Source of the DNA: Rhodosporidiobolus odoratus
Lineage: Eukaryota > Basidiomycota > Microbotryomycetes > Sporidiobolales > Sporidiobolaceae
NCBI GenBank assembly: GCA_034387635.1
Contig: JAOANU010000006.1
Location: forward strand, 620,001-684,000
Direction: 5' to 3'
DNA length: 64,000 nucleotides
Made by a program: the position numbers and the translations under genes. Position 1 is the first letter of the stretch, and every line of letters starts with the position of its first letter. Of this stretch, positions 1 to 64,000 are shown piece by piece. The notes below the pieces were generated by a model, which worked only from the letters and a program-made list of their open reading frames with translations, made no database searches and was not told the DNA's origin.

Positions 1-1017
1 GGCGACCCTGTTTGTCAGCGGCGTCAGTATGGCTGTGCCGTGACGGACAATCCAGTCTCACTTACATCTCGACGTCCAGCTCAGCCCTGCAATCACTCGA
101 GCTGCACATTGACGACATCCTAAACTCATCGACAACAACAGTGAGCGTCTCGTAGGTCTCACCAGCAGCGCGGTGAATGGCTAGCGAAGACTTGTTGCTG
201 TCAATGCTCAAGGCAGCCTTCCTAGGTGTTTCGAGGGTAGGCGGAGAGGAGATGTCGTGGGGAAGAGCAAAGCGCATGAAACCTGGAGAAGAGAACGTCG
301 TGTTAGAAGAGGGAGTAGAAAGAGACTCGGAAAAGACTGACGATGGAAGGTCGATGTTTCGACCAACACTGAGAAGGAACAGCGCGTGTTGCAGCTGGAC
401 AGTCTTTGTCAGCGGTGAGATGAGGAACTACAGATGATGCAAACGAACCTGGACAGTCTTTGTCAGCGGTGAGATGAGGAAGAAAGCCAGGTCCGCCGCT
501 TGAGCCTCGTCACCCTTCCGATCACTCAACTTCCGTCCTCAACTTCCGTCAACTTCCGTCCCCCCTATTCGTCCGTGGTAAGGATCCTGTCCTTACAGAC
601 GAATATCGGCTTTTGCAGGGATCTGATACCATGTTCCAGCCTCGACAATCACGTCCCCACGGAAGAGGCCGGCGGCATGCACGAGAGCGCGACGATTGGG
701 CTCACGGAAGGCAGGACTGTACATGAGGAGATGGTTGTTGTACAGGCGGAAGAGGTGGTCGAGGAAACGCTCGATCGAATCCAATGCTGAGGTTGAAGTC
801 TGGCAGAGAGGAAGGCACAGTAAGCATTGCATGGTTCAGCTTGTAGCTTGTGTTACACGCTTGCGAGAATTTGTGTGAGAGACAGGAACATACTGGGGGA
901 GCGGTAGAGGGGTCATTCTCCTTCTCTTGCGGATAGACCTTGAGGTAGTGCTTCAGGATGTCCACGCAATCGGCGAGAGTGTCGTGAGCTACTCCAACTG
1001 GGACTGCCCAGTCAGAC
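1..1017 (-). CDS. Unidentified multi-exon gene, 3' part off the left edge
   Basis: The minus strand shows several coding blocks with good splice signals. They are about 1017-894 (reads ...DTLADCVDILKHYLKVYPQ..., donor GTATGT), 799-597 (reads ...RFLDHLFRLYNNHLLMYS..., acceptor CTGCCAG, donor GTAAGG), about 394-64 (reads ...GETYETLTVVVDEFRMSS..., donor GTAAGTGAG), then a 53-nt intron and an acceptor near position 8 leading off the window. The phase between the 799-597 and 394-64 blocks does not join cleanly, so an exon or boundary there is wrong or the gene is damaged. The retrotransposon lies immediately upstream. I do not recognise the family. A start codon split by the intron (AT|G, using exon 6378-6560) would give MSDWAVPVGVAHDT... 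in the right frame, but this is unproven. Confidence 0.45.
395..481. repeat. 33-bp direct repeat containing a splice acceptor
   Basis: The same 33 bases occur at 395-427 and 449-481, offset 54 bp. On the minus strand each copy carries a branch-like GCTGAC followed by GTCCAG, so the repeat duplicates a 3' splice site just upstream of the 394-64 coding block. Confidence 0.8.
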
Positions 1018-1032
1018 CTGATGGCTGAAGGG

Positions 1033-1260
1033 CAGACGGAAGGTGGATAAGATGAGACATGTTGAGTGAAGCTTGGGTTGGATGAGGAAGCGGCGAGACT
1101 TGGGTTTCTCTCCTCACGCTCACGCTAACGGAGACAAACCCAGGTGTGTTGTAGTTCTTTATAGCTCCTCACGCTCACGCTAACGGAGACAAACCCAGTG
1201 CAACGCGCCTGGTACCTCGTCTTCAGGTCGTCGAGCTAGTGTTGGCTCAACAGCCTTCCA
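1033..1260 (+). repeat. 5' LTR (start truncated)
   Basis: Matches 6098-6325 base for base by eye. It contains an internal 34-bp direct repeat (1110-1143 and 1165-1198) that is also present in the 3' LTR. It ends in CA. The TG...hairpin start seen in the 3' LTR is missing here. Confidence 0.85.
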
Positions 1261-1480
1261 CTTTTTTTTGACGAGCGTCCAGCTGGCGTACCTCACCAGG
1301 GCAACCACTAGCCAACTAGGGCTAGCTACTCCGGACCCGTCCAGCTACCCGCAAGAGCGTAGACGACAGCTTCCTAGGATCCCCTCACCTATCTCCTCCG
1401 ACGACGACCTCTCCCTCTCGTCCTCGTCAGAGCCAGATCCCCCATCGATTACCCGACGGTCGACTCGCAAGCTCGCCACC

Positions 1481-4400
1481 ATGGCCGCTACGACTCCCCT
1501 CAACACCTACCAGCCCGGAAAGGCCCCTGTCCTCCTCGACACCACTCCCGCTGCTCTCACCGCCTACTCTCGCGCTGCCCGACTCTTCTTCCGATCCAAG
1601 TCTATCAAGGACGACAAGGACAAGATCGCCTATGTCGGTGCCGGCCTCGCCCTCTTCCCGGAGCTGCATAATTGGTACCTCTCGTCGGCGGAGCTTCATG
1701 AAGCGAAGAAGTACGAGGTCTTCTTCCTTGAACTGCAGAAGAGGTCGTTACCGCGAGACTACGTGTGGGAGGCGAAAGGGAGGTTGAGGTCGGCGAAGCA
1801 AGGAGACAGGGATTATGAGGATTGGGCGGACGAACTTCGGACGGATCACCTCGCTCTTACCGACAAGGTCCTCTCCACCCGCGACTTTGTCGAATCCCTC
1901 CTCTACGGCATGGACTCGGAACTTTCGGCAACCCTTCGGCAAGGTTCGGCTCTCAAGAACACGGGTCTCCACCAAGACGAACTCGACGCCATCGCCTTTA
2001 CCACTACCGCTACCGTCTACCCGGCGATCCTCGACTACGAGACCTTCGATAAGGAAGCCAGGGCCGAATGGAACAAGATTGCGTCACGTCGTCGAAGCAA
2101 CGTCGCGCAACTCCGTTCCCTCACCAAGAAGGCCGCTTCTCTCTCGGTTGCCGCCAAGTCCCCTTCCTCCTCGGCCAACTCAAGCAACTACTCCTCCCCT
2201 CGTCGCTCGCCCGCTCCCACGCCCTCCATCACCACCGGTGGCGGTCGTCCAGCAAAGCTCACGGAGTTGGAGAAGGACTGGCTTACGGCTACGAGCGGTT
2301 GTTTCCGATGCCGTCGCTCTCATGTCGGACACGAAGCGAAGGATTGTACTCAATGGACGTCGGCCGATTACGTCGTACCCGTTCCTCCCGGCTGGGACCG
2401 CTCCAAGCCCGTTCCCGCCTCGGCCACCTCTTCTACCCCGGTCGCCACTACCGTCGTAGGAGTCCGCGCTCTACACCAGGTCGACAACGACATCGACCTC
2501 CCTGAGTCGCTCGCAGAAGGTTCGGACTCGGACGTGGACGGGTGCGCCTTTCCCCCTCTCCATTTCCTGTTGCGTGGCCCGCAACGCAGAAGTCGAACCG
2601 CTATGGCTCTTACTGACTCTGGTTCATCGGTTACTCTCATCTCTGAGCAGGTAGCGACTGAACTGGGGTTGGAGAGACGGAAGCTTAGTAGACCGAAGCG
2701 TTGTAGGGTTGCAATTCAGGGAGGAGAGTTACTGTCCATTACGGAATTCGTGCGCATCCCTCTGCCTCTCGAGAACGGTTCCTGGGCGGCTGGCGTCACC
2801 ACTCTTCTGGTCGCTCCGGTCGAAGAACCCTTCGACATCATCCTCGGAATCCCTTTCCTTCGGCAACATCGCATCTCTCTCGCCGTCGACCCCGACTTTC
2901 AGATCCTCGTTCCGAACGACGACGGTCTAGAACCCCTGGATTTACTCGCACCGGTCTTCGGCCCACCTACGGCTCTCGAGGCGATGAACCTTGAGGAGGA
3001 TGGTGAAGAAAAGGTACGGTTGGTCAAGGACATCGCGGCAGCATGCTTCGAAGCGCTGGAGAAGGAGGTGGAGGAGATGACTTTGGAAGAGAAGGAGATG
3101 GGAGAACGAGCGGCCAAGCTCATGGACGAGTTTGCCGACCTCTTCCCCGCGTCGTTGCCCTCTCTCACCACCGATTACCTTCGCAAGACCAAGACTCGCC
3201 ATCGCATCCGGCTACTCGACGAAACGAAGGTTCACAATCAACGGGGTTTCAACATCCCTAGGAAATGGCGCGAGTCATGGAAGAGGATGCTCGAGGAACA
3301 TCTGGCGGCCGGCCGACTTCGACCGTCAACCTCGCCCTTCGCTTCTGCCGCCTTCGTCGTTCCGAAGAAGGACCCGACGGCGGACCCTCGCTGGGTCAAC
3401 GACTATCGACGCATCAACGATAACACCGTCAAGGACAGGACGCCTCTTCCTCTCCCTGACATCGTGCTCGCCGACGCGGCACTCGCAAAGGTATGGGGGA
3501 AGATCGACATGACGAACGCGTTCTTCCAGACGCCGATGGACGAGGACGACATCGCCAAGACCGCTATCAAAATTCCGTGGGGTCTGTTCGAGTGGACCGT
3601 CATGCCTCAAGGACTTTGCAACGCGCCGGCAACACATCAAGCCCGCGTGAACGAGGCGCTTCGACACCTCATCGGAGTCTGCTGTCAGGCTTTCGTCGAC
3701 GACGTCATCATCTACTCCAACACTCTCGAGGAACATGAACGGAATTGCCGGGCAGTCCTTTCCGCACTACGAGCTGCAGGCCTTTTCTGTTCTCGTAAGA
3801 AGACTGATCTCTTCACTATTCGTACAGAGTTCCTCGGCCATGTTATCTCACGTCAAGGACTCGAGGCGGACCCAAGCAAGACTGCTCGTATCAAGGAATG
3901 GCCCCGACCCAAGAACGTCTCTCAGGTGCGAGGGTTTTTGGGTATTGTTCAGTACCTCAGGAAGTTCATTCCTAGGCGAGCGGAGCATACGGCCGTTCTG
4001 ACCCCCTTAACGAGGAAGGGTCTGAACGATGTGGAAGGGTTATGGACGGATAAGGAGGAAGCGGCCTTCAAGGCGATCAAGAGTATTGTCACTTCCCTAC
4101 CCGTGCTTCGGGCCATCGATCAGGACTCGGAAGAGCCGATTTGGCTTATGACGGACGCCTCTAAGGTAGGGATTGGGGCGGTACTCTTGCAGGGGAAGGA
4201 TTGGCGGACTGCTCAGCCTTGTGGGTTCTTCTCTCGCCAGTACATTGCTGCGGAGAAGAACTACCCTACGCACGAGCAGGAGTTGTTAGCGGTGGTGGCA
4301 TCAATGAAGGCTTGGAGGATCGATCTGTTGGGAGTAAAGTTTCGTGTTCTTACGGATCACGACACCCTCAAACACTTCCGTACCCAGCCTACGCTTTCCA

Positions 4401-6028
4401 AAAGGCAAGCTCGGTGGACAGAGACTCTCGCTGATTACGATTTCGAGCTCTCTTATCTACCGGGCAAGCTCAACACGGTAGCGGATGCGATGAGCCGCTT
4501 TTCGTTCCCTCGGAATGAAGCAGCTCTCGCGGTTTGTGGTATCTCTGAGTTCTCCTTATCTGAGGAGGTGGTCGCAAGGATCAAGAAGGGATATCTGGAG
4601 GATCCCCTCTGCGTGCAAGTCGTGCGAGAGTTGGGTTCAAACAAGGAGTTCAAACTGAAAGACGGACTGATCTACTTCGAATCCAACAGAGTCCTCGTAC
4701 CAGCGGACAAGGAGCTGAGGGAAGCACTCTTGCATGACGCACACGACTCACTCGGTCATTTGGGAGCTCGGAAAACGTTAAGTTCCCTCTCCCTCTCCTT
4801 CTTCTGGCCCAGAATGAGGTCGGATGTTGAGGAGTATGTAGGGAGCTGTGACGGTTGCCAAAGGCACAAGTCACGAACCCAAAAGCGGGCAGGAAAACTG
4901 CACTCGCTTCCGGTTCCGCCCCGTCCTTTCACGGACATCGCATTGGACTTCGTGGGACCTTTACCTATGTCTGAAGGCAAGGACATGTTACTCACGGTGA
5001 CGGACCGTTTGACGGGTGAATCTCGCTTATTTCCGTGCCGTTCGAAGGACGGTGCACGGGAAATTGCAGAGGTCGTTTACCGAGGGTGGTTCTCGCTTTT
5101 CGAATTGCCACAGCGGATGGTCAGCGATTGGGACAGACTCTTCACCTCTCGCTTTTGGCGGGCCTTGCATTCACGTCTCGGTCTCCAATTGCAGATGTCG
5201 ACCTCTTTCCACCCCGAAACGGACGGTCGGAGCGAAAGGACGAACAAAACGGTGGTCCAAGTACTTCGACAGTATGTGTCGCGGGAGCAGAAAGACTGGG
5301 TGCGTTATCTTCCTACCGCTGAGTACGCAATCAACACTGCCGTGAACGATTCCACAGGCAAACCGCCTGTCGAACTCGTCCTCGGTTTCACCCTTTCCAT
5401 TCTCCCTTCGGCACTCTCCTCTACCCCCTCCACCGCTTCCGTACCGGCCGCCGAGGACGTGCTCGCCGAGCGAAGGATCAAGGTTCAAGAAGCGCGCGAG
5501 GCGCTCGCGGTTGCCAAAGTGCGGCAAGCGTCGGCGGCGAACAGGAAACGGGGAGTGGAGCCGGAAATTAAGGTCGGAGACTTGGTTATGGTGGACTCGT
5601 CGGACAGGCGTTCAAGATACAAGGCTAAAGCGGGAGACGGCCGTGCGGCCAAGCTCTTCCCTCGGTGGGACGGGCCGTATCCAGTCTCGGCCGCCTTCCC
5701 CTCGACTTCGACCTATTGCCTTTCTCTCCCTGCCAACGACCGGTCTCATCCGGTCTTTCACATCTCCAAACTCAAACTCTACAACGCAAACGACCCCTCC
5801 GCCTTCCCTTCTCGCGAACCACCCCGCCCGCAGCCGATTGAGGTGGAGGGTGCGGAAGAATACCTCGTCGAGGCCATCGTCGACGAACGCGGTCGAGGCC
5901 GAGCGAGAAAGTTTTTGGTGAAATGGGAGGGCTACCCGGACTCGGATAACTCGTGGGAACCGTTGGAGAATGTACGGGATACGGAGGCGCTGGAGAAATG
6001 GGAAGATCGGGGAGGAGGGGGGACTTGA
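1481..6028 (+). CDS. Gag-Pol polyprotein of a chromodomain retrotransposon
   Basis: A single uninterrupted frame of 1515 aa, with no frameshift or stop between gag and pol. The start at 1481 has a strong context (GCCACC before ATGG); the frame stays open upstream to 1268 but has no ATG there. Approximate domains: Ty3-type gag (1-260), a variant zinc knuckle near 274-289 (CFRCRRSHVGHEAKDC), an aspartic protease with TDSGSS near 378, reverse transcriptase with the AFVDD active site near 738, RNase H (MTDASKVGIG near 890), integrase with an HHCC zinc module near 1086-1130 and the first Asp in ALDFVG near 1155, and a C-terminal chromodomain near 1460-1503 (FLVKWEGYPDSDNSWEP). All key residues I looked for are present, so the copy could be active. 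The chromodomain suggests chromatin-guided integration (family knowledge). Confidence 0.95.
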   Translation: MAATTPLNTYQPGKAPVLLDTTPAALTAYSRAARLFFRSKSIKDDKDKIAYVGAGLALFPELHNWYLSSAELHEAKKYEVFFLELQKRSLPRDYVWEAKGRLRSAKQGDRDYEDWADELRTDHLALTDKVLSTRDFVESLLYGMDSELSATLRQGSALKNTGLHQDELDAIAFTTTATVYPAILDYETFDKEARAEWNKIASRRRSNVAQLRSLTKKAASLSVAAKSPSSSANSSNYSSPRRSPAPTPSITTGGGRPAKLTELEKDWLTATSGCFRCRRSHVGHEAKDCTQWTSADYVVPVPPGWDRSKPVPASATSSTPVATTVVGVRALHQVDNDIDLPESLAEGSDSDVDGCAFPPLHFLLRGPQRRSRTAMALTDSGSSVTLISEQVATELGLERRKLSRPKRCRVAIQGGELLSITEFVRIPLPLENGSWAAGVTTLLVAPVEEPFDIILGIPFLRQHRISLAVDPDFQILVPNDDGLEPLDLLAPVFGPPTALEAMNLEEDGEEKVRLVKDIAAACFEALEKEVEEMTLEEKEMGERAAKLMDEFADLFPASLPSLTTDYLRKTKTRHRIRLLDETKVHNQRGFNIPRKWRESWKRMLEEHLAAGRLRPSTSPFASAAFVVPKKDPTADPRWVNDYRRINDNTVKDRTPLPLPDIVLADAALAKVWGKIDMTNAFFQTPMDEDDIAKTAIKIPWGLFEWTVMPQGLCNAPATHQARVNEALRHLIGVCCQAFVDDVIIYSNTLEEHERNCRAVLSALRAAGLFCSRKKTDLFTIRTEFLGHVISRQGLEADPSKTARIKEWPRPKNVSQVRGFLGIVQYLRKFIPRRAEHTAVLTPLTRKGLNDVEGLWTDKEEAAFKAIKSIVTSLPVLRAIDQDSEEPIWLMTDASKVGIGAVLLQGKDWRTAQPCGFFSRQYIAAEKNYPTHEQELLAVVASMKAWRIDLLGVKFRVLTDHDTLKHFRTQPTLSKRQARWTETLADYDFELSYLPGKLNTVADAMSRFSFPRNEAALAVCGISEFSLSEEVVARIKKGYLEDPLCVQVVRELGSNKEFKLKDGLIYFESNRVLVPADKELREALLHDAHDSLGHLGARKTLSSLSLSFFWPRMRSDVEEYVGSCDGCQRHKSRTQKRAGKLHSLPVPPRPFTDIALDFVGPLPMSEGKDMLLTVTDRLTGESRLFPCRSKDGAREIAEVVYRGWFSLFELPQRMVSDWDRLFTSRFWRALHSRLGLQLQMSTSFHPETDGRSERTNKTVVQVLRQYVSREQKDWVRYLPTAEYAINTAVNDSTGKPPVELVLGFTLSILPSALSSTPSTASVPAAEDVLAERRIKVQEAREALAVAKVRQASAANRKRGVEPEIKVGDLVMVDSSDRRSRYKAKAGDGRAAKLFPRWDGPYPVSAAFPSTSTYCLSLPANDRSHPVFHISKLKLYNANDPSAFPSREPPRPQPIEVEGAEEYLVEAIVDERGRGRARKFLVKWEGYPDSDNSWEPLENVRDTEALEKWEDRGGGGT

Positions 6029-6063
6029 GCGTCAAGGTTGACGCTACAAAGGGGGGGGAGGGG
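6028..6063 (+). other. Post-stop palindrome and polypurine tract
   Basis: A perfect palindrome (AGCGTCAA-GG-TTGACGCT, 6028-6045) starts on the last base of the gag-pol stop codon. It is followed by the polypurine tract AAAGGGGGGGGAGGGG (6048-6063), which would prime plus-strand DNA and sits directly against the 3' LTR. Confidence 0.75.
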
Positions 6064-6325
6064 TGTAAGCCCGGAGCCCGGGCTTACCACGGACAGACAG
6101 ACGGAAGGTGGATAAGATGAGACATGTTGAGTGAAGCTTGGGTTGGATGAGGAAGCGGCGAGACTTGGGTTTCTCTCCTCACGCTCACGCTAACGGAGAC
6201 AAACCCAGGTGTGTTGTAGTTCTTTATAGCTCCTCACGCTCACGCTAACGGAGACAAACCCAGTGCAACGCGCCTGGTACCTCGTCTTCAGGTCGTCGAG
6301 CTAGTGTTGGCTCAACAGCCTTCCA
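6064..6325 (+). repeat. 3' LTR (262 bp)
   Basis: Starts TGTAAG directly after the polypurine tract and ends CA. The first 24 bases include a perfect inverted repeat (GTAAGCCCGG / CCGGGCTTAC, 6065-6087). The internal 34-bp direct repeat is at 6175-6208 and 6230-6263. Confidence 0.9.
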
Positions 6326-6377
6326 GGAAGAGAGAACACACTTTTTCGCGCAGTGTGTCGCGTGTGTGTTGTCTTAC

Positions 6378-6560
6378 ATGGAGGTCTTGATGCAGGATGA
6401 AGACGACGTGTTCTTGCTGGGCAGGTTGCGAGGCGCTTGCAGTGTCGGGGGTGTCAGGCGGAAGGATTCCTCCAGCGTCCTGGATGCCTTGGAGGAGGTG
6501 CTTCTTGTTTTGCTCGCGCTGTTGATTGCGCTGTGCCTTCTGTTGAGTGGTTCTGGCCAT
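6378..6560 (-). CDS. Possible first exon of the interrupted minus-strand gene, or a separate small ORF
   Basis: From ATG at 6560 the minus strand reads a Gln/Lys-rich 61-codon block (MARTTQQKAQRNQQREQNKK...) with C-rich third positions, ending at a good donor, GTAAGA. The retrotransposon lies just downstream. If the element is removed, the rejoined sequence reads donor...TTCTCTCTTCC-TTCAG, a typical acceptor, so the element may sit inside an intron of the gene at 1-1017. The frame of this block does not continue cleanly into the 1017-894 exon: it would stop after two codons. It may therefore be an upstream ORF on the same transcript. No family recognised. Confidence 0.4.
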
Positions 6561-8028
6561 TGAAGCTGGATTCGGGCACTGGTGTGTCGAGTAGGTGAAA
6601 AGTGCAAACGGGAAAAGCGGGGTGAGCCGAGTGGGACGGTTGAACAGGAGTCAAGGTGCGAAACTGAATGCATGCGGGTCGGACATACGGAGCGGATCCC
6701 GTCAGCGAGCTGCGCACTGCGCGGCTGCTGATGTCACCCTGAGCGAGCAAAAGCGGGAAGGAGGCGAATCTCCTTCTTTCCCTTCTTTCTCTCACTCATT
6801 TTCATCTCGCTTTCCCTTCATCTCGCTTTCCCTTCTCTCGCTTTTTCCTCCGCTCTGATCCGGTCCAAAAGTCCCTGCACCTGCCCGACCTCTCCACCCT
6901 CCTCCTCCACTTCCGCTGCTCCTCTCGAGTCTCCTCTTTTTCCGCCCTCCCTCCCTCGATCGGGCTCGTAAGTAGGACAGACGAGTTGGAGCCGATCAGA
7001 GGTACGCTCTTGTTCGTACCGTATCTCTCCCCCGCGTGGCAGCTGACCTGTTCCCCTTCTGCAGCTTCCTTCCTCTTCTGCCTCTCCCCTCACTGTCTTT
7101 ACTCCAGTCTCGTGTCGACTCGCTTTTTCGACTTTCGTTCCTTTGCTGCATACCGGGCACTTCGGCGGGATTTGCCGAGCGAGTGAGGAGTTGAAGGAGT
7201 TGAGGAGGGTTGGGACTCAGGTGAGTTTGCCCTTTTCCTGGATCTGCTTTTGCGAGCAGCTCCCCTTGTACATTTTACAAGCTGACCTGCTCTCAATCCG
7301 ATAGTCAAATGTCTACAACCTGCTTCCTTCGTCTCTACCCCTGTCCCGCTCCCCCGACTTCACCTCGCCAACGGTTCCAGCTTTCCTTCTCTCCCACTGT
7401 TTTTTTCTTTCACCTCACTCTTCTCCACTAGTTGATGACACCATTCAACCTCCGACACTACCCGAGTTAGCGGTTTCTGGGAGGGGCAGAAGGGCTGACG
7501 GGGCAGGACGGCGCCGGGGTGTGGGAGTGCAATGGGGGGATGGGGGAGACGGAGCACGCATGCCCGGAAGGTCGTTTGGGAACGGGCGAGGGTGGTTGAG
7601 TCCGGTGGTAGAAATTTTCGATCTGGGCTAGGCGAACTAGACCCGTTGTGTTTAGCATGAAATGCAACTCATGAACTCCCTTTACTCTGCCAGTGGCGGC
7701 CACCTTCTGGGCCGGGCTGATGCGGCGGCTAAGTCGGCTATCGGACAGTGAATCGGAAGTGCTCGGAACAAGTCCGAAGACTGCAGGATTATCAGGATAC
7801 CAGACAAGAGTTCAAATCGACGGCTGAGCCGCTTTCGTTCACCCGCTCGCTTGAAACACTTCTACACACCGTCGTATTACTCTCTTGGCTGAACAAACAC
7901 CTGGCAGACCATATTAGCCTCTCTCACGACCGCCTGAGCCATCTGTCCACCCCTCGCACCTCCTCCTCGCTGTTCCTGCTCCCTCCCTCCACCTATCGCA
8001 AACCCCTCTCACACTTCACTAAATCGCC
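6561..8028. other. Intergenic region, pyrimidine-rich, no gene seen
   Basis: About 1.5 kb between divergent starts. The plus strand is CT-rich (for example 6770-6960), as is common in promoters and leaders of this kind of yeast. No open frame here has coding character or family resemblance. Confidence 0.5.
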
Positions 8029-10080
8029 ATGCCCGTCTCCGGTATCGTCCCCATCATCGACTTTGCTCCCTTCTTGACAGGCAATTCGGACGAGAAACGT
8101 TCAACGGCCCAGCAACTCCTCGATGCTTGCAAGGATGTCGGGTAGTTTTCGTTCCCTTTCTCACAACGGTTTTGGGTTACTGTGGGCTGATATCGCTGCA
8201 ACGTCAGATTCCTGATGCTGCGTAACATTGACGCTGTCGTCCCAAAGGACAAGGTGGCAGAGGCTTTCGACAAGGTTCGTTGTCCCCTTCGGTTTTCCCT
8301 CGAACCGGATTCATCCTGCCTGGGCTCTTGCTGACTGTCCTTGACACGATTATTCCGCGTCTCAACCCTCAACCTGCTCTCCACGTCCATACTCCCCAGA
8401 CCAAGCGATTCTTCGACCTTCCCTTTGAGGTCAAAGACCGGCTCGAGTGGGAGTGTCCCGAGTCCAATCGAGGCTACGTGCGGCAAGGCCGAGAGCGTGT
8501 CACGCAAGCTACCAGCGCTGAAGAGATTGCCAAGCTGAGGCAGCAGGCGCCTGGTAAGTCCCCCCGCTCTGCCCTTCTTCCCATGCCTACACGGTGTGCA
8601 CTACAAGCAAGACAAACTCTGACTCTGTTCTCTCGTCTATCGCAGACTACAAAGAAACCATGGAGATCGGTAAAGACTACAAAGAAGGCTCCTTCGACTC
8701 TCGTTTCGAGAATCGGTGGCCTGATGCCGAATTCGCCGAGTTCAAGCGTGCGTCTCTCCCGCCCTGTCCTCTTCCGATTCTCAACCACACCAAGGTCTGA
8801 TCAGTAAGAAGCGGGGGACACAGCCTTCATGAACGACTTCTTCGCCACGTGCCACCGCCTCCACCTCGAAATCATGCGAGCTCTCGCGCTTGCCATGGAT
8901 CTAGGCGAAGGCTTCTTCGATGACAAGGTTAACCAGCAGGCGCATAACCTTCGCTTGTACGTGCCTTTCCATTTGCGCCTGGAAGGAAGTGACTCGGTGC
9001 GAATGAGACGGTTCTCGCGGCGCAGGCTCAACTACCCGTCAATCGAAAGTGCCAAGATTGCTAGCGGTGGAAACAGGGCGGGGTCGCACTCCGAGTAGGT
9101 TCTCACTGTCTCGGTCAGGGACCTCATTCCAGGTGGTGGACGTTGATGCGATACTTTCGCTCGCCTTTTTCCCCCCAACCTCTGACTTTTCTAACTCCTG
9201 TCTTTTCCCTCTCCCTTTCCCTCTCAACCACTCACCGTCCCCTGCTGGCTGTTGCTATTCCTGCTCTCCTCGCGTTGTAAACGTCGCAGTTATGGCACGG
9301 TCACGCTCCTATTTCAAGACATGGTCGGTGGCCTTGAAGTGCAGGATAAGAGCGGCAACTTTGTACCGGCAAAGTGCGTCTGCCACTTTGGCTGCTTGTT
9401 CTCTTTCTTTCTCTCGCCCGTATGCGGGATGAAACTGAAAGATGGTCCTTGTACTGCTCGCGCAGACCCGTACCGGATACTGTCGTCGTCAACGGTTCGT
9501 CTTTCCCTTGACCTTCTCATCCCGCCCCCCCAAACAGCAAGAACCGACGCTAACCCGTCTTGCTAATCCAATCGCGTGAGCAGTGGGCGACCTCTTGCAA
9601 CGTTGGTCCAATGACGTTCTCAAGTCGACTATTCACAGGGTCGTTCTGCCCGCGGATACAAAGGTGGAAATGACGCCTAGGAGGAATTCGATTGTTCGTC
9701 ACTCAGTCTCTCGTCCATTCAATCATTCAGCGATCCTCTCTGCTCTGCGCTCTTTCCCTCGGCCCACTCCATTGCTGACTTGTCCCTCCTCTTTTGTCCA
9801 TCGACTTTTAAACCCCCAAATGGGATAATAGGCCTTCTTCTCCAACCCCAACCTTCACGAAACTATCGCTTGCCTCCCCAACACTGGTCAAGCCAAGTAT
9901 GAACCCGTGGAATGCGAGGAGTATTTGGTGAAGAGGCTGGGCGAAACTTGTGCGTTCCTGTCTTTCTTTCCCCCCCCCCCCCCCCCCCCCCTCCTCTCTC
10001 GCTGGCTGTGGTGACTTTGGGTCTTGCCTCACAAGTACTTGGCTGACGGGTCTCTTGGCATGCGTGCAGATACGAAGTAG
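8029..10080 (+). CDS. Fe(II)/2-oxoglutarate-dependent oxygenase, isopenicillin-N-synthase-like
   Basis: Eleven exons: 8029-8141, 8208-8274, 8400-8553, 8646-8747, 8809-8956, 9026-9094, 9290-9373, 9466-9494, 9584-9693, 9832-9949, 10070-10080. All phases agree and give 334 aa. The N-terminus (PIIDFAPFL) is the DIOX_N start typical of the family. The iron ligands are H216 and D218 (SHSDYGTVTLLF) and H273 (STIHRVVLP), and the 2-oxoglutarate-binding R-x-S is R289-S291, so the enzyme should be catalytically competent. Family members hydroxylate or desaturate small molecules in the cytosol, but the substrate cannot be read from the sequence. The last exon codes for only about three residues. Intron 10 carries a 22-base C run. 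Confidence 0.9.
9970..9991 (+). repeat. Poly-C tract in oxygenase intron 10
   Basis: A run of 22 C lies between the donor (9950) and the acceptor (10069). Confidence 0.9.
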
Positions 10081-10767
10081 AGCTACACAATCGGTTACTT
10101 CAACGTAGTTGGAACCGTCGTTCCTTTCTTCTTCCCTGCTCCCCTCCGAACCTTTTCGTCTTGTCACCTCTGTCTGTCGTGTGCAGGCAGATTTCCTTCA
10201 GTTAGTCAGTCAGTGGTCGGTACCCCTTCTTCTTGTTTTTCCGTTCCGAACGATGGCAATTCCGAATTGGGGCAGCAGTACACATTCAGCTCGGCTCACG
10301 AGACTACGAGCCACGCGATCGAAGAGGAAGAACGAATGGGTTGCGTTACGCTTTGCTAGAAATGCCCGGTCCAACAGAAAGGGGAGAGAAAGGAACGACG
10401 TGTGCTTTGTACGCAAGAGATGAGAGACGACACAAGCGAACGAGAGGTGGGGTAGATAGGACTGCCAGGGGGGGTATAAGGTATGAGGAAGGAAGGAAGG
10501 AAGGAAGGAAGGAAGGAAGGAAGGAAGGAAGGAAGGAAGGAAGGAAGGAAGGAAGGAAGGAAGGAAGGAAGGAAGGAAGGAAGGAAGGAAGGAAGGAAGG
10601 AAGGAAGGAAGGAAGGAAGGAATAGATCAACAGACGGCGAATAGTATACTGCGAAACGACAACTGGGAGAAAGAAAGAGGGAAAGCGGGGAACGAGGAGG
10701 AGGAGGAGACGAGGGCGAGACGGAAAACAAGCCACATTCAACCCGCGGTAGCCTCCAACGGAACAGG
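10081..10767. other. Intergenic region between convergent genes
   Basis: Holds the 3' ends of the oxygenase and of the minus-strand gene that ends at 10768, plus the GGAA microsatellite. No gene seen. Confidence 0.5.
10487..10622 (+). repeat. (GGAA)34 microsatellite
   Basis: An uninterrupted tetranucleotide array of 136 bp. The long open frames across it on both strands come only from the repeat. Confidence 0.95.
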
Positions 10768-12870
10768 TCACACCTCCACCTCAACTCCCACTAGCACCTC
10801 CACCTCCCTGTCCCTCCCAATCTTGCTCCAATCCTCCAACCCCCTCCCACTCCTCCTCATCCCCCTCTCTTTCTCGACAATTCCGGGCGAGAGGCAGGTG
10901 GGGGTGCGCAAGGTAAAGTCACTAGGTACCAACGACGTTCGACGGTCCGAGTTTTGAGGAGGAGCGAGAGGGATAGTAGGTGGGTAAGTGGGAAGGCGAC
11001 GGTGTAGAGTCGTTACAGGGCGACGGGGGGAGAAGGATGAGGGAGAGGGCGGGTAAAAGGGCGGATCATCGTCATCATCGCTATTGTTGTTGTTGTTGTT
11101 GTTGTTGAAGGATAGCGAAGTTGGGGACATGGAAGGTGTGAAGGAGGAAGGAGTAGGAGCTGTTGTCACTGGACGGAGGACCACAGCGCCGGGTTGAGAT
11201 GGTAGTAAAGAGCGAATCGACAGCGGAAGGTCATCTTCTCCTGCTTTGGTATAGTCGAAGGTGACGAGGGAGTAAGAGCGACGTGGAGGGGCAGGCCGAG
11301 ACTCTCCTGCTGTCGACGTGGGCGAGGGAGCAGGGGAAGAAGAAGAAGGGGAAGGGGATGAAAGAGACCGCCGTAAGGAGGGTAGAGCGCCCGAAACGAG
11401 CGAAGGTAGGGATAGAGATGAAAGTCGTCGAGAGTGGGAGGGCTTGTCATGTGACGGTGGTGGTGGCGTGATGGGCGGGCTGGGAGGCAGTGGGCTTGAG
11501 CATTCCCTGGAATGACCCCTGCCCTTTTCCCTCTCTCTACCTTTTCCAGCTCCATTCCTCCCTTCTTTCAATTTCTGCACGACCGCAAAAAACTCCTCCC
11601 CCGGCAATCCCTCCAACGGCGCCGGCGCGTTCGGGATCTCCTTCCCCGCACCTACACGCGCCTCACCCGGCCTCTCGACCTCAGGTACCACAACACAAAA
11701 AGGCGCCAAAACTCTTCTCCGTTCTTCCTCCCTAACCCTCACACACACAGCCCAAATGGCCATCTCTCTCCCCGCTTTGAGACCCCCTAATCCCGCTTTC
11801 TCTCCTCCCAGAGAATGCAGAGAGGCTTTGACGAGCTTGTCAGAGAGACGTTGGGTCAAGGTGCGGAGGATTAGGGATTCGAGGAGTTTTTTCTGTGGAT
11901 CTGAAGAGGTGGAGGAAGAGGAGGAGGAGGAGGAGGAGGAGGAGGAGGAGGAGGAGGAGGAGGAGGAGGAGGAGGATGGGGTGAAGAAGGAGAGAGGGGA
12001 GGAAGAGAATCGAGGGAAACTGCCTTGTTGCGCGGGGATTCGCGACGAGAGTGCGGCAGCCGCGAGAGGGCGGGTGTAGCGCCTCGAGAGAGGCGGACGT
12101 GGGTGACAAGGAGTGCTGGGAGATGGGGAACGACCGCGTGGAGGTGCAGGTGGGCAGGGGGAGAGAGGCGAAGAGCGGAGAGGAGCAAAGCAACGTTGGG
12201 CGATAATGAAGGGATGAATCTTGGCTTGTGTCGGTGATGGAGTTGGGGAATATTGGCGCGCAGAGTGTAGCGACGAAGGCGGTGAGGCGAAAGAAATCGT
12301 AGAAAGGGAGGAAGACCGTCGATGGGGCTGGGGGTGTTTCTGCGGGCTGTGGAAGTGAAGCCGCCGAGATGCCCCCTCCGAAGGCGCCCGGGTATGGTTC
12401 CCCCCACTGCTACTCCCACTCCTACCTCGACTCCTGCCTAACCCCGATCCCGACCGCGAGGCATCTGGCGAAGCAGTGGGCGTATCCGGTCCCGCCCCTT
12501 CGTCTTCTTCTTCTTCCTCTGATCGCTCCTCATCTCTCCTCTTAGCCCTCTCCATCCTACCCTGTTTCAGCTCATCAACTTTCCTCGCCTTCTTCTCACT
12601 CTGAGCCACCTGAATCTGCATCTGAATCTCCTTCAATGCTTTTCTCTCCCTTTTCTGCTGCGGCGACCTCGGTCGTTCGCCTCCTTGCTCACAGCCCGTA
12701 CATTCGCGATGCTGAGGGACAGGGATGGGAACGAACGCTGCACGAATGGGTATGGGGGCGTGCATGGGTCTTGTCGAGGAGGCTGAGGTTGGGGCTGAGG
12801 ATTCCGGTGAAGTAGCTGTTGAGGATGAGGTTGAGAGGAGGGGGAATGAAGGGAGGTTGTATGAAGGCAT
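10768..12870 (-). CDS. Low-complexity, probably disordered hypothetical protein
   Basis: A single exon of 700 aa from ATG at 12870; the frame is open further upstream but without ATG. The protein is rich in Ser, Pro and Arg, with a basic, charged N-terminal third (KKARKVDELKQGRMERAKRR), a run of about 24 Ser encoded by a GGA/TCC microsatellite (about 11910-11976) and an Asn-Asp run. One more ordered stretch lies mid-protein (KKLLESLILRTLTQRLSDK). No family recognised. Such proteins in related yeasts are often labelled proteophosphoglycan-like on composition alone, which says nothing about function. Codon use fits a real gene; the exact start is less sure. Confidence 0.6.
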   Translation of the reverse strand: MPSYNLPSFPLLSTSSSTATSPESSAPTSASSTRPMHAPIPIRAAFVPIPVPQHRECTGCEQGGERPRSPQQKRERKALKEIQMQIQVAQSEKKARKVDELKQGRMERAKRRDEERSEEEEEDEGAGPDTPTASPDASRSGSGLGRSRGRSGSSSGGNHTRAPSEGASRRLHFHSPQKHPQPHRRSSSLSTISFASPPSSLHSARQYSPTPSPTQAKIHPFIIAQRCFAPLRSSPLSPCPPAPPRGRSPSPSTPCHPRPPLSRRYTRPLAAAALSSRIPAQQGSFPRFSSSPLSFFTPSSSSSSSSSSSSSSSSSSSSSSTSSDPQKKLLESLILRTLTQRLSDKLVKASLHSLGGEKAGLGGLKAGREMAIWAVCVRVREEERRRVLAPFCVVVPEVERPGEARVGAGKEIPNAPAPLEGLPGEEFFAVVQKLKEGRNGAGKGREREKGRGHSRECSSPLPPSPPITPPPPSHDKPSHSRRLSSLSLPSLVSGALPSLRRSLSSPSPSSSSPAPSPTSTAGESRPAPPRRSYSLVTFDYTKAGEDDLPLSIRSLLPSQPGAVVLRPVTTAPTPSSFTPSMSPTSLSFNNNNNNNNSDDDDDPPFYPPSPSSFSPRRPVTTLHRRLPTYPPTIPLAPPQNSDRRTSLVPSDFTLRTPTCLSPGIVEKERGMRRSGRGLEDWSKIGRDREVEVLVGVEVEV

Positions 12871-13692
12871 CGTCGAGACCAAACGCCAGAGCGATGACTG
12901 CTCGGAGACAAGGGAAGGTGAGAGAAGGAACCGGGTGGCGAAAGGGATAGGAGATGGAGCAAGAAACCTCCGCCGAGAAAGAGGTGGGGGAGGGGAATAG
13001 CGACTGGCGCTCGGAAAGTCGGTCCTCGCCTTGTACACCTCTCACTGTCTATCGACAAGGGGGGTTAGCGATTCCTAGTGCTTATACTCGGCGGGCGAAA
13101 GATGATTTACCTGGTTCGGATCTTGCGCGGAGCTGTAGTTGTTGATGAAGCGATGACAGGCGCAAGGGTGGACTGGGCGGCAGGGAGACACGGATAGCGA
13201 AGCGACTATTTCTCAAAACACAATACGAGAGAGCGGTGGAATGAGCGAGTGGTATGATGAGAAGCGGAGGCGGCAACAAGAAGGAGCGAGCGTCGTGTTT
13301 GCGCTGACGAGGGATTGGGATGGAACCGAGAGGGCTTTGCAAAAGACCACACAGTCCGAGCGTGGAGTGCGTAGCAACCTGAGCAGGTGGGTGAACGAGC
13401 GCCAAAGCGGAGTGAAGGTGGAGCCAGACGAAGGAGGCGGTGCTCATCAGAAATTTTCCCTCTCGCAAGAAGCGGGAGCATGCGAGCGAGTCCTACGGGC
13501 CAAAGCGAGATAAGTATGGCGCAATGACTGCAAAGTGCGAATCAGCGTTACGTGAGCAACCGCAACGCACCCTGCTGCATGGGCCGGTCTTCTGGTACAG
13601 TTTTTAAATCTCGTCAGAATCAGGGAGTCCAAGTGGAGAATCCTGCGCATGTTACAGTTCCGTTGCCGTCGTCACAAGTAAGAGCAAGTCTA
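12871..13692. other. Intergenic region upstream of the disordered-protein gene
   Basis: About 820 bp between the start at 12870 and the TIM8 stop at 13693, both on the minus strand. Presumably promoter and TIM8 3' end. No gene seen. Confidence 0.45.
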
Positions 13693-14202
13693 CTAGTGCC
13701 CCTTGCGCTCCTAAACAGCGAGAGGGTCAGTTGCAAGTCCTGTTTCGCGTTCATTCCGAGTGAGCGGACAAGGAGCGAGAGGCGACGCACCTCGAGGCTC
13801 TTCACGATAAACAGACTCGAGTCGAGGAATCGGTCGACGCAGTTGACTGCAAGGACCAGAAGGGAAGTCAGCTTGGGCGGCGAAAGGCAAGAGAGGAAGA
13901 AAGAGGAAAAGAAGGGAAGCGACGGACCAAGGCAGCTCTCCTCGCCCCGACTGAACCTGGCTCCCGGTTGACCCTTTACGCAGAGGTCCCAGCACGTGTC
14001 GGTGAATTGGTGAATCTGGACGGTGCGAGGTATAGTGAGCCAAGGGACGGCTAAAGCGGGAGAAAGAGAGAGAGAGAGAGAGTACCTGAGTTTGGAGTTG
14101 TGCTTTTGTCTGTTCTTGCTGTAGGAACTGCTGTAGCTCTATGCGAGTCTGTGCGTCAAATGAGTCGAGACCTTGTTGTTGTTGTTGAGGTTGAGATGCC
14201 AT
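13693..14202 (-). CDS. TIM8: Mitochondrial intermembrane-space chaperone Tim8
   Basis: Four exons (14202-14086, 14015-13928, 13846-13791, 13710-13693) join in phase to give 92 aa. The small-TIM signature is complete: twin CX3C motifs CWDLC and CLVNC, separated by 16 residues. The N-terminal helix (FDAQTRIELQQFLQQEQTKA) resembles Tim8/DDP1. Tim8 pairs with Tim13 in a hexamer that guides hydrophobic precursors to the inner-membrane TIM22 complex; the twin CX3C cysteines form disulfides after MIA40 import (family knowledge). The last coding exon is only 18 nt (ERKGH and stop). It is divergent from the LisH-WD40 gene. Confidence 0.93.
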
Positions 14203-14539
14203 GCTGAGAGAGAGATGAGATGAGAAGGGAGAGTCTGCAGGAGGACAGAGCGAGATCAGCACCGGGAAGCACGACGAGGGCATGGGCTAGTTTGCACAGG
14301 TAGCTAGAGCAAGACTGAGTGGGTTGTCAGATGCGCCAGACGGTCTCGAGAGCTGGAGTCGAAAATGGCATGGCCATCTCAATCCAGTTCTCGCTTCCTG
14401 ACCTTGCTGACCTTGAACTCGAACTCGCTTGCTGTTCACTCGTCACCCACCCCCACCCCCACTGGTTACCCTCATCCAACAAGCCCACTTGGGGGCCGTC
14501 CTCCTGCTCCTCCAGTCCTCCTCCTTCGATCCTTGTTCA
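14203..14539. promoter_or_regulatory. Bidirectional promoter region, TIM8 / LisH-WD40 gene
   Basis: 337 bp between two divergent starts. The plus strand is C-rich (14450-14560). No specific site could be assigned. Confidence 0.5.
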
Positions 14540-17500
14540 ATGCCACCTTCTCCCTCACCTCATGCCACCTCAACTGCAAGGGATGGCAGTCAGATGATGA
14601 CATCAGATGAACTAGACTGGCTAGTCTACTCTTACCTCAACGAATCAGGTTACCACCACACCTCCTTCTCCCTCCTTCAAGAATCTGCCCTTGAAGCTCC
14701 CTCGTCCTCGTCTTCCAATGCCTCGAATGCAACAGCCGACAAGCACCACCCCGATACCAACACCAATGGAAGGGAAGACTCGCCCGCTAGGAATCCCATC
14801 ATGGACACTGTCGTCCCACCTGGTCACTTGATCCGCATCCTTCAGAAAGGCCTGCTCTACCTCGAGGCTGAAGCTCGCTATCGAGGCGTACGTACCTTGT
14901 ATTCCCCTCGTCGACCGGGATGACTCTGCTGACCAAGGCATCGATGAGCAGGAGACCAAAGCCCCTCGACCGCGCCTAGTAGGCTATCCCATCCCCACCA
15001 CTCTCCCTCTCCCTCCCTTACCCAAACACGTCCCCACCCCTCCCCCTCCCGCCCCTCGCCCTGCTTTACCTCCAAAATCGACTTCTCAGACCTCCTCCTC
15101 CTCGACGTCTTGCGCACCCGCAGCATCTGCCTCGACTAGCAACCACGAAAAGGGCAAAGCCAAAGCCCCACTGCCTTCTTCTTCTTCCGCCACCCCTGCA
15201 GCCGTTGCATCTACCTCTACCGCCACGTCTACAGCGACCGCTGCACACGCTGGAGCTGGATCTGGCGTTGGAACCGGAAAGAGGAAAGGACCCGCGCACA
15301 CAAGTGATCGGGAAGAAGGTGCGTCCGAAGGCCCGAAACGGCCTAGGACGGCTTCGGCCGAGGTGGACCCCGCCACTGCTACTACGGCGAGTGGTACGGG
15401 TGGAGTGGGGAGGAAGAAGGTGAAATCGGCGGTGGTGGGAGGAGAAAAAGGGACGGAGGAGAAAGAAAAGGAAAAGGAGAAGGAGAAGGAGAAGGAGAAG
15501 AAGGATGTCAAGGGCAAGGGTAAGGCCAAGGCGACGGATGACAGAGAGGGGGATACAGTTATGGACGAGGTTTCGTCAGCAGAGATTCCTCTGCCGCCGG
15601 CGCCTTTGACGGTGGCCTCGAAGAAGCTCTCGACGTCAACGACATTAGGTACTGGAGCGAAAGAAGGGGAGAAGGACAAGAAACGGAAGGAGAGAGAGGG
15701 AAGTTGGGGAGGTGGGAACGGGGCGAAACGAGAACGGGAGAAGAAGGACGATGATCTCAAACCGCCCGCTTCGAAGAAAACCGCTGCGCCTTCCCATCCC
15801 TCCGCCCCCACCTCCGCCTCTACCTCAACGACCTCTACTGCTCCTCCACCTCCCGCTCCTACTCTGACCACGAAACGCTCCACCTCTCCAACGACTACCC
15901 GTAAACCCATCCCATCTTCGTCTCTATCTACTTCCACACAACCCTCGAGTCCCTCAACCTCAACAAGCGCAGTCGGATCATCGGCGGCGGCGGCGAATGG
16001 CGCACCTCCCTCGACTAGCCAACCCACAGCCGCCAAATTCCGCATCACTACCTCGACCAAGACGGTTTCGACTCCAGTCTCTGGGTCGAGGTTGAACCCT
16101 TCTTCTTCTTCTTCTTCTTCTAGCGTGACTCCTTCCACCACGTCAGCGACAGCTGCGGCAGAGAGGGAACGGTTGTTGAAGGTGAAGCAGGAAGGGGAGG
16201 CTGGGACCCCGAGGGGAACGGGGGGTGCGGGAGGGACGAATGGTTCGAATGCGACGTCAAGACCTTCTTCTTCCTCCTCCTCCGCTGCTGGGATGAAAAA
16301 GACGGGGAAGGAATCTCGGGGAGAGCAGCGGGATAGGGATCCAGTTCGGGAGAAGGACAGGGATAAGGAGAGAGAGCGGGAAAAGGAGAAGGAGAAGGAG
16401 AAGGAGAAGGAAAAGAAGGGTTCAGTGAAGGAGCGGGAGGACAAGAAGGTAAAGAGGGAGAGGGAACGGAGGAAGGAAAAAGAGAGGGAGGCGGAGGATG
16501 CTGTGGTGCTAAAGGGGGTTAAGAGGGTTGAGAGCGAAGATCAGAAAGGGGTGGTCAAGTTGCGGGGACATGCGATGGCGGTACGTCCTTTCGTTCTCAT
16601 GTGTTCATGTCGTGCCTCGACCTTTCGCGTCCTCGCGCGGAGATGTTGGCGCGTCGGCGTGAAACGGACCAGACTGCTGAAAATCTCTGCTCTACCGCCT
16701 TTCCCATCGACGTCTGTGTACCTCCATCCCCTCTTGCATCATCTTGCTCATCTGGCCGCATCCCTCTCATCGCCCACAGAAGGTCCAACCCTGCGCCTTC
16801 AACCCCTTTGTCCCCTCCCTCCTCGCCACTGGAGGCGGCGACTCGACCTGTCGAATCTGGGACGTTCCCCTCCCCGGCGCTACCTCCTCCTCCTCCTCCT
16901 CCAACGAGCAAAAGGTAGTCACAGATCATGTGATTTGTAAGCATGCTTCAGCTCAGAGGAAGGTTGATGTCACCGCCGTGGCGTGGGATCCGAGTGGGAG
17001 CTTGCTGGCCACGGGGAGTGAGGATGGGATTGCGAGGGTTTGGACGTACGTAAACCTCCCCTGGCAGCTCTTTTTCGGTCTCTTACCCTTCGCCCGGAAA
17101 TGGGCTAGTGACTGCACATGCAAAGTTACCTATGCTGAGCCCACCACTGATTTGAATATCGCAGCCCCTCTGGCGATCTCCACCTCGTCCTCTCGATGCA
17201 CATGCGCGAAATCTGCACCGTCGCTTGGTCTCCTTCGGGTACTCTAATCATCACCACCTCATTAGACGGAACGGTTTGTCTGTGGGAACTTTCGAGTGGG
17301 AAAGTTAGGCAGCAGTATTCGACTCATACGGATGCCGTGGTGGATGTTGATTGGTTTGATGAGAATACTTGGGCGACGGCGAGTATGGACAAGACTTGTC
17401 ATCGTTCGTTTCCTTTCGCCTCTTCTTCTTTCCCTTTCTTCCTTTCTTCCTTAGCTTATCTGAGCATGTAATGACTGGCCCTCTGTCTCTCTCTCGTTCT

Positions 17501-18595
17501 AACGCTCATCGCCTTACAGTCCTCTCTGCCACGCGCACTACTCCCCTACACCGCTTTCGCGGCCACCGCGACGAAGTCAACGTGGTGAAATTCTCCCCCT
17601 GCGGCACCCTCCTCGCCTCCGGTTCCGACGACGGTAGCGTCCGTATCCATTCCCTCCGTTCTATCCCTGCCATAGCCGCTGCAGTCGCTGCGAGACCGGT
17701 TAAACGGGGTGATCGGGATAGAAAGATTGATCAGGATCAGGAGGATGGGGGCGGGAATGGAGTTTGGGCGTTGGAGGGTCATACGGGGGAGGTTCATCAG
17801 GTGGCTTGGCATCCCAAGGCGGGGAAGGAAGGGGAGGAGGGACCGAGGTTGATTGCGAGGTATGTTCGATTTGTTGCCCCTTTCGCAACCCTGCCATCTT
17901 GATCCCCCTACGCCAAGTTGTCTCGCACCTACGCCAAGTTGTCTCGCACTCCTACGACAGACACGGTGTCTTCTCACGTGTGCTGACGGCTTGTTCGTGT
18001 CCCCCATTGCCTTTCACCCATTCGCAGCTGCTCCTTTGACCACTCGGCCCGCCTCTGGGACGCCGACGCCGGAACCTGCCTCCATACTTTTACCCGTTCC
18101 ACAGACTATGTCTATAGCATCTCGTTTGAACCTCAGCTGGGGAGGTGGCTCGCTACGGCGAGTAATGATGGGAGGTTGGAGGTTTATGAGGTAGAGGTGA
18201 GTACCTGCCCTTTTCTCCCTCCCTCACTCTCTCTCTCTCTCTCTCTCCCTCTCTCTTCTTCTTCGACACAGAGGACGAACCGTTGGCTCCAGTTGCGCGT
18301 GGTATGAGCGTGCGCGACTTGAGCTTCTCCATCGCGTCGGGAGGGTCGGGTAACGTAAACCCTGGCTACATGGGTACTGACAGCGTTTTTTTTTTCTTTT
18401 CTTTGCGATCTTTCCCTTTTTCTCACCTCGGCACCGCAGTCGCGCTCCCTCTCCCTCGAATACACCCATTCCGATCCCATCTACGAGATCACGTGGCATC
18501 CTCACGGGAACCAGATTGCTGTTTGTGGCCAGAGTGAGGATGTGGCTGTGGTGGCGATTGAGGGGTTGACGGTTAAGGGCAAGGGGGGGAAGTAA
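14540..18595 (+). CDS. LisH-WD40 corepressor subunit (TBL1/Sif2-like)
   Basis: Seven exons: 14540-14887, 14952-16580, 16780-17045, 17165-17403, 17520-17859, 18028-18196, 18440-18595, all in phase, giving 1048 aa. A LisH motif at the N-terminus (DELDWLVYSYLNESGYHH) is followed by a very long low-complexity Ser/Thr/Lys linker (about residues 120-650), then a WD40 propeller. Repeats are visible, for example in LLATGSEDGIARVWT, ITTSLDGTVCLWEL, LLASGSDDGSVRIHS and CSFDHSARLWD. The order matches TBL1/TBLR1 and yeast Sif2, which tether HDAC complexes (SMRT/NCoR, Set3C) in the nucleus, so a role in transcriptional repression is likely. The linker is much longer than in known members. A start at 14594 (MMTSDELDW) is an alternative. 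Confidence 0.87.
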
Positions 18596-18834
18596 ATCGA
18601 AAGTAGGCGGGTGGGGGAGGAAGACAGAGAGAGACAGAGTTGGGGCGGGGGAGGGGGAGGTACTTGGAGTGGTTTGGAATGAGACAGCTCCGTGTAGGCG
18701 CTGTATTGCTTGCTTTGTACTTGGTCCCCCGTCGCGCCGCCGGGCAGAGAAAGAGCAGGCTTCGGCGAGGAAAGGAAAGGAAAATGTAGTTACAACATGC
18801 ACAACATGAACTAAACCGACTCTGCACCACGCTA

Positions 18835-19374
18835 CTACAGTCGAACTGCGCCTCGCTGATACCGCTTGTTGACTTGTACCTGCAAGACCAACGACACACG
18901 CGCCGTTGAGAAATGGCAGTAGAGTAGAGCGGGACGGTCAGTAAGCCACGAGGGTGCCCAAGGTCGAAAGTGAGGCTTACCTGGCAGGCACAGAAGGCGA
19001 CGAATGCTCCGTATACGGCGGCGCTACAGGTGTGTGCAAGACGAGCGATGAGCGATACTGGTCAAATGGAGAAAAAGGTCGAGAGGAGAGAATGAGAGGA
19101 AGAGTGAAAGGGGCTTACGCGAGGTAGCAGTTCTTGGCGACAGCATGAGGGTCATGTGGTGACTTGGTTGAGCCGGTGAGGACCTGGACGAGGTGGACGA
19201 GGTCAGGGAGGACCCGGCGGGGGTAGGGAGGGAGGGAGGGAAGGAAAGGAGGGGGAAACACACCTCGACCTCGAGGTCGAATGCGCATCCCAACCCGAGC
19301 AGAATGAGGACGCCGAAACTGGAGATGACGGTGCAGCAGCTGGCGAGACCTGTACCGACTAACGGGCGTGACAT
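18835..19374 (-). CDS. V-ATPase subunit f / RNASEK-like two-pass membrane protein
   Basis: Four exons (19374-19264, 19183-19119, 19023-18981, 18879-18835) give 87 aa in phase. There are two hydrophobic segments, about residues 10-33 (CCTVISSFGVLILLGLGCAF) and 53-74 (NCYLAAAVYGAFVAFCACQ), with a short basic C-terminus (QVNKRYQRGAVRL). Length and pattern match the RNASEK family, whose yeast member is subunit f of the V-ATPase Vo sector, so a vacuolar/endosomal proton-pump role is the best guess. It is divergent from the GatC gene with only 100 bp between start codons. Confidence 0.75.
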
Positions 19375-19474
19375 ATCGTAATGAGGTGGATGGTTCCGGA
19401 TGAGAGAGAGCGGGATGCGGATGACGAGGACTAGTAGCAATCTCTCACTTCGACTAGCTCATAACGACTAACAG
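19375..19474. promoter_or_regulatory. 100-bp bidirectional promoter, V-ATPase f-like / GatC
   Basis: Both start codons face outward from this 100-bp stretch, so leaders and promoters of both genes must overlap here. Confidence 0.6.
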
Positions 19475-20053
19475 ATGCTACGGATACCTAGAGCACTCTA
19501 CCGCACACCCGGCCAACCTCGCTATATTCACTCCACCCCGAGGTCACATTCCTCTCCACCTCGACCTCATCCTGCATCAACAACAGATGACATTCAAGTA
19601 GACGACCTGTGCATCCCTCTTGAACCACCCTACTCCATCTCGGACTACCTCCCATCTCCCTCACAAACCCCTACCCTGTCCCGAGAGACTCTCCTCAAAC
19701 TCCATAAACTCGCGGCTCTCCAACCCCCATCCACCGAACAAGGCTGGAACGACTTGAAGGACCTCGACGAACTCGTCGCCATCGTTCAAGCCGTACGCCA
19801 CGTCGACACTGGCTCTCTCGGACTACAACCAGGGGAAATGGTAGATGCCAGAGTCAGGGCAGAGGACGAACCCGTCGACTGGGAGACAAAGGTCGAGCTG
19901 AGGGAACCCGTCGAGCAGGGTCAGGAGCTACTCAAGTCGGCCCCAAAGACAGAGGGAGGGTATTTTGTCGCTCCAAGTCCGCAAAACATCAAAACGAGGA
20001 AACCGAGTCTGACCGGCTCGAGCGACGAATCAGTGTTGGACGAGCAGTACTGA
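19475..20053 (+). CDS. gatC: Mitochondrial Glu-tRNA(Gln) amidotransferase subunit C
   Basis: A single exon of 192 aa. The N-terminus (MLRIPRALYRTPGQPRYIHS) is Arg-rich without acids, fitting a mitochondrial targeting peptide. The core (LSRETLLKLHKLAAL... to QAVRHVDT) and the C-terminal block (ELREPVEQGQELLKSAPKTE) follow the GatC pattern of a helix, a VDT turn, then a REDxxxx-A-P-x-T-E region. GatC clamps GatA and GatB together in the enzyme that makes Gln-tRNA(Gln) by transamidation in mitochondria. The protein is longer than bacterial GatC because of the presequence and a tail. Confidence 0.87.
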   Translation: MLRIPRALYRTPGQPRYIHSTPRSHSSPPRPHPASTTDDIQVDDLCIPLEPPYSISDYLPSPSQTPTLSRETLLKLHKLAALQPPSTEQGWNDLKDLDELVAIVQAVRHVDTGSLGLQPGEMVDARVRAEDEPVDWETKVELREPVEQGQELLKSAPKTEGGYFVAPSPQNIKTRKPSLTGSSDESVLDEQY

Positions 20054-20592
20054 AGGTGCGCTCAGCGGATTGGCTGTGCCTCGTAATCATGCTGACTAGT
20101 CTGCTGGACAGCCTCAGTCGATGTACCCATACTTGATCCCCTGTTGTACCCTCTCTGCAATGCAACTTGCATGATCGCACCAATGCGCGCTGCAGCCGTG
20201 CCATCGGCTGTCGTTGCTCTCCTAGTCCATGGGCAATCCTCCCCTTCGTCGTCCTTCCCTTCGCACCGCTTGCTGCCGCTCCACCTCCGCGCACGCACCT
20301 TCTCAAACGCGTTTTTGTTTCTTCAATCGCGTTCTCGATCGCGTCGAGAACGGCGTAGCGAACACCGGAACTCCAGAGCCAGCAAACGCGCGTTCTGCTG
20401 ATTCACCGTCTGGAGGTCCAGAACAGCGGATAGGCCTCCTGCCGACCGCTGGTACCCCCTTCCATGCCAGCAGGATCGCAATCCGGCCGCTTGGTTTCTT
20501 TCTCTCTTCTCAATCTCACCTCGTGCCGCTCTTTACCAACTACTCGGTTCGCTTAGCGTATCGACACCCGTCCGAATCCATACCTCCTCAGC
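20054..20592. other. Intergenic region, no gene seen
   Basis: About 540 bp between the GatC stop and the start of the secreted Cys-rich gene on the same strand. Probably terminator and promoter. Confidence 0.45.
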
Positions 20593-23500
20593 ATGCGCCA
20601 ACAAGCGACATTGCTCTCCTTCGCCCTGGCGGGCCTTCTCAATCTGGTCGGGGCATCCTCGATTGTCGACGTGCATGCCGGCACGACGCACCTTCTGATG
20701 GGCCGGGCAAAAGTGTCTACTCTGACGTGCAAGAACGGGTCCGTCTAGCCCTTCCTCCCTTCGCTTTCGTCGCCACTGACCTTTCCTCTCTTTCCAATCT
20801 TTCCTGTTCCAACGATCCAGCTTCGTCCTCAATTCCGCCAAGACAGCTTGTTACTGTCCGCAGAGCAAACTAAAGAGTCTCGACAAGCAGAAATGCCTCA
20901 CGTACTGCTCAGCGGGGTCATTCGACGATGGTGGGAGGGATTGTAAAGCTTGCACGGCGGGGGAGGGCGTGGCGAGATGTAGCAGCGCAACGGTTGCGGT
21001 GGCCTGGTCCGTATCCCCTTTTTTCGTGCTGTCACACTTACGGCGACTGATGTAAGGCGTGCGGAACAGCAAGGACGGGTGGTTCTTGTCTGGGCAAAGT
21101 TGCGTGAAAAGCTGCCCTGCTGGGACTTGGGGAGACTCGGCTCCGACCAGTGCGTTCCCCTTTGCCTTGCGTCTCTTCGCCGCAAGATGGGTTTTGAAAC
21201 TTTGCTCTGCAGAGAATCGCTGCCGCACCTGCACGGACAAGAAGGCGGCCGCATGTAAAGACGGCGGGAAAGGCTCAGCGACTTCGTGGTAAGTTTCGCT
21301 CAAACATCGCTTGGCCACCTCACAATGAAAAGCCTTTCTACAGTCGTACCGGCTACCTCTACCAGGGCACTTGCCTCGACGAGCAGAGCGTTCCGGAAGG
21401 GTTTTACGGCAATGAAGCGAGTAAGACGCGCAACTTCCTCCGTTCGAATGTTGCTTGGTCAGGGTGGTTGACACCCTATTTGATCGTGCTGGTACAGCTC
21501 ACACCGCTGAACCCTGTGCCGAGTACGTCAAGACGTGTTCCGGCCCTGGCCCGCGCGATGCCCTGTCCTGGTAAGCCTTTTCCCCATCTCCACTGGCCCG
21601 TCTACCGAGACGAGCTGTGCTGACACTTCCTGCCAACATGGCGACCTCAAACCAACAGCGGGAAGAACAAGAAGAACGATCAATACTTCCTGACGTCCTA
21701 CGGTGACTGCCGACTGCACTGTCAGAAAGGATGGTGGGAGCCTTCCTACCTTTTACAAGATAGCATGGAAGGCTGATAAGAACGCCTTGGATATAGGTAT
21801 GGTGTCAAAAAGGATGGATTGTGCTACCCCTGCGGTGCGACGATGGAGACCTGCGATGTGGGAGGTGCTATCCTTTGGTCAGCCTCTTCCTTCATGCTTT
21901 AACTGACGCCCGCTGATCCAAGCCCAAGTCGCCTCTTCACAGCGCCAAGTCGGCTTCGGAACCTACTGGTCGACTCGTCAAGACGCCGGATCGTCGCTGC
22001 GTCCCCTCGGGCTCTGAGCTTGACGGATACTATCTTGACAGCGGTAAATTGCCTTCCTCCGCTTTCCTTTTCTCCCGCGCAGCGGACCCCTGACTTGGAA
22101 AGTTGGTTTGCAGAGTCGGGTGACTACAAGCCTTGTGACGATGGCGTGAAGACATGCACCGGGTCAGGCGAGGGAAAAGCCCTTTCCTGGTACGCCTGTT
22201 CCTTTCTTTCAGGACGTGATCTGAAGCCGTCCTGACACTCGTCTCCTGCTTATTTGCAGCGGCCTCTCCAGGTCCGGAGAGCACTACTTCATGCACACCT
22301 ACCGCCAACTCTCCCAAGCCCGTCGCAAGAGGCGACTACGACCTTCTCCCTCGACCGAGTTCCGCGGGATGTACAGCTTCAACGAGTGTATCACTGGCGA
22401 TGCTTGCGAAGACGGGACTTATCCCAATGCCACGACCGCGACTTGTGATCCGTGTTTTACACTTGCTGCTACGTGTGACGCCCAGGGGAGGAACACGACT
22501 TGGTGCGCCCGTGTTTCCCCCCCCCCCCTTCTTGACTGGGTTGCGTGGATGCTAATCTTCCTTCGCTTGCTAGTCTTGATGAGATGTGGTCCCTACGAAC
22601 GGATGCGGGTCTTTTCTGCGTCGCGGATCGAGACTGCGGAACCCTCGGACCTTACTACGCTTCGCAAGGTTCGTTCCCTTTACCCGCGATCATCGCGCGG
22701 GATCCAGGACTGACCCTCTTCAATGACATTTTGCAGATGTTTATGAGTGCAAACCTTGCGCCGACGGAGTGACGGCGTGCACTGGGCCTTCGCTGAATGA
22801 AGCTCGGGAATGGTATGCTCATCTGCCTCGTCGAGTAGCGACTGTCTTTGCGAACTGACAATGTGACTTCCCCATAGCGCCACCTCGAGCGAAGGCACTT
22901 TCCTCTACTACCACCAAGATACCCACAGCTGGTGAGCTTTCCTCTCTCTTTCCTTTGGCCTCTTACCTTCGAGTTCAACTGTTCTATCCTGCAGCGTGAC
23001 CACCTGTCCCGACGGTACCATCCCGAACGACGAGTGGCATAACTGCGACTATTGTGGCTATCCGGATCGAATGGCTACCTGTTCTGCGGAGAATGTCGCA
23101 ACGAGCTGGTCAGTCCCGTTCCTTCTAGCACTTTGGCGTCTGGCTCACGCTGAAGGAGTAATTCGCCATTGATTTCACAGCAAGGACGGCTACTACCTTC
23201 ACGATGATCAGTGCTACGCTAGCTACGAGTGTGCGGGGTTCGGCGCATTCTACCCGGATGACGGTACGTTAGGCTTTCTTCCGCCTGCGTCTCGATCGCG
23301 TCATTGCCTTGCCCGTCTATAACCGACGACTGACTCGTGAGAACACACTTCACCTGTGCAGATACACCCACCTGCGCTCCCTGCCGTGACGGCGTCGATT
23401 CTTGTCAAGGCATCGGAGCCGGACTCGAGCAAGAATGGTGCCTTGCAATCTCCTCCTCATCCTCTCCCCCTAGAAAGACCGACGACAACAGACTGATCCT

Positions 23501-24035
23501 CCCTTTTCTGTCTCCATAGCGGCACAGCAAAGAACGGGACCAGAACCTACATGCGCACCACGCGCTCCATCGGCCAATCCACCAAGCGATCCGCGTATTC
23601 GTACCAAGTCTCGGTCAATTACGAGTCTGAGTGCGTGATCGCAGAAGACTGTTCAGCTGGGACGTTTGCGGATCCGGCTGGAGTATGCGCTGCGTGTGAT
23701 CCGAGGTTTGGGACCTGCGATGCTGAGGGTGATTTTACCTGGTGCGTTCTTCTTTCCGTCCCTCGAGTCTTTGCGAACTGAGCGGCCGTCGCTGATCACT
23801 CACAGCGCTGCAGTGGACACGGCGACTACGGCATCGAACCTTTCTACCTTCGAGCCGGACAATGCCTGACCAGCGAAGAGTGCCAGAGCTTGGGTTCCGA
23901 ATGGATGCCAAACGATGGTACGCCTTGCTTCCCCCTCAGACTCCACATCCTCCAGCTCTGACTGGCTCTCTTCTCGCAGAAACGCACGAATGCGTCCCGG
24001 TCGAACAGGACCCGCCTGTTCTCGAGGTCAACTAG
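20593..24035 (+). CDS. Secreted cysteine-rich protein with repeated exon modules
   Basis: Twenty exons: 20593-20738, 20821-21006, 21070-21149, 21213-21288, 21344-21420, 21498-21570, 21659-21733, 21797-21877, 21943-22043, 22114-22189, 22260-22502, 22574-22668, 22737-22812, 22878-22931, 22995-23108, 23181-23263, 23362-23437, 23520-23741, 23814-23917, 23980-24035. They join in phase to 697 aa. A signal peptide is clear (MRQQATLLSFALAGLLNLVG). Cysteines are spaced throughout, as in extracellular disulfide-rich modules. A module of the form CxPCxDGVxxCxGxG...C recurs in five exons of 73-76 nt. No transmembrane segment follows the signal, so secretion or wall attachment is likely. I cannot name the family; it loosely recalls growth-factor-receptor-type Cys-rich repeats. 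No intron is phase 0. Confidence 0.85.
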
Positions 24036-24235
24036 GGGTTTCGACGGAGTTCTCAGTTTCTTTCCGCAGGGTTTCTCGTCTCATCTTTGGCTTTCTGGGT
24101 GGTCCAATACGCAACATCAATGCTTCATGGGAATCTTTCAGGGCGGCCTGGATGAAGTGGCGTGTAAGTTGGTATACGTGCAGATTATCTCCTCTGCTTA
24201 CAGGTCGTTCTTTCGAGGCAGAGTTGACCAAGCTT

Positions 24236-27200
24236 CTACAGACAGAAACGGTAGAGAGATGGCAGATACATCGTTACAAGCAGCTGAAAGAGTGAAGCCA
24301 TTCTTGCGCCTTCACCACCCGCCTCACCTCTTCTTCTTTGACGAGTACGTCTTCGGAATCGGACGGGGCTGTCGCTCAGCGCGCAGGCGGTCAGCGTCGT
24401 ACTCAGCGAGGGAAAGATGGTGTGCACCTTCTGCGCCGCCGTGATTATGGGCGTATGCGAATTGACAATCTCGTCCTCTTCCTGCTCTTCCTCCTGTTCT
24501 CCCCCTTGCAAGCTCTCCTCGACCTCACTGGCGCGGCGTTTCCTGGACCCTTCTGGCTTCTTCTCGACTGCCGAAGGCGTTGTCCCGGCGGAAGCACGGC
24601 GCCTGACTCGGAATTTCTCAGGGGTCTCAGGCCAAGAGACGACTGAACACAGGCCGAGTCAGCTCGCTTGATTGGCATATCGGCGGAGATGAATACTCAC
24701 ATTTGACGCTCTTCGCTGGGCTCTTGTGCGCGGTGGTCGCTGGGTCGCTACCGAGATCCTCGACAGCTGTCAGCTCGGCAGAGGACTGCGAAGGCTCTTT
24801 CTCCGCAGCGGCTGCTTTCGGCAGAGCTCCTCCCCCAGCAGCGGCGCCGTTCGTAGCGGTGGTATGGCTCTGTGAGAAAGGTATAGTCAGTACGCCACGG
24901 CCAAGCGAGAACTGAACGAAAGTGCTTGCCTTCGAGCCGTTTTCTCCGCTTCCCGAGGGTACGCTGCCGCTGTCGGAGCTGGCGATGTGTGGGTCAATGA
25001 CGCGATGACCGCTCCTGCACATACTTGGGACGGTCAGGGTCCTGCTGCTACAAGGGACGGCAACAATTTGGCTCACTTCAGCTTGGCGAGCTCGTTGGAA
25101 ACCCTGATCAGGCGCTTGTTCGTCTCCTCGAGTTGATTCTTCGAGCGTTTGAGCTCGTTCTATACGAAGGGGTATAAGTCAGTCAGACCCGTGCGGTGAA
25201 GAGGGCAAGGAGGACTTACGGATTTCTGCACTGCTTCCCTCGCGCTCGTATCCCTCGAGCTCGCCAACGCGTTGGATACGGCCAGTTTCTTCTCTTCGGC
25301 ATACTTCGTCTCCAGCTCACTCAGTGTCTGGTTGAACGCGCGCTGAGCAGCGCGGGCGGCTTCAAGTTCTTCTTGAAGGGTTTGAACAGCTGCCGTTTTT
25401 TCCGCCAAGGTCGACTGTGCTGAAGAAAGGTCCCGCTCGAGATGCGAAGCCAGCGTGGCAGTCTGTGTGCGCTCATCGAGATCTCGCTGATGCTGCTCGG
25501 TAAGGCTGCGAATCTGTAGAAGGAAGGCGGTATGAGATGTGCCAGGAAGGAAAGTACGGGGGCGCGAAACTAGACTAACCGTCTCCTCCGCTTCAGTCCT
25601 AGCAGAGTGGGCTTCATCGCGGCTCTGGTGCATATTTTCCAGGCGGCCCTTCAGGTCTACAGCCTCAGCGCGAAGACGCACAACCTCTTCAGCTTGAGCG
25701 ACGGCCTCTGCTGAAGGTGTGGGCGAGCGCTGTTGCTGCTCGCGGAGATGTGCCAAAGAAGTGTTCGCGTCCGCAAGCTCGCGCTACAGGGTGAAGAGTC
25801 AGCAATGATACGAAAGGAACGAGTGTATCAGGGGGAGATCACCTGTTGTTGCTCTTTCTCGGCCTCGAGAGTCTGTCAGCGAAGGTCGCTTCAGCTAGCC
25901 ATCGTGGACGAGTTCGTCGAACGCCAGAAAGCCGTACCTGCACTCGCAACTCCTGCTCACGAAGCGCAGCCTCATTGCCGATGAGCTTCGCTTGACTGGT
26001 AGAAAAACCAAGCAATGCAAGCGTTAGCGAGAACAGAAAGCGATAGCACGAAAAGACGTACCTCTGCTGCAATCGCACGTTACTCTCTTCCAGGGATTGC
26101 TGGTCACGCTCATGTGCCTCCCTGAGCTCCGCCGTCTCGCGCCGAGTGCGGTCGAGGTTGGCCAAAGTCTCGGACAGGCTGGTCCTGCAGAACACACGAT
26201 CGTTAGCACAGAGGAGGGCTGACGTGCAGAGAGTCTGTACTTCAGGTCCGAACTAGCTCTGCGCAGGGAGGCATCAAGAAGAGTAGTTAGCGCAATGTGC
26301 AGGCAGAAATAGGTCGGTGGAGATAGGACGCACTCTCTCGCCTCGGTGAGCTCTGTCTTCGTCTGGCGAAGCTCGCGGGTCAAGTCTTCGATCGTGCCAG
26401 TCGAGTCTTGTTGGTTCTTCTGGACGGTGGCGAACCTGCAAAGAGCAGAAGAAAGACATGGTCAAGTCGAGTACCACGAGACAAAGACGACGAGACGTAC
26501 CGCTGCTCCAGGTCTTTGTACTCCCGCACCTTCGTTTTGCACGTGAGTAACGCTTGCTGGAGATCGAGATTGAGAGTCAGCTCCCGCTCCCCTGCCCGAT
26601 GCTCCACTTCCTCCACCTTCTCCCTTCCCTCTCTCTCGCTTCGCTCCAAGTTCTGCCTTGTCTCCCGGATGATCTCCTCCCTCTCCTTGAGTAGCCGTCC
26701 CAGCCCAGCCTCTCTCTCCTTCGCCCGCTGCTCGCTTAACGCCGCATTCTCCTGCGCCAGCCTCAACTCCGTATTCTTCGCCCCCGTTTCCTCCTTCGCT
26801 TCCACCCACTTTTCCCGGAGAAGTGCTTCCCTCTCAGCTCCGTCCTCGACCTTTTTGTTCCAGCTCGCTGCGAGGTCGTCCACCTTCTTCTGGTGAAGCT
26901 CTTCGCGCTCACTGCCAGCGATTAGAGCACTGTGCAGCTGATCGATGAGAGCAGTTTTCTCATCGAGCGCTTGGCGGCGAGAGTGATCGAGGTCGGACTT
27001 GAGAGAGGCGTTGGAGTGTTCGAGGTTGGAGAAACGGCGGGAGAGGTCGGAGAAGCGGTCGTTGGCTTCGCCGAGTTCACCTGCTTTGGTCTCGAGCTGG
27101 GTGCGAAGGAGGGTGATGACTTCTTGGCCTGTGATTAGACGGAGCTTCAGCTACGAGACAGAGGTAGAAAGGAAAAGATGCGTACGTTTGTCCAGCTCTT

Positions 27201-28939
27201 CAGCGAGTCCCTTCAAAACGACTAACCTTGTCTGCTCGTTGCGCTCGAGAAGAAGCTCATTGTCGTCGCCGAGGAAGGTGTTGGAGAACACTGTAGTGTA
27301 GCCGCAGTCAGCAAGAGCCCTGTGTCAAGATGAGGGAGAAAAAGAAAGAGACGTACCTCTCTTGAGCTCGTCGATGTCTTTGCGAATCCCGTCCGCTGTT
27401 CCTTCCGCAGCAACCTCGCTCTCCAGAGTCGAAGTCGCCGTCCTCATCTCACTGACAACTGTCTTCAGCACGTCATTAGTCCCGCTGGCACTGCGAAGGA
27501 GGGCACAAGAACGGCGAGGTCAGCCAAGTTGAGAAGGTCAACCGAGGGGGAGTGAGCCAAGTTACGCCTCGATAGCTTTCTTGCACTTGGTAGCGATGTC
27601 GGTCTTCAGAAGAACCTTGTCAGAGGCGAGCTTGGCGGCTTCCTTCGTCTTTTCGGCGAGTTTTTCGCGAAGATTACGAAGTTCGACGTCCTGCGGAAAA
27701 GGTATACCGATGCGATTTCAGCCGGTGACGACGAAGAGGAGTGGATGTCAAGCGAACCTTGGCCTTTTGCTCTGAGATAATCTTGTGCGCCAACTGCACG
27801 AACTCCTCTGTTCCCCCGAGCCCGATTCCGCTGTCGTACTTCCTCCTCTTACCGCCGCCTGCAGGCTGAGCGCAAGTGGGCGCGCTTGTCCTCCTCCCAG
27901 CTTCTCCTACTGAACCGGTACTCGTCCTCCTACTCGCTCCAGCGACGTCGTCCGCATGCCCCGAAAACGCCGCCGCCGAATCAGCCGAATCGTTTGAGCG
28001 ATGACGCTTTTTCGTATCAGGCGGTAGCTGCATACGAGGCTGCGAAGTAGCTCCGCCGGCAGCTCCACCGAGAGGTATCTGCGGTTGTAGCTGCGATCGA
28101 GACTGTAGCTGGGAGGCTTGCGAGGTTGAGGTGGAGGCTGTTTGCGCTGGTTGGACCGGGGCCTGGCGAGTCGGGCCTTGATAGTCAGTCGGCCTTGCCG
28201 AAGTTGAGACGGACGAAGAATCGTCTAGAGTGAGCGGTGAACCGGTGGACGAGACGAACGGGACGAAGCGACCACGCCCGCTTTGCGAGCGGGACGGTGG
28301 AGCGATTCCCGCCGACTGGGACTGACCGCTTGCCCGGCTCGTGCTCGCAATAGGTCTACGAGGGGGACTCCCTTCTCCAGAGGGGTTAAGGCGAAAGTCG
28401 TCGAGCGAGGCGGAGGGCAAAGGGAGGCTCAGTCCAGGAAGGGAGAACTTGGGCGGCGGCGGAAGAGCGGTAGACGAGGACGGGCCGGCCAGGACGACGT
28501 CTCCCTCGCCGTCTTCGGTGTCGAAGTCGTTCTTTGGGCCATCGCTCGGACCTGCTCAATCAAGTCAACCGAAAAAACAAAGACGGAAAATGGGTGCGAG
28601 TGCGCAGGAGGACAACGGTGATCAGCGAGGTCCTGAAGAGTAGACTACCCGCTGAAGCTCGAAGACAGACTCACCTGGAAGCGTACCCATCCCTCCAAGC
28701 CCGCCAAGTTCACCGCTCGCGGTATTCCTGCTCGCTCCCACCTCAGCCACCCGACCTTTCGTTTGCCCTGACAGGCCCCTCGGGTTAGGTGGTTTAGCAT
28801 ACGAGAAGCCACGAGTCAGCTCCATGGTGCTGTTCGGGGCGGGAAGATGGCTAGAGATGGGGTTGAAGGCGAAGTGGGGTTGAGATGCAGAGGAAGATTC
28901 GGGAGGGTCGGGAGGGAAGTCAGAGGGCTCGCGAGACAT
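24236..28939 (-). CDS. Long coiled-coil protein of unknown function
   Basis: Seventeen exons (28939-28675, 28551-27758, 27690-27566, 27490-27357, 27290-27186, 27128-26501, 26435-26334, 26258-26241, 26184-26062, 25995-25938, 25872-25843, 25783-25580, 25513-25220, 25159-25077, 25014-24930, 24869-24701, 24642-24236) join in phase to about 1207 aa. The first about 350 residues are disordered (Ser/Pro/Gln-rich, with KRKYD- and KKRHR-type basic patches). Residues about 360-1000 are continuous heptad-like coiled coil, Glu/Gln/Arg/Leu-rich. The tail is acidic and basic by turns. The architecture suggests a structural scaffold (spindle pole, kinetochore, septum or vesicle tether), but no family motif was recognised. 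One intron is GC-AG. One exon is 18 nt and one is 30 nt. The 3' end is uncertain: a different terminal frame ending RPIPKTYSSKKKR and a stop near 24330 is also attractive. Confidence 0.75.
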
Positions 28940-29314
28940 GCTCTGATGATCTACAAGTCTATCTGGCAGGGCACTAGCTAGATAACCGGAGAGACGAGGT
29001 CTACGGGAGAATGGCAGACGAGAAGCAGTCAGACAGGGAGGAACACGAATCGAGCCTCTCATAAGGCAAGCCCTGTGGAGCGGAGTACTGCTATTCTGCA
29101 GTTCACCTATCGGCTAGAAAGCAAGCCCGTTCCATCCTTGCTGCCAGCGTTCTTGATCACCCGCCCTGACCTACCAACCTGATCTTGCCGCGCCCTGTTC
29201 TCGCCGGCGGCAGTATTGGAGTGTAGTCGCCAGTCCGGATGGCGGCTGTGGTGTATGTACCATGCGTGAGTGTACCTGCTGACTGCTCAAAAAAACTTCG
29301 AACTGGAGATCTCT
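28940..29314. other. Intergenic region between tandem minus-strand genes
   Basis: 375 bp between the APC10 stop and the coiled-coil gene start. Nothing beyond a presumed promoter/terminator. Confidence 0.45.
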
Positions 29315-30209
29315 TCAGCGAATCGTTTCGTGCTGCATGAAGGCCACATCTCGGAACGGCAAGAGCTCGTCCTCGAATTCGAGACTGCACGAGCCGCTTT
29401 GAAAATCAGCTGCACGTGGCATAACAGAGGGGAGGGGGTGCATGTGGGACACTCACGGTCGAGGCGCAAAGACCCGTATCCCCCTGAGATGGCTGTCTTT
29501 TCCGTTCATATGGTTCGAAATGATGGCAACCTGAATGAGGTGCGCACGGATTGGCTCGCTGATTGAAAGAATGTACAACGAGTCCGTATGAGTACAATAC
29601 AGTCCGTTCCGCGCAGAGGAGAGAGGCGACGAGGGAGAAAGAAAAAAACGCACTCTGCCTCTGCCGTTCCCGCTTCGGTTGGCTTGACCGTCCCGCCAAG
29701 CTTGAGCACCTGCCATCCCTTCGGCTGGTTAAACTCGACCACCTTGACCTCCTGCAAGTCTCCGTGGTAAGACCCGGCTCGGACGGAGACTTTGGAAGGC
29801 GTGTAAGAATCGTCGAGGCCAATGTCGGCGTATAGCCAGACTTGCTGCAAGTACCAGGGCGTGTTCAGCTGAAGCAGGCATCCCGGAAGAACTTGGGGAA
29901 GGCGCGTACCGAGACGCTCTGCTTCTTGGGGAACTGAATGGAGATGAGGTGAGGTTGGGCGCCTTCAGATCTGAGGGAGGAAAAGGTCAACACTGCTCAA
30001 AGGATCGGATGGAGGAGCTTGTACGCACTGCCAGAGTGTACTGCTGCTTCCGTCTCGCAAGTGTTCTACGCCGTAGCCAGGCTTGGCACTCGAGACGGCC
30101 CAAGACGCGAGCGAACCGATGTCGCGCAAAGTGGACGACTCTGACAGGACGAGAAGGGGATGAGCGCGGCTTGGTTGAGAAGCTAAGTGTACATACCTGG
30201 CTCGGCCAT
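29315..30209 (-). CDS. APC10: Anaphase-promoting complex subunit Apc10/Doc1
   Basis: Six exons (30209-30197, 30140-30029, 29970-29910, 29844-29654, 29558-29457, 29384-29315) join in phase to 182 aa, close to the usual length. The DOC-domain signature is strong: SLASWAVSSAKPGYGVEHL, WQSEGAQPHLISIQF, QVWLYADIGLDDSYTPSKVS, HGDLQEVKVVE and IISNHMNGKDSHLRGIRVFA. The C-terminus is Ile-Arg, the IR tail that docks to the Apc3/Cdc27 TPR subunit. Apc10 helps the APC/C recognise destruction boxes together with Cdc20 or Cdh1 (family knowledge). The first coding exon holds only MAEP plus one base. The gene is divergent from the seryl-tRNA synthetase. Confidence 0.95.
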
Positions 30210-30337
30210 GAACGGGCCGCGTTGTTCGGATTGTGGCAGTTGTATCCGACTCTCCCGCTTTCAGCTTCCGAAGCTTCCTCTCACAACTCTCGTCGGCGTC
30301 CTCGAGATCAGCTCGTACCCCACTCAAAACACCGAGA
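30210..30337. promoter_or_regulatory. 128-bp bidirectional promoter, APC10 / mitochondrial SerRS
   Basis: Both genes start outward from this interval. No specific site identified. Confidence 0.55.
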
Positions 30338-31990
30338 ATGCTCTTACGGACTCTGCGAAGACAGCTCACCACTTGTCCACATTGTACGACCTGCTCTACC
30401 GCCCGTTCCGCCTCGACCTCCTCCTCGACTCGCCCTTCCTCCCTTCCTGCACCCGTAATCGACCTCTCCTCTGTCCTCTCCTCACCAAATTCCATCAAAC
30501 AGAATATCCTCGACCGAAAGTTCCCTCTCGACCCCGATGTGGTGGACGACCTTCAACGGATGGAACTTGAAGCCGTCGGGATGAGGAAGGAACTGCAGGC
30601 GGCGAGGGAACGACGGAACGCGGTCTCTGCAGCTCCCAAAGGAGACGTGGAAGCGAGGAAGGAAGCGGGCGAAGTCAAGAAACTGGTCAAGCAACTCGAA
30701 CCAAAACTCGCGGCCTTGACGCAAAGCATCCAGGCGCTGGCGCTACAGCTACCCAACGTTTCGCATGCGGATGTACCGGTAGGGAATGAAAGTCAGGCGC
30801 GGATCGTCAAGCTGCTGGGACCAGAACTGTCGGCAGCTGGACCTGAAGCGGAAGCGGATCGGGATCACCTCGCCCTTTCATCTCCATCCAACCTCGCCTG
30901 GACCGACTTTCCCTCCTCCGCCCTCACTACTGGCTCCTCATGGCCTCTACTCCTGAATGAAGCCGCCCTTCTCGAGCTCGCCTTGACCAACTACGCCTTT
31001 TCCATCGCCCTCTCGCACGGTTTCACTCCCGCCCTCACCCCCGACGTGATCCGTTCCGATATATCCGAACGCTGCGGCTTTCGACCACGAGACGGCGAAG
31101 CTCAGCAAACCTACTTCCTTTCCGACGGCGAGTCAACCTCGAACCTCTGCCTTGCCGGAACCGCCGAAATCCCTCTGGTCGCCATGTCAGCTGCGCAGAC
31201 CTTGCGGGCGGATCAGTTGCCTCTGAAGCATGTCGCGCTAGGGAGGGCTTTCCGTGCGGAAGCGGGGGCGAGAGGTGCAGACAGTCGAGGGCTTTATCGT
31301 GTGCACCAGTTCAGCAAGGTCGAGATGGTTGTCATTTGTGCAGAAGACCAGAGCGATCGGTTGCTGGAGGAGTTGCGGACCATTCAGGAAGAGATCCTGA
31401 GTGGGCTGGGACTGTCGATGCGGTGCGTAGTTGAGCCTTTTCTCGTTGACCTTCGCAATCCAACTTTTTCGGATGCGCTTTGCAGGGTGCTTGATATGCC
31501 GACAGAGGAGCTCGGAGCGTCTGCTCATCGCAAGTATGACATCGAGGCATGGATGCCTGGACGCGGGAAGTGGGGAGAGGTGCGGCTTCGATCCCCTTCC
31601 CTCTCCTTCCCTCTAAGTGGCTTGAAAGATTCCGGTCTTTGATGCTGAGCTTCTCGATGACTGCAGCTATCATCCGCATCGAATTGCACCGACTACCAGT
31701 CTCGCCGTCTCTCCATCCGCTATCGGCCCGCCCCCACCTCTTCTTCCTCATCTGCCACCAAGCCCGCTTCAACCAAGTTGGCCTACGCGCACACCCTGAA
31801 CGGCACTGCCGCCGCCATTCCACGCTTGATAGTAGCTCTGTTGGAGAACGGAGCGGTACTGGCAGAGGATGGGAGTGGGAAGGTGGAAAGGGTACGGCTG
31901 CCGGAGACGTTGCGGCCATTTTGGCTGGGCAAGGCGACGGATGGGCGGATAGAGTGGGTACAACAAGGGGAGGGACTCAGGAAGGTGTAA
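30338..31990 (+). CDS. DIA4: Mitochondrial seryl-tRNA synthetase
   Basis: Three exons (30338-31422, 31486-31579, 31667-31990) give 500 aa. The N-terminus (MLLRTLRRQLTTCPHC) is Arg-rich without acids, a likely mitochondrial presequence. It is followed by the long helical tRNA-binding arm (about residues 60-150, ending ALALQLPNVSH). The class II core has the TAEIPLVAMSA region, motif 2 (FRAEAG...GLYRVHQFSKVEM), the WMPGRGKWGE segment and motif 3 (TLNGTAAAIPRLIVALLENG). It charges mitochondrial tRNA(Ser). The yeast orthologue is Dia4. Confidence 0.93.
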
Positions 31991-32719
31991 GGCATGAGGC
32001 TTTAAACTGGATGGTCTCCCCTTCTGCGCAGGCTGAGTCAAGAGCACTTTCCCATCTTCAAACGTTGGGGATCTCGAATCTGCGTCGTCGGCTTTTGCGG
32101 TTGTTTTTCTGCCGCATTCTTCGATGCGCTACTGCCTATGCCCATCCCTTGGGCTGTTCAACAGCGGAGCGCGACTGCTGTAAAAGATTGGCGTGGTATC
32201 TTGGTCTCACCCGCTCACCCGTCGTCTCCGCTCCGGCCGGGCGGGCCGCTCTCACCAACCCGCTCTGGCTGGCCCCATCGCATCTGAGCTCTGTGCTCCA
32301 AACGCTTGCTTTCTATAGCTTCTCAGTACTCCTTTGCGCTTATCGAACCACCCGGTAAGCTCGTCTGTCTTGTGCTTGCCCAATCCGCACCCACCCCCAC
32401 CTCGACACGACAATCGGCATTCTGCGCCCTCAACAGAGGCGGGACATCGCATGAGTGGTGTACAGGCCATCTTGGGGATACAAGCGCGCCCCACTTGGGC
32501 TATAGATCCCCACGAGGCTTGGGTGAGACGCCCAAAGCAGCTGTCTGACATGGCGGGGAGCCAGCACACAGCGGCGACAGGGGTCCATAGGTCAGCACAG
32601 ACGGCGTGATTCCGTTGCACACTCACGTTCGGCCGCAGACATACAATCTGCAACTGCCTCGGACACAGAATGGCTACTAACCTTCAATTTCTTCGCAGCC
32701 CACAGAACCTCCTCCTACC
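31991..32719. other. Intergenic region, no gene seen
   Basis: About 730 bp between tandem plus-strand genes. Open frames here lack coding character. Confidence 0.45.
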
Positions 32720-34340
32720 ATGTCTTCCTCATCCGACAAGATCTCCTATCTCCGCTCTCTCCCCTCGATCCGCGAGCGCTGCTTCAAGGTCTTCGCCCTG
32801 GCAGAGCAGGACAAACTCGACTTTTGGCACCTCGACCTCTCAGTCGAACCCAAAATCGTCGACTTTGTCTGCGAACTCATCGCACGCGACTATGGTACCG
32901 ACTACGACTCGATCCCTCCTCATGGGCGGTGGCGCCACTTTGTCGGGAACCGCGTCGATCCGTTGCTGCAAAAGTGGGAGGAGGAAAACGTTGATCCGCT
33001 CGAGAAGGCGAGGAGGCTCGTCGATTTGATGGTAGTTTCCGTTCTGATGGATGCCGGCGCGGGAAATGACTGGAAGTTTAGCCCCAAGGAAGGTGGAGAG
33101 AGGATTGGCAGGAGTGAAGGATTGGCGGTCGGAAGCTTGGAGATGTTTGAGAAAGGGATGTTCAGCAGTGTCGAGGGCCAGCCGTTCCGCGTTGACTGTA
33201 CGTTCCTTCTACTCGTCGGATGCTCGGTAGCTCGTCCCTCTGCCGGCCGTCACCGCCAGTGTACTGATTCTGAACGGCCAACAGCCGTCGGTCTCTCCAA
33301 GATCACCCCTCAGCAAATCTCGGACGCCATGCAAGTCTCGGAATCCAACCCTATGACCGGTATCGATGGGCGTGCTCAGCTACTCGTCCGACTCGCCTCC
33401 GTTCTCAACGCCGAAGCCAATGCCGCCCTCTTCACCAAAGCCTCCTCTTCCCGCCCCGGCCACCTCGTCGACTATCTCCTCGCGCACCCTACTTCACAGA
33501 CCGTTCCTTCCGCCGTAATGGGTACCAAAGTGGCCGTCAAGATTGAGACTATGTGGGAGATTGTTGTTTCGGGACTGAGCGGCGTCTGGCCAGCGGCAAG
33601 GAGCAAGATTGATGGCGTCTCGCTCGGGGATGTTTGGCCAGTCGACTGCCTGAAGAAGGAGACTAAGGAAGAAGGCGACAAATGCGTCAGCTTCCACAAG
33701 CTTAGTCAGTGGCTCACGTACTCGTTGATCGAAGTGTGAGTTCGCGGTGGACCTTCTCAACGACCCTTCGCTTTACATTTCTCTTGACCAGGCGAGCTGA
33801 TGTACGTTTCTCTTACTTTGTACAGCATGGAGACTATCCTCAACTGGCAGTTTATCGGCAAGGAGCAGATGACCGGTCTTCCAGAGTACCGCAACGGTGC
33901 GCTCTTTCTTCTCTGCTCTTCGCCCTTCTTTCCGTCCTCGTTCAAGTCTCAGCCTGCTAACTCTAAACGCTTTCACCGACCTTGACGTTGTATCTACAGG
34001 CGGTCTTCTCATCGACTTTGGCCTCCTCAAGCCCAACATCCCCGCCCTCCTCTCGCACTTCTCCCTCCCCATCCCCTCTTCCCCCTCAGACTACCCCTCC
34101 CTCCTCTCCCTCCCCGCCCTCGATCCCTCTCTCTCTCCCATCGTCGAAATGCGCGCCGTCACCATCATCATGCTCGACCGTCTCGCCACCGGCATCCGCA
34201 ACAAGGTCGGGGTCCAACTTTCTCTACCCCAGGTGTTGGAGAGTGGGACTTGGAAGGCTGGGAGGGAGATCGCTAAGAAGTTGAGGCCCGAGACGGCGGG
34301 TCCACCATTCAACTATGTCGCGGATGGTACCGTGTTCTGA
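32720..34340 (+). CDS. URC4: DUF1688 / uracil-catabolism protein Urc4
   Basis: Four exons (32720-33197, 33285-33735, 33826-33896, 34000-34340) join in phase to 446 aa, the usual size. Recognisable family blocks are YLRSLPSIRERCFKVFALAE, FVGNRVDPLLQKW, LLVRLASVLNAEANAALF, METILNWQFIGKEQMTGLPE, YRNGGLLIDFGLL and VEMRAVTIIMLDRLATGIR. In yeasts with the URC pathway, Urc4 is needed to use uracil as nitrogen source; its reaction is not settled (family knowledge). No other URC gene lies next to it here. Confidence 0.88.
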
Positions 34341-34643
34341 GCGCGGTTTCGATCCTCCTCTTTTGTTTCGTCATTGTACAGTATGTTGGGATCAGTCTGT
34401 CATGGCGTTTTGCGGTCATAGAACTCGTTGACACGTCCCGTACTTGCACAATCCCTCTTGAGTCGCTAAATCAGCAGCAGCGTGGCACAGCGCAGTCGGC
34501 AAGAAAGTCCCGCTGAAAAGCCGAATGCCCGGATAGGGAAACCAAGGTTGGGTATCAGGGTATAGTTCGTGCTGTAACTACTTTGATGGGATGAGAGTGT
34601 GAGGGAAAAGTAAGGTGAACGGCGTCTATCTCAGTATCGAAAT
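34341..34643. other. Convergent intergenic region
   Basis: About 300 bp between the stops of URC4 and the MFS transporter. Nothing specific seen. Confidence 0.4.
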
Positions 34644-37600
34644 CTAGTGCTCCTCATCGCTCGACAGGGAAGAACCGCTCGAGTATCCCCGACACTTTTT
34701 ATGGCTCAAAGCCACGAGGTGACTCTCCTCATCCCCTGAGGCATCAAAATTGACCTCCAACCCTTGACGAGCCCAAACTGCGTACCGCTTCTCACTACTC
34801 CGACGTCGATGCCCCATTTCAAGCGCGACCCCCTTCTCGTCGGGATCCAGTTCGGGGTCCGGTCTGAACATTGATGGGCTGTTTAGACCAAAGTACAGAA
34901 CTGGTGGCGGCGCGTCGGGCGGCTGGTCTTCAACGAGTTCGGCATCCCCAATGAAGAAGGACATGACGAAGGAAAGGGAGGCGATGCCAAGGGCCAGGTA
35001 CAGTAGGTAGCTCATAACCTCTACGTACGATGTACGCTGCCCCAGGGGAGGAGTAAGCCAGCGAGCCAAGACAGTATGCGAAATGGACGAGGCGATAGCT
35101 CACGATGCCAATGGAGGTGTCTGATGACTCGTCGTAGCTTGTTGCTTTAATGGTCGATTCGAAGACGGCATCGATGTCGGTTTTGGACAGGAGCGATTTG
35201 AGGTTTGCCGCAAGACGGTTCGGGAGGGAAAGTCGCCAGATAAGGGTTGCTAAGCTGCTGGCTCGAAACGGTCAACCCAAAGCAGGCATGCACACGAGAA
35301 GAAGCGCACGCAGTTCCGATTGCATTCTGATGGAGGCACAGGTAGATGAGCGGACGAGCACAGAGCGTGTAGGGGTGTGGAAGTTGGGCGTACCCCGATG
35401 TCACCAACCAGTTGATTCAGCGCAAGAACCATGGAGCGGTCTGCAGTATGGCGGTGTAAGTATCTGCAGTCTGCGGTGACAAGACAAAGGCATGATCGAA
35501 CCTTCGGCCTCGACAGCATGCAACGCAATTTGCGAGATCCAAACGTTCGCGATTGCTCCACCGGCACCTGGAAGAAGCGATCTCGGTGAGCGCGTCGCGC
35601 CCCCAATGTACTTCAGCACAAAGGCGAAGGGCTGTTCCTCAGTCGGAAGACACGGAAGCAGGCGAAAGAGAAGCGCACCATGTACAACTTGCGAAACCAC
35701 CAATAACCACTGCGCAAGTCTCGCTTAGCAGTCCCTCTACGAAGCAGATCAGCGCAAGAGGTATGACCTACGACCCAACCGCTACGAGCCGGGAAGGGAG
35801 ATGATCAGTTCTCGTCTACCTTCGCAAAGAGGGAAAGGCCGGCAGCATACCCAATTTTGCGCGAAGGAATCACTATGAAGTCGCACACCGTCAGTGTGTA
35901 CTGAGGACGTCGTGCTGACAGCGCTGGTGAGAGACTCACTGAGTCCGACCCCAAGCACTCGCAAGCCGTGGCCGGCGCAAATCCAGTACTGCAGTCACGA
36001 CTGTCAACCAGCTTTTCTCGGCTGCAGCTAGCGTTCGAGCGTCGGCGGAGCTGTCAAGTATTCGACTGAGTGGCGTACCATGGGGTGCTTCATCAGACCT
36101 TTCTTGGTTTCGTGAAGCTCTTTCTCTTTGCGAGCCTTGGTTTGGGCAATAACAGCCCACTTAGCGAAAAGGGCTGCAAATGGGTGCACCAACGTCATGG
36201 TGAACAGCTCGGAAAATCTGCACAATACGCTTAGCAGGAGCTCGGTCAGTGACAAAGGAGAGCTTACGAGAAGAAACCCTGGTAAAGCGGAATCCATTTG
36301 GGATACATGACCTGAATAACTGTCCAGGCACGCGTCAGCGACAGAAGCACCGAGGGGACGGGCTGCGAAGGCTTACACGAGTACTGATAAGTCAGCAAAA
36401 TGTAGAAAGAGGTAAAGTTGAGACAGGTTGCCATGAAACCAATGACGGCGCGCCGCTCGCGGTAAATGCCGAGAGGAAAGAGTGGGTGAGGTGTACGACG
36501 CTCGTGAAAGTAAAGACCGGCGAAAGCGATACAACCGCATATCACAGGGGCATAGAAAAGGGGAGAGCTCCATGCAAAGGTTCCGCCAGCAGCGAGCGTA
36601 CTGCAGGCGGTCGAAGGGGTCAGTGGTGTCCATGTCGAAGCGGTGCTGGACCTACACCGGTAGAAATGCGCCGCCAAGCCCGACGGCAAGGAGGATGAGA
36701 CCGATCGCATCCAACTTGACGAGATGAGACAGGGCTTTGTGAGTTGTCCCTTCGGAGTCGCCCTGCTGTTCAGTGCCGGCCTCGTTGTCGACCTTCTTCT
36801 TTGGCCGTCTGGCGTCGGCTTTCGTCTGCCGCCGTTCGGCGACGAACAAGCTCAGGACGAGGGGTGCAACAAAGAGAGGAGTGAGAATGCAGAACCTGCG
36901 TTTTCGGGATCAACAAGGTAGTGCATGGGCATGGGCGGTCAGACTCACATCCCCACGCCCCAGCGCCAGCCGAGCGAGGCCAAGACAGCGTTGACGATGA
37001 AGGAGCCGATCCAGCCCATCACATAGTAGGGCGCCGACATGAGGGATTGCAGGAGTTGGTTGTGGGCCAGCGCGCTTGAATACATGACAATCGCAGCCTA
37101 CATGGCGGTACGGTCAATTCTTTCGGTGTCTTGTAAGAGGTCGCTCTTGGTAGTAGGGCACGCACAGTGGGAAGAGTGTATAGTGCCGCACTGCCGAGTG
37201 ATCCGATGATGTTGCCGCCGGCATACATCGAAATCGAAGTGGACGCGGCCATGAGTGCGTCTGGACGGTAGCTCAGGGAACGAGTCAGTTCGACGCGGAG
37301 CATGACGGAGGGCGAAGTCACTCACAGCCTCCAACGTACAGCGCGACAGCGATGAGGAAGGACCAGCCTAGTCCGATCAGGGTGGATTCCTGCATGTCGG
37401 AACCGTCAGGGTGAGAATATGGACGCAAAGGTTTCCACTTACCTTCGTAGCGAGCGGCCGGAAGACGGCGCCCGCGATTGCTTGAGCCGTCAAGATGATA
37501 CCTAGAGCGCCATGGTCATCTAGGGAGGAGGTCGCGTACGTGAGGTATTGGGCCACGGTGGTCTGCGGCCATGCGAGACAGACTGAGATGAGTCACTGCG

Positions 37601-37742
37601 CGGTTTGTTGAAGGCAAAGACGGCAAGGCAAGGGAGGAGATTTGCGCGACTTGCCCCGTCTAGCGTCATAATCACAACAAAGACGAAAAGACATCCCAGA
37701 ACCAACTTCTGCATCTTGAGTGGCCTATACATATAATTGGTG
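34644..37742 (-). CDS. MFS transporter, siderophore-iron (SIT/ARN) type, left copy
   Basis: Exons read with confidence: 37742-37655, 37562-37443, 37389-37326, 37260-37166, 37097-36949, 36895-36656, 36600-36377, 36319-36268, 36217-36079, 35988-35940, 35872-35851 and the last exon 35036-34644. The blocks between about 35781 and 35104 are coding but their junctions are unsure. The 5' exon(s) upstream of 37742 were not found. Many hydrophobic segments fit a 14-TM MFS protein, with hallmark stretches SLDDHGALGIILTAQAIAG, LGWRWGVGM and YLLYLALGIASLSFVMSFF. A large positive loop (TKADARRPKKK) sits mid-protein, and the C-terminal tail is long and acidic. The family moves ferric siderophores with protons, but substrate is inferred. 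Exon sizes 120, 64, 95, 149, 224 and 52 match the right copy exactly. One intron (37654-37563) appears to be GC-AG. Confidence 0.82.
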
Positions 37743-38415
37743 CTGAAATGGATAGGTGGGTCGCTTCCTACGGCCTGCCTTAGGCTTCGTGTCGAGCCTC
37801 GGGGTGAGTGACTTCGCGGAGGACATTGTCGCGCTACGCGATCCGGCCCCGGTGGCAGCGGCTCGTGAGCATCTGGGAGGGGCCATGATGGCTTTGACTG
37901 TACGAGGGCATCAGATGCACGGTCAGCAGGGCGCGCTGCTTGAGAGGTGGAAAAACCATACCGAGAACTGATCCGACTCGCTCCCTGGCTCCTCGCGCGC
38001 GTGCCGGACACGCGAGAGCGGCGACGCCGGCGTGCCAGCTCTTGGACGAAGCAATACATGCTGATGCCGTGTCGCCATCGTTGAAAGCGCCTTGCGTTGA
38101 TGGCAGCGTAAGAGGAAAGATGATCAAAAAGATCAAATCTGATCCTGAGCTCCTCGGACCTCCCGGATCAGCGGCTCGTGCACACTTCACAGCGGGCGAT
38201 GTCGGGAGGCAGCTTCCGATGATTGCTGAGTGCGAGCTAGGCGTTCAAGCAGGGTAAATCCCGCGCACAACCGCTGGTTTCGTTTCGACTGCTCGCGCTC
38301 GTCTGCAGAACGACCTTGATCCTGTTCGAGAGGGCGAGAGCACACGCACAACATTGCATGTCTTGTACGAGGGTGAAAGTGGGAATAATAAGCACGCGTA
38401 CAAACAAAGAAAGCC
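37743..38415. other. Region between the left MFS and bZIP genes
   Basis: About 670 bp. Should contain the promoter and missing first exon(s) of the MFS gene; the right copy has three such upstream exons coding for a disordered N-terminus. I could not fix them here. Confidence 0.4.
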
Positions 38416-39754
38416 CTAAGGAGCGACCCCTCCGATTCCCAGAATTCGCTCCAAATCCTCGACCCGCTTCCTCAGTGCCTCGTTCTCCGTCTCGAGCTCT
38501 TTTACCCGAGCCTGCTTCCTCGCCCTACTCTTGCGAGCGCTGAGCGTGTTCTGCAAGCGCTTGCGCTCGACCGCGGCGACAATGTCGGCCGGGAGTTCGA
38601 CCTCGCCCTCGACGGTCAAAGGCGGAGGAACTTCCGCCTCGGCCTCCTTGCGCCGCTTTGCCAAGGCCTTCTCCGCGGCCGCCGTCTTGCGCTTGCGAGA
38701 CGTGGCAGACGGGATGACCGAATTGCGAGCCTGAATCGGAGCGTCCATGGCGAGAAGCGGCGTCGAAGTATCAGCAAAACCGGTAGGGACGGGCTTGTGG
38801 CTAGTGCGACGCGGAGGGGCCACGCAGGTGTGATCGAGGGAAGGTGTAGGCGACATGGAGCAAGAAGGAAGAGGCGGCAGGAAAGCGGTAGTCGGAGTGT
38901 TGGAGTGGAAGGAAAGGGAGGCCGAAGAATGGGGTGGAGGAAAGAAAGAGAATGTCGACGCCGTGAGCTCGGCGGAAGGACTCGGTAGCGGCAGCTCGCT
39001 GAATGTCGTGCTCGGCGCGGCGGAGGGCGGCAAGCTGAACATGGGCGAAGTAAGGAAGTCCGAAAGAGGGCTACCGGTGCCGAGACCGAGCGGCGAGTCG
39101 AGCGCAGCGTCAAAGACGAGAGGATCAGAGGAGAGAGTCGAGGATGGAACGGACGTAGACGAGGTTTCGAACAGAGGAAAAGCGAAGAGGTCGGTTGAAG
39201 CAGAGGAAAGGGAGGCTGAAAGCGGATCGAGGTCGAAGGGGAGGAAAATGTCGCCTGAAAGAGGGAGCAGCGTCAGCAAACATGGACGACGGACATGAAG
39301 AAGGCTTGTTGCGTACCAGCATCGAAGGCTTTGGCCGGAGCGGCGAAACCGGAGGGAAGCTGGGGGACATCCGGCTCCTTGACCGATGAACCGAAGAGGG
39401 AAGAAAGCTCGAGGGCGTCATCGGTGTGCAGCGAAGAGTCGAAAGTAGAAGATAGAGCATGGACAGAAGGAGCCGAAAGGGAAGTCGAGACAGAAGGCGA
39501 AAGGGAAGGGAAAGCGGGCGGCGGTCCGAGGGTCGAACCGGTGGCCGTTACAGTGTCGAGAAAGCGTAGTAGGTCGTCGGGCGAGATGGCGACGTCGGTG
39601 CTCGCCTGGTCGTGGCTTAGACCGTCAATGGCAGACGGTCCGCCTCGATCGGGCGGACGGCCGAGACGGCCTTGCTGAAACTCGACGGCTCCTGTCCGTA
39701 GGTCTCCCTGACGGCTGGGGCACTGGTGTAGGTGACTGGAGTGAACTGGGACAT
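38416..39754 (-). CDS. Gcn4-like bZIP transcription factor, left copy
   Basis: Model: 39754-39659 (MSQFTPVTYTSAPAVRETYG...), 39605-39317 and 39254-38416, 407 aa. The C-terminus is a bZIP: a basic region with N-x7-R (NTLSARKSRARKQARV) and a short three-heptad zipper (ELETENEALRKRVEDLE), closest in style to Gcn4/Cpc1. Upstream are acidic/hydrophobic Ser-Pro-rich stretches (SPDDLLRFLDTV, DDALELSSLFGSSV, GDIFLPFDLDPLS) that look like activation domains. It would bind DNA as a dimer in the nucleus. The first block and the main block are in different frames; a 53-nt (or 62-nt) intron with a weak GTCCGC or GTCTCG donor restores the frame. It is nearly identical to 59323-60661. Confidence 0.82.
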
Positions 39755-40150
39755 TGTGATGGGTGTGGGTGAGGTCGGGGCTGTTGTAGGCAACCAAGTC
39801 AATACACAGGGGGACGGGGGTAAGAAAGAAGAGGGAGAAAAGTAACTCACGTGGAGTGAGAGGAAATTGGATCGGCTTGAGGTTGTTCAAGCGGGTGCTA
39901 GCGACAGGCGCACGGCAATCAAAGGCGGTGGGCCAATCGAAGATAAGAGTGTCGACGAGGAAGTTCCGACGACGACAACGATGAGGGAAGCGGGAGAGAC
40001 GAGCTGGACGAGTCTCACGGTCAAGTAGGCTGCTCTGGCGTAGAGTCTACCTGTGCTTGCTCGAGTAAGGAAGAGAGAAGGAGAGGGACGCGTCGTTTCC
40101 GGTCTTCCGCCCGCGAATTTACTGACTCGATTTTGAGCCTGTGTTCACAT
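38416..40150. repeat. Inverted segmental repeat, left arm (bZIP gene and leader)
   Basis: Position x here pairs with 99077 minus x in the right arm. Start codons (39754/59323) and stops (38416/60661) obey this relation with no net indel. Similarity runs from the bZIP stop codon to about 40150, including both introns and the 5' leader, then fades. Confidence 0.93.
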
Positions 40151-40829
40151 TTAAGACACCTGCCGGACGTGCAGCACAAAGCGATAGCACAAAGCTTGGG
40201 GATTGGGAGATAAGTCCAGCTACGCAAAGCAACAAGAAGAAACGCGGTCCGGATTAACGATTCCGCAGCCTCACCGTCAATGGTTTCCGCACTGCAAAGT
40301 GTATCAAGGGTTCCAAGGCGAGACAGGGAGGCAGACCGCCCATAGAACGACGGATAAGCCCTAGTCTACGTTTGCTTTTCTTGAGCTTGCACGTTTGCTT
40401 TTCCTGCTGAAGACTGACTTATCCTCGTACGACCGGGTGAGATCAGGTCCGGCAAACCTCCCAGCAAGGAAGAGTAGAACAACTTTCGGTAAAGCGGACA
40501 AAAGACAAGAAGTATGTAGTGTCTGCAAGGTCAAGCCAAACGGAAAGGGGATACCAAGGAGCGTGTAGATGTAGAAGAATGGATGCGAGTAACGGTGCGA
40601 CAGCGCGAAGAATGCGAAAAGACACGAGGAAAGGGGAAAAGGAGACGGGGTTATAACGCTCAGTGACAGACAAAGGTTGGATAGGGTATCAGTAGCGGGC
40701 CTCGGCTAGCGCAAGGCGAAGTGTCGATTGGCGGTTACATGAGTGCGACAAGGAGAAAATGGGGAGGGGGAAGGGGAGAAGCGAAAACGAAGAACGAAAA
40801 GGGAACGAAATGGAGTCGACCAGCGCTGC
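40151..40829. other. Intergenic region, no gene seen
   Basis: About 680 bp between the left arm of the inverted repeat and the stop of the next minus-strand gene. No coding signal. Confidence 0.45.
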
Positions 40830-43800
40830 TCAGGCGTAGGTAGCGTAAGACTGGTGCATGGGCAGCCTCTCGTCGCCCCTCGCCGGCTGCTGCCCGTTGA
40901 GGGATTGCCCACGAGGTGGTCGCTGCTGACCCTGCTGAGGCAACACAGGCAATGCCTTCGCATCAACCACGCCCTTCCCGCCACCCTGCTGCATCTCCCT
41001 GAGCTTGTCCGGTCCCGTACCCTTGCCCTGAATCGGGGTCAGAGGCGGCGCGTTTGACTTGACCCTCGACCTACCCCCGCCGAACAAAGATGCGAACCCG
41101 CTCTTCTTGCTCAATGACGCCTTGACAGCGTTGCCCGTCGGGTCGAGGTAGATTGCCGGGTTGCCAGGCGTAAGAGGTGGGAGAGTAGACGCCGAAGATG
41201 AGAGGGAGGAGAAGGTAGTCGAACTTCCAGAAGAGCCATTTCGCGCCGAATGGGCATGGGCGTCGACGGCGGGATTAGGCGAGGCGGGGTGGGAAGAGAC
41301 GAGGGGGGAAGCGTTGATTGCTCGGATCTGCTGATGCTGAGAGGGAACGGGCGAGCGGGTCGGAGGAAGGGCGGCAGCCGCCTGTTGCGGAGGGAAGAGC
41401 CCCTGAGAAGGATGGAAGAAAGGCTCGTCTTGCTTCTTCTTCGGCTTCTCAGGTGGCCGGGCGCCGGGAGGGGGAGGTGGCGCGGATGCTGCACTAGGAG
41501 CTGATCGGGACTTGCCGCCGAAAATACCTCCACCTGAGCTCGTGCTTCCCTCCTTCCGAGGCGGTTTCTTCTTTAGCTGCGCCTCCTTCATCTGTCTCTC
41601 CTCCATACGCTTCAACATACTGTCCTTTTCCTTCTCCTTGTCTCGTACAACATCCCTTTGCCGCTGCGGCGAAGGCACCGGAGAAGCGCCTCGCAAAGTG
41701 GAATTCGATGCCGAGCTGTTCTTGTCGCTGCTGCTTCCGCTAGAATTGGCCAAGCCAGAGAACAGGGACCCGAGGCCGGAACGGCGGCGCTTGACCTGGG
41801 CGCTGCTTTGAGGCGGAGCGAGAGTTGACGGCGACACAGCAGGACGTGCAGAACCGGGAGCGGCACCGGCGGGGAGGGCGCGAGGCTGCAGCGAAGGGGG
41901 TCGCTGAGGCAGAGGAGATGCAGGAGTTGCAGCTTGTACGGGGGCAAGAATTGTCGATGATGCTGGGGGTTGAGATGGTAGGGAGTGTTGCCTCGTGGGA
42001 GGCGGGACCGCTGCCTGAGGGGAAGGGGAGGCTGAGGGCGGCGGAGAGGTGTCTGAGGTGGGGAAGGCGGTCAGTGATGGTGGTGCTGACGAAGGGAGCG
42101 GATTGTTATCGGGAACGGCCTTGGACGCGAGCCGAGGAGGAATGGCGGAAGACGTGCTTGCAGGATTTGCAGCAGGTCGTGAAGAGGTGGACGAAGAAGC
42201 GGTAGGTGCAGGCGCTGACTTATCGGATGAAGGGTTACGAGAGGAAGTCGGGCGCGTGGTAGGCGCAGGCTGTAGAAGGGGAGACAGTGGAAGTGCAGAA
42301 GGCCGGGTAGGCGACGACGGTCGTTGCCGCTGGGCGTTCGTGAACGTCGTAACCGAGTCTGGCGGGCTAGGCGGAACCGGCGACATGCTGGGTTGCACGC
42401 TGGCTTGCGGGCTCCGTTTGCTTCCTCCTGCACTTTGCGGCCGGCCCCTCTCCTCCTTACGAGGCGATGGCGGCACCCCGTTCGCCGTTCCGGGTGGAGA
42501 GGGTTTCGACGCGGCCCGAAGCTGATCTTGCGACACCCCCATGGCTCGCAGCGTCGCCTCACTCGGGAGGTTCGGGCTGGGTGGCAAGGGCGTCGACGAT
42601 CCACTCAAACCTCCCGCGCCCATGCTGACCGGACTCGATCCGGCGCTGGAAGACCTTCGACCCGACTGCATCGAAAGCTGACTGCTACTCTTGCTCGGCG
42701 CAAGATGTTGCGGGTGCGGCTCCGAAAGCGGAAGTGCAGCCTCGCTCGCCGAGCGGAACCACCCCAAGCTTTTCCGCCCGCTTCTCTTGCCGATCGCACC
42801 CGCAACTCCAGTCGCCGACATGATAGACGGGGGGCGGTGACTGCTCGTACTCGTCCGACTTCCGTTCCCGCCGAGATTGAAGCCGAGCGCGAGCGAACCG
42901 GTAGACCGATTTGTTCCTTCGTCGTAGCGAGACAGCTTGCCCTTGGCAGCAGCTTTGGCTCGTTCTTTCTCGAGGGCTTTCTGCGCCTTCAATGTGCGCT
43001 GATAAAGCTTCGAGTTGAGGTAGTCGGAGTCAGTAGGAACGCCGGGAATGGCGGGAGGCGACTGGCGAGGGGTGGACGCGAGAGACATGGTCTGCGAGGA
43101 AAAGTAAATAAGCGTCGGTGCCGCCGCATCGAGATGGCATTGGGAACGCACATCCGCATCAATTTCGCCGGACAGCTTGCTTCGCTGCGACACGCCTCTC
43201 GGCATTCCAGGCGCCAACAAGCCATTCCGAACCTGCGCCCGATTGTACCCAATCTCTCCCGCACTGCTAGCTCGCGGCTTCATCCAAGGCGCTTGCGGAC
43301 CTCCCGACTGGAGCGCCACATTGTGCTCTGACGAGCCTGGGCTCGTTGCAGGAGTCGATGCCGCTGCAGAACCGAAAGCGGACGAGGAGGCGGAAGCGGA
43401 GGCAGTGGTTGAACCGCTAGCGCCGGAGAAGCGAGGGCTCATTTGCGGTGCAGCTGTGACGCCGGGAGCAGCGCGGAACGAGTTGCGGACCGGAGAAGAG
43501 GAATGAGAAGGTGCGCCGGGAGAGGGAGGCCCTTGGGAGAAGGCGGCGAGGTCGTAAGGCGAAACGTCGGAGGTGAGGTTGATTCCGAATGGGTCGACCA
43601 TCGAAACGCCCGGAGGGAGGCGGGACAAGCGGCGCTGATCCGAGCCGAACGCTGTGCCGGGTACCACGGGTGCGGTGTCGAGAAAGCGTGAATGCTGTTC
43701 TCGGAAACGGGTCAGTGCAAATTTCCAGAGACCGCGAGGAAGACAGGCGCACCCTATTGACAGCATCGAGTGGCCTCTCCCACGAGTAAGGGTCTACGTA

Positions 43801-44582
43801 TCCGGCGGTTCCGGCCTTTGCTCCGGCGACTGCTTTATCATCCAGCAACTCCTCCTCTGCGCCGCCTCCATTCAGATCGTCGGCGGAATAGCCTTGCATG
43901 GTAATTCCGCTGCTCGGAGAAGCGGACGGGGCTTCAGTTCGAGGCTGAGTCAGGTCGACGCGAGATGTCGGACGCGCTGCTCTGGCGAGGGAGGCAAGTG
44001 AGGCGGATGAGCTCGAGGCCGAGGGCGGTCCAGAGTGGTCGCCTCGGCTTGATCGGTGCGAACTCGGCTGGGAGCGAGTGCGGGCTCTGGAGGAAAAGGG
44101 TAGGGCGGGTGCTTGAAGGGGAGAGTAGGTGTCAGGGTCTGCTGAGATGGGAGGAAGATGGCTGTCGAGGGTGTTGAGGGGTGGGAGAGTGATGCGCGGC
44201 AGCTTAGCAGGTTTGGTACGGCTCGTGGTATTGATAGGACGAGTGAAGATGGCTGAGAGGGGTCTCCGTTTGGCAGTGACGGGAGGAGGAGGTGAGGGTG
44301 CGACCGAGCCAGACGAGGCAGGGGCTGATATTGCGGTCGGGTGCAGTGATGATAGCTGACTGTCTATGTGTGTACTGGTGACAGTTGTAGATGAGCTAGG
44401 TGAGCGAAGCGCGTCCGGTGAAAAGGGAAATGCGGGGGAAGGAGACGAGGAGGAAGACAAGGTCAATCCCCAACTTCCTCTTACCCTAGATACTCCGCTA
44501 GACAGAGAAGCAGCAAGCAGCCTTACCTGCTCCCTCCGTAGCCACCACTCGTACCATTCGTCGCCGAAGTATCGCGGTCCAT
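40830..44582 (-). CDS. Large Ser/Pro-rich disordered protein, unknown function
   Basis: Four exons (44582-44527, 44395-43753, 43694-43152, 43091-40830) join in phase to 1167 aa. It is Ser/Pro-rich throughout, with many SP/TP sites and short basic patches (AKRRPLSAIFTRP, GKRSGRKSLGWF, KRRRSGLGSLF, KKSGFASLFGGGRSR). There is one helical charged stretch (VVRDKEKEKDSMLKRMEERQMKEAQLK is typical, shown in part: KEKEKDSMLKRMEERQ). The C-terminus is MHQSYATYA. The repeated R-S/G-x-G-x-L-F-type motifs and heavy SP content suggest a kinase-regulated cortical or signalling scaffold, which is only inference. No family recognised. Intron 43151-43092 is 60 nt, stop-free and frame-preserving. Confidence 0.68.
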
Positions 44583-45172
44583 CCTCGAATCAATCAACAA
44601 AGCTGTGGCCGACCTTGTCGTCAAGTCACTGGCTCTCTGCTGAACGAGGGAGCGCGGTAGCACCGGCGGGACAGCCTTCAATGTGGTAGACTGATGACCG
44701 AAAGCGTGGATACGGGTGGAAAAGGTGCCAGCGCTGACCCTTACGCGAACTGCTTAGGAGGGACGTGCACGCTTCCCTGACAAGCGCGACTACCGTAACT
44801 GCACTTTGCACCAGTCCCACCTGTGTGCGCTCTCGTCCAAGAGCACACCGCATTTACTTTGCCGACGCGGTGGCTTGGCGCTGACCCAAAAACAGAGGCA
44901 GCGACTCGGGAACTCCGCCCGACGAACCAGCACGAACTCTTCCGGTTCGTACGTCGGTGAAGTTTGAAAGAGAGAGACTTGGCGAAAGGGGGATTGGAAG
45001 AGCGTAACGATTACTGACCTTCGCAACCTCGTTTCCCTCTTTTCTTCGACTGCAGTCTCGAGCCTGATGACCACATATCAGCACTGAAGACGCTTCTGAA
45101 GATACAGGACCCATATAACACCCTGCGCAAACACACACTTGCTGCAGCTCGTCCTCCCCTCCGTGTGTGCCA
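44583..45172. other. Intergenic region between tandem minus-strand genes
   Basis: 590 bp from the start of the Ser/Pro-rich gene to the CDF transporter stop. Presumed promoter and terminator. No gene seen. Confidence 0.45.
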
Positions 45173-47369
45173 CTAACGCTCATAATGCCCACTCAGCGGG
45201 TTAACGCTTACATCGACATGCACAAACGCCCGTTCAATGCCTTCGAGTTCTTCGATCGCATACTGGGCTGCTTCGCCCACGTTGTGAGCGGTGGTGAGGG
45301 ACGTTTGGGCGGGGAGGACGATGTCGACTTCGCAAACTCGGCCCTGCAGACAAACCATGCATTCGTACACGATCAGCCTCCAGCTCCGATTGAAGAACAC
45401 CACGGTGCTCGCCATCCGAGCTCTACGATGTGTCTCGTCGAGAGTCTTGGCGGGGCAGAAATGGACATGACTGGGGTCAAACGCACCTCTCCCGCATAAT
45501 ACACGCTTAGGTGCTGGACCGCCGTCACCAACGGACTAAACCTCGTCAACAGGTACGCGATCTTCTGATGCTCCTGCGGCGGCGCTCGACGGCCAGTGAG
45601 TTTCCGCACATTGTCGAGGAGGGTCTGGGTCCATTCGATGATGACTGGAAGTATGGAGCCGCGCAGAGAAGAGAGTCAGTTGGGAGGGGCTATGTGATAC
45701 GAGGGGGAAGCAGGTGCGGAACGTACTGTAGAGGGAAAGGAGGGCACCGCCGAGAGCGTCGAGGTATTTGAACCGAAGAAGCTGACCAATGAAGGGGAAG
45801 AGGATGGAGAAGAAGTTGAAGACGATCTGCATCATCCCATGTATGAGCTATGATGTCAACGGTGGTAGAGACCGAGCAAACTTACATCGTTCTCAGCATC
45901 CTGCTGCAAAGCTTCCACACTGGCGCTCTTGATTGCTCTGCAGCTCAACCACACTCCAGCTTTGATGACGATGGTAGCCGCCATGACGACCAGCGCAGTA
46001 GGCGGCAGCACCGTCACGTCCAGATCAGGGTCGAAGAGTTTTTGGATAGATTCGATGAGAACTTGGAGGAAGGACGAGATCATGAAGACGCTGAAGACGA
46101 GAACGCCTAGGGGCTCCATGCTGCCATGTACAAGTGAAGTGAGCCGGACCGCGGTTGGAGGTTATAGGGGACCAGGACAAACCGTGATTTTCCAGTCGGG
46201 TAGATGTACTGAGACTTCCAGTCGCGGTGCTCGATGTACTTTGATGTGCCGAAGATGATCTAGGGCCAAAGCGGTCAGTCAATTTCTTGACTGTAAGAAG
46301 AGCCGGCACAAGAGGCAAAGTATGGTGTACGGAACAGACAGGGAAGGAAATGGGATGGGAGGCAACAAGGAGCAATGGGACGAGGTAGAGTGCGCACCAG
46401 CGTAGACAAAAAGTCCATTGCAGAGTCGACCGTTGAAGCCACCAGCGACATTGAGTGCGAAAGTAGGACGACCGCAATCTTCGCGCCGAGCAGGATAATA
46501 TTGATGACAATGTTGAGGTTGATGGCCCAAGCCACGGAGGTGCGATAGACTTCGTCCTTCTCGGCTGTCCGCTGCAGCAGGTAACAGGAGTTAGACGGGT
46601 GTGAGAGAGGAGAAGGAGCCGCTTGTGACCCCCTATGCGAAGAAGGAGGGGACAGAACCGAAGTGGAAGGGGGAGAAAAGGCGAAGAAACATACGGGCAT
46701 TCCAGCTATGAGCTCGCCCGTCGCCGCCTTGGTGCGAGCGTTCTCGAGAATCTCGTCGACCTCCTCAAAACCGTCTAGCTGCTCGTTCTGCCGTTCGTAA
46801 AACTTCCTCAGCTTTTTCGGCATGGCCTTGAGCTGTTCCGGCGACTTCCGGAAGCGTTCATACTCGCCCGCACGGTTGTCTATGAGACCAGCGAGCTGTC
46901 AGAGATCTAGGTCAGCTGGAAGAGATCGCCTGTCTTGGAGCACAAGAAGAAAACTCACGCGTAGCACGCTTTCTTGTCGGCTCAGCGGCGCTCCTGCCGC
47001 GCCCCCCGACTCGTTGAGGAGCAGAAAGCTGCCGTATCCATTCTCTTCCCGTACTGGGAGGCTCAAACTCCTCTTCGCCTTGCGTCCGTTGGCCAAAAGC
47101 GGTTGGGTTTCACCAAACCCAGCCGGACCTCGACTCTCGATGGCAGCTTCTTCATCCAGGTCGCAGAGCAAGTGGGGCGGTGGAGAGACTGGTCCAGCGT
47201 GGTTGGCTTCGTCGAGAGAGTTCTTGCGTCGCGAGTTGTGCTGAGCGGGAGGAGGTGGATGATGAGGTCGAGTCGCAGACGAGGCTGTGCGGTCCTTCGA
47301 GGTTGACCGGGACGCAGAGTTCGATTCTGAGTCTTCGTGAAGGACGAACGACGGTCTGGGCGGTGCCAT
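45173..47369 (-). CDS. Cation diffusion facilitator, probably Mn-type
   Basis: Eight exons (47369-46959, 46895-46695, 46571-46398, 46259-46183, 46120-45886, 45826-45727, 45644-45487, 45343-45173) join in phase to 508 aa. A disordered N-terminus is followed by a CDF core of about six membrane segments (INIILLGAKIAVVLL, EPLGVLVFSVFMISSFL, ALVVMAATIVIKAGVWLSC, FNFFSILFPFIGQL) and a C-terminal cytosolic ferredoxin-like domain (VCEVDIVLP...GIERAFVHVDV). The metal-site motifs are DSAMD and DAENDV, both of the DxxxD form that marks Mn-CDFs, rather than the HxxxD of Zn transporters. It likely exports Mn (or Fe) from cytosol to an organelle or outside. Its start codon lies 50 bp from the divergent SH3 gene. 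Confidence 0.9.
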
Positions 47370-47418
47370 CTCGGCACTTGAGGCTACTCGAGGCAGGTGC
47401 TTGATCAGCAAAGAACTG
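47370..47418. promoter_or_regulatory. Very short divergent intergenic region, CDF / SH3 gene
   Basis: Only about 50 bp separate the proposed start codons. Leaders or promoters must overlap coding sequence unless the SH3 gene starts later (47482). Confidence 0.4.
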
Positions 47419-48402
47419 ATGAGATGGCTGCAACTGGTTGACCACGCACTGATCGCTCATCCGGCGAAGCGCACAAGCAGCATGTGGTCCGCTGTTCTAC
47501 AGGATGCAGGCGAACGCGAAGCCTTCACATCCCTGATGGACGAATACTTTCGACGCCCTCCCCCACCTCATGCCTCAACTACAACAGCCCGACCACTGTC
47601 AATACAATCGAACTCCGCCTCGGTCCCACTGCCACCGCGCTCAACAGCTCCTACACTGTCGCCGCGGGCGTACGCGTCGCAGGGAACGCCAGGAGGGAGA
47701 CTGCCAAGGCGGGAGGAGGAAGGGCCGAAAAGACCGTCTGGCTTGTCAAGTACAAAGAGTACGTCTTGCCCGACTGCATCTCGTACGTATACCTCGCTCA
47801 TCAGTGTTCCCGCACACAGCTGTTGTGGGTGGGTTTGACGCGTCGAACAAGAAAAGCGTTTGTTCACTCTCTTTCCCTCTAGCACCCCGTCGCGCCTCAA
47901 CGTCTTCGTTCCGCAGCTCACCAAAGCGGTCTTCAGCTCAAAGGGTCCCATGAACCGCGCCGAGATGGAGAAGAAGGCGTCTGTAGGACCCCTCTACGTC
48001 AAACCGACTACCTCCACCAAACCTCTTGTCCTTCCACCGCGACGGGCAGGTACAGGTGCGCAGGGTGATGATAGGGTAAGGGCTCTGTACGACTATGAGG
48101 GGCAAGAGGCAGAAGATCTGCCGGTCAGAGAGGGGGAGGAACTGGTTATTGTTGAGCGAGGTGCGGTTTCTTCACCGCTTTTTCCTCGTCTTCTCCCTCG
48201 TCGGCCTCCCATGGGTCCAGACGTAGGGAAACGCTGGCTGTCGTCTGTCTTTCTGAGAGCCGCTTAGTCTTCATCCTCTTCGCACCGGCCGTTGACCGCG
48301 CCCTTTCGTTCTTTCCACGCAGTTTCCTCCGACTGGCTCCGTTGCCGTAATACCTCCGGCTCGACCGGTCTCATTCCCACTTCTTACGTTGAGCAGCTGT
48401 AG
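47419..48402 (+). CDS. SH3-domain protein
   Basis: Model: exons 47419-47486, 47588-47782, 47883-48160, 48323-48402, giving 206 aa (185 aa if the start is ATG 47482). The C-terminal SH3 domain is clear: ALYDYEGQEAEDLPVREGEE at the start, then DWLRCRNTSGSTGLIPTSYV at the end, with ALYDY, the Trp and the GLIPTSYV strand all present. SH3 domains bind Pro-rich peptides, often in actin or endocytic complexes. The N-terminal part (TIELRLGPTATALNSSYTVA...) has no recognised family. The 5' end is weak: the first 101-nt intron uses donor GTCCGC and was chosen because it restores the downstream frame. Confidence 0.7.
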
Positions 48403-48540
48403 CTTTGAGAAGAGTACCTTTGTAGCCTAGTCGCATACCGGAATTGTACTTCATACGCCAGACTGTGCTCCGCGGCTTTCCTTAGTTTTGGCCTTTAACT
48501 TTTCTCTCCTTCTTGACTTTCAGATAGACACTTCGCTACG

Positions 48541-50192
48541 ATGGCAGGCGAGCACTACACTATCACCTCGCGCGTTCCGCTCAACGACGGCGCTTCTTAC
48601 CCTCGATTCGGCTTGGGTGCGTCGACCTCATCACCTTCCCGAACCCCTCGATCTCGTTAGATAGCGACGAGGGTGGGCTGGGCAGATCCCCGCAGTACCT
48701 TTATAATGACAGCGCTCCTTGCCAGGTGTGTACGTGACTGAGCCGGGAGCAGAGACCTACAATGCCGTAACTTGGGCTCTCGAGGTGCGTTTACTTGGCT
48801 TCAATCGCGGCGCCTGACATGCTGACAGCTCTTTCGTGTCTCCACTAGGCTGGCTACCGCGTACGATCCTCTTCCAACTCGACCTCCTCACGGCGCAATG
48901 CTAACAGCCCCACCCTTCTCGCAATTTACCATCATCGGCCTTTCTTCGCCGTCGATTTCGTACCTGGCGGACATGCATGATAGCACATCGACGGCGCTGA
49001 ATGGTACGAGAACGAGCACGATTGCGGGCGAGCTATCAACGACTTTATCGCCCGCACCGGAACTCCTCGTAGCGAGATTTTCTTCACCACCAAGGTGTGC
49101 ATTTCTCCTTTCCCGCCATTTGCTTGCACTCCTAGCTGACTAAATCCTTGGTGAGGATGTTGTAGCTCATGCACAACCGTACCGACCCCGCTTGGGTCGA
49201 GAAATGCGTTGACGTTTCGCTCAAGAAGGCTGGGTTGGAGTACATCGACTTGTACCTTATCCACGACCCTAACGGCGGTCCTGAAGTCAGGAAGGCGATG
49301 TGGGAGGGATGCTGCAGGACCAAGGACACGGGCAAGGTTAGGTCAATTGGTGTCAGGTGCGTCAGGGTTTTACGCAGTCCGTCTCTAGTCTGCAGCAGGC
49401 GAGTAGGGCGATGCTGACCTAGCGTCTCGACACAGTAACTTCGGCGTTAAGCACCTCGAGACCCTTCTCGCTGACAAGCCCAAGTATGTTCCGGCAGTCA
49501 ATCAAATTGTGAGCTGTTTTTCCGCTTTCTGGCCGGCCCGCGTCGTGTTCTCGGCAGAGAGGACGTTCATCGACAGAATGGGATTAGAGGACGTTCATCG
49601 ACAGAATGGGATTCTTCAAAGTGCGCGGTGCACTGACAATGTGCCGCCTCCGCAGGATCTCCACCCCTTTATGACCCGCAACGAGCTCGTGGCTTACTGC
49701 GAAGGCAAAGGAATCGTCCTCGAGGCCTGGGCGCCCCTCGTCCGTGGTGAGCGCTTTAACCACCCTGTTGTTGTCGAGCTGGCCAAGAAGTATGGCAAGA
49801 GCCCGGCGCAAATCCTGGTTCGGTACGGGTTGGACAGGGTACGCTGCTCGTTCCCTTCCTCGTTATGCTTGGGACTGTACGTGAGACTATCCAGAGACTG
49901 ATTTATGGCACTCGACTGGGCAGGGCTTTATCGTCATTCCCAAGTCGACTAAGCAGAACCGTATCGCCGACAACGCCAACGTCTTCGACTTCAAGCTCGA
50001 GAAGGCGGATATTGACGTATGTTCCATCTTCCCCGTGCTCCTTCGCGTCTACTTACTGCGTCGCCCTGCAGCGCTTGACAGGCCTGGATGAATTCCTTGT
50101 CACCGACTGGGGTGAATCTCAGTCACCTTCTTACCCTTCCCCTGCCGTCACTGATCTTGTAACGCTTTGCAGAGGTTTCGACTGTGCCCTAG
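48541..50192 (+). CDS. Aldo-keto reductase
   Basis: Ten exons (48541-48616, 48726-48784, 48849-48860, 48984-49094, 49166-49356, 49436-49508, 49656-49838, 49924-50016, 50072-50111, 50173-50192) join in phase to 285 aa, typical for the family. AKR marks: DGAEWYENE with the catalytic Asp and Tyr, the Lys at the end of EIFFTTK, YIDLYLIHDP with the catalytic His, GVSNFGVKHLETLL, VNQIDLHPF, and the NADPH-binding IPKSTKQNRIADNANVFDF. It should be an NADPH-dependent carbonyl reductase in the cytosol; substrate unknown. One exon is only 12 nt (AGYR). Confidence 0.9.
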
Positions 50193-50506
50193 ATTGGCAT
50201 GTATGCTCTGCATTGCAACGGAAGACCAAGATTATTACTGCCAGCTTGAAGTATCTTCGAGTCAGCTCTGGCTCGACAGCTTCCTGCGCTCTATCGTCTC
50301 ACCGCCTGCCGCTTCACGTAGCACCGAGCACACCGATCGGTAGATCCGTCTGCCGCGTGCTGTCCGGCCCGCGTTGCGCCTTTCCTTCCGTTAAACGTGA
50401 CGCCGTTTTCCTCGCATACACGTTGAGGAAGTACGATTACGCCACGCAGACTCACGTTACAGTGATGGGATACGTCACACACACGCGCTGTCGCCTGAGA
50501 CCCGCG
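50193..50506. other. Convergent intergenic region
   Basis: 314 bp between the stops of the reductase and the next minus-strand gene. No gene seen. Confidence 0.45.
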
Positions 50507-51982
50507 CTACCGCTTGGTCAAGCTGAACACTCGCTTCAAGCCTCCGCCCTCTCCACCTCTGCCCACCTTTCCCTTCTCCTCTTCGTTTCCCGAACTCCTC
50601 TCCACCTCGCTCTCTATCTCGCGGAGTCCCCTACTAGGCTGCTCCACAGGCCACCTCCCCCTATCCAAAGTTCTCGGTACAACCCCCATCGGGAGGACCC
50701 AAGTCGCCGCCAGAACGACTCCGTCACCTTTGTCTTTCCCTTTGATCGCCTTCCAGTAGTAGGAGAGGGAGGAAACGATGGTACTGATGAGGGGGAGGAG
50801 GGATTTTAGGAGGAGACCGCCGGGGAGGGAGAGGAGGACGGTGTGGAGGCTGAAGAGGGGGAAGGGAAGACGAAGAAGGGGAAGGGAGGAGCATGGAGCA
50901 TAGAGAAGCCAGAGGTAGAGTCGGAGCAAAAGTTGGACGGAGTGTTCACAACAAACCGGGGAAGCAAGAGCTTAATCAGTAGAGCCCTCGCAGGTTCGAC
51001 AGAAAGAGGAGACGAACTTGGTCGAAAGCAAGGTAAGGCCGGCTGCGAGACTCTGCAGAGCGGATGCGACGGGCTCGACGTCGTCGCCGAGCTTCAGGAA
51101 TTGGGCGCGAAGAAAAAGGGGTGCTTAGGATGGGTAGTAGCGAGGAGAGAGAAGGAAGGAGCTCACTACTTCCTCGGGCAAGAAAATCTCGTACCCCCAC
51201 CATGTACACCTCACCGAGACCTGGTCCGTGGGCGGGTAAAAAACCTTGCCGGACCCGAAAGAACGTGTGAGTAGCCTTGACCTACTGTCAGACTCGGGAG
51301 TGGGAAAGCAGAAAAAAGCTGCACCTTCTTTGCCATCTTCGCTCTGACTGGTGCCGGCTTCCTCAGTTTCTTCCCTTCTTCTTCCTTGCGGTTCCACCCA
51401 AAGGACCACCACTTGCCGCCGTCCTCCGACCTCCGAGAAACAATTTCCTTCGCAGAAGGCGCGGGGCTGGATTGGACGGAACCATCTTCATGGATGCCCA
51501 CATCGACGTACTCGACGCTGTATGGGACTGATATGACTGAAGGAGCTGAAGGTGGTCTTGTCGAGACTGGGGCCAAGGGGATCGAGACGCAGATTGACCC
51601 GTCGTCCAGTATTTGCTGCTTTTCTTTCCCGTTCTTTGGCTCTGTTGCACGGAAGAGGTGAAGAGAGAGCAGAGCGTTCGACAGATCTAAATGGGAGTTG
51701 CTGGCGGATGTCGGGACTAAGGCATCGAGCGCTTGCCAGACTGAAGATGTTTCGTCTTTGCCATTCAGAAAGGACGGCCGCAGGAGCTGCGCCTGCTCGC
51801 ACGCGACATGATTATTCTGTATACCTGAGTAGGGCATATCTGTGACGTACGAGCAGAGTGAGGGCTTGAGGCTGTAAAAACTGAGCCTCATCCGTCGCGG
51901 CAAGAAGAAAAGGCGGCGAGGTGGAGAGGGCGGTTTGTAGGCTGCGTGCGAACGTCGAGGCATCAACAGACTGGAAAGACAT
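50507..51982 (-). CDS. Unknown fungal protein with a C-terminal hydrophobic region
   Basis: Five exons (51982-51851, 51792-51325, 51244-51167, 51091-51018, 50849-50507) join in phase to 364 aa. The soluble N-terminal part reads ...SVWQALDALVPTSASNSHLD..., then a distinctive Trp-rich block (VSVRCTWWGYEIFLPEEVL), a helical stretch (VEPVASALQSLAAGLTLLS) and a hydrophobic hairpin near residues 235-285 (LHTVLLSLPGGLLLKSLLPL, ISTIVSSLSYYW). A short basic tail follows (LKRVFSLTKR). It may associate with a membrane. I do not recognise the family. Splice choices were made to keep frame and codon preference, and the 168-nt last intron is the least certain. Confidence 0.62.
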
Positions 51983-52373
51983 CACCGATGACTTGAGACT
52001 TCAGGAAGAAGTAGCAGAGAAGCTAAGAGAGATGGATGAAAGCGAGGGGGAGGAAGCGGAGGACCCAAATGATACGCACGTGAAGAGACCTGAGCGGCGC
52101 GCGGATGTCTGAATAGATGGGTGGGATGTGCGGCCAAAATGAAGGTCTTGTCACGATCGGCGGCAGTATACTATGCCGAGAACAGCACCAGCTTGGAGCG
52201 GCAGAGAAAGGTCGACCTTCTCAACTGCGCAGAAAGGGCAGATTGTTGCAGGTGTTTGCAATATGCATACATACAGTTCTTCCACCAACTGCGATACTCA
52301 GAGAGACTGCTATGTATGCTTTAAGTGTCCGCCTCACCGCTGCCGCGCTGCCCGACTGCCCAGTCAGTCCAGC
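51983..52373. other. Intergenic region between tandem minus-strand genes
   Basis: About 390 bp between the start at 51982 and the pantothenate kinase stop. No gene seen. Confidence 0.4.
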
Positions 52374-54429
52374 TCAAGGTGCTCTCCCCCGTTCCCGCTG
52401 CACTGGCGGTACCTCCCCATTCGGCGTTTCCGCCTCGCCGATGTTCTTGAGCCATGCGCCAATGCCGCCGAGGTAACCTTCGTGACGCAAGAAGAGGGCA
52501 CGTTTTGTGCCTTTTGACCAGAAGCGGATGGCATAGGATAAGGTGGAGATGGTCGCGGCGTGTCCTGTTTGTTTGGCAGAGGAGTGGAATGAGCAACGAG
52601 GCGCGAGAGATGAAGCGGTGCAAGACGCGAACGTACCTCGGATGAACCCTCCACCAAAGTAGATTCGGTCGAGGTTGTGCTTTTCTGCATTCATGTAGCT
52701 GCGCAGTGGAGGAGCATGCGACAGTAAGTACGACCTTCACGGGGCAGACAGGAGGAAAGACGCACGCGATTTGCCCGATATTGTTCGAGATAGCGTAGAG
52801 CAAACTCCGACTGATGTCCTCCGCCTTGAAGCTCTTTCTCCGTTCCTCTTCCTCTTCCTCATCGCCTTCCCCTTCGGGGGCATCGCTGTGACTCTCGCCC
52901 TTCCTGAAAACCTTGCCAAACGAAGAGGCGATGGTGGAGGACTTGAGTCCGATCTTCTGGTAGTCCTGACCATAAATATCGCCGACAAGCATGTCGACCG
53001 AGGAATTGTCGCCCTTGTCGGCCAGGGCGAGCATGTCTGCAAAGCGGTACATCAGCTCGGTTGCATATTACAAGGCGTATCTGCACGTAACCGACAAATG
53101 AACTGCAAGACGTACCATCAAAGCTCCGCGCCCCCGTCAACAAGCTCAACAGTCCCCACAGCGTGCCCCCTCCCAGACTCGTCCCGCTGATTCGCTCAAA
53201 CTTGCCGTAATCGTCCACCTTGATGATGGACACTCCCGAACCGATATTGACCAGCAAGCAAGGGAATTGTGCTGGAGTCGGATTCGAGTCGAATTTGATC
53301 GAGTATTGCGGAGGATTCGGGGAGGGTCGGGGGAGCTCATCTCCCACTCCTAGACTGGAGGAGGGCGAGGCGGATGTATGCAAGGGGAAGAAAGAGTCGT
53401 CGGCGGGCGAAGGAATGGGAAGAGGCGTCGAGGAGGAACCCGGTGTACAGGGGATGTTGACCGCCGAGAGTGCCCGCTCCTGCGGGTGCGAGATAGCCTG
53501 AACCAGCTCATCCGAGTACCAGAATACCTCGTTAGGGATCTCCATCACGAAGCCCAACCCTAGAACTAGACACTCCATCTCTTCCTCCCTCCTGACTTCA
53601 ATGCCCAACTCGTCCCGCAGCCGCGCATAAAACTTGTGCGCCCCGCCTCCTGTAGCCATGATCTTGACATTTCGTTTCATCACGTCTATCGGCACGCGGT
53701 TCGAGGCAGCCGACGAAGAAATCAGGGTCTGGAGGAAAACGATGAGGGAGGAGAGGTCGGTGGTTTCGAATTTGACAAAGTTCAGTCGACCGCCAGAGGG
53801 GATGCGGGAAGCGGAAGAGCGTCGTCGAAGATGGGTTTGAAAGGGTATGTAGGCGGGTCCTCGTGCTGACGCTGAGGGAGAGCTGGAGACGGGACGTTGC
53901 TGTTGCGCGAGAGACTTGGGGCCGAGAATACCGTTGGGTACTGCCGGTGTTGGTGGAGAAGGTGTTCGACGCTGCTGTTGGGGAAGGGGCTGAGACGAGG
54001 TTGAGGCGACAGGGGAGGACGGAGCGGGAGAGTCGATGAAGGGCGAAGACGAGGGCTTGCCGTTCAGGGTTGGTCGATGCGAGTGAGGTGGAGTTCGCGT
54101 GAAGTAGACGACTTTGGCCAGCGACCCGCCAATCTGAGGGAGGCAGCAGCATGTTCAGTTTGAGAAGGTGGAACTCGGCAGACGAGGAGGGAACCCACAT
54201 CGACAGCGATATGCGAGATCATTTCCTCATGGTGTGGCAGGTAGACCTCGGGACTGGAGTGTCGAGACGAGTAGTAGGTCAGCGGCAAGACAAGACTTGA
54301 AACAAGCAGGACATGTAGGAAAGAAAGTGCGTAGACGTACTCTTCTGAGCTGCTGGAGACGATCTCTGCCCCCCGTACATCGACGAGAAGCTGTGTTCCA
54401 GCGGGCGAGGGTAGTAGTCGGTCTTCCAT
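52374..54429 (-). CDS. CAB1: Pantothenate kinase (eukaryotic type)
   Basis: Six exons (54429-54341, 54253-54199, 54133-53116, 53036-52766, 52698-52637, 52564-52374) join in phase to 561 aa. The N-terminal ATP-binding segment is split by an intron and reads [14 protein letters not shown]. Other family blocks: [96 protein letters not shown] and [20 protein letters not shown]. It phosphorylates pantothenate, the first step of coenzyme A synthesis; yeast has one essential copy (Cab1). It is larger than the yeast enzyme because of Ser/Pro-rich insertions after the N-terminal motif and after residue about 240. Confidence 0.94.
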
Positions 54430-55027
54430 GGGTGGTGGTGAGGTTATGGAACCCCGAGGCGAAAGAGAAGCCAAAGTTGCAAGGGTGGTGGGGCTCGAAC
54501 GCTCTCGAGGAAAAGGGGAACGGCTCTAGCAGGTGGTTTCGATGCGGCTGTCTCCTCTGGTGGGTCCAGTCGGGTCGAGCGAATTGAGTGTGGTACGAGA
54601 TGCGGAGATTGGGGTTGACCCGAGGCGATGAAGATGGGCGGGCGAAGGGACGGCAAGAGGCAGCGGTCGGTGTCCGCCTAGGTCGCTGTGATGATGCTAA
54701 GGTGTTGTGTCGCACGCAAGTGAGCCAGACTGAGCTGAGCAGCAACACGAAGACGCTCAGCCGGAACGTTCCCCGCACTTCCGAGCCGGAGTTGACCAAG
54801 TCTAATCAAACCTAGTCACACCTACAAACGAGAAACTGGTTGAATACATTTACCCGATAGGGGATTAGACTTGATTAGGTTTGCTTCACACTGAGCTCGA
54901 AGGCTTCCGCCCAAGACTCGCTCACATCGTTCGCCCGTGTCCATCGCTGCTGGTCCAGCTAGACAAGCGCTCAGCCGCACGCGTACACTCTTAGCAATCT
55001 TTCTAGACCACCCAGACTTCTCTAAAC
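54430..55027. promoter_or_regulatory. Divergent promoter region, pantothenate kinase / SPB1
   Basis: About 600 bp between divergent starts. A near-palindromic pair GACTTGATTAGGTTTG / CAAGTCTAATCAAACC lies around 54797-54885. No assigned site. Confidence 0.45.
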
Positions 55028-58000
55028 ATGGTACGTCCACTTGTCCTGCTCCCCCTCACCGCCACACTTTCGCTCACCTCTGTTACTTGTCGCTCGCAGG
55101 GTAAGGATCAGAAGAAGACGGGAAAGGGTATGTCGTCCACTTCTGCACTCCCCCGGGCTGTAGCTAATATCGCAACTCTGATTCAGGGCGTCTCGACAAA
55201 TGGTCCGCCTTGAACCCCTCCCTTTCAGTCCGCAACAACCTAGCTGATCGTTCTCTTTGCGCCCGATCACAGGTACCAGCTCGCCAAGTACGTCTAGCTT
55301 GCTCCCCCTCCTGTCTTACCCGCGCTGATCTCGCTTCTCTCGCAGAGAGCAAGGTTACCGTGCCCGTTCCGCCTTCAAGCTTGTCCAGCTCAACCGCAAA
55401 TATGACTTCCTCGCCAATGCCCGCTGCGTTATCGATCTGTGTGCCGCCCCCGGTGGTTGGCTGCAGGTGGCCTCCAAGCAGATGCCTCAGCAGAACAGCC
55501 TCATCATTGGTGTCGACCTCGTCCCCATCAAGCCTATCCCGCGTTGCATCACCCTGGTCGAGGATATCACCACTGAGAGCTGCAGGAGGGCGCTTAGGGC
55601 GGAAATGAAGGACTGGAAGGCGGATGTGTGCGTTTTCTCTCTCATCTCTGATTTGGGAAGGCCATGCTGAATATACATGTCCCTCACAGCGTCCTGCACG
55701 ACGGTGCGCCGAACGTCGGTTCCGCCTGGGTGCAAGACGCTTTCACCCAGGTCGAGCTCGTGCTCGCGTCCCTCAAGCTCGCCGTCGAGTTCCTCGAGAA
55801 AGGCGGAACCTTCTGTACCAAGGTTTTCCGTTCCAAGGACTACAACTCGCTTCTCTGGGTCTTCAACCAGCTTTTCACCAAGGTCGAAGCCACCAAGCCC
55901 TCCTCCTCTCGTAACGTCTCTGCCGAAATCTTCGTCACCTGCCAAGGTTTCCTCAAGCCCGACAAGATCGACCCCAAACTCCTCAACCCCAAATTTGTCT
56001 TTGCCGAGGTAGATGGACTTGTCGACGAGGACGCGCCGAAGCAGAAGACGTCGTCGACCAACCCCCTCGCCGCGCTTGAAGGCAAGACCATCTCGACCAA
56101 GGACGTCCTTACTCCGACCACCTTGAATGTCTTTGCGCCGGAGAAGAAGCGCAAGCAGAGGGAGGGGTACGAGGATGGCGACATGACGCTGTATAAGGAA
56201 TGCAGGGTGATGCAGTGGATCAAGAGCGATGACCCCATCGGTGTGCTGGGTTTGGTGACGAGGATGCGCTTTGCGGACGAGGAGGACAAGAAGTGCGCCG
56301 CTCTCTACCTCTATCAGACCTCATTAAGATACTGACGAAGGCCCTGTTTGCAGGCTATTGAAGAGTCCGCTCACCACCGACGAGATCAAGCAGTGCCTCG
56401 ACGACTTGAAGGTTCTCGGTAAGAAGGACTTCAAGATGCTGCTCAAGTACCGCTCTGCCATTCGGGAAGACGTACGTTTCCCAGCATTCTGGACGGGAGA
56501 CTTTGAGCGCTCACACCGTCTCCTAATTGCAGCTCGCCCTCGATGTCAAGATTGACGAGAAGGAAGAGTTGACGGAGAAGGTTGAGGTTGAACCGCTCAA
56601 CGAGGAGGAGCAGATTACCGCTGAGGTGCGACCCATCCCGCTCAGCTCCAAGCTCTTGCGTGCTCACGCAGTCCTCCTCGTTCGTAGCTCGATCGCCTCG
56701 CTCGGGAAGAAGGCCTCAAGAAGCGTCGTGTTCGTCGCCGCGAGAACGAAAAGAAGCAGCGCGAAGTTCAGCGTATGCAACTCAACATGGTCACCCCGAT
56801 GGATATCGGTCTCGAGCAACAGGATGGGATGACCTCGGAGATGTTCGACTTGGGCGAAGTTGAGGGAGGAAAAGTCCGCCGTGGCGTTCAGGGCGGTCTC
56901 GCCAGCGATGACGAGGCTGACTTGAGCGAGGAGGATGAATCGGCTGCGAAGACGGGGAAGGCTCGCATGCCTATGCAGATCATCCCGGACGTGGCGGAAG
57001 AAGAGGAGGACGAGGACGTCTCGGATGACGAGCGTCGTACTCGGCGCCTCGAGGAGTCGCTCGATCTACTCTACGAGTCTTACCAGCAGACTAAGCTCGA
57101 ACGCGACGCCAAGCACAAGGTGAAGGAGCAGAGGCGACGCAGGGCGGCAGCTGAAGGTGGCGAGTGGGGCGGGATCAAGGGCGACGGTTCGGAGGCCGAC
57201 AGCGACGAAGGCTCGGACGACTCGGACGTGGACGATGACCCGGCGCCTCAGCCTTCGAGCGACGAGGACTCCTCGGACGAGGAGGGCGAGGCGGTAAAGC
57301 CCGTTGCTGCACCGGCGAAGAAGCTCAAGGGCAAGAAGGCCGATGCAGCGGCTGCAGCAGCGTCGGCCAAGGCGGATGCAAAGCTGCTCACCAAGCTTGC
57401 GCCGTCAAAGGTCCTGTCTGGAGGCGCCAAGTCTCGCCAGGCCGAGATGTGGTTTGACCAACCGGCGTTCCAGGGTCTCCCTGGCGGTCTCGACGCTCTG
57501 CTGAATGGCAGCGGAACGGACGAAGAGGGCGCGGCGTCAGATGACGACATGGAAGGAGACGAGGAGGGTGTGCGAACGGTCTGGGACGAAATGGAGGACG
57601 ATGAGGCGGTGGAAGAGGACGGGAGCGATGCCAGCAGTGATGATGACTTTGCGGGAGCGAAAGAGGAATTTGTCGAAGACGAGGAGATGGAGGCGGAAGC
57701 GGACCTTGATGCGCAGGAGCAGGCGGAGATTGCCAAGGCAGAGCGGATAGCCAGTGCGTCTTGCGCTTCCCGTATTCGTCTCGAGATGCTTTTACTGACA
57801 TGGTTTCCTTCCCTCAGAACTCGGCTTGACGACCGCCGAAGCTATGACCCTCGCTCAGCAGCTCGTCAACCGCGAACGCACCAAAACCCAACTCGTCGAC
57901 CAAGGCTTCAACCGACACACTGACGTTGTTGGCGGCGACGGTCTCCCCACTTGGTTTCTCGACGACGAGCAGCGACACTTCCGTCACAACATCCCCGTAA

Positions 58001-58630
58001 CGAAGGAAGCGGTTCAGGCCATTCGCGACAAGCAGCGCGAACTCAACGCTCGACCGATCAAGAAGATCGCTGAAGCTAAGGCTCGCAAGAAGATGCGCAC
58101 CATTCGTCGCCTCGAGAAGACGAGGGCAAAGGCTCAGGGCATCAACGACGACGACGAGAACGGCTTGACGGAGAAGGAGAAGGCGGCCTCGATCGCGAAG
58201 GTCCTCGCCAAGTCGTCTGGGAAGCCGAAGAAGAAGCCCGAGAAGAAGCTTGTTGTGGCTTCTGGTGCCAACCGTGGATTGAAGGGCAGGCCCGGCGGTG
58301 TCAAGGGCAAGTACAAGGTGCGTGGCTTGATTCTTTCTCGATCACTCCCTCGACTGGGCCCGTTGAGCGGCAGCCTCAATTCGACGTATCCGTGTGGCTG
58401 ACACACACCGTATCTACTCTCTGTTCCGTCGCGCAGATGGTCGACCCTCGTCTCAAGAAGGAGGGTATGTCTGCACTTTCTCTGCCTTGTCCCCCCCCCC
58501 CCCCCCCCCCCCCCCCCCGACTCCCCTGTATACCGCCTCTTGCTGACCGCGTGCCGGTTCTCGTGTTACAGTTCGCGCTCTCAAGCGGATCCAGAAGCGC
58601 GACCGCAAGAACGGCGGCCGCAAGAAGTGA
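55028..58630 (+). CDS. SPB1: 27S pre-rRNA 2'-O-methyltransferase Spb1
   Basis: Twelve exons: 55028-55030, 55100-55127, 55187-55202, 55273-55287, 55346-55627, 55690-56292, 56354-56471, 56533-56625, 56688-57753, 57818-58317, 58437-58464, 58572-58630; 936 aa in phase. The N-terminal FtsJ domain has the K-D-K-E tetrad (Lys in RSAFKL, Asp in LHDGAP, Lys in TKVFRS, Glu in SAEIFV) and the SAM motif [10 protein letters not shown] long acidic/basic middle follows, then the SPB1 C-terminal domain ([37 protein letters not shown]) and a basic tail. In yeast it methylates G2922 of 25S rRNA in the 60S pre-ribosome in the nucleolus. The start codon stands alone as the coding part of exon 1. Exons 3 and 4 are 16 and 15 nt. 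Confidence 0.95.
58491..58518 (+). repeat. Poly-C tract in the last SPB1 intron
   Basis: A run of 28 C between donor 58465 and acceptor 58571. Confidence 0.9.
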
Positions 58631-59322
58631 GCGGTTTTTCCATTTGCGGGTTATGCGGGTCGTCCGGGTTGTCGCTTTACTTCTCTGTTCTTGTTGTGAC
58701 ATATTTGCATCGGCGACTGAGCCGCGGTGGACCTGCAGAGAGTCAGAACGGCGTGTGTTTGCGCTTCTGCCCATCTCAATTGTCGGCTTTAAGTTCCGTC
58801 GACTCTCCGCCGCGAAGTCTTTGCGAGACCGACTGTCTGCTGTACGCGCGGTGCTTATACCTCTGTCATCGAAAGCAAGGCTGCCGGGCACGCACGTCCG
58901 GCGAGCACCTTTATGTTCGAAAATGTGAACACAGGATCAAAGTCGAGTCAGTCCTTCCGCCGCCGGGCGGAAGACCGGAAACGACGCGTCCCTCTCCTTC
59001 TCTCTTCCTTACTCAAGCAAGCACAGGTAGACTCTACGCCAGAGCAGCCTACTTGACCCGGAGACTCGTCCAGCTCGTCTCTCCCGCTTCCCTCGTCGTT
59101 GTCGTCGTCGGAACTTCCTCGTCGACACTCTTATCTTCGATTGGCCCACCGCCTTTGATTGCCGTGCGCCTGTCGCTAGCACCCGCTTGAACAACCTCAA
59201 GCCGATCCAATTTCCTCTCACTCCACGTGAGTTACTTTTCTCCCTCTTCTTTCTTACCCCCGTCCCCCTGTGTATTGACTTGGTTGCCTACAACAGCCCC
59301 GACCTCACCCACACCCATCACA
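58631..59322 (+). promoter_or_regulatory. Promoter and 5' leader of the right bZIP gene
   Basis: From about 58925 it matches the leader of the left copy. It holds an upstream ORF of 47 codons (58913-59056) whose start is not conserved in the left copy, and a well-formed leader intron (GTGAGT at 59229 to CAACAG at 59296). Confidence 0.5.
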
Positions 59323-60661
59323 ATGTCCCAGTTCACTCCAGTCACCTACACCAGTGCCCCAGCCGTCAGGGAGACCTACGGACAGGAGCCGTCGAGTTTC
59401 AGCAAGGCCGTCTCGGCCGTCCGCCCGATCGAGGCGGACCGTCTGCCATTGACGGTCTAAGCCACGACCAGGCGAGCACCGACGTCGCCATCTCGCCCGA
59501 CGACCTACTACGCTTTCTCGACACTGTAACGGCCACCGGTTCGACCCTCGGACCGCCGCCCGCTTTCCCTTCCCTTTCGCCTTCTGTCTCGACTTCCCTT
59601 TCGGCTCCTTCTGTCCATGCTCTATCTTCTACTTTCGACTCTTCGCTGCACACCGATGACGCCCTCGAGCTTTCTTCCCTCTTCGGTTCATCGGTCAAGG
59701 AGCCGGATGTCCCCCAGCTTCCCTCCGGTTTCGCCGCTCCGGCCAAAGCCTTCGATGCTGGTACGCAACAAGCCTTCTTCAGGTCCGTCCTCAATGTTTG
59801 CTGACGCTGCTCCCTCTTTCAGGCGACATTTTCCTCCCCTTCGACCTCGATCCGCTTTCAGCCTCCCTTTCCTCTGCTTCAACCGACCTCTTCGCTTTTC
59901 CTCTGTTCGAACCTTCTTCTGCGTCCTTTCCGTCCTCGACTCTCCCCTCTGATCCTCTCGTCTTTGACGCTGCGCTCGACTCGCCGCTCGGTCTCGGCAA
60001 TGGCAGCTCCCTCTCGGACTTCCTTGCGTCGCCGATGTTCAGCTTGCCGCCCTCCGCCGCGCCGAGCACGACATTCAGCGAGCTGCCGCTACCGAGTCCT
60101 TCCGCCGAGCTCACGGCGTCGACGTTCTCTTTCTTCCCTCCACCCCATTCTTCGGCCTCCCTTTCCTTCCACTCCAACACTCCGACTACCGCTTTACTGC
60201 CGCCTCTTCCTTCTTGCTCGATGTTGCCTACACCTTCCCTCGATCTCACCTGCGTGGCCCCTCCGCGTCGCACTAGCCACAAGCCCGTACCCACGGGCTT
60301 CGCTAGCACCTCGACGCCTCTCCTCGCCATGGACGCTCCGATTCAGGCTCGGAACTCGGTCATCCCTTCTGCCACGTCTCGCAAGCGCAAGACGGCGGCT
60401 GCGGAGAAGGCCTTGGCAAAGCGACGCAAGGAGGCCGAGGCGGAAGCTTCTCCTCCTTTGACCGTCGAGGGCGTGGTCGAACTTCCGGCTGACATCGTCG
60501 CCGCTGTTGAACGGAAACGCTTGCAGAACACGCTCAGCGCTCGCAAGAGTAGGGCGAGGAAGCAGGCTCGGGTACAGGAGCTCGAGGCGGAGAACGAGGC
60601 GCTGAGGAAGCGGGTCGAGGACTTGGAGCGGACGCTGGGCATCGTAGGGCGTGCTGCTTAG
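58925..60661. repeat. Inverted segmental repeat, right arm
   Basis: Reverse-complement partner of 38416-40150 (coordinates sum to 99077). Similarity stops about 25 bp after the bZIP stop codon on this side. Confidence 0.93.
59323..60661 (+). CDS. Gcn4-like bZIP transcription factor, right copy
   Basis: Model: 59323-59418, 59472-59760, 59823-60661, 407 aa; same structure as the left copy with no net indel. By my reading exons 1 and 2 are identical in protein to the left copy, and all of about 20 amino-acid changes lie in the last exon, mostly near the middle and at the extreme C-terminus (GIVGRAA versus GIGGVAP). The basic region NTLSARKSRARKQARV is unchanged, and the zipper reads ELEAENEALRKRVEDLE. 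DNA target should therefore be the same as for the left copy. The frame switch between exon 1 and exon 2 is present here too, so it is not a sequencing error in one copy. Confidence 0.82.
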
Positions 60662-61164
60662 GGCTTTCTGGTCTGTACGCATTTTGTCTACCCTCCCTGC
60701 TTTCCTCCTGCAAGGCAAGTATGGTTCCTCTGTCCCGCGGGTCGGACCTTGCGCAAGGCGAAGGCTAAATTAACGAAGTTGCATCGAGGCGCGTCCGGTA
60801 AGCACCTGGCTTTTCTCCCCCGTCTAGCGGAGGGAACCTCAAGACTGAGTAGTTGATGCTGCAGCACGCAACGCAGCTATTCGAACGGTGCCAGCATAAC
60901 CGTTACTCGTAGCTTGTGCGTCCGTCCAAGCGTCCGCTCCGCGAATCGCGATGTCCGGCCTTCCTCGCCTCTTTCCGAGCCTGCCTGAACTCTGCTCCGC
61001 CTTCTTAGGTCGCCGATGCACAGGCCATATGCCGAGCACACCTAAAGGTGGCTCTCTCATGAACAGCGGGACGATCCGCGGAGGTTGTAAAAAAAGTTGC
61101 AGTCTCGCGGGCTACACCTTGCAGCTGCTGGGGTGCGACTCCTTTCCTTCTACGGTGCTCAAGT
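60662..61164. other. Region between the right bZIP and MFS genes
   Basis: About 500 bp. Presumed terminator and MFS promoter. No gene seen. Confidence 0.45.
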
Positions 61165-64000
61165 ATGGATGCGCATCGTCGTGGGGTGCATACCGTCGTA
61201 CAGAGCTCTTCGGAAGATGAGTCGTACTCGGCGCGACGAAGCAGCGAGTTAGATTCGGTAGCTTGATTTCCCTCCTTGCTCCGAGCTGCTCCACTTGACT
61301 GTTCCCTTCTGCCCTCTCGCTCGTCTCCCCTCGTTTGGGCCAAGCTGACCCCATTGCCTTGTCTAGCATGGGCACACTTTGCCCGTCTATAACGCCCAAG
61401 GTCGTGACGGCGAGACCTTCAACTTCTCTCGTCAATCGAGGCCTTCTCGCCAGACTGCGAATCTCGCACGAGGGCCGTCTCCTTCAAGTGTTGACTTCGG
61501 CGGAACCGTGCATCGAGAGTATCAGCAGCCTGCAGACAGCGGCTCGGATCGGGTACGCCCACGCTTCCTTTTCTTTCCCCGATCTCTCCCTGCGTCTTTG
61601 ACATGCCCTTCTTACACCTGGCTGCGCCGAAGTCGCTTTCTGCTTTCTGCTTTCTGCTTTCCATTCTGATGTGCTTGCGCCCTGACTTCTGCAATCGCCC
61701 GTTGCCCGTTTTTGCGCAGCCCCGCGATCGCCCTCTCTCACGCTCAAGCCAATCAACGAAGAAACGCCGTGCCAGTGTTCGCTCTGCCTCGCCCGATTCC
61801 CGCCAAGACGAGCAATCCTGGCTGAATTTGGATGGGGGCGACTCTGGCAGTGAGAGCGACTCGGTAATCTACCTTTTCCTATTCTCTTCTCCTCCAGAAG
61901 GAAGTTCGGATGGAGCCTCGGGGTCGCACCCTTCGCGCCTAGCTCTACAAGCGACGAGTACTGATACTTGTTGCTCCACTCTTTGCTATCGTACACAGCC
62001 GCAACACCCGGTTGACCCACGAACGACCTCCTCGAGGCCCCGCTCAGCTGGGGGCTCTCCCCCAGGGTCTGCGCGACGAGCTCCGTCCCCTGCACAGAGC
62101 GCAGCGCGCTCGAGTAGTGTTGGGACAAACATGATGAATGTGGTGAACGGTCCGGGAAACGTTCAACCCCAAGTTATCGTAGTCGAGGACGAGGAGCAGC
62201 ATCTGCGGCCCAAGGGTTTCAAGGCTATTCCAGACCTCTATCGGCGTCTCGACCCGACGCAGAAAAAGGTCATGTATGGTCTTTTCATCTTCGCCATCGC
62301 CACTTCGCTCGACACGGTAAGCTTCTGAATCCGTTAGCCTGCTTTCGGTTCACTTCTCCTTGCACTTACACTTGCTGTTACTGACCTCGTCCCTTGCCTA
62401 CAGGCGACAGTCAGCCAGTACATCACCTCCGCAACCTCATCTTTCGACGACCATGCCGTTCTCGGAATCGTTCTGACGGCACAAGCCATCGGGGTCGCTG
62501 TTTTTCGGCCGTTCGCAACCAAGGCATGTCAGCCTTCGTCATTCACACTGCAGATGCTTACCCCTTACTCGTGCAGGAAAGTATCGTGATCGGTCTAGGG
62601 TGGTCTTTCGTGATGTCTACCGTCCTCTACGCCGTAGGCTGTACGCCTGCTTCTTCCCTGTTTTCCAAGCGCGCTGGCAACTAACGTCTCATTACGCTCT
62701 GACAGATGCGCTCATGGCTGCGGCACCCGGCATTCCGTTATACGCCGCTGGCAACGTTCTCGGCGCTTTGGGCAGCTCAACGCTGATCACTCTTCCAGGG
62801 GTACGAGCAACTCCCTGCCGGGCGCGGTCATCCTTTGCTGATCAGGCTTGGGTCTTCACAGACAGCCGTCTATGCTTACGCCCCGGATCTCGGCGATACC
62901 AGCTTGTTGCATGCGATCTTCTCGATCCCATCCTATGCGACTGGTTGGCTTGGTTCAGCTATGGTTGATCAAGTACTCGGCTCTATCGGATGGCGATGGG
63001 GTATCGGAATGTGCGTATCCGTCTCCGACAGCGACCTCGTGTTCGTTCTTAACTTTCATTTGGGTCCCAGGTTCTGTTTCATTACGCCTCTCTTCGTACT
63101 TCCCGTCGCCACCGTCATTTTCGTCGACGAGCGGCGCAAGGAGCCTGCGCCACACCAAGCGGCAACTTCGCATCTCGAGGAAGGCCACGGGCTTTTCAGG
63201 TCTCAGGCGCGTCGCCTTCGAATTCGAGGAAGAGCGCTGGTTTCGCGAGAGGGACACTTCTCCGAAATTGACGCTATCGGCCTCCTCCTCCTGACGGCCT
63301 CGATGGGCGGTCTCTTCATTCCTTTGTTCGTCCTGCTCTGGATGTCGGTGGGTGACTCGGTACTCACCTTCTCTTTCCATAGAACGCTCGTTGGCGCTGG
63401 CGGCTTCACCTGGACGTCCCCGCAATTCTTGGTCCCTATAATCCTCGGCGCGTGTGCCGCCGTGGCCTACGCCTGGTACGAGACTAAAGCACGACACCCC
63501 CTGTTTCCCCTACTCGTCTTCACGATGCGCGAAACCATCACGTCCTTTTTGGCAAATCTACTCAACCTGGCCTCCTACACGTTGATTCTCACATATCAAT
63601 ACTCCTGTAAGTCGTTTGCCTTCCTTTTTCGAGATGGCAGGCACTGAGTAGTGTTCGCTTTGCAGTCATCCAAGTCATGTTCCCCAATTGGTCCCCTTTT
63701 GTGCAGGGTTGCTTCTCGTAAGCCAAACGTCTATGTCTCTCTCTAGCGGACCATACTGACTCGGGATCCAATCTACCAGATTCGTGCAGCTCTGTGCCAC
63801 CTATTTTGCCAACTTCGCATTCTCTTTAACCATTCAAAGGCTGGCTGCCCGTCACAACCTAGCGCAGGACGCCGGTACGCTCAAAGGATGGTTGCTCAAG
63901 CAGCCGATGGTATACTCTGCGCCCTCCGCTCGCTTTCCAACCCCGTTCTGATGTCTTCGATTTCCAGATCTTTGTTTGTTTCGGTCACGGGTTGCGAGTG
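61165..64000 (+). CDS. MFS transporter, siderophore-iron (SIT/ARN) type, right copy, 3' end off window
   Basis: Exons: 61165-61248, 61367-61552, 61720-61863, 61999-62316, 62404-62523, 62577-62640, 62706-62800, 62862-63010, 63071-63325, 63383-63606, 63666-63717, 63780-63909, 63968 onward; all in phase. A disordered Ser/Arg-rich N-terminus of about 200 residues precedes the membrane part, which starts near KKVMYGLFIFAIATSLDT. MFS/SIT segments follow (SSFDDHAVLGIVLTAQAIGV, YAAGNVLGALGSSTLITLPG, LGSIGWRWGIGM, RHPLFPLLVFTMRE). Likely proton-driven uptake of a ferric siderophore at the plasma membrane (inference from family). The intron 62524-62576 begins GC where the left copy has GT. The protein is well diverged from the left copy despite identical exon layout. 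Confidence 0.85.

Follow-up and report, generated by a model that had tools for sequence, protein, structure and literature searches.

Gene conversion has very probably homogenised the two copies of a putative bZIP gene that lie in inverted orientation in the window (the whole 64,000-nucleotide stretch of DNA analysed here), as the first-pass annotation had proposed. Judging from sequence, we put the probability of this reading at about 0.9. Two independent lines of evidence point to it, namely a mosaic of clean and diverged tracts between the copies and genealogies that change from one segment of the gene to the next.

Two bZIP-MFS pairs flank an 18.8-kb spacer

Self-blastn of the window gave one long inverted repeat, positions 38396-40152 against 58921-60680, with 95.23% identity over 1761 columns. 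Each arm comprises a bZIP gene with its leader, and blastn and spliced models placed copy A at 38396..40152 on the minus strand and copy B at 58921..60680 on the plus strand. In the spliced model of copy A, the leader exon 1 (40152-39851) is followed by intron 1 (39850-39781), exon 2 (39780-39317), intron 2 (39316-39255) and exon 3 (39254-38416, with the stop codon TAG at 38416-38418). The corresponding parts of copy B are exon 1 (58921-59226), intron 1 (59227-59296), exon 2 (59297-59760), intron 2 (59761-59822) and exon 3 (59823-60661). A DNA search of the whole 24.8-Mb genome returned copies A and B as the sole two places and no third.

The spacer between the arms, as set by their coordinates, covers 40153..58920 (18,768 bp), and self-blastn within the window found no further repeats involving it. 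Pfam matches placed in it a cation efflux gene (45883-46517, minus strand), an SH3 gene (48079-48393, plus strand), an aldo/keto reductase (about 49.2-49.8 kb, plus strand, with a match at or below the cut-off) and a Fumble/pantothenate kinase gene (within 52324-54154, minus strand). The gene for the Spb1 rRNA methyltransferase (FtsJ, DUF3381 and Spb1_C domains) lies at 55356..58630 on the plus strand, where the first coordinate is the first domain match and not the gene start. Its stop codon is 290 bp from the start of arm B, and Spb1 serves as the synteny anchor of copy B. The spacer also contains long frames without a Pfam match.

In each pair the bZIP gene lies upstream of an MFS gene on the same strand, and transcription of both pairs runs outward from the spacer. 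The first-pass annotation had described two pairs in opposite orientation facing each other across about 19 kb of single-copy genes, with bZIP genes nearly identical down to introns and leader. The opposite orientation, the near-identity and, within the window, the single-copy state of the spacer all held; the pairs, however, do not face each other.

MFS1 occupies 34644..37714 on the minus strand (spliced alignment and model), with 17 introns and 649 amino acids counted from an in-frame ATG at 37714, although an exon further upstream is possible. MFS2 starts at 62131 on the plus strand and runs past the window end at 64000 to about 65329, with 17 introns and 708 amino acids. Both reading frames are uninterrupted in the spliced models. 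The two genes scored 60.6 and 37.5 bits against Pfam MFS_1, both above the cut-off of 33.4, while their NCBIfam matches were far below the respective cut-offs and MFS2 had no solved-structure match at E values up to 1. The view that the transporters are old paralogues was upheld: 16 of 17 introns agree in alignment column and phase, yet only 306 of 638 residues (48%) are identical and dS is 1.88 (dN, 0.50; pS, 0.69). Among the candidates scored elsewhere in the genome, MFS1 and MFS2 were reciprocal best matches.

The bZIP copies are a mosaic of clean and diverged tracts

The arm alignment contained a tract of 686 columns without a single difference, at 39296..39981 in copy A (minus strand) and 59096..59781 in copy B (plus strand), spanning 131 bp of the leader, intron 1, exon 2 and part of intron 2. 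When the 84 differences between the arms were placed at random, the longest clean run had a median of 97 columns and a maximum of 242 in 5000 trials. Intron 1 was identical in 70 of 70 columns, intron 2 differed in 3 of 62, and the leader differed in 14 of 306 (4 of which are one gap), all within its first 175 columns. No synonymous change was found at about 127 synonymous sites in the tract, compared with a pS of 0.207 downstream. Since intron 1, the leader part and the synonymous sites were also unchanged, constraint on the protein does not explain the clean tract.

With sites counted on the long frame from AVEFQ onward, the bZIP dS was 0 across the first 154 codons, 0.24 downstream of the tract and 0.139 overall. 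The last value, against 1.88 for the transporters, departs from the equal synonymous divergence that the first-pass annotation had named as a refutation of homogenisation. Differences in codons 155-403 were clumped (variance/mean equalled in 42 of 20,000 shuffles), and three stretches (codons 155-156, 280-291 and 345-356) were enriched in synonymous changes, with 0.53 per codon and a likelihood ratio matched in 0 of 60 shuffles. These codons carry roughly 0.66 changes per synonymous site, which is close to the MFS pS of 0.69. Read from copy A to copy B, 40 differences were A/T-to-G/C and 27 were G/C-to-A/T, a count that does not identify the donor copy.

Segments of the bZIP gene have different genealogies

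Related species had been suggested as a check for the pair, and protein records of R. odoratus proved to hold both bZIP copies with matching neighbours. The locus number of copy A' (JCM11641_002133) is directly followed by that of the MFS1 orthologue (JCM11641_002134; 475 of 623 residues, or 76%, identical to MFS1), and both genes are on contigs of equal length (38,294). Copy B' (JCM11641_007415), which is identical to copy B at 380 of 403 residues (94%), starts with the C terminus of Spb1, which also precedes copy B here. In R. odoratus, and likewise in R. azoricus, the two copies sit on separate contigs. The protein searches scored the best 7992, 7998 and 7998 candidates, and no R. odoratus MFS2 orthologue was found among the matches listed (two of the searches, this one included, ran at E values up to 1e-40).

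We compared A, B, A' and B' over positions 29-403, leaving out the first 28. Exon 2 grouped by species, with 0 of 97 differences between A and B and 7 of 97 between A' and B', against 11 of 97 for A-A' and 15 of 97 for B-B'. The C-terminal tail grouped by locus, with 3 of 43 differences for A-A' and 1 of 43 for B-B', against 6 of 43 for A-B and 4 of 43 for A'-B'. In the middle segment, A and A' differed more (24 of 234) than A and B (14 of 235). This pattern fits conversion near the species split, but it would also fit a faster A lineage.

Fourteen sites were informative, that is, split two against two among the four sequences; 'single' columns and columns gapped in any of the four were excluded. 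Eleven of them, of which 9 lie in exon 2, grouped by species, and the 3 final ones by locus. The chance of this site order is 1 in 364 if the sites are exchangeable, a figure that treats linked sites as independent, and the old orthology of the tail rests on these 3 sites. Taken across all comparable positions (29-403), the signal was weak: 20 of 375 differences for A-B, 22 of 375 for B-B', 23 of 374 for A'-B' and 38 of 374 for A-A'. The full-length tree joined A' and B' (0.992) and placed A outside B plus the R. odoratus pair (0.656), not with B. At the protein level, then, within-species paralogues are closer than orthologues in exon 2, not in the tail, and not clearly over the whole length. 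Because the segments disagree in genealogy and both loci are kept in R. odoratus, the sequences indicate that the duplication is older than the split from R. odoratus and that the conversion came later.

R. azoricus and R. ruineniae have two copies each, 93% alike (396 of 425 and 398 of 427), which cluster by species with support of 1.000. Among the matches listed for seven named Rhodosporidiobolus species, three had two bZIP entries and four had one; the protein database merges entries of more than 90% identity, so a single entry may stand for several copies.

A proposed history of inverted duplication and repeated conversion

The data suggest that an inverted duplication of an ancestral bZIP-MFS pair preceded the split from R. 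odoratus. Since then the bZIP copies would have exchanged sequence more than once, probably by non-allelic gene conversion, a process open to inverted repeats with a spacing of about 19 kb on the same chromosome. The 5' part was probably overwritten recently in this species, and the latest homogenisation of the middle part perhaps dates from around the species split, while the C-terminal tail appears to retain the older A and B identities. The MFS genes would have escaped conversion by being too diverged and too finely split by introns to recombine; we infer this from their longest exact DNA match of only 13 bp, compared with 686 bp in the bZIP arms. The bZIP arms, on the other hand, presumably remained alike enough for recombination, and conversion kept renewing them.

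Besides converting, the arms may cross over often enough for the 18.8-kb spacer to occur naturally in both orientations, which we consider possible but doubtful. The arms are inverted, homologous and undergoing conversion, and there is a precedent in Saccharomyces, where about 4% of conversions resolved as crossovers according to a figure cited in PMC9731477. Against it, in R. odoratus the tail joined to the Spb1 end is of the B type and that beside the MFS1 orthologue of the A type (judged from the 3 tail sites), which is the orientation seen here, and no inverted form appears in the single assembly per species. No inversion of the spacer was seen: in R. odoratus, the sole readable relative, the type of tail and the adjacent genes suggest an orientation like the one here. 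A broader picture is improbable in our estimate: that conversion maintains the bZIP likeness throughout Rhodosporidiobolus, keeping one regulator sequence at two loci with role-separated transporters, while occasional crossovers turn the 18.8-kb block around, together with its Spb1 and pantothenate kinase genes, giving an inversion polymorphism in nature.

It is quite unlikely that the bZIP gene alone was duplicated, after the MFS pair, to a place near the second transporter, and that its high identity merely reflects youth. This idea draws on the flanks, where self-blastn similarity between the arms extended from the leader start to about 20 bp beyond the stop codon and no residual homology was found further downstream (score equalled in 362 of 1000 shuffles). 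A young copy conflicts, however, with the presence of both copies and matching neighbours in R. odoratus, with tails that group by locus, and with the 686-column clean tract, which a single event does not produce amid sequence of dS 0.24. It also conflicts with the gene arrangement: the two MFS genes are mutual best matches in the genome, and each has a bZIP gene upstream on its own strand. With flanks that lack convincing residual homology, the joint origin of bZIP and MFS copies in one duplication leans on gene order, which makes it likely.

Upstream of the arms the only match was 11 bp long (GCACGTCCGGC), reached by 0 of 1000 shuffles with 60 bp compared, 18 of 1000 with 150 bp and 167 of 1000 with 400 bp. 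We did not accept it as a remnant of longer upstream homology, as it beats every shuffle only at 60 bp.

An assembly artefact, with one arm collapsed or miscopied to give the near-identity or the clean tract, is very unlikely. The alignment of the arms has 84 differing columns, and on neither side do the arms share a neighbour; the R. odoratus protein records give the same two loci with the same neighbours and other shared residues in exon 2. Least probable of all is strong purifying selection on bZIP with fast MFS evolution and no conversion: the MFS gene is indeed faster (76% for MFS1 and its orthologue against 94% for B and B'), but within the tract not one difference occurs in intron 1, the inner leader or the synonymous sites, and the exon 2 genealogy follows species.

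Comparison with known systems

The closest known system, by analogy, is the flip/flop (FF) region of Saccharomyces chromosome XIV, which comprises YNL018C/YNL034W and YNL019C/YNL033W. As described in PMC9731477, that region also has near-identical inverted arms around about 20 kb of other genes, and its arms are homogenised within species, with paralogues closer than orthologues, as here. The same paper reports that both genes of each FF arm are homogenised over 4.2 kb and that both orientations occur in nature, whereas the homogenisation found here is patchy and confined to the bZIP gene (1.76 kb), the partner transporters are down to 48% identity, and no inversion was seen. Unlike the FF region, the present locus is from a basidiomycete and concerns a putative transcription factor. 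Long-lasting concerted evolution is also described for mammalian gene pairs, another lineage, in PMC2720389.

The process is well known elsewhere, and this red yeast locus exemplifies it clearly in a group that has received little study. The locus offers a compact natural experiment: a pair of adjacent genes occurs in duplicate with order and orientation preserved, and one member has been homogenised while the other was free to diverge. Several related species would allow a test of what halts conversion (homology loss, intron density or selection), and of whether inversions recur, driven by conversion of inverted arms, in organisms other than Saccharomyces. Trees of this bZIP in the genus should be read with caution, as they may group by species and mask the age of the duplication. 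Among the titles listed in searches of the open-licence literature, none concerned this bZIP pair.

Family and start codon of the bZIP protein

Copy B scored 27.2 bits against Pfam bZIP_1 (cut-off, 27.6; E value, 4.4e-6), and many close homologues in a precomputed list carry PF00170 or PF07716. The 381-residue query had no solved-structure match at 0.001. Its C-terminal 101 residues best matched GCN4 (2dgc; E value, 0.0057), weakly and aligned across the basic region, with the engineered FOSW zipper nearly equal (E value, 0.0064). A likeness of this putative bZIP to Gcn4-type activators is thus suggested by a weak structure match over the basic region. Among the matches listed, the named ones stronger than an E value of 1e-9 were from red yeasts and further members of the class Microbotryomycetes.

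The long frame first reaches an in-frame ATG in exon 3, at spliced position 982 (copy B). A well-placed ATG at 59323 in copy B starts a separate 45-codon frame that precedes and overlaps the long frame. The R. odoratus annotation of A' reads as if an intron connected the two frames; in the window's DNA this putative intron would be 53 bp long with a poor donor. Codon usage, with small scores, leans towards the 45-codon frame being the true N terminus of the bZIP protein rather than a regulatory uORF. The conversion result is unaffected by this question, as the whole start region lies inside the identical tract.

Two bZIP-MFS gene pairs in inverted orientation

The window is part of a 1.2-Mb contig; the genome comprises 24.8 Mb in 45 contigs. 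Positions 38396-40152 and 58921-60680 form an inverted repeat (95.23% identity over 1761 columns), with a distance of 18,768 bp between the two arms. Each arm contains a single bZIP gene that has two introns, together with its leader (copy A on the minus strand and copy B on the plus strand), followed on the same strand by an MFS transporter gene, MFS1 (34644-37714, minus) or MFS2 (62131 to about 65329, plus), so that both bZIP-MFS pairs are transcribed outward. No third bZIP copy was found in the genome, as the DNA search returned two places and the protein search four matches, all at loci A and B. The nearest proteins to the window bZIP were two from R. odoratus (94% and 92%), which places the window in Rhodosporidiobolus or a very close relative of it.

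The MFS genes were modeled from spliced alignments guided by R. odoratus and other relatives. Both models, of 649 aa (MFS1) and 708 aa (MFS2), are uninterrupted and have 17 introns each, 16 of which coincide in alignment column and phase. The two proteins are identical at 306 of 638 positions, with a dN of 0.50 and a dS of 1.88, which is close to saturation and is to be taken simply as old. Among the candidates scored, MFS1 and MFS2 were reciprocal best matches elsewhere in the genome. In a seven-protein alignment, MFS1 is about equally far from MFS2 (47% identity) and from its relatives in Rhodotorula (46% and 49%), so the duplication may match or exceed the genus in age; the deep nodes of the seven-protein tree were poorly supported (one support of 0.013). 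Each MFS model also contains a GC-AG intron, at different positions (MFS1 intron 1, 37654-37563; MFS2 intron 2, 62524-62576).

Mosaic divergence of the bZIP arms

The 84 differing columns between the bZIP arms were unevenly spread. A clean tract (A 39981-39296, B 59096-59781) had no difference over 686 columns, while the longest clean run after random placement of 84 differences had a median of 97 and was at most 242 in 5000 trials. Uniform placement disregards constraint, and greater weight was therefore given to silent sites. The tract includes 131 bp of leader and the whole of intron 1, all unchanged, and no synonymous change at about 127 sites, where about 26 were predicted from the downstream pS of 0.207. 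Downstream of the tract, the dS was 0.242 and the dN 0.042. The first-pass annotation had claimed uneven divergence of the bZIP and MFS pairs, and the comparison bore this out, with synonymous divergence of 0 in the tract, 0.242 downstream and 1.88 in MFS.

Within the diverged part of the bZIP gene, the differences were clumped: the variance/mean ratio was reached by 42 of 20,000 shuffles, and the largest number of differences in 12 codons and the longest clean run by 197 and 558 of the shuffles, respectively. A two-state model assigned the synonymous changes largely to codons 280-291 and 345-356, and also to codons 155-156, with 0.53 change per codon in these patches versus 0.07 elsewhere (likelihood ratio reached by 0 of 60 shuffles). 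At about 0.8 synonymous site per codon, the patch rate is roughly 0.66 per synonymous site, near the MFS pS of 0.69, as would be expected if the patches were remnants of the original duplication age.

Gene conversion after the species split

Two protein records of R. odoratus JCM 11641 match the two bZIP loci. A' (JCM11641_002133) has a locus number adjoining that of the MFS1 orthologue (JCM11641_002134), and both are on contigs of 38,294 bp. B' (JCM11641_007415) is a partial, fused prediction that starts with the C terminus of Spb1, an rRNA methyltransferase whose gene (by Pfam) ends 290 bp before arm B in the window. The matching neighbors indicate that the loci were duplicated before the species split.

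In exon 2 (alignment positions 29-125), A and B differed at 0 of 97 positions, A' and B' at 7, A and A' at 11, and B and B' at 15. In the tail (361-403), the differences were 3 of 43 for A-A', 1 for B-B', 6 for A-B and 4 for A'-B'. For the middle segment (126-360), the counts were 6/235 for B-B', 14/235 for A-B, 12/234 for A'-B' and 24/234 for A-A'. The totals over positions 29-403 were close (A-B 20/375, B-B' 22/375, A'-B' 23/374, A-A' 38/374), so the conversion signal is the contrast between segments and not the average. Eleven of the 14 informative sites, including nine in exon 2, grouped by species, whereas the final three grouped by locus; with exchangeable sites, and leaving linkage out of account, this order has a chance of 1/364. 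In the full-length tree, which may fit a mosaic gene, the analysis joined A' and B' (0.992) and placed A outside B and the A'-B' pair (0.656). The parts of the gene differ in history, which is the mark of gene conversion, and conversion took place after the species split in the window's lineage, and probably in the JCM 11641 lineage also.

Two bZIP copies were also found in R. azoricus (004890 and 004196, on different contigs) and in R. ruineniae (004641 and 004650, whose locus numbers differ by nine and whose contigs, each 73,551 bp long, are presumably the same). The copies are 93% alike within each species and cluster by species (support of 1.000). This pattern is consistent with continued conversion of a single old pair, and also with separate duplications. 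Short reads may underlie the relatives' assemblies: Illumina data were used in a 2025 study of the order, whose main text, however, leaves R. odoratus, R. ruineniae and R. azoricus unnamed (PMC12093110).

Escape of the MFS genes and possible inversion

As described for Saccharomyces, homologous segments in inverted orientation on one chromosome can serve each other's break repair; the usual outcome is non-crossover conversion, and a crossover inverts the intervening segment (PMC9731477). In the window, the longest exact match between MFS1 and MFS2 is 13 bp and introns interrupt the MFS model at intervals of about 108 coding bases. The bZIP arms, in contrast, share 686 bp exactly, and their exons measure 464 and 839 bp. 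Conversion of bZIP alone would then be explained by the MFS genes having become too dissimilar to recombine, and the bZIP genes not. Inversion of the 18.8-kb spacer (40153-58920) is possible, and none was seen: a crossover within the arms would put Spb1 beside an A-type tail, and the JCM 11641 Spb1 has a B-type tail (assigned from three sites), as in the window.

The locus is a known sort of structure. The Saccharomyces chromosome XIV flip/flop region likewise has inverted arms homogenized within species, around a 24-kb block; it differs in that both genes of each arm are homogenized and both orientations exist (PMC9731477). Gene pairs with long-lasting concerted evolution are reported for mammals as well (PMC2720389). 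The instructive feature of the present locus is the contrast between neighboring genes.

Start region of the bZIP genes and other elements

In the long bZIP frame, no ATG precedes exon 3, and the B' record likewise has no Met in this stretch. A well-placed ATG at 39754 (A) and 59323 (B) opens a separate 45-codon frame overlapping the long frame. Three arrangements would account for this: an intron with a weak donor, an upstream frame that overlaps the long one, or a non-AUG start. Both arms have, at their very edge, an ATG followed at once by TGA (40150 in A, 58923 in B). Just upstream of it, both copies have GCACGTCCGGC and, just downstream, GAGTCA, the core of a Gcn4/AP-1 site.

At 1033-6325, an LTR retrotransposon has two identical 228-bp direct repeats flanking one 1614-aa frame with matches to aspartyl protease, reverse transcriptase, RNase H, integrase and chromodomain; we take it to be a Gypsy-like chromovirus. 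Matching 5-bp flanks on either side of its repeats as reported were not found. Its LTR had at least 18 further matches in the rest of the genome, at 75-92% identity and often partial. A 33-bp direct repeat at 10486-10622, with frames containing GRKE and SFLP repeats on the two strands, suggests a short tandem array.
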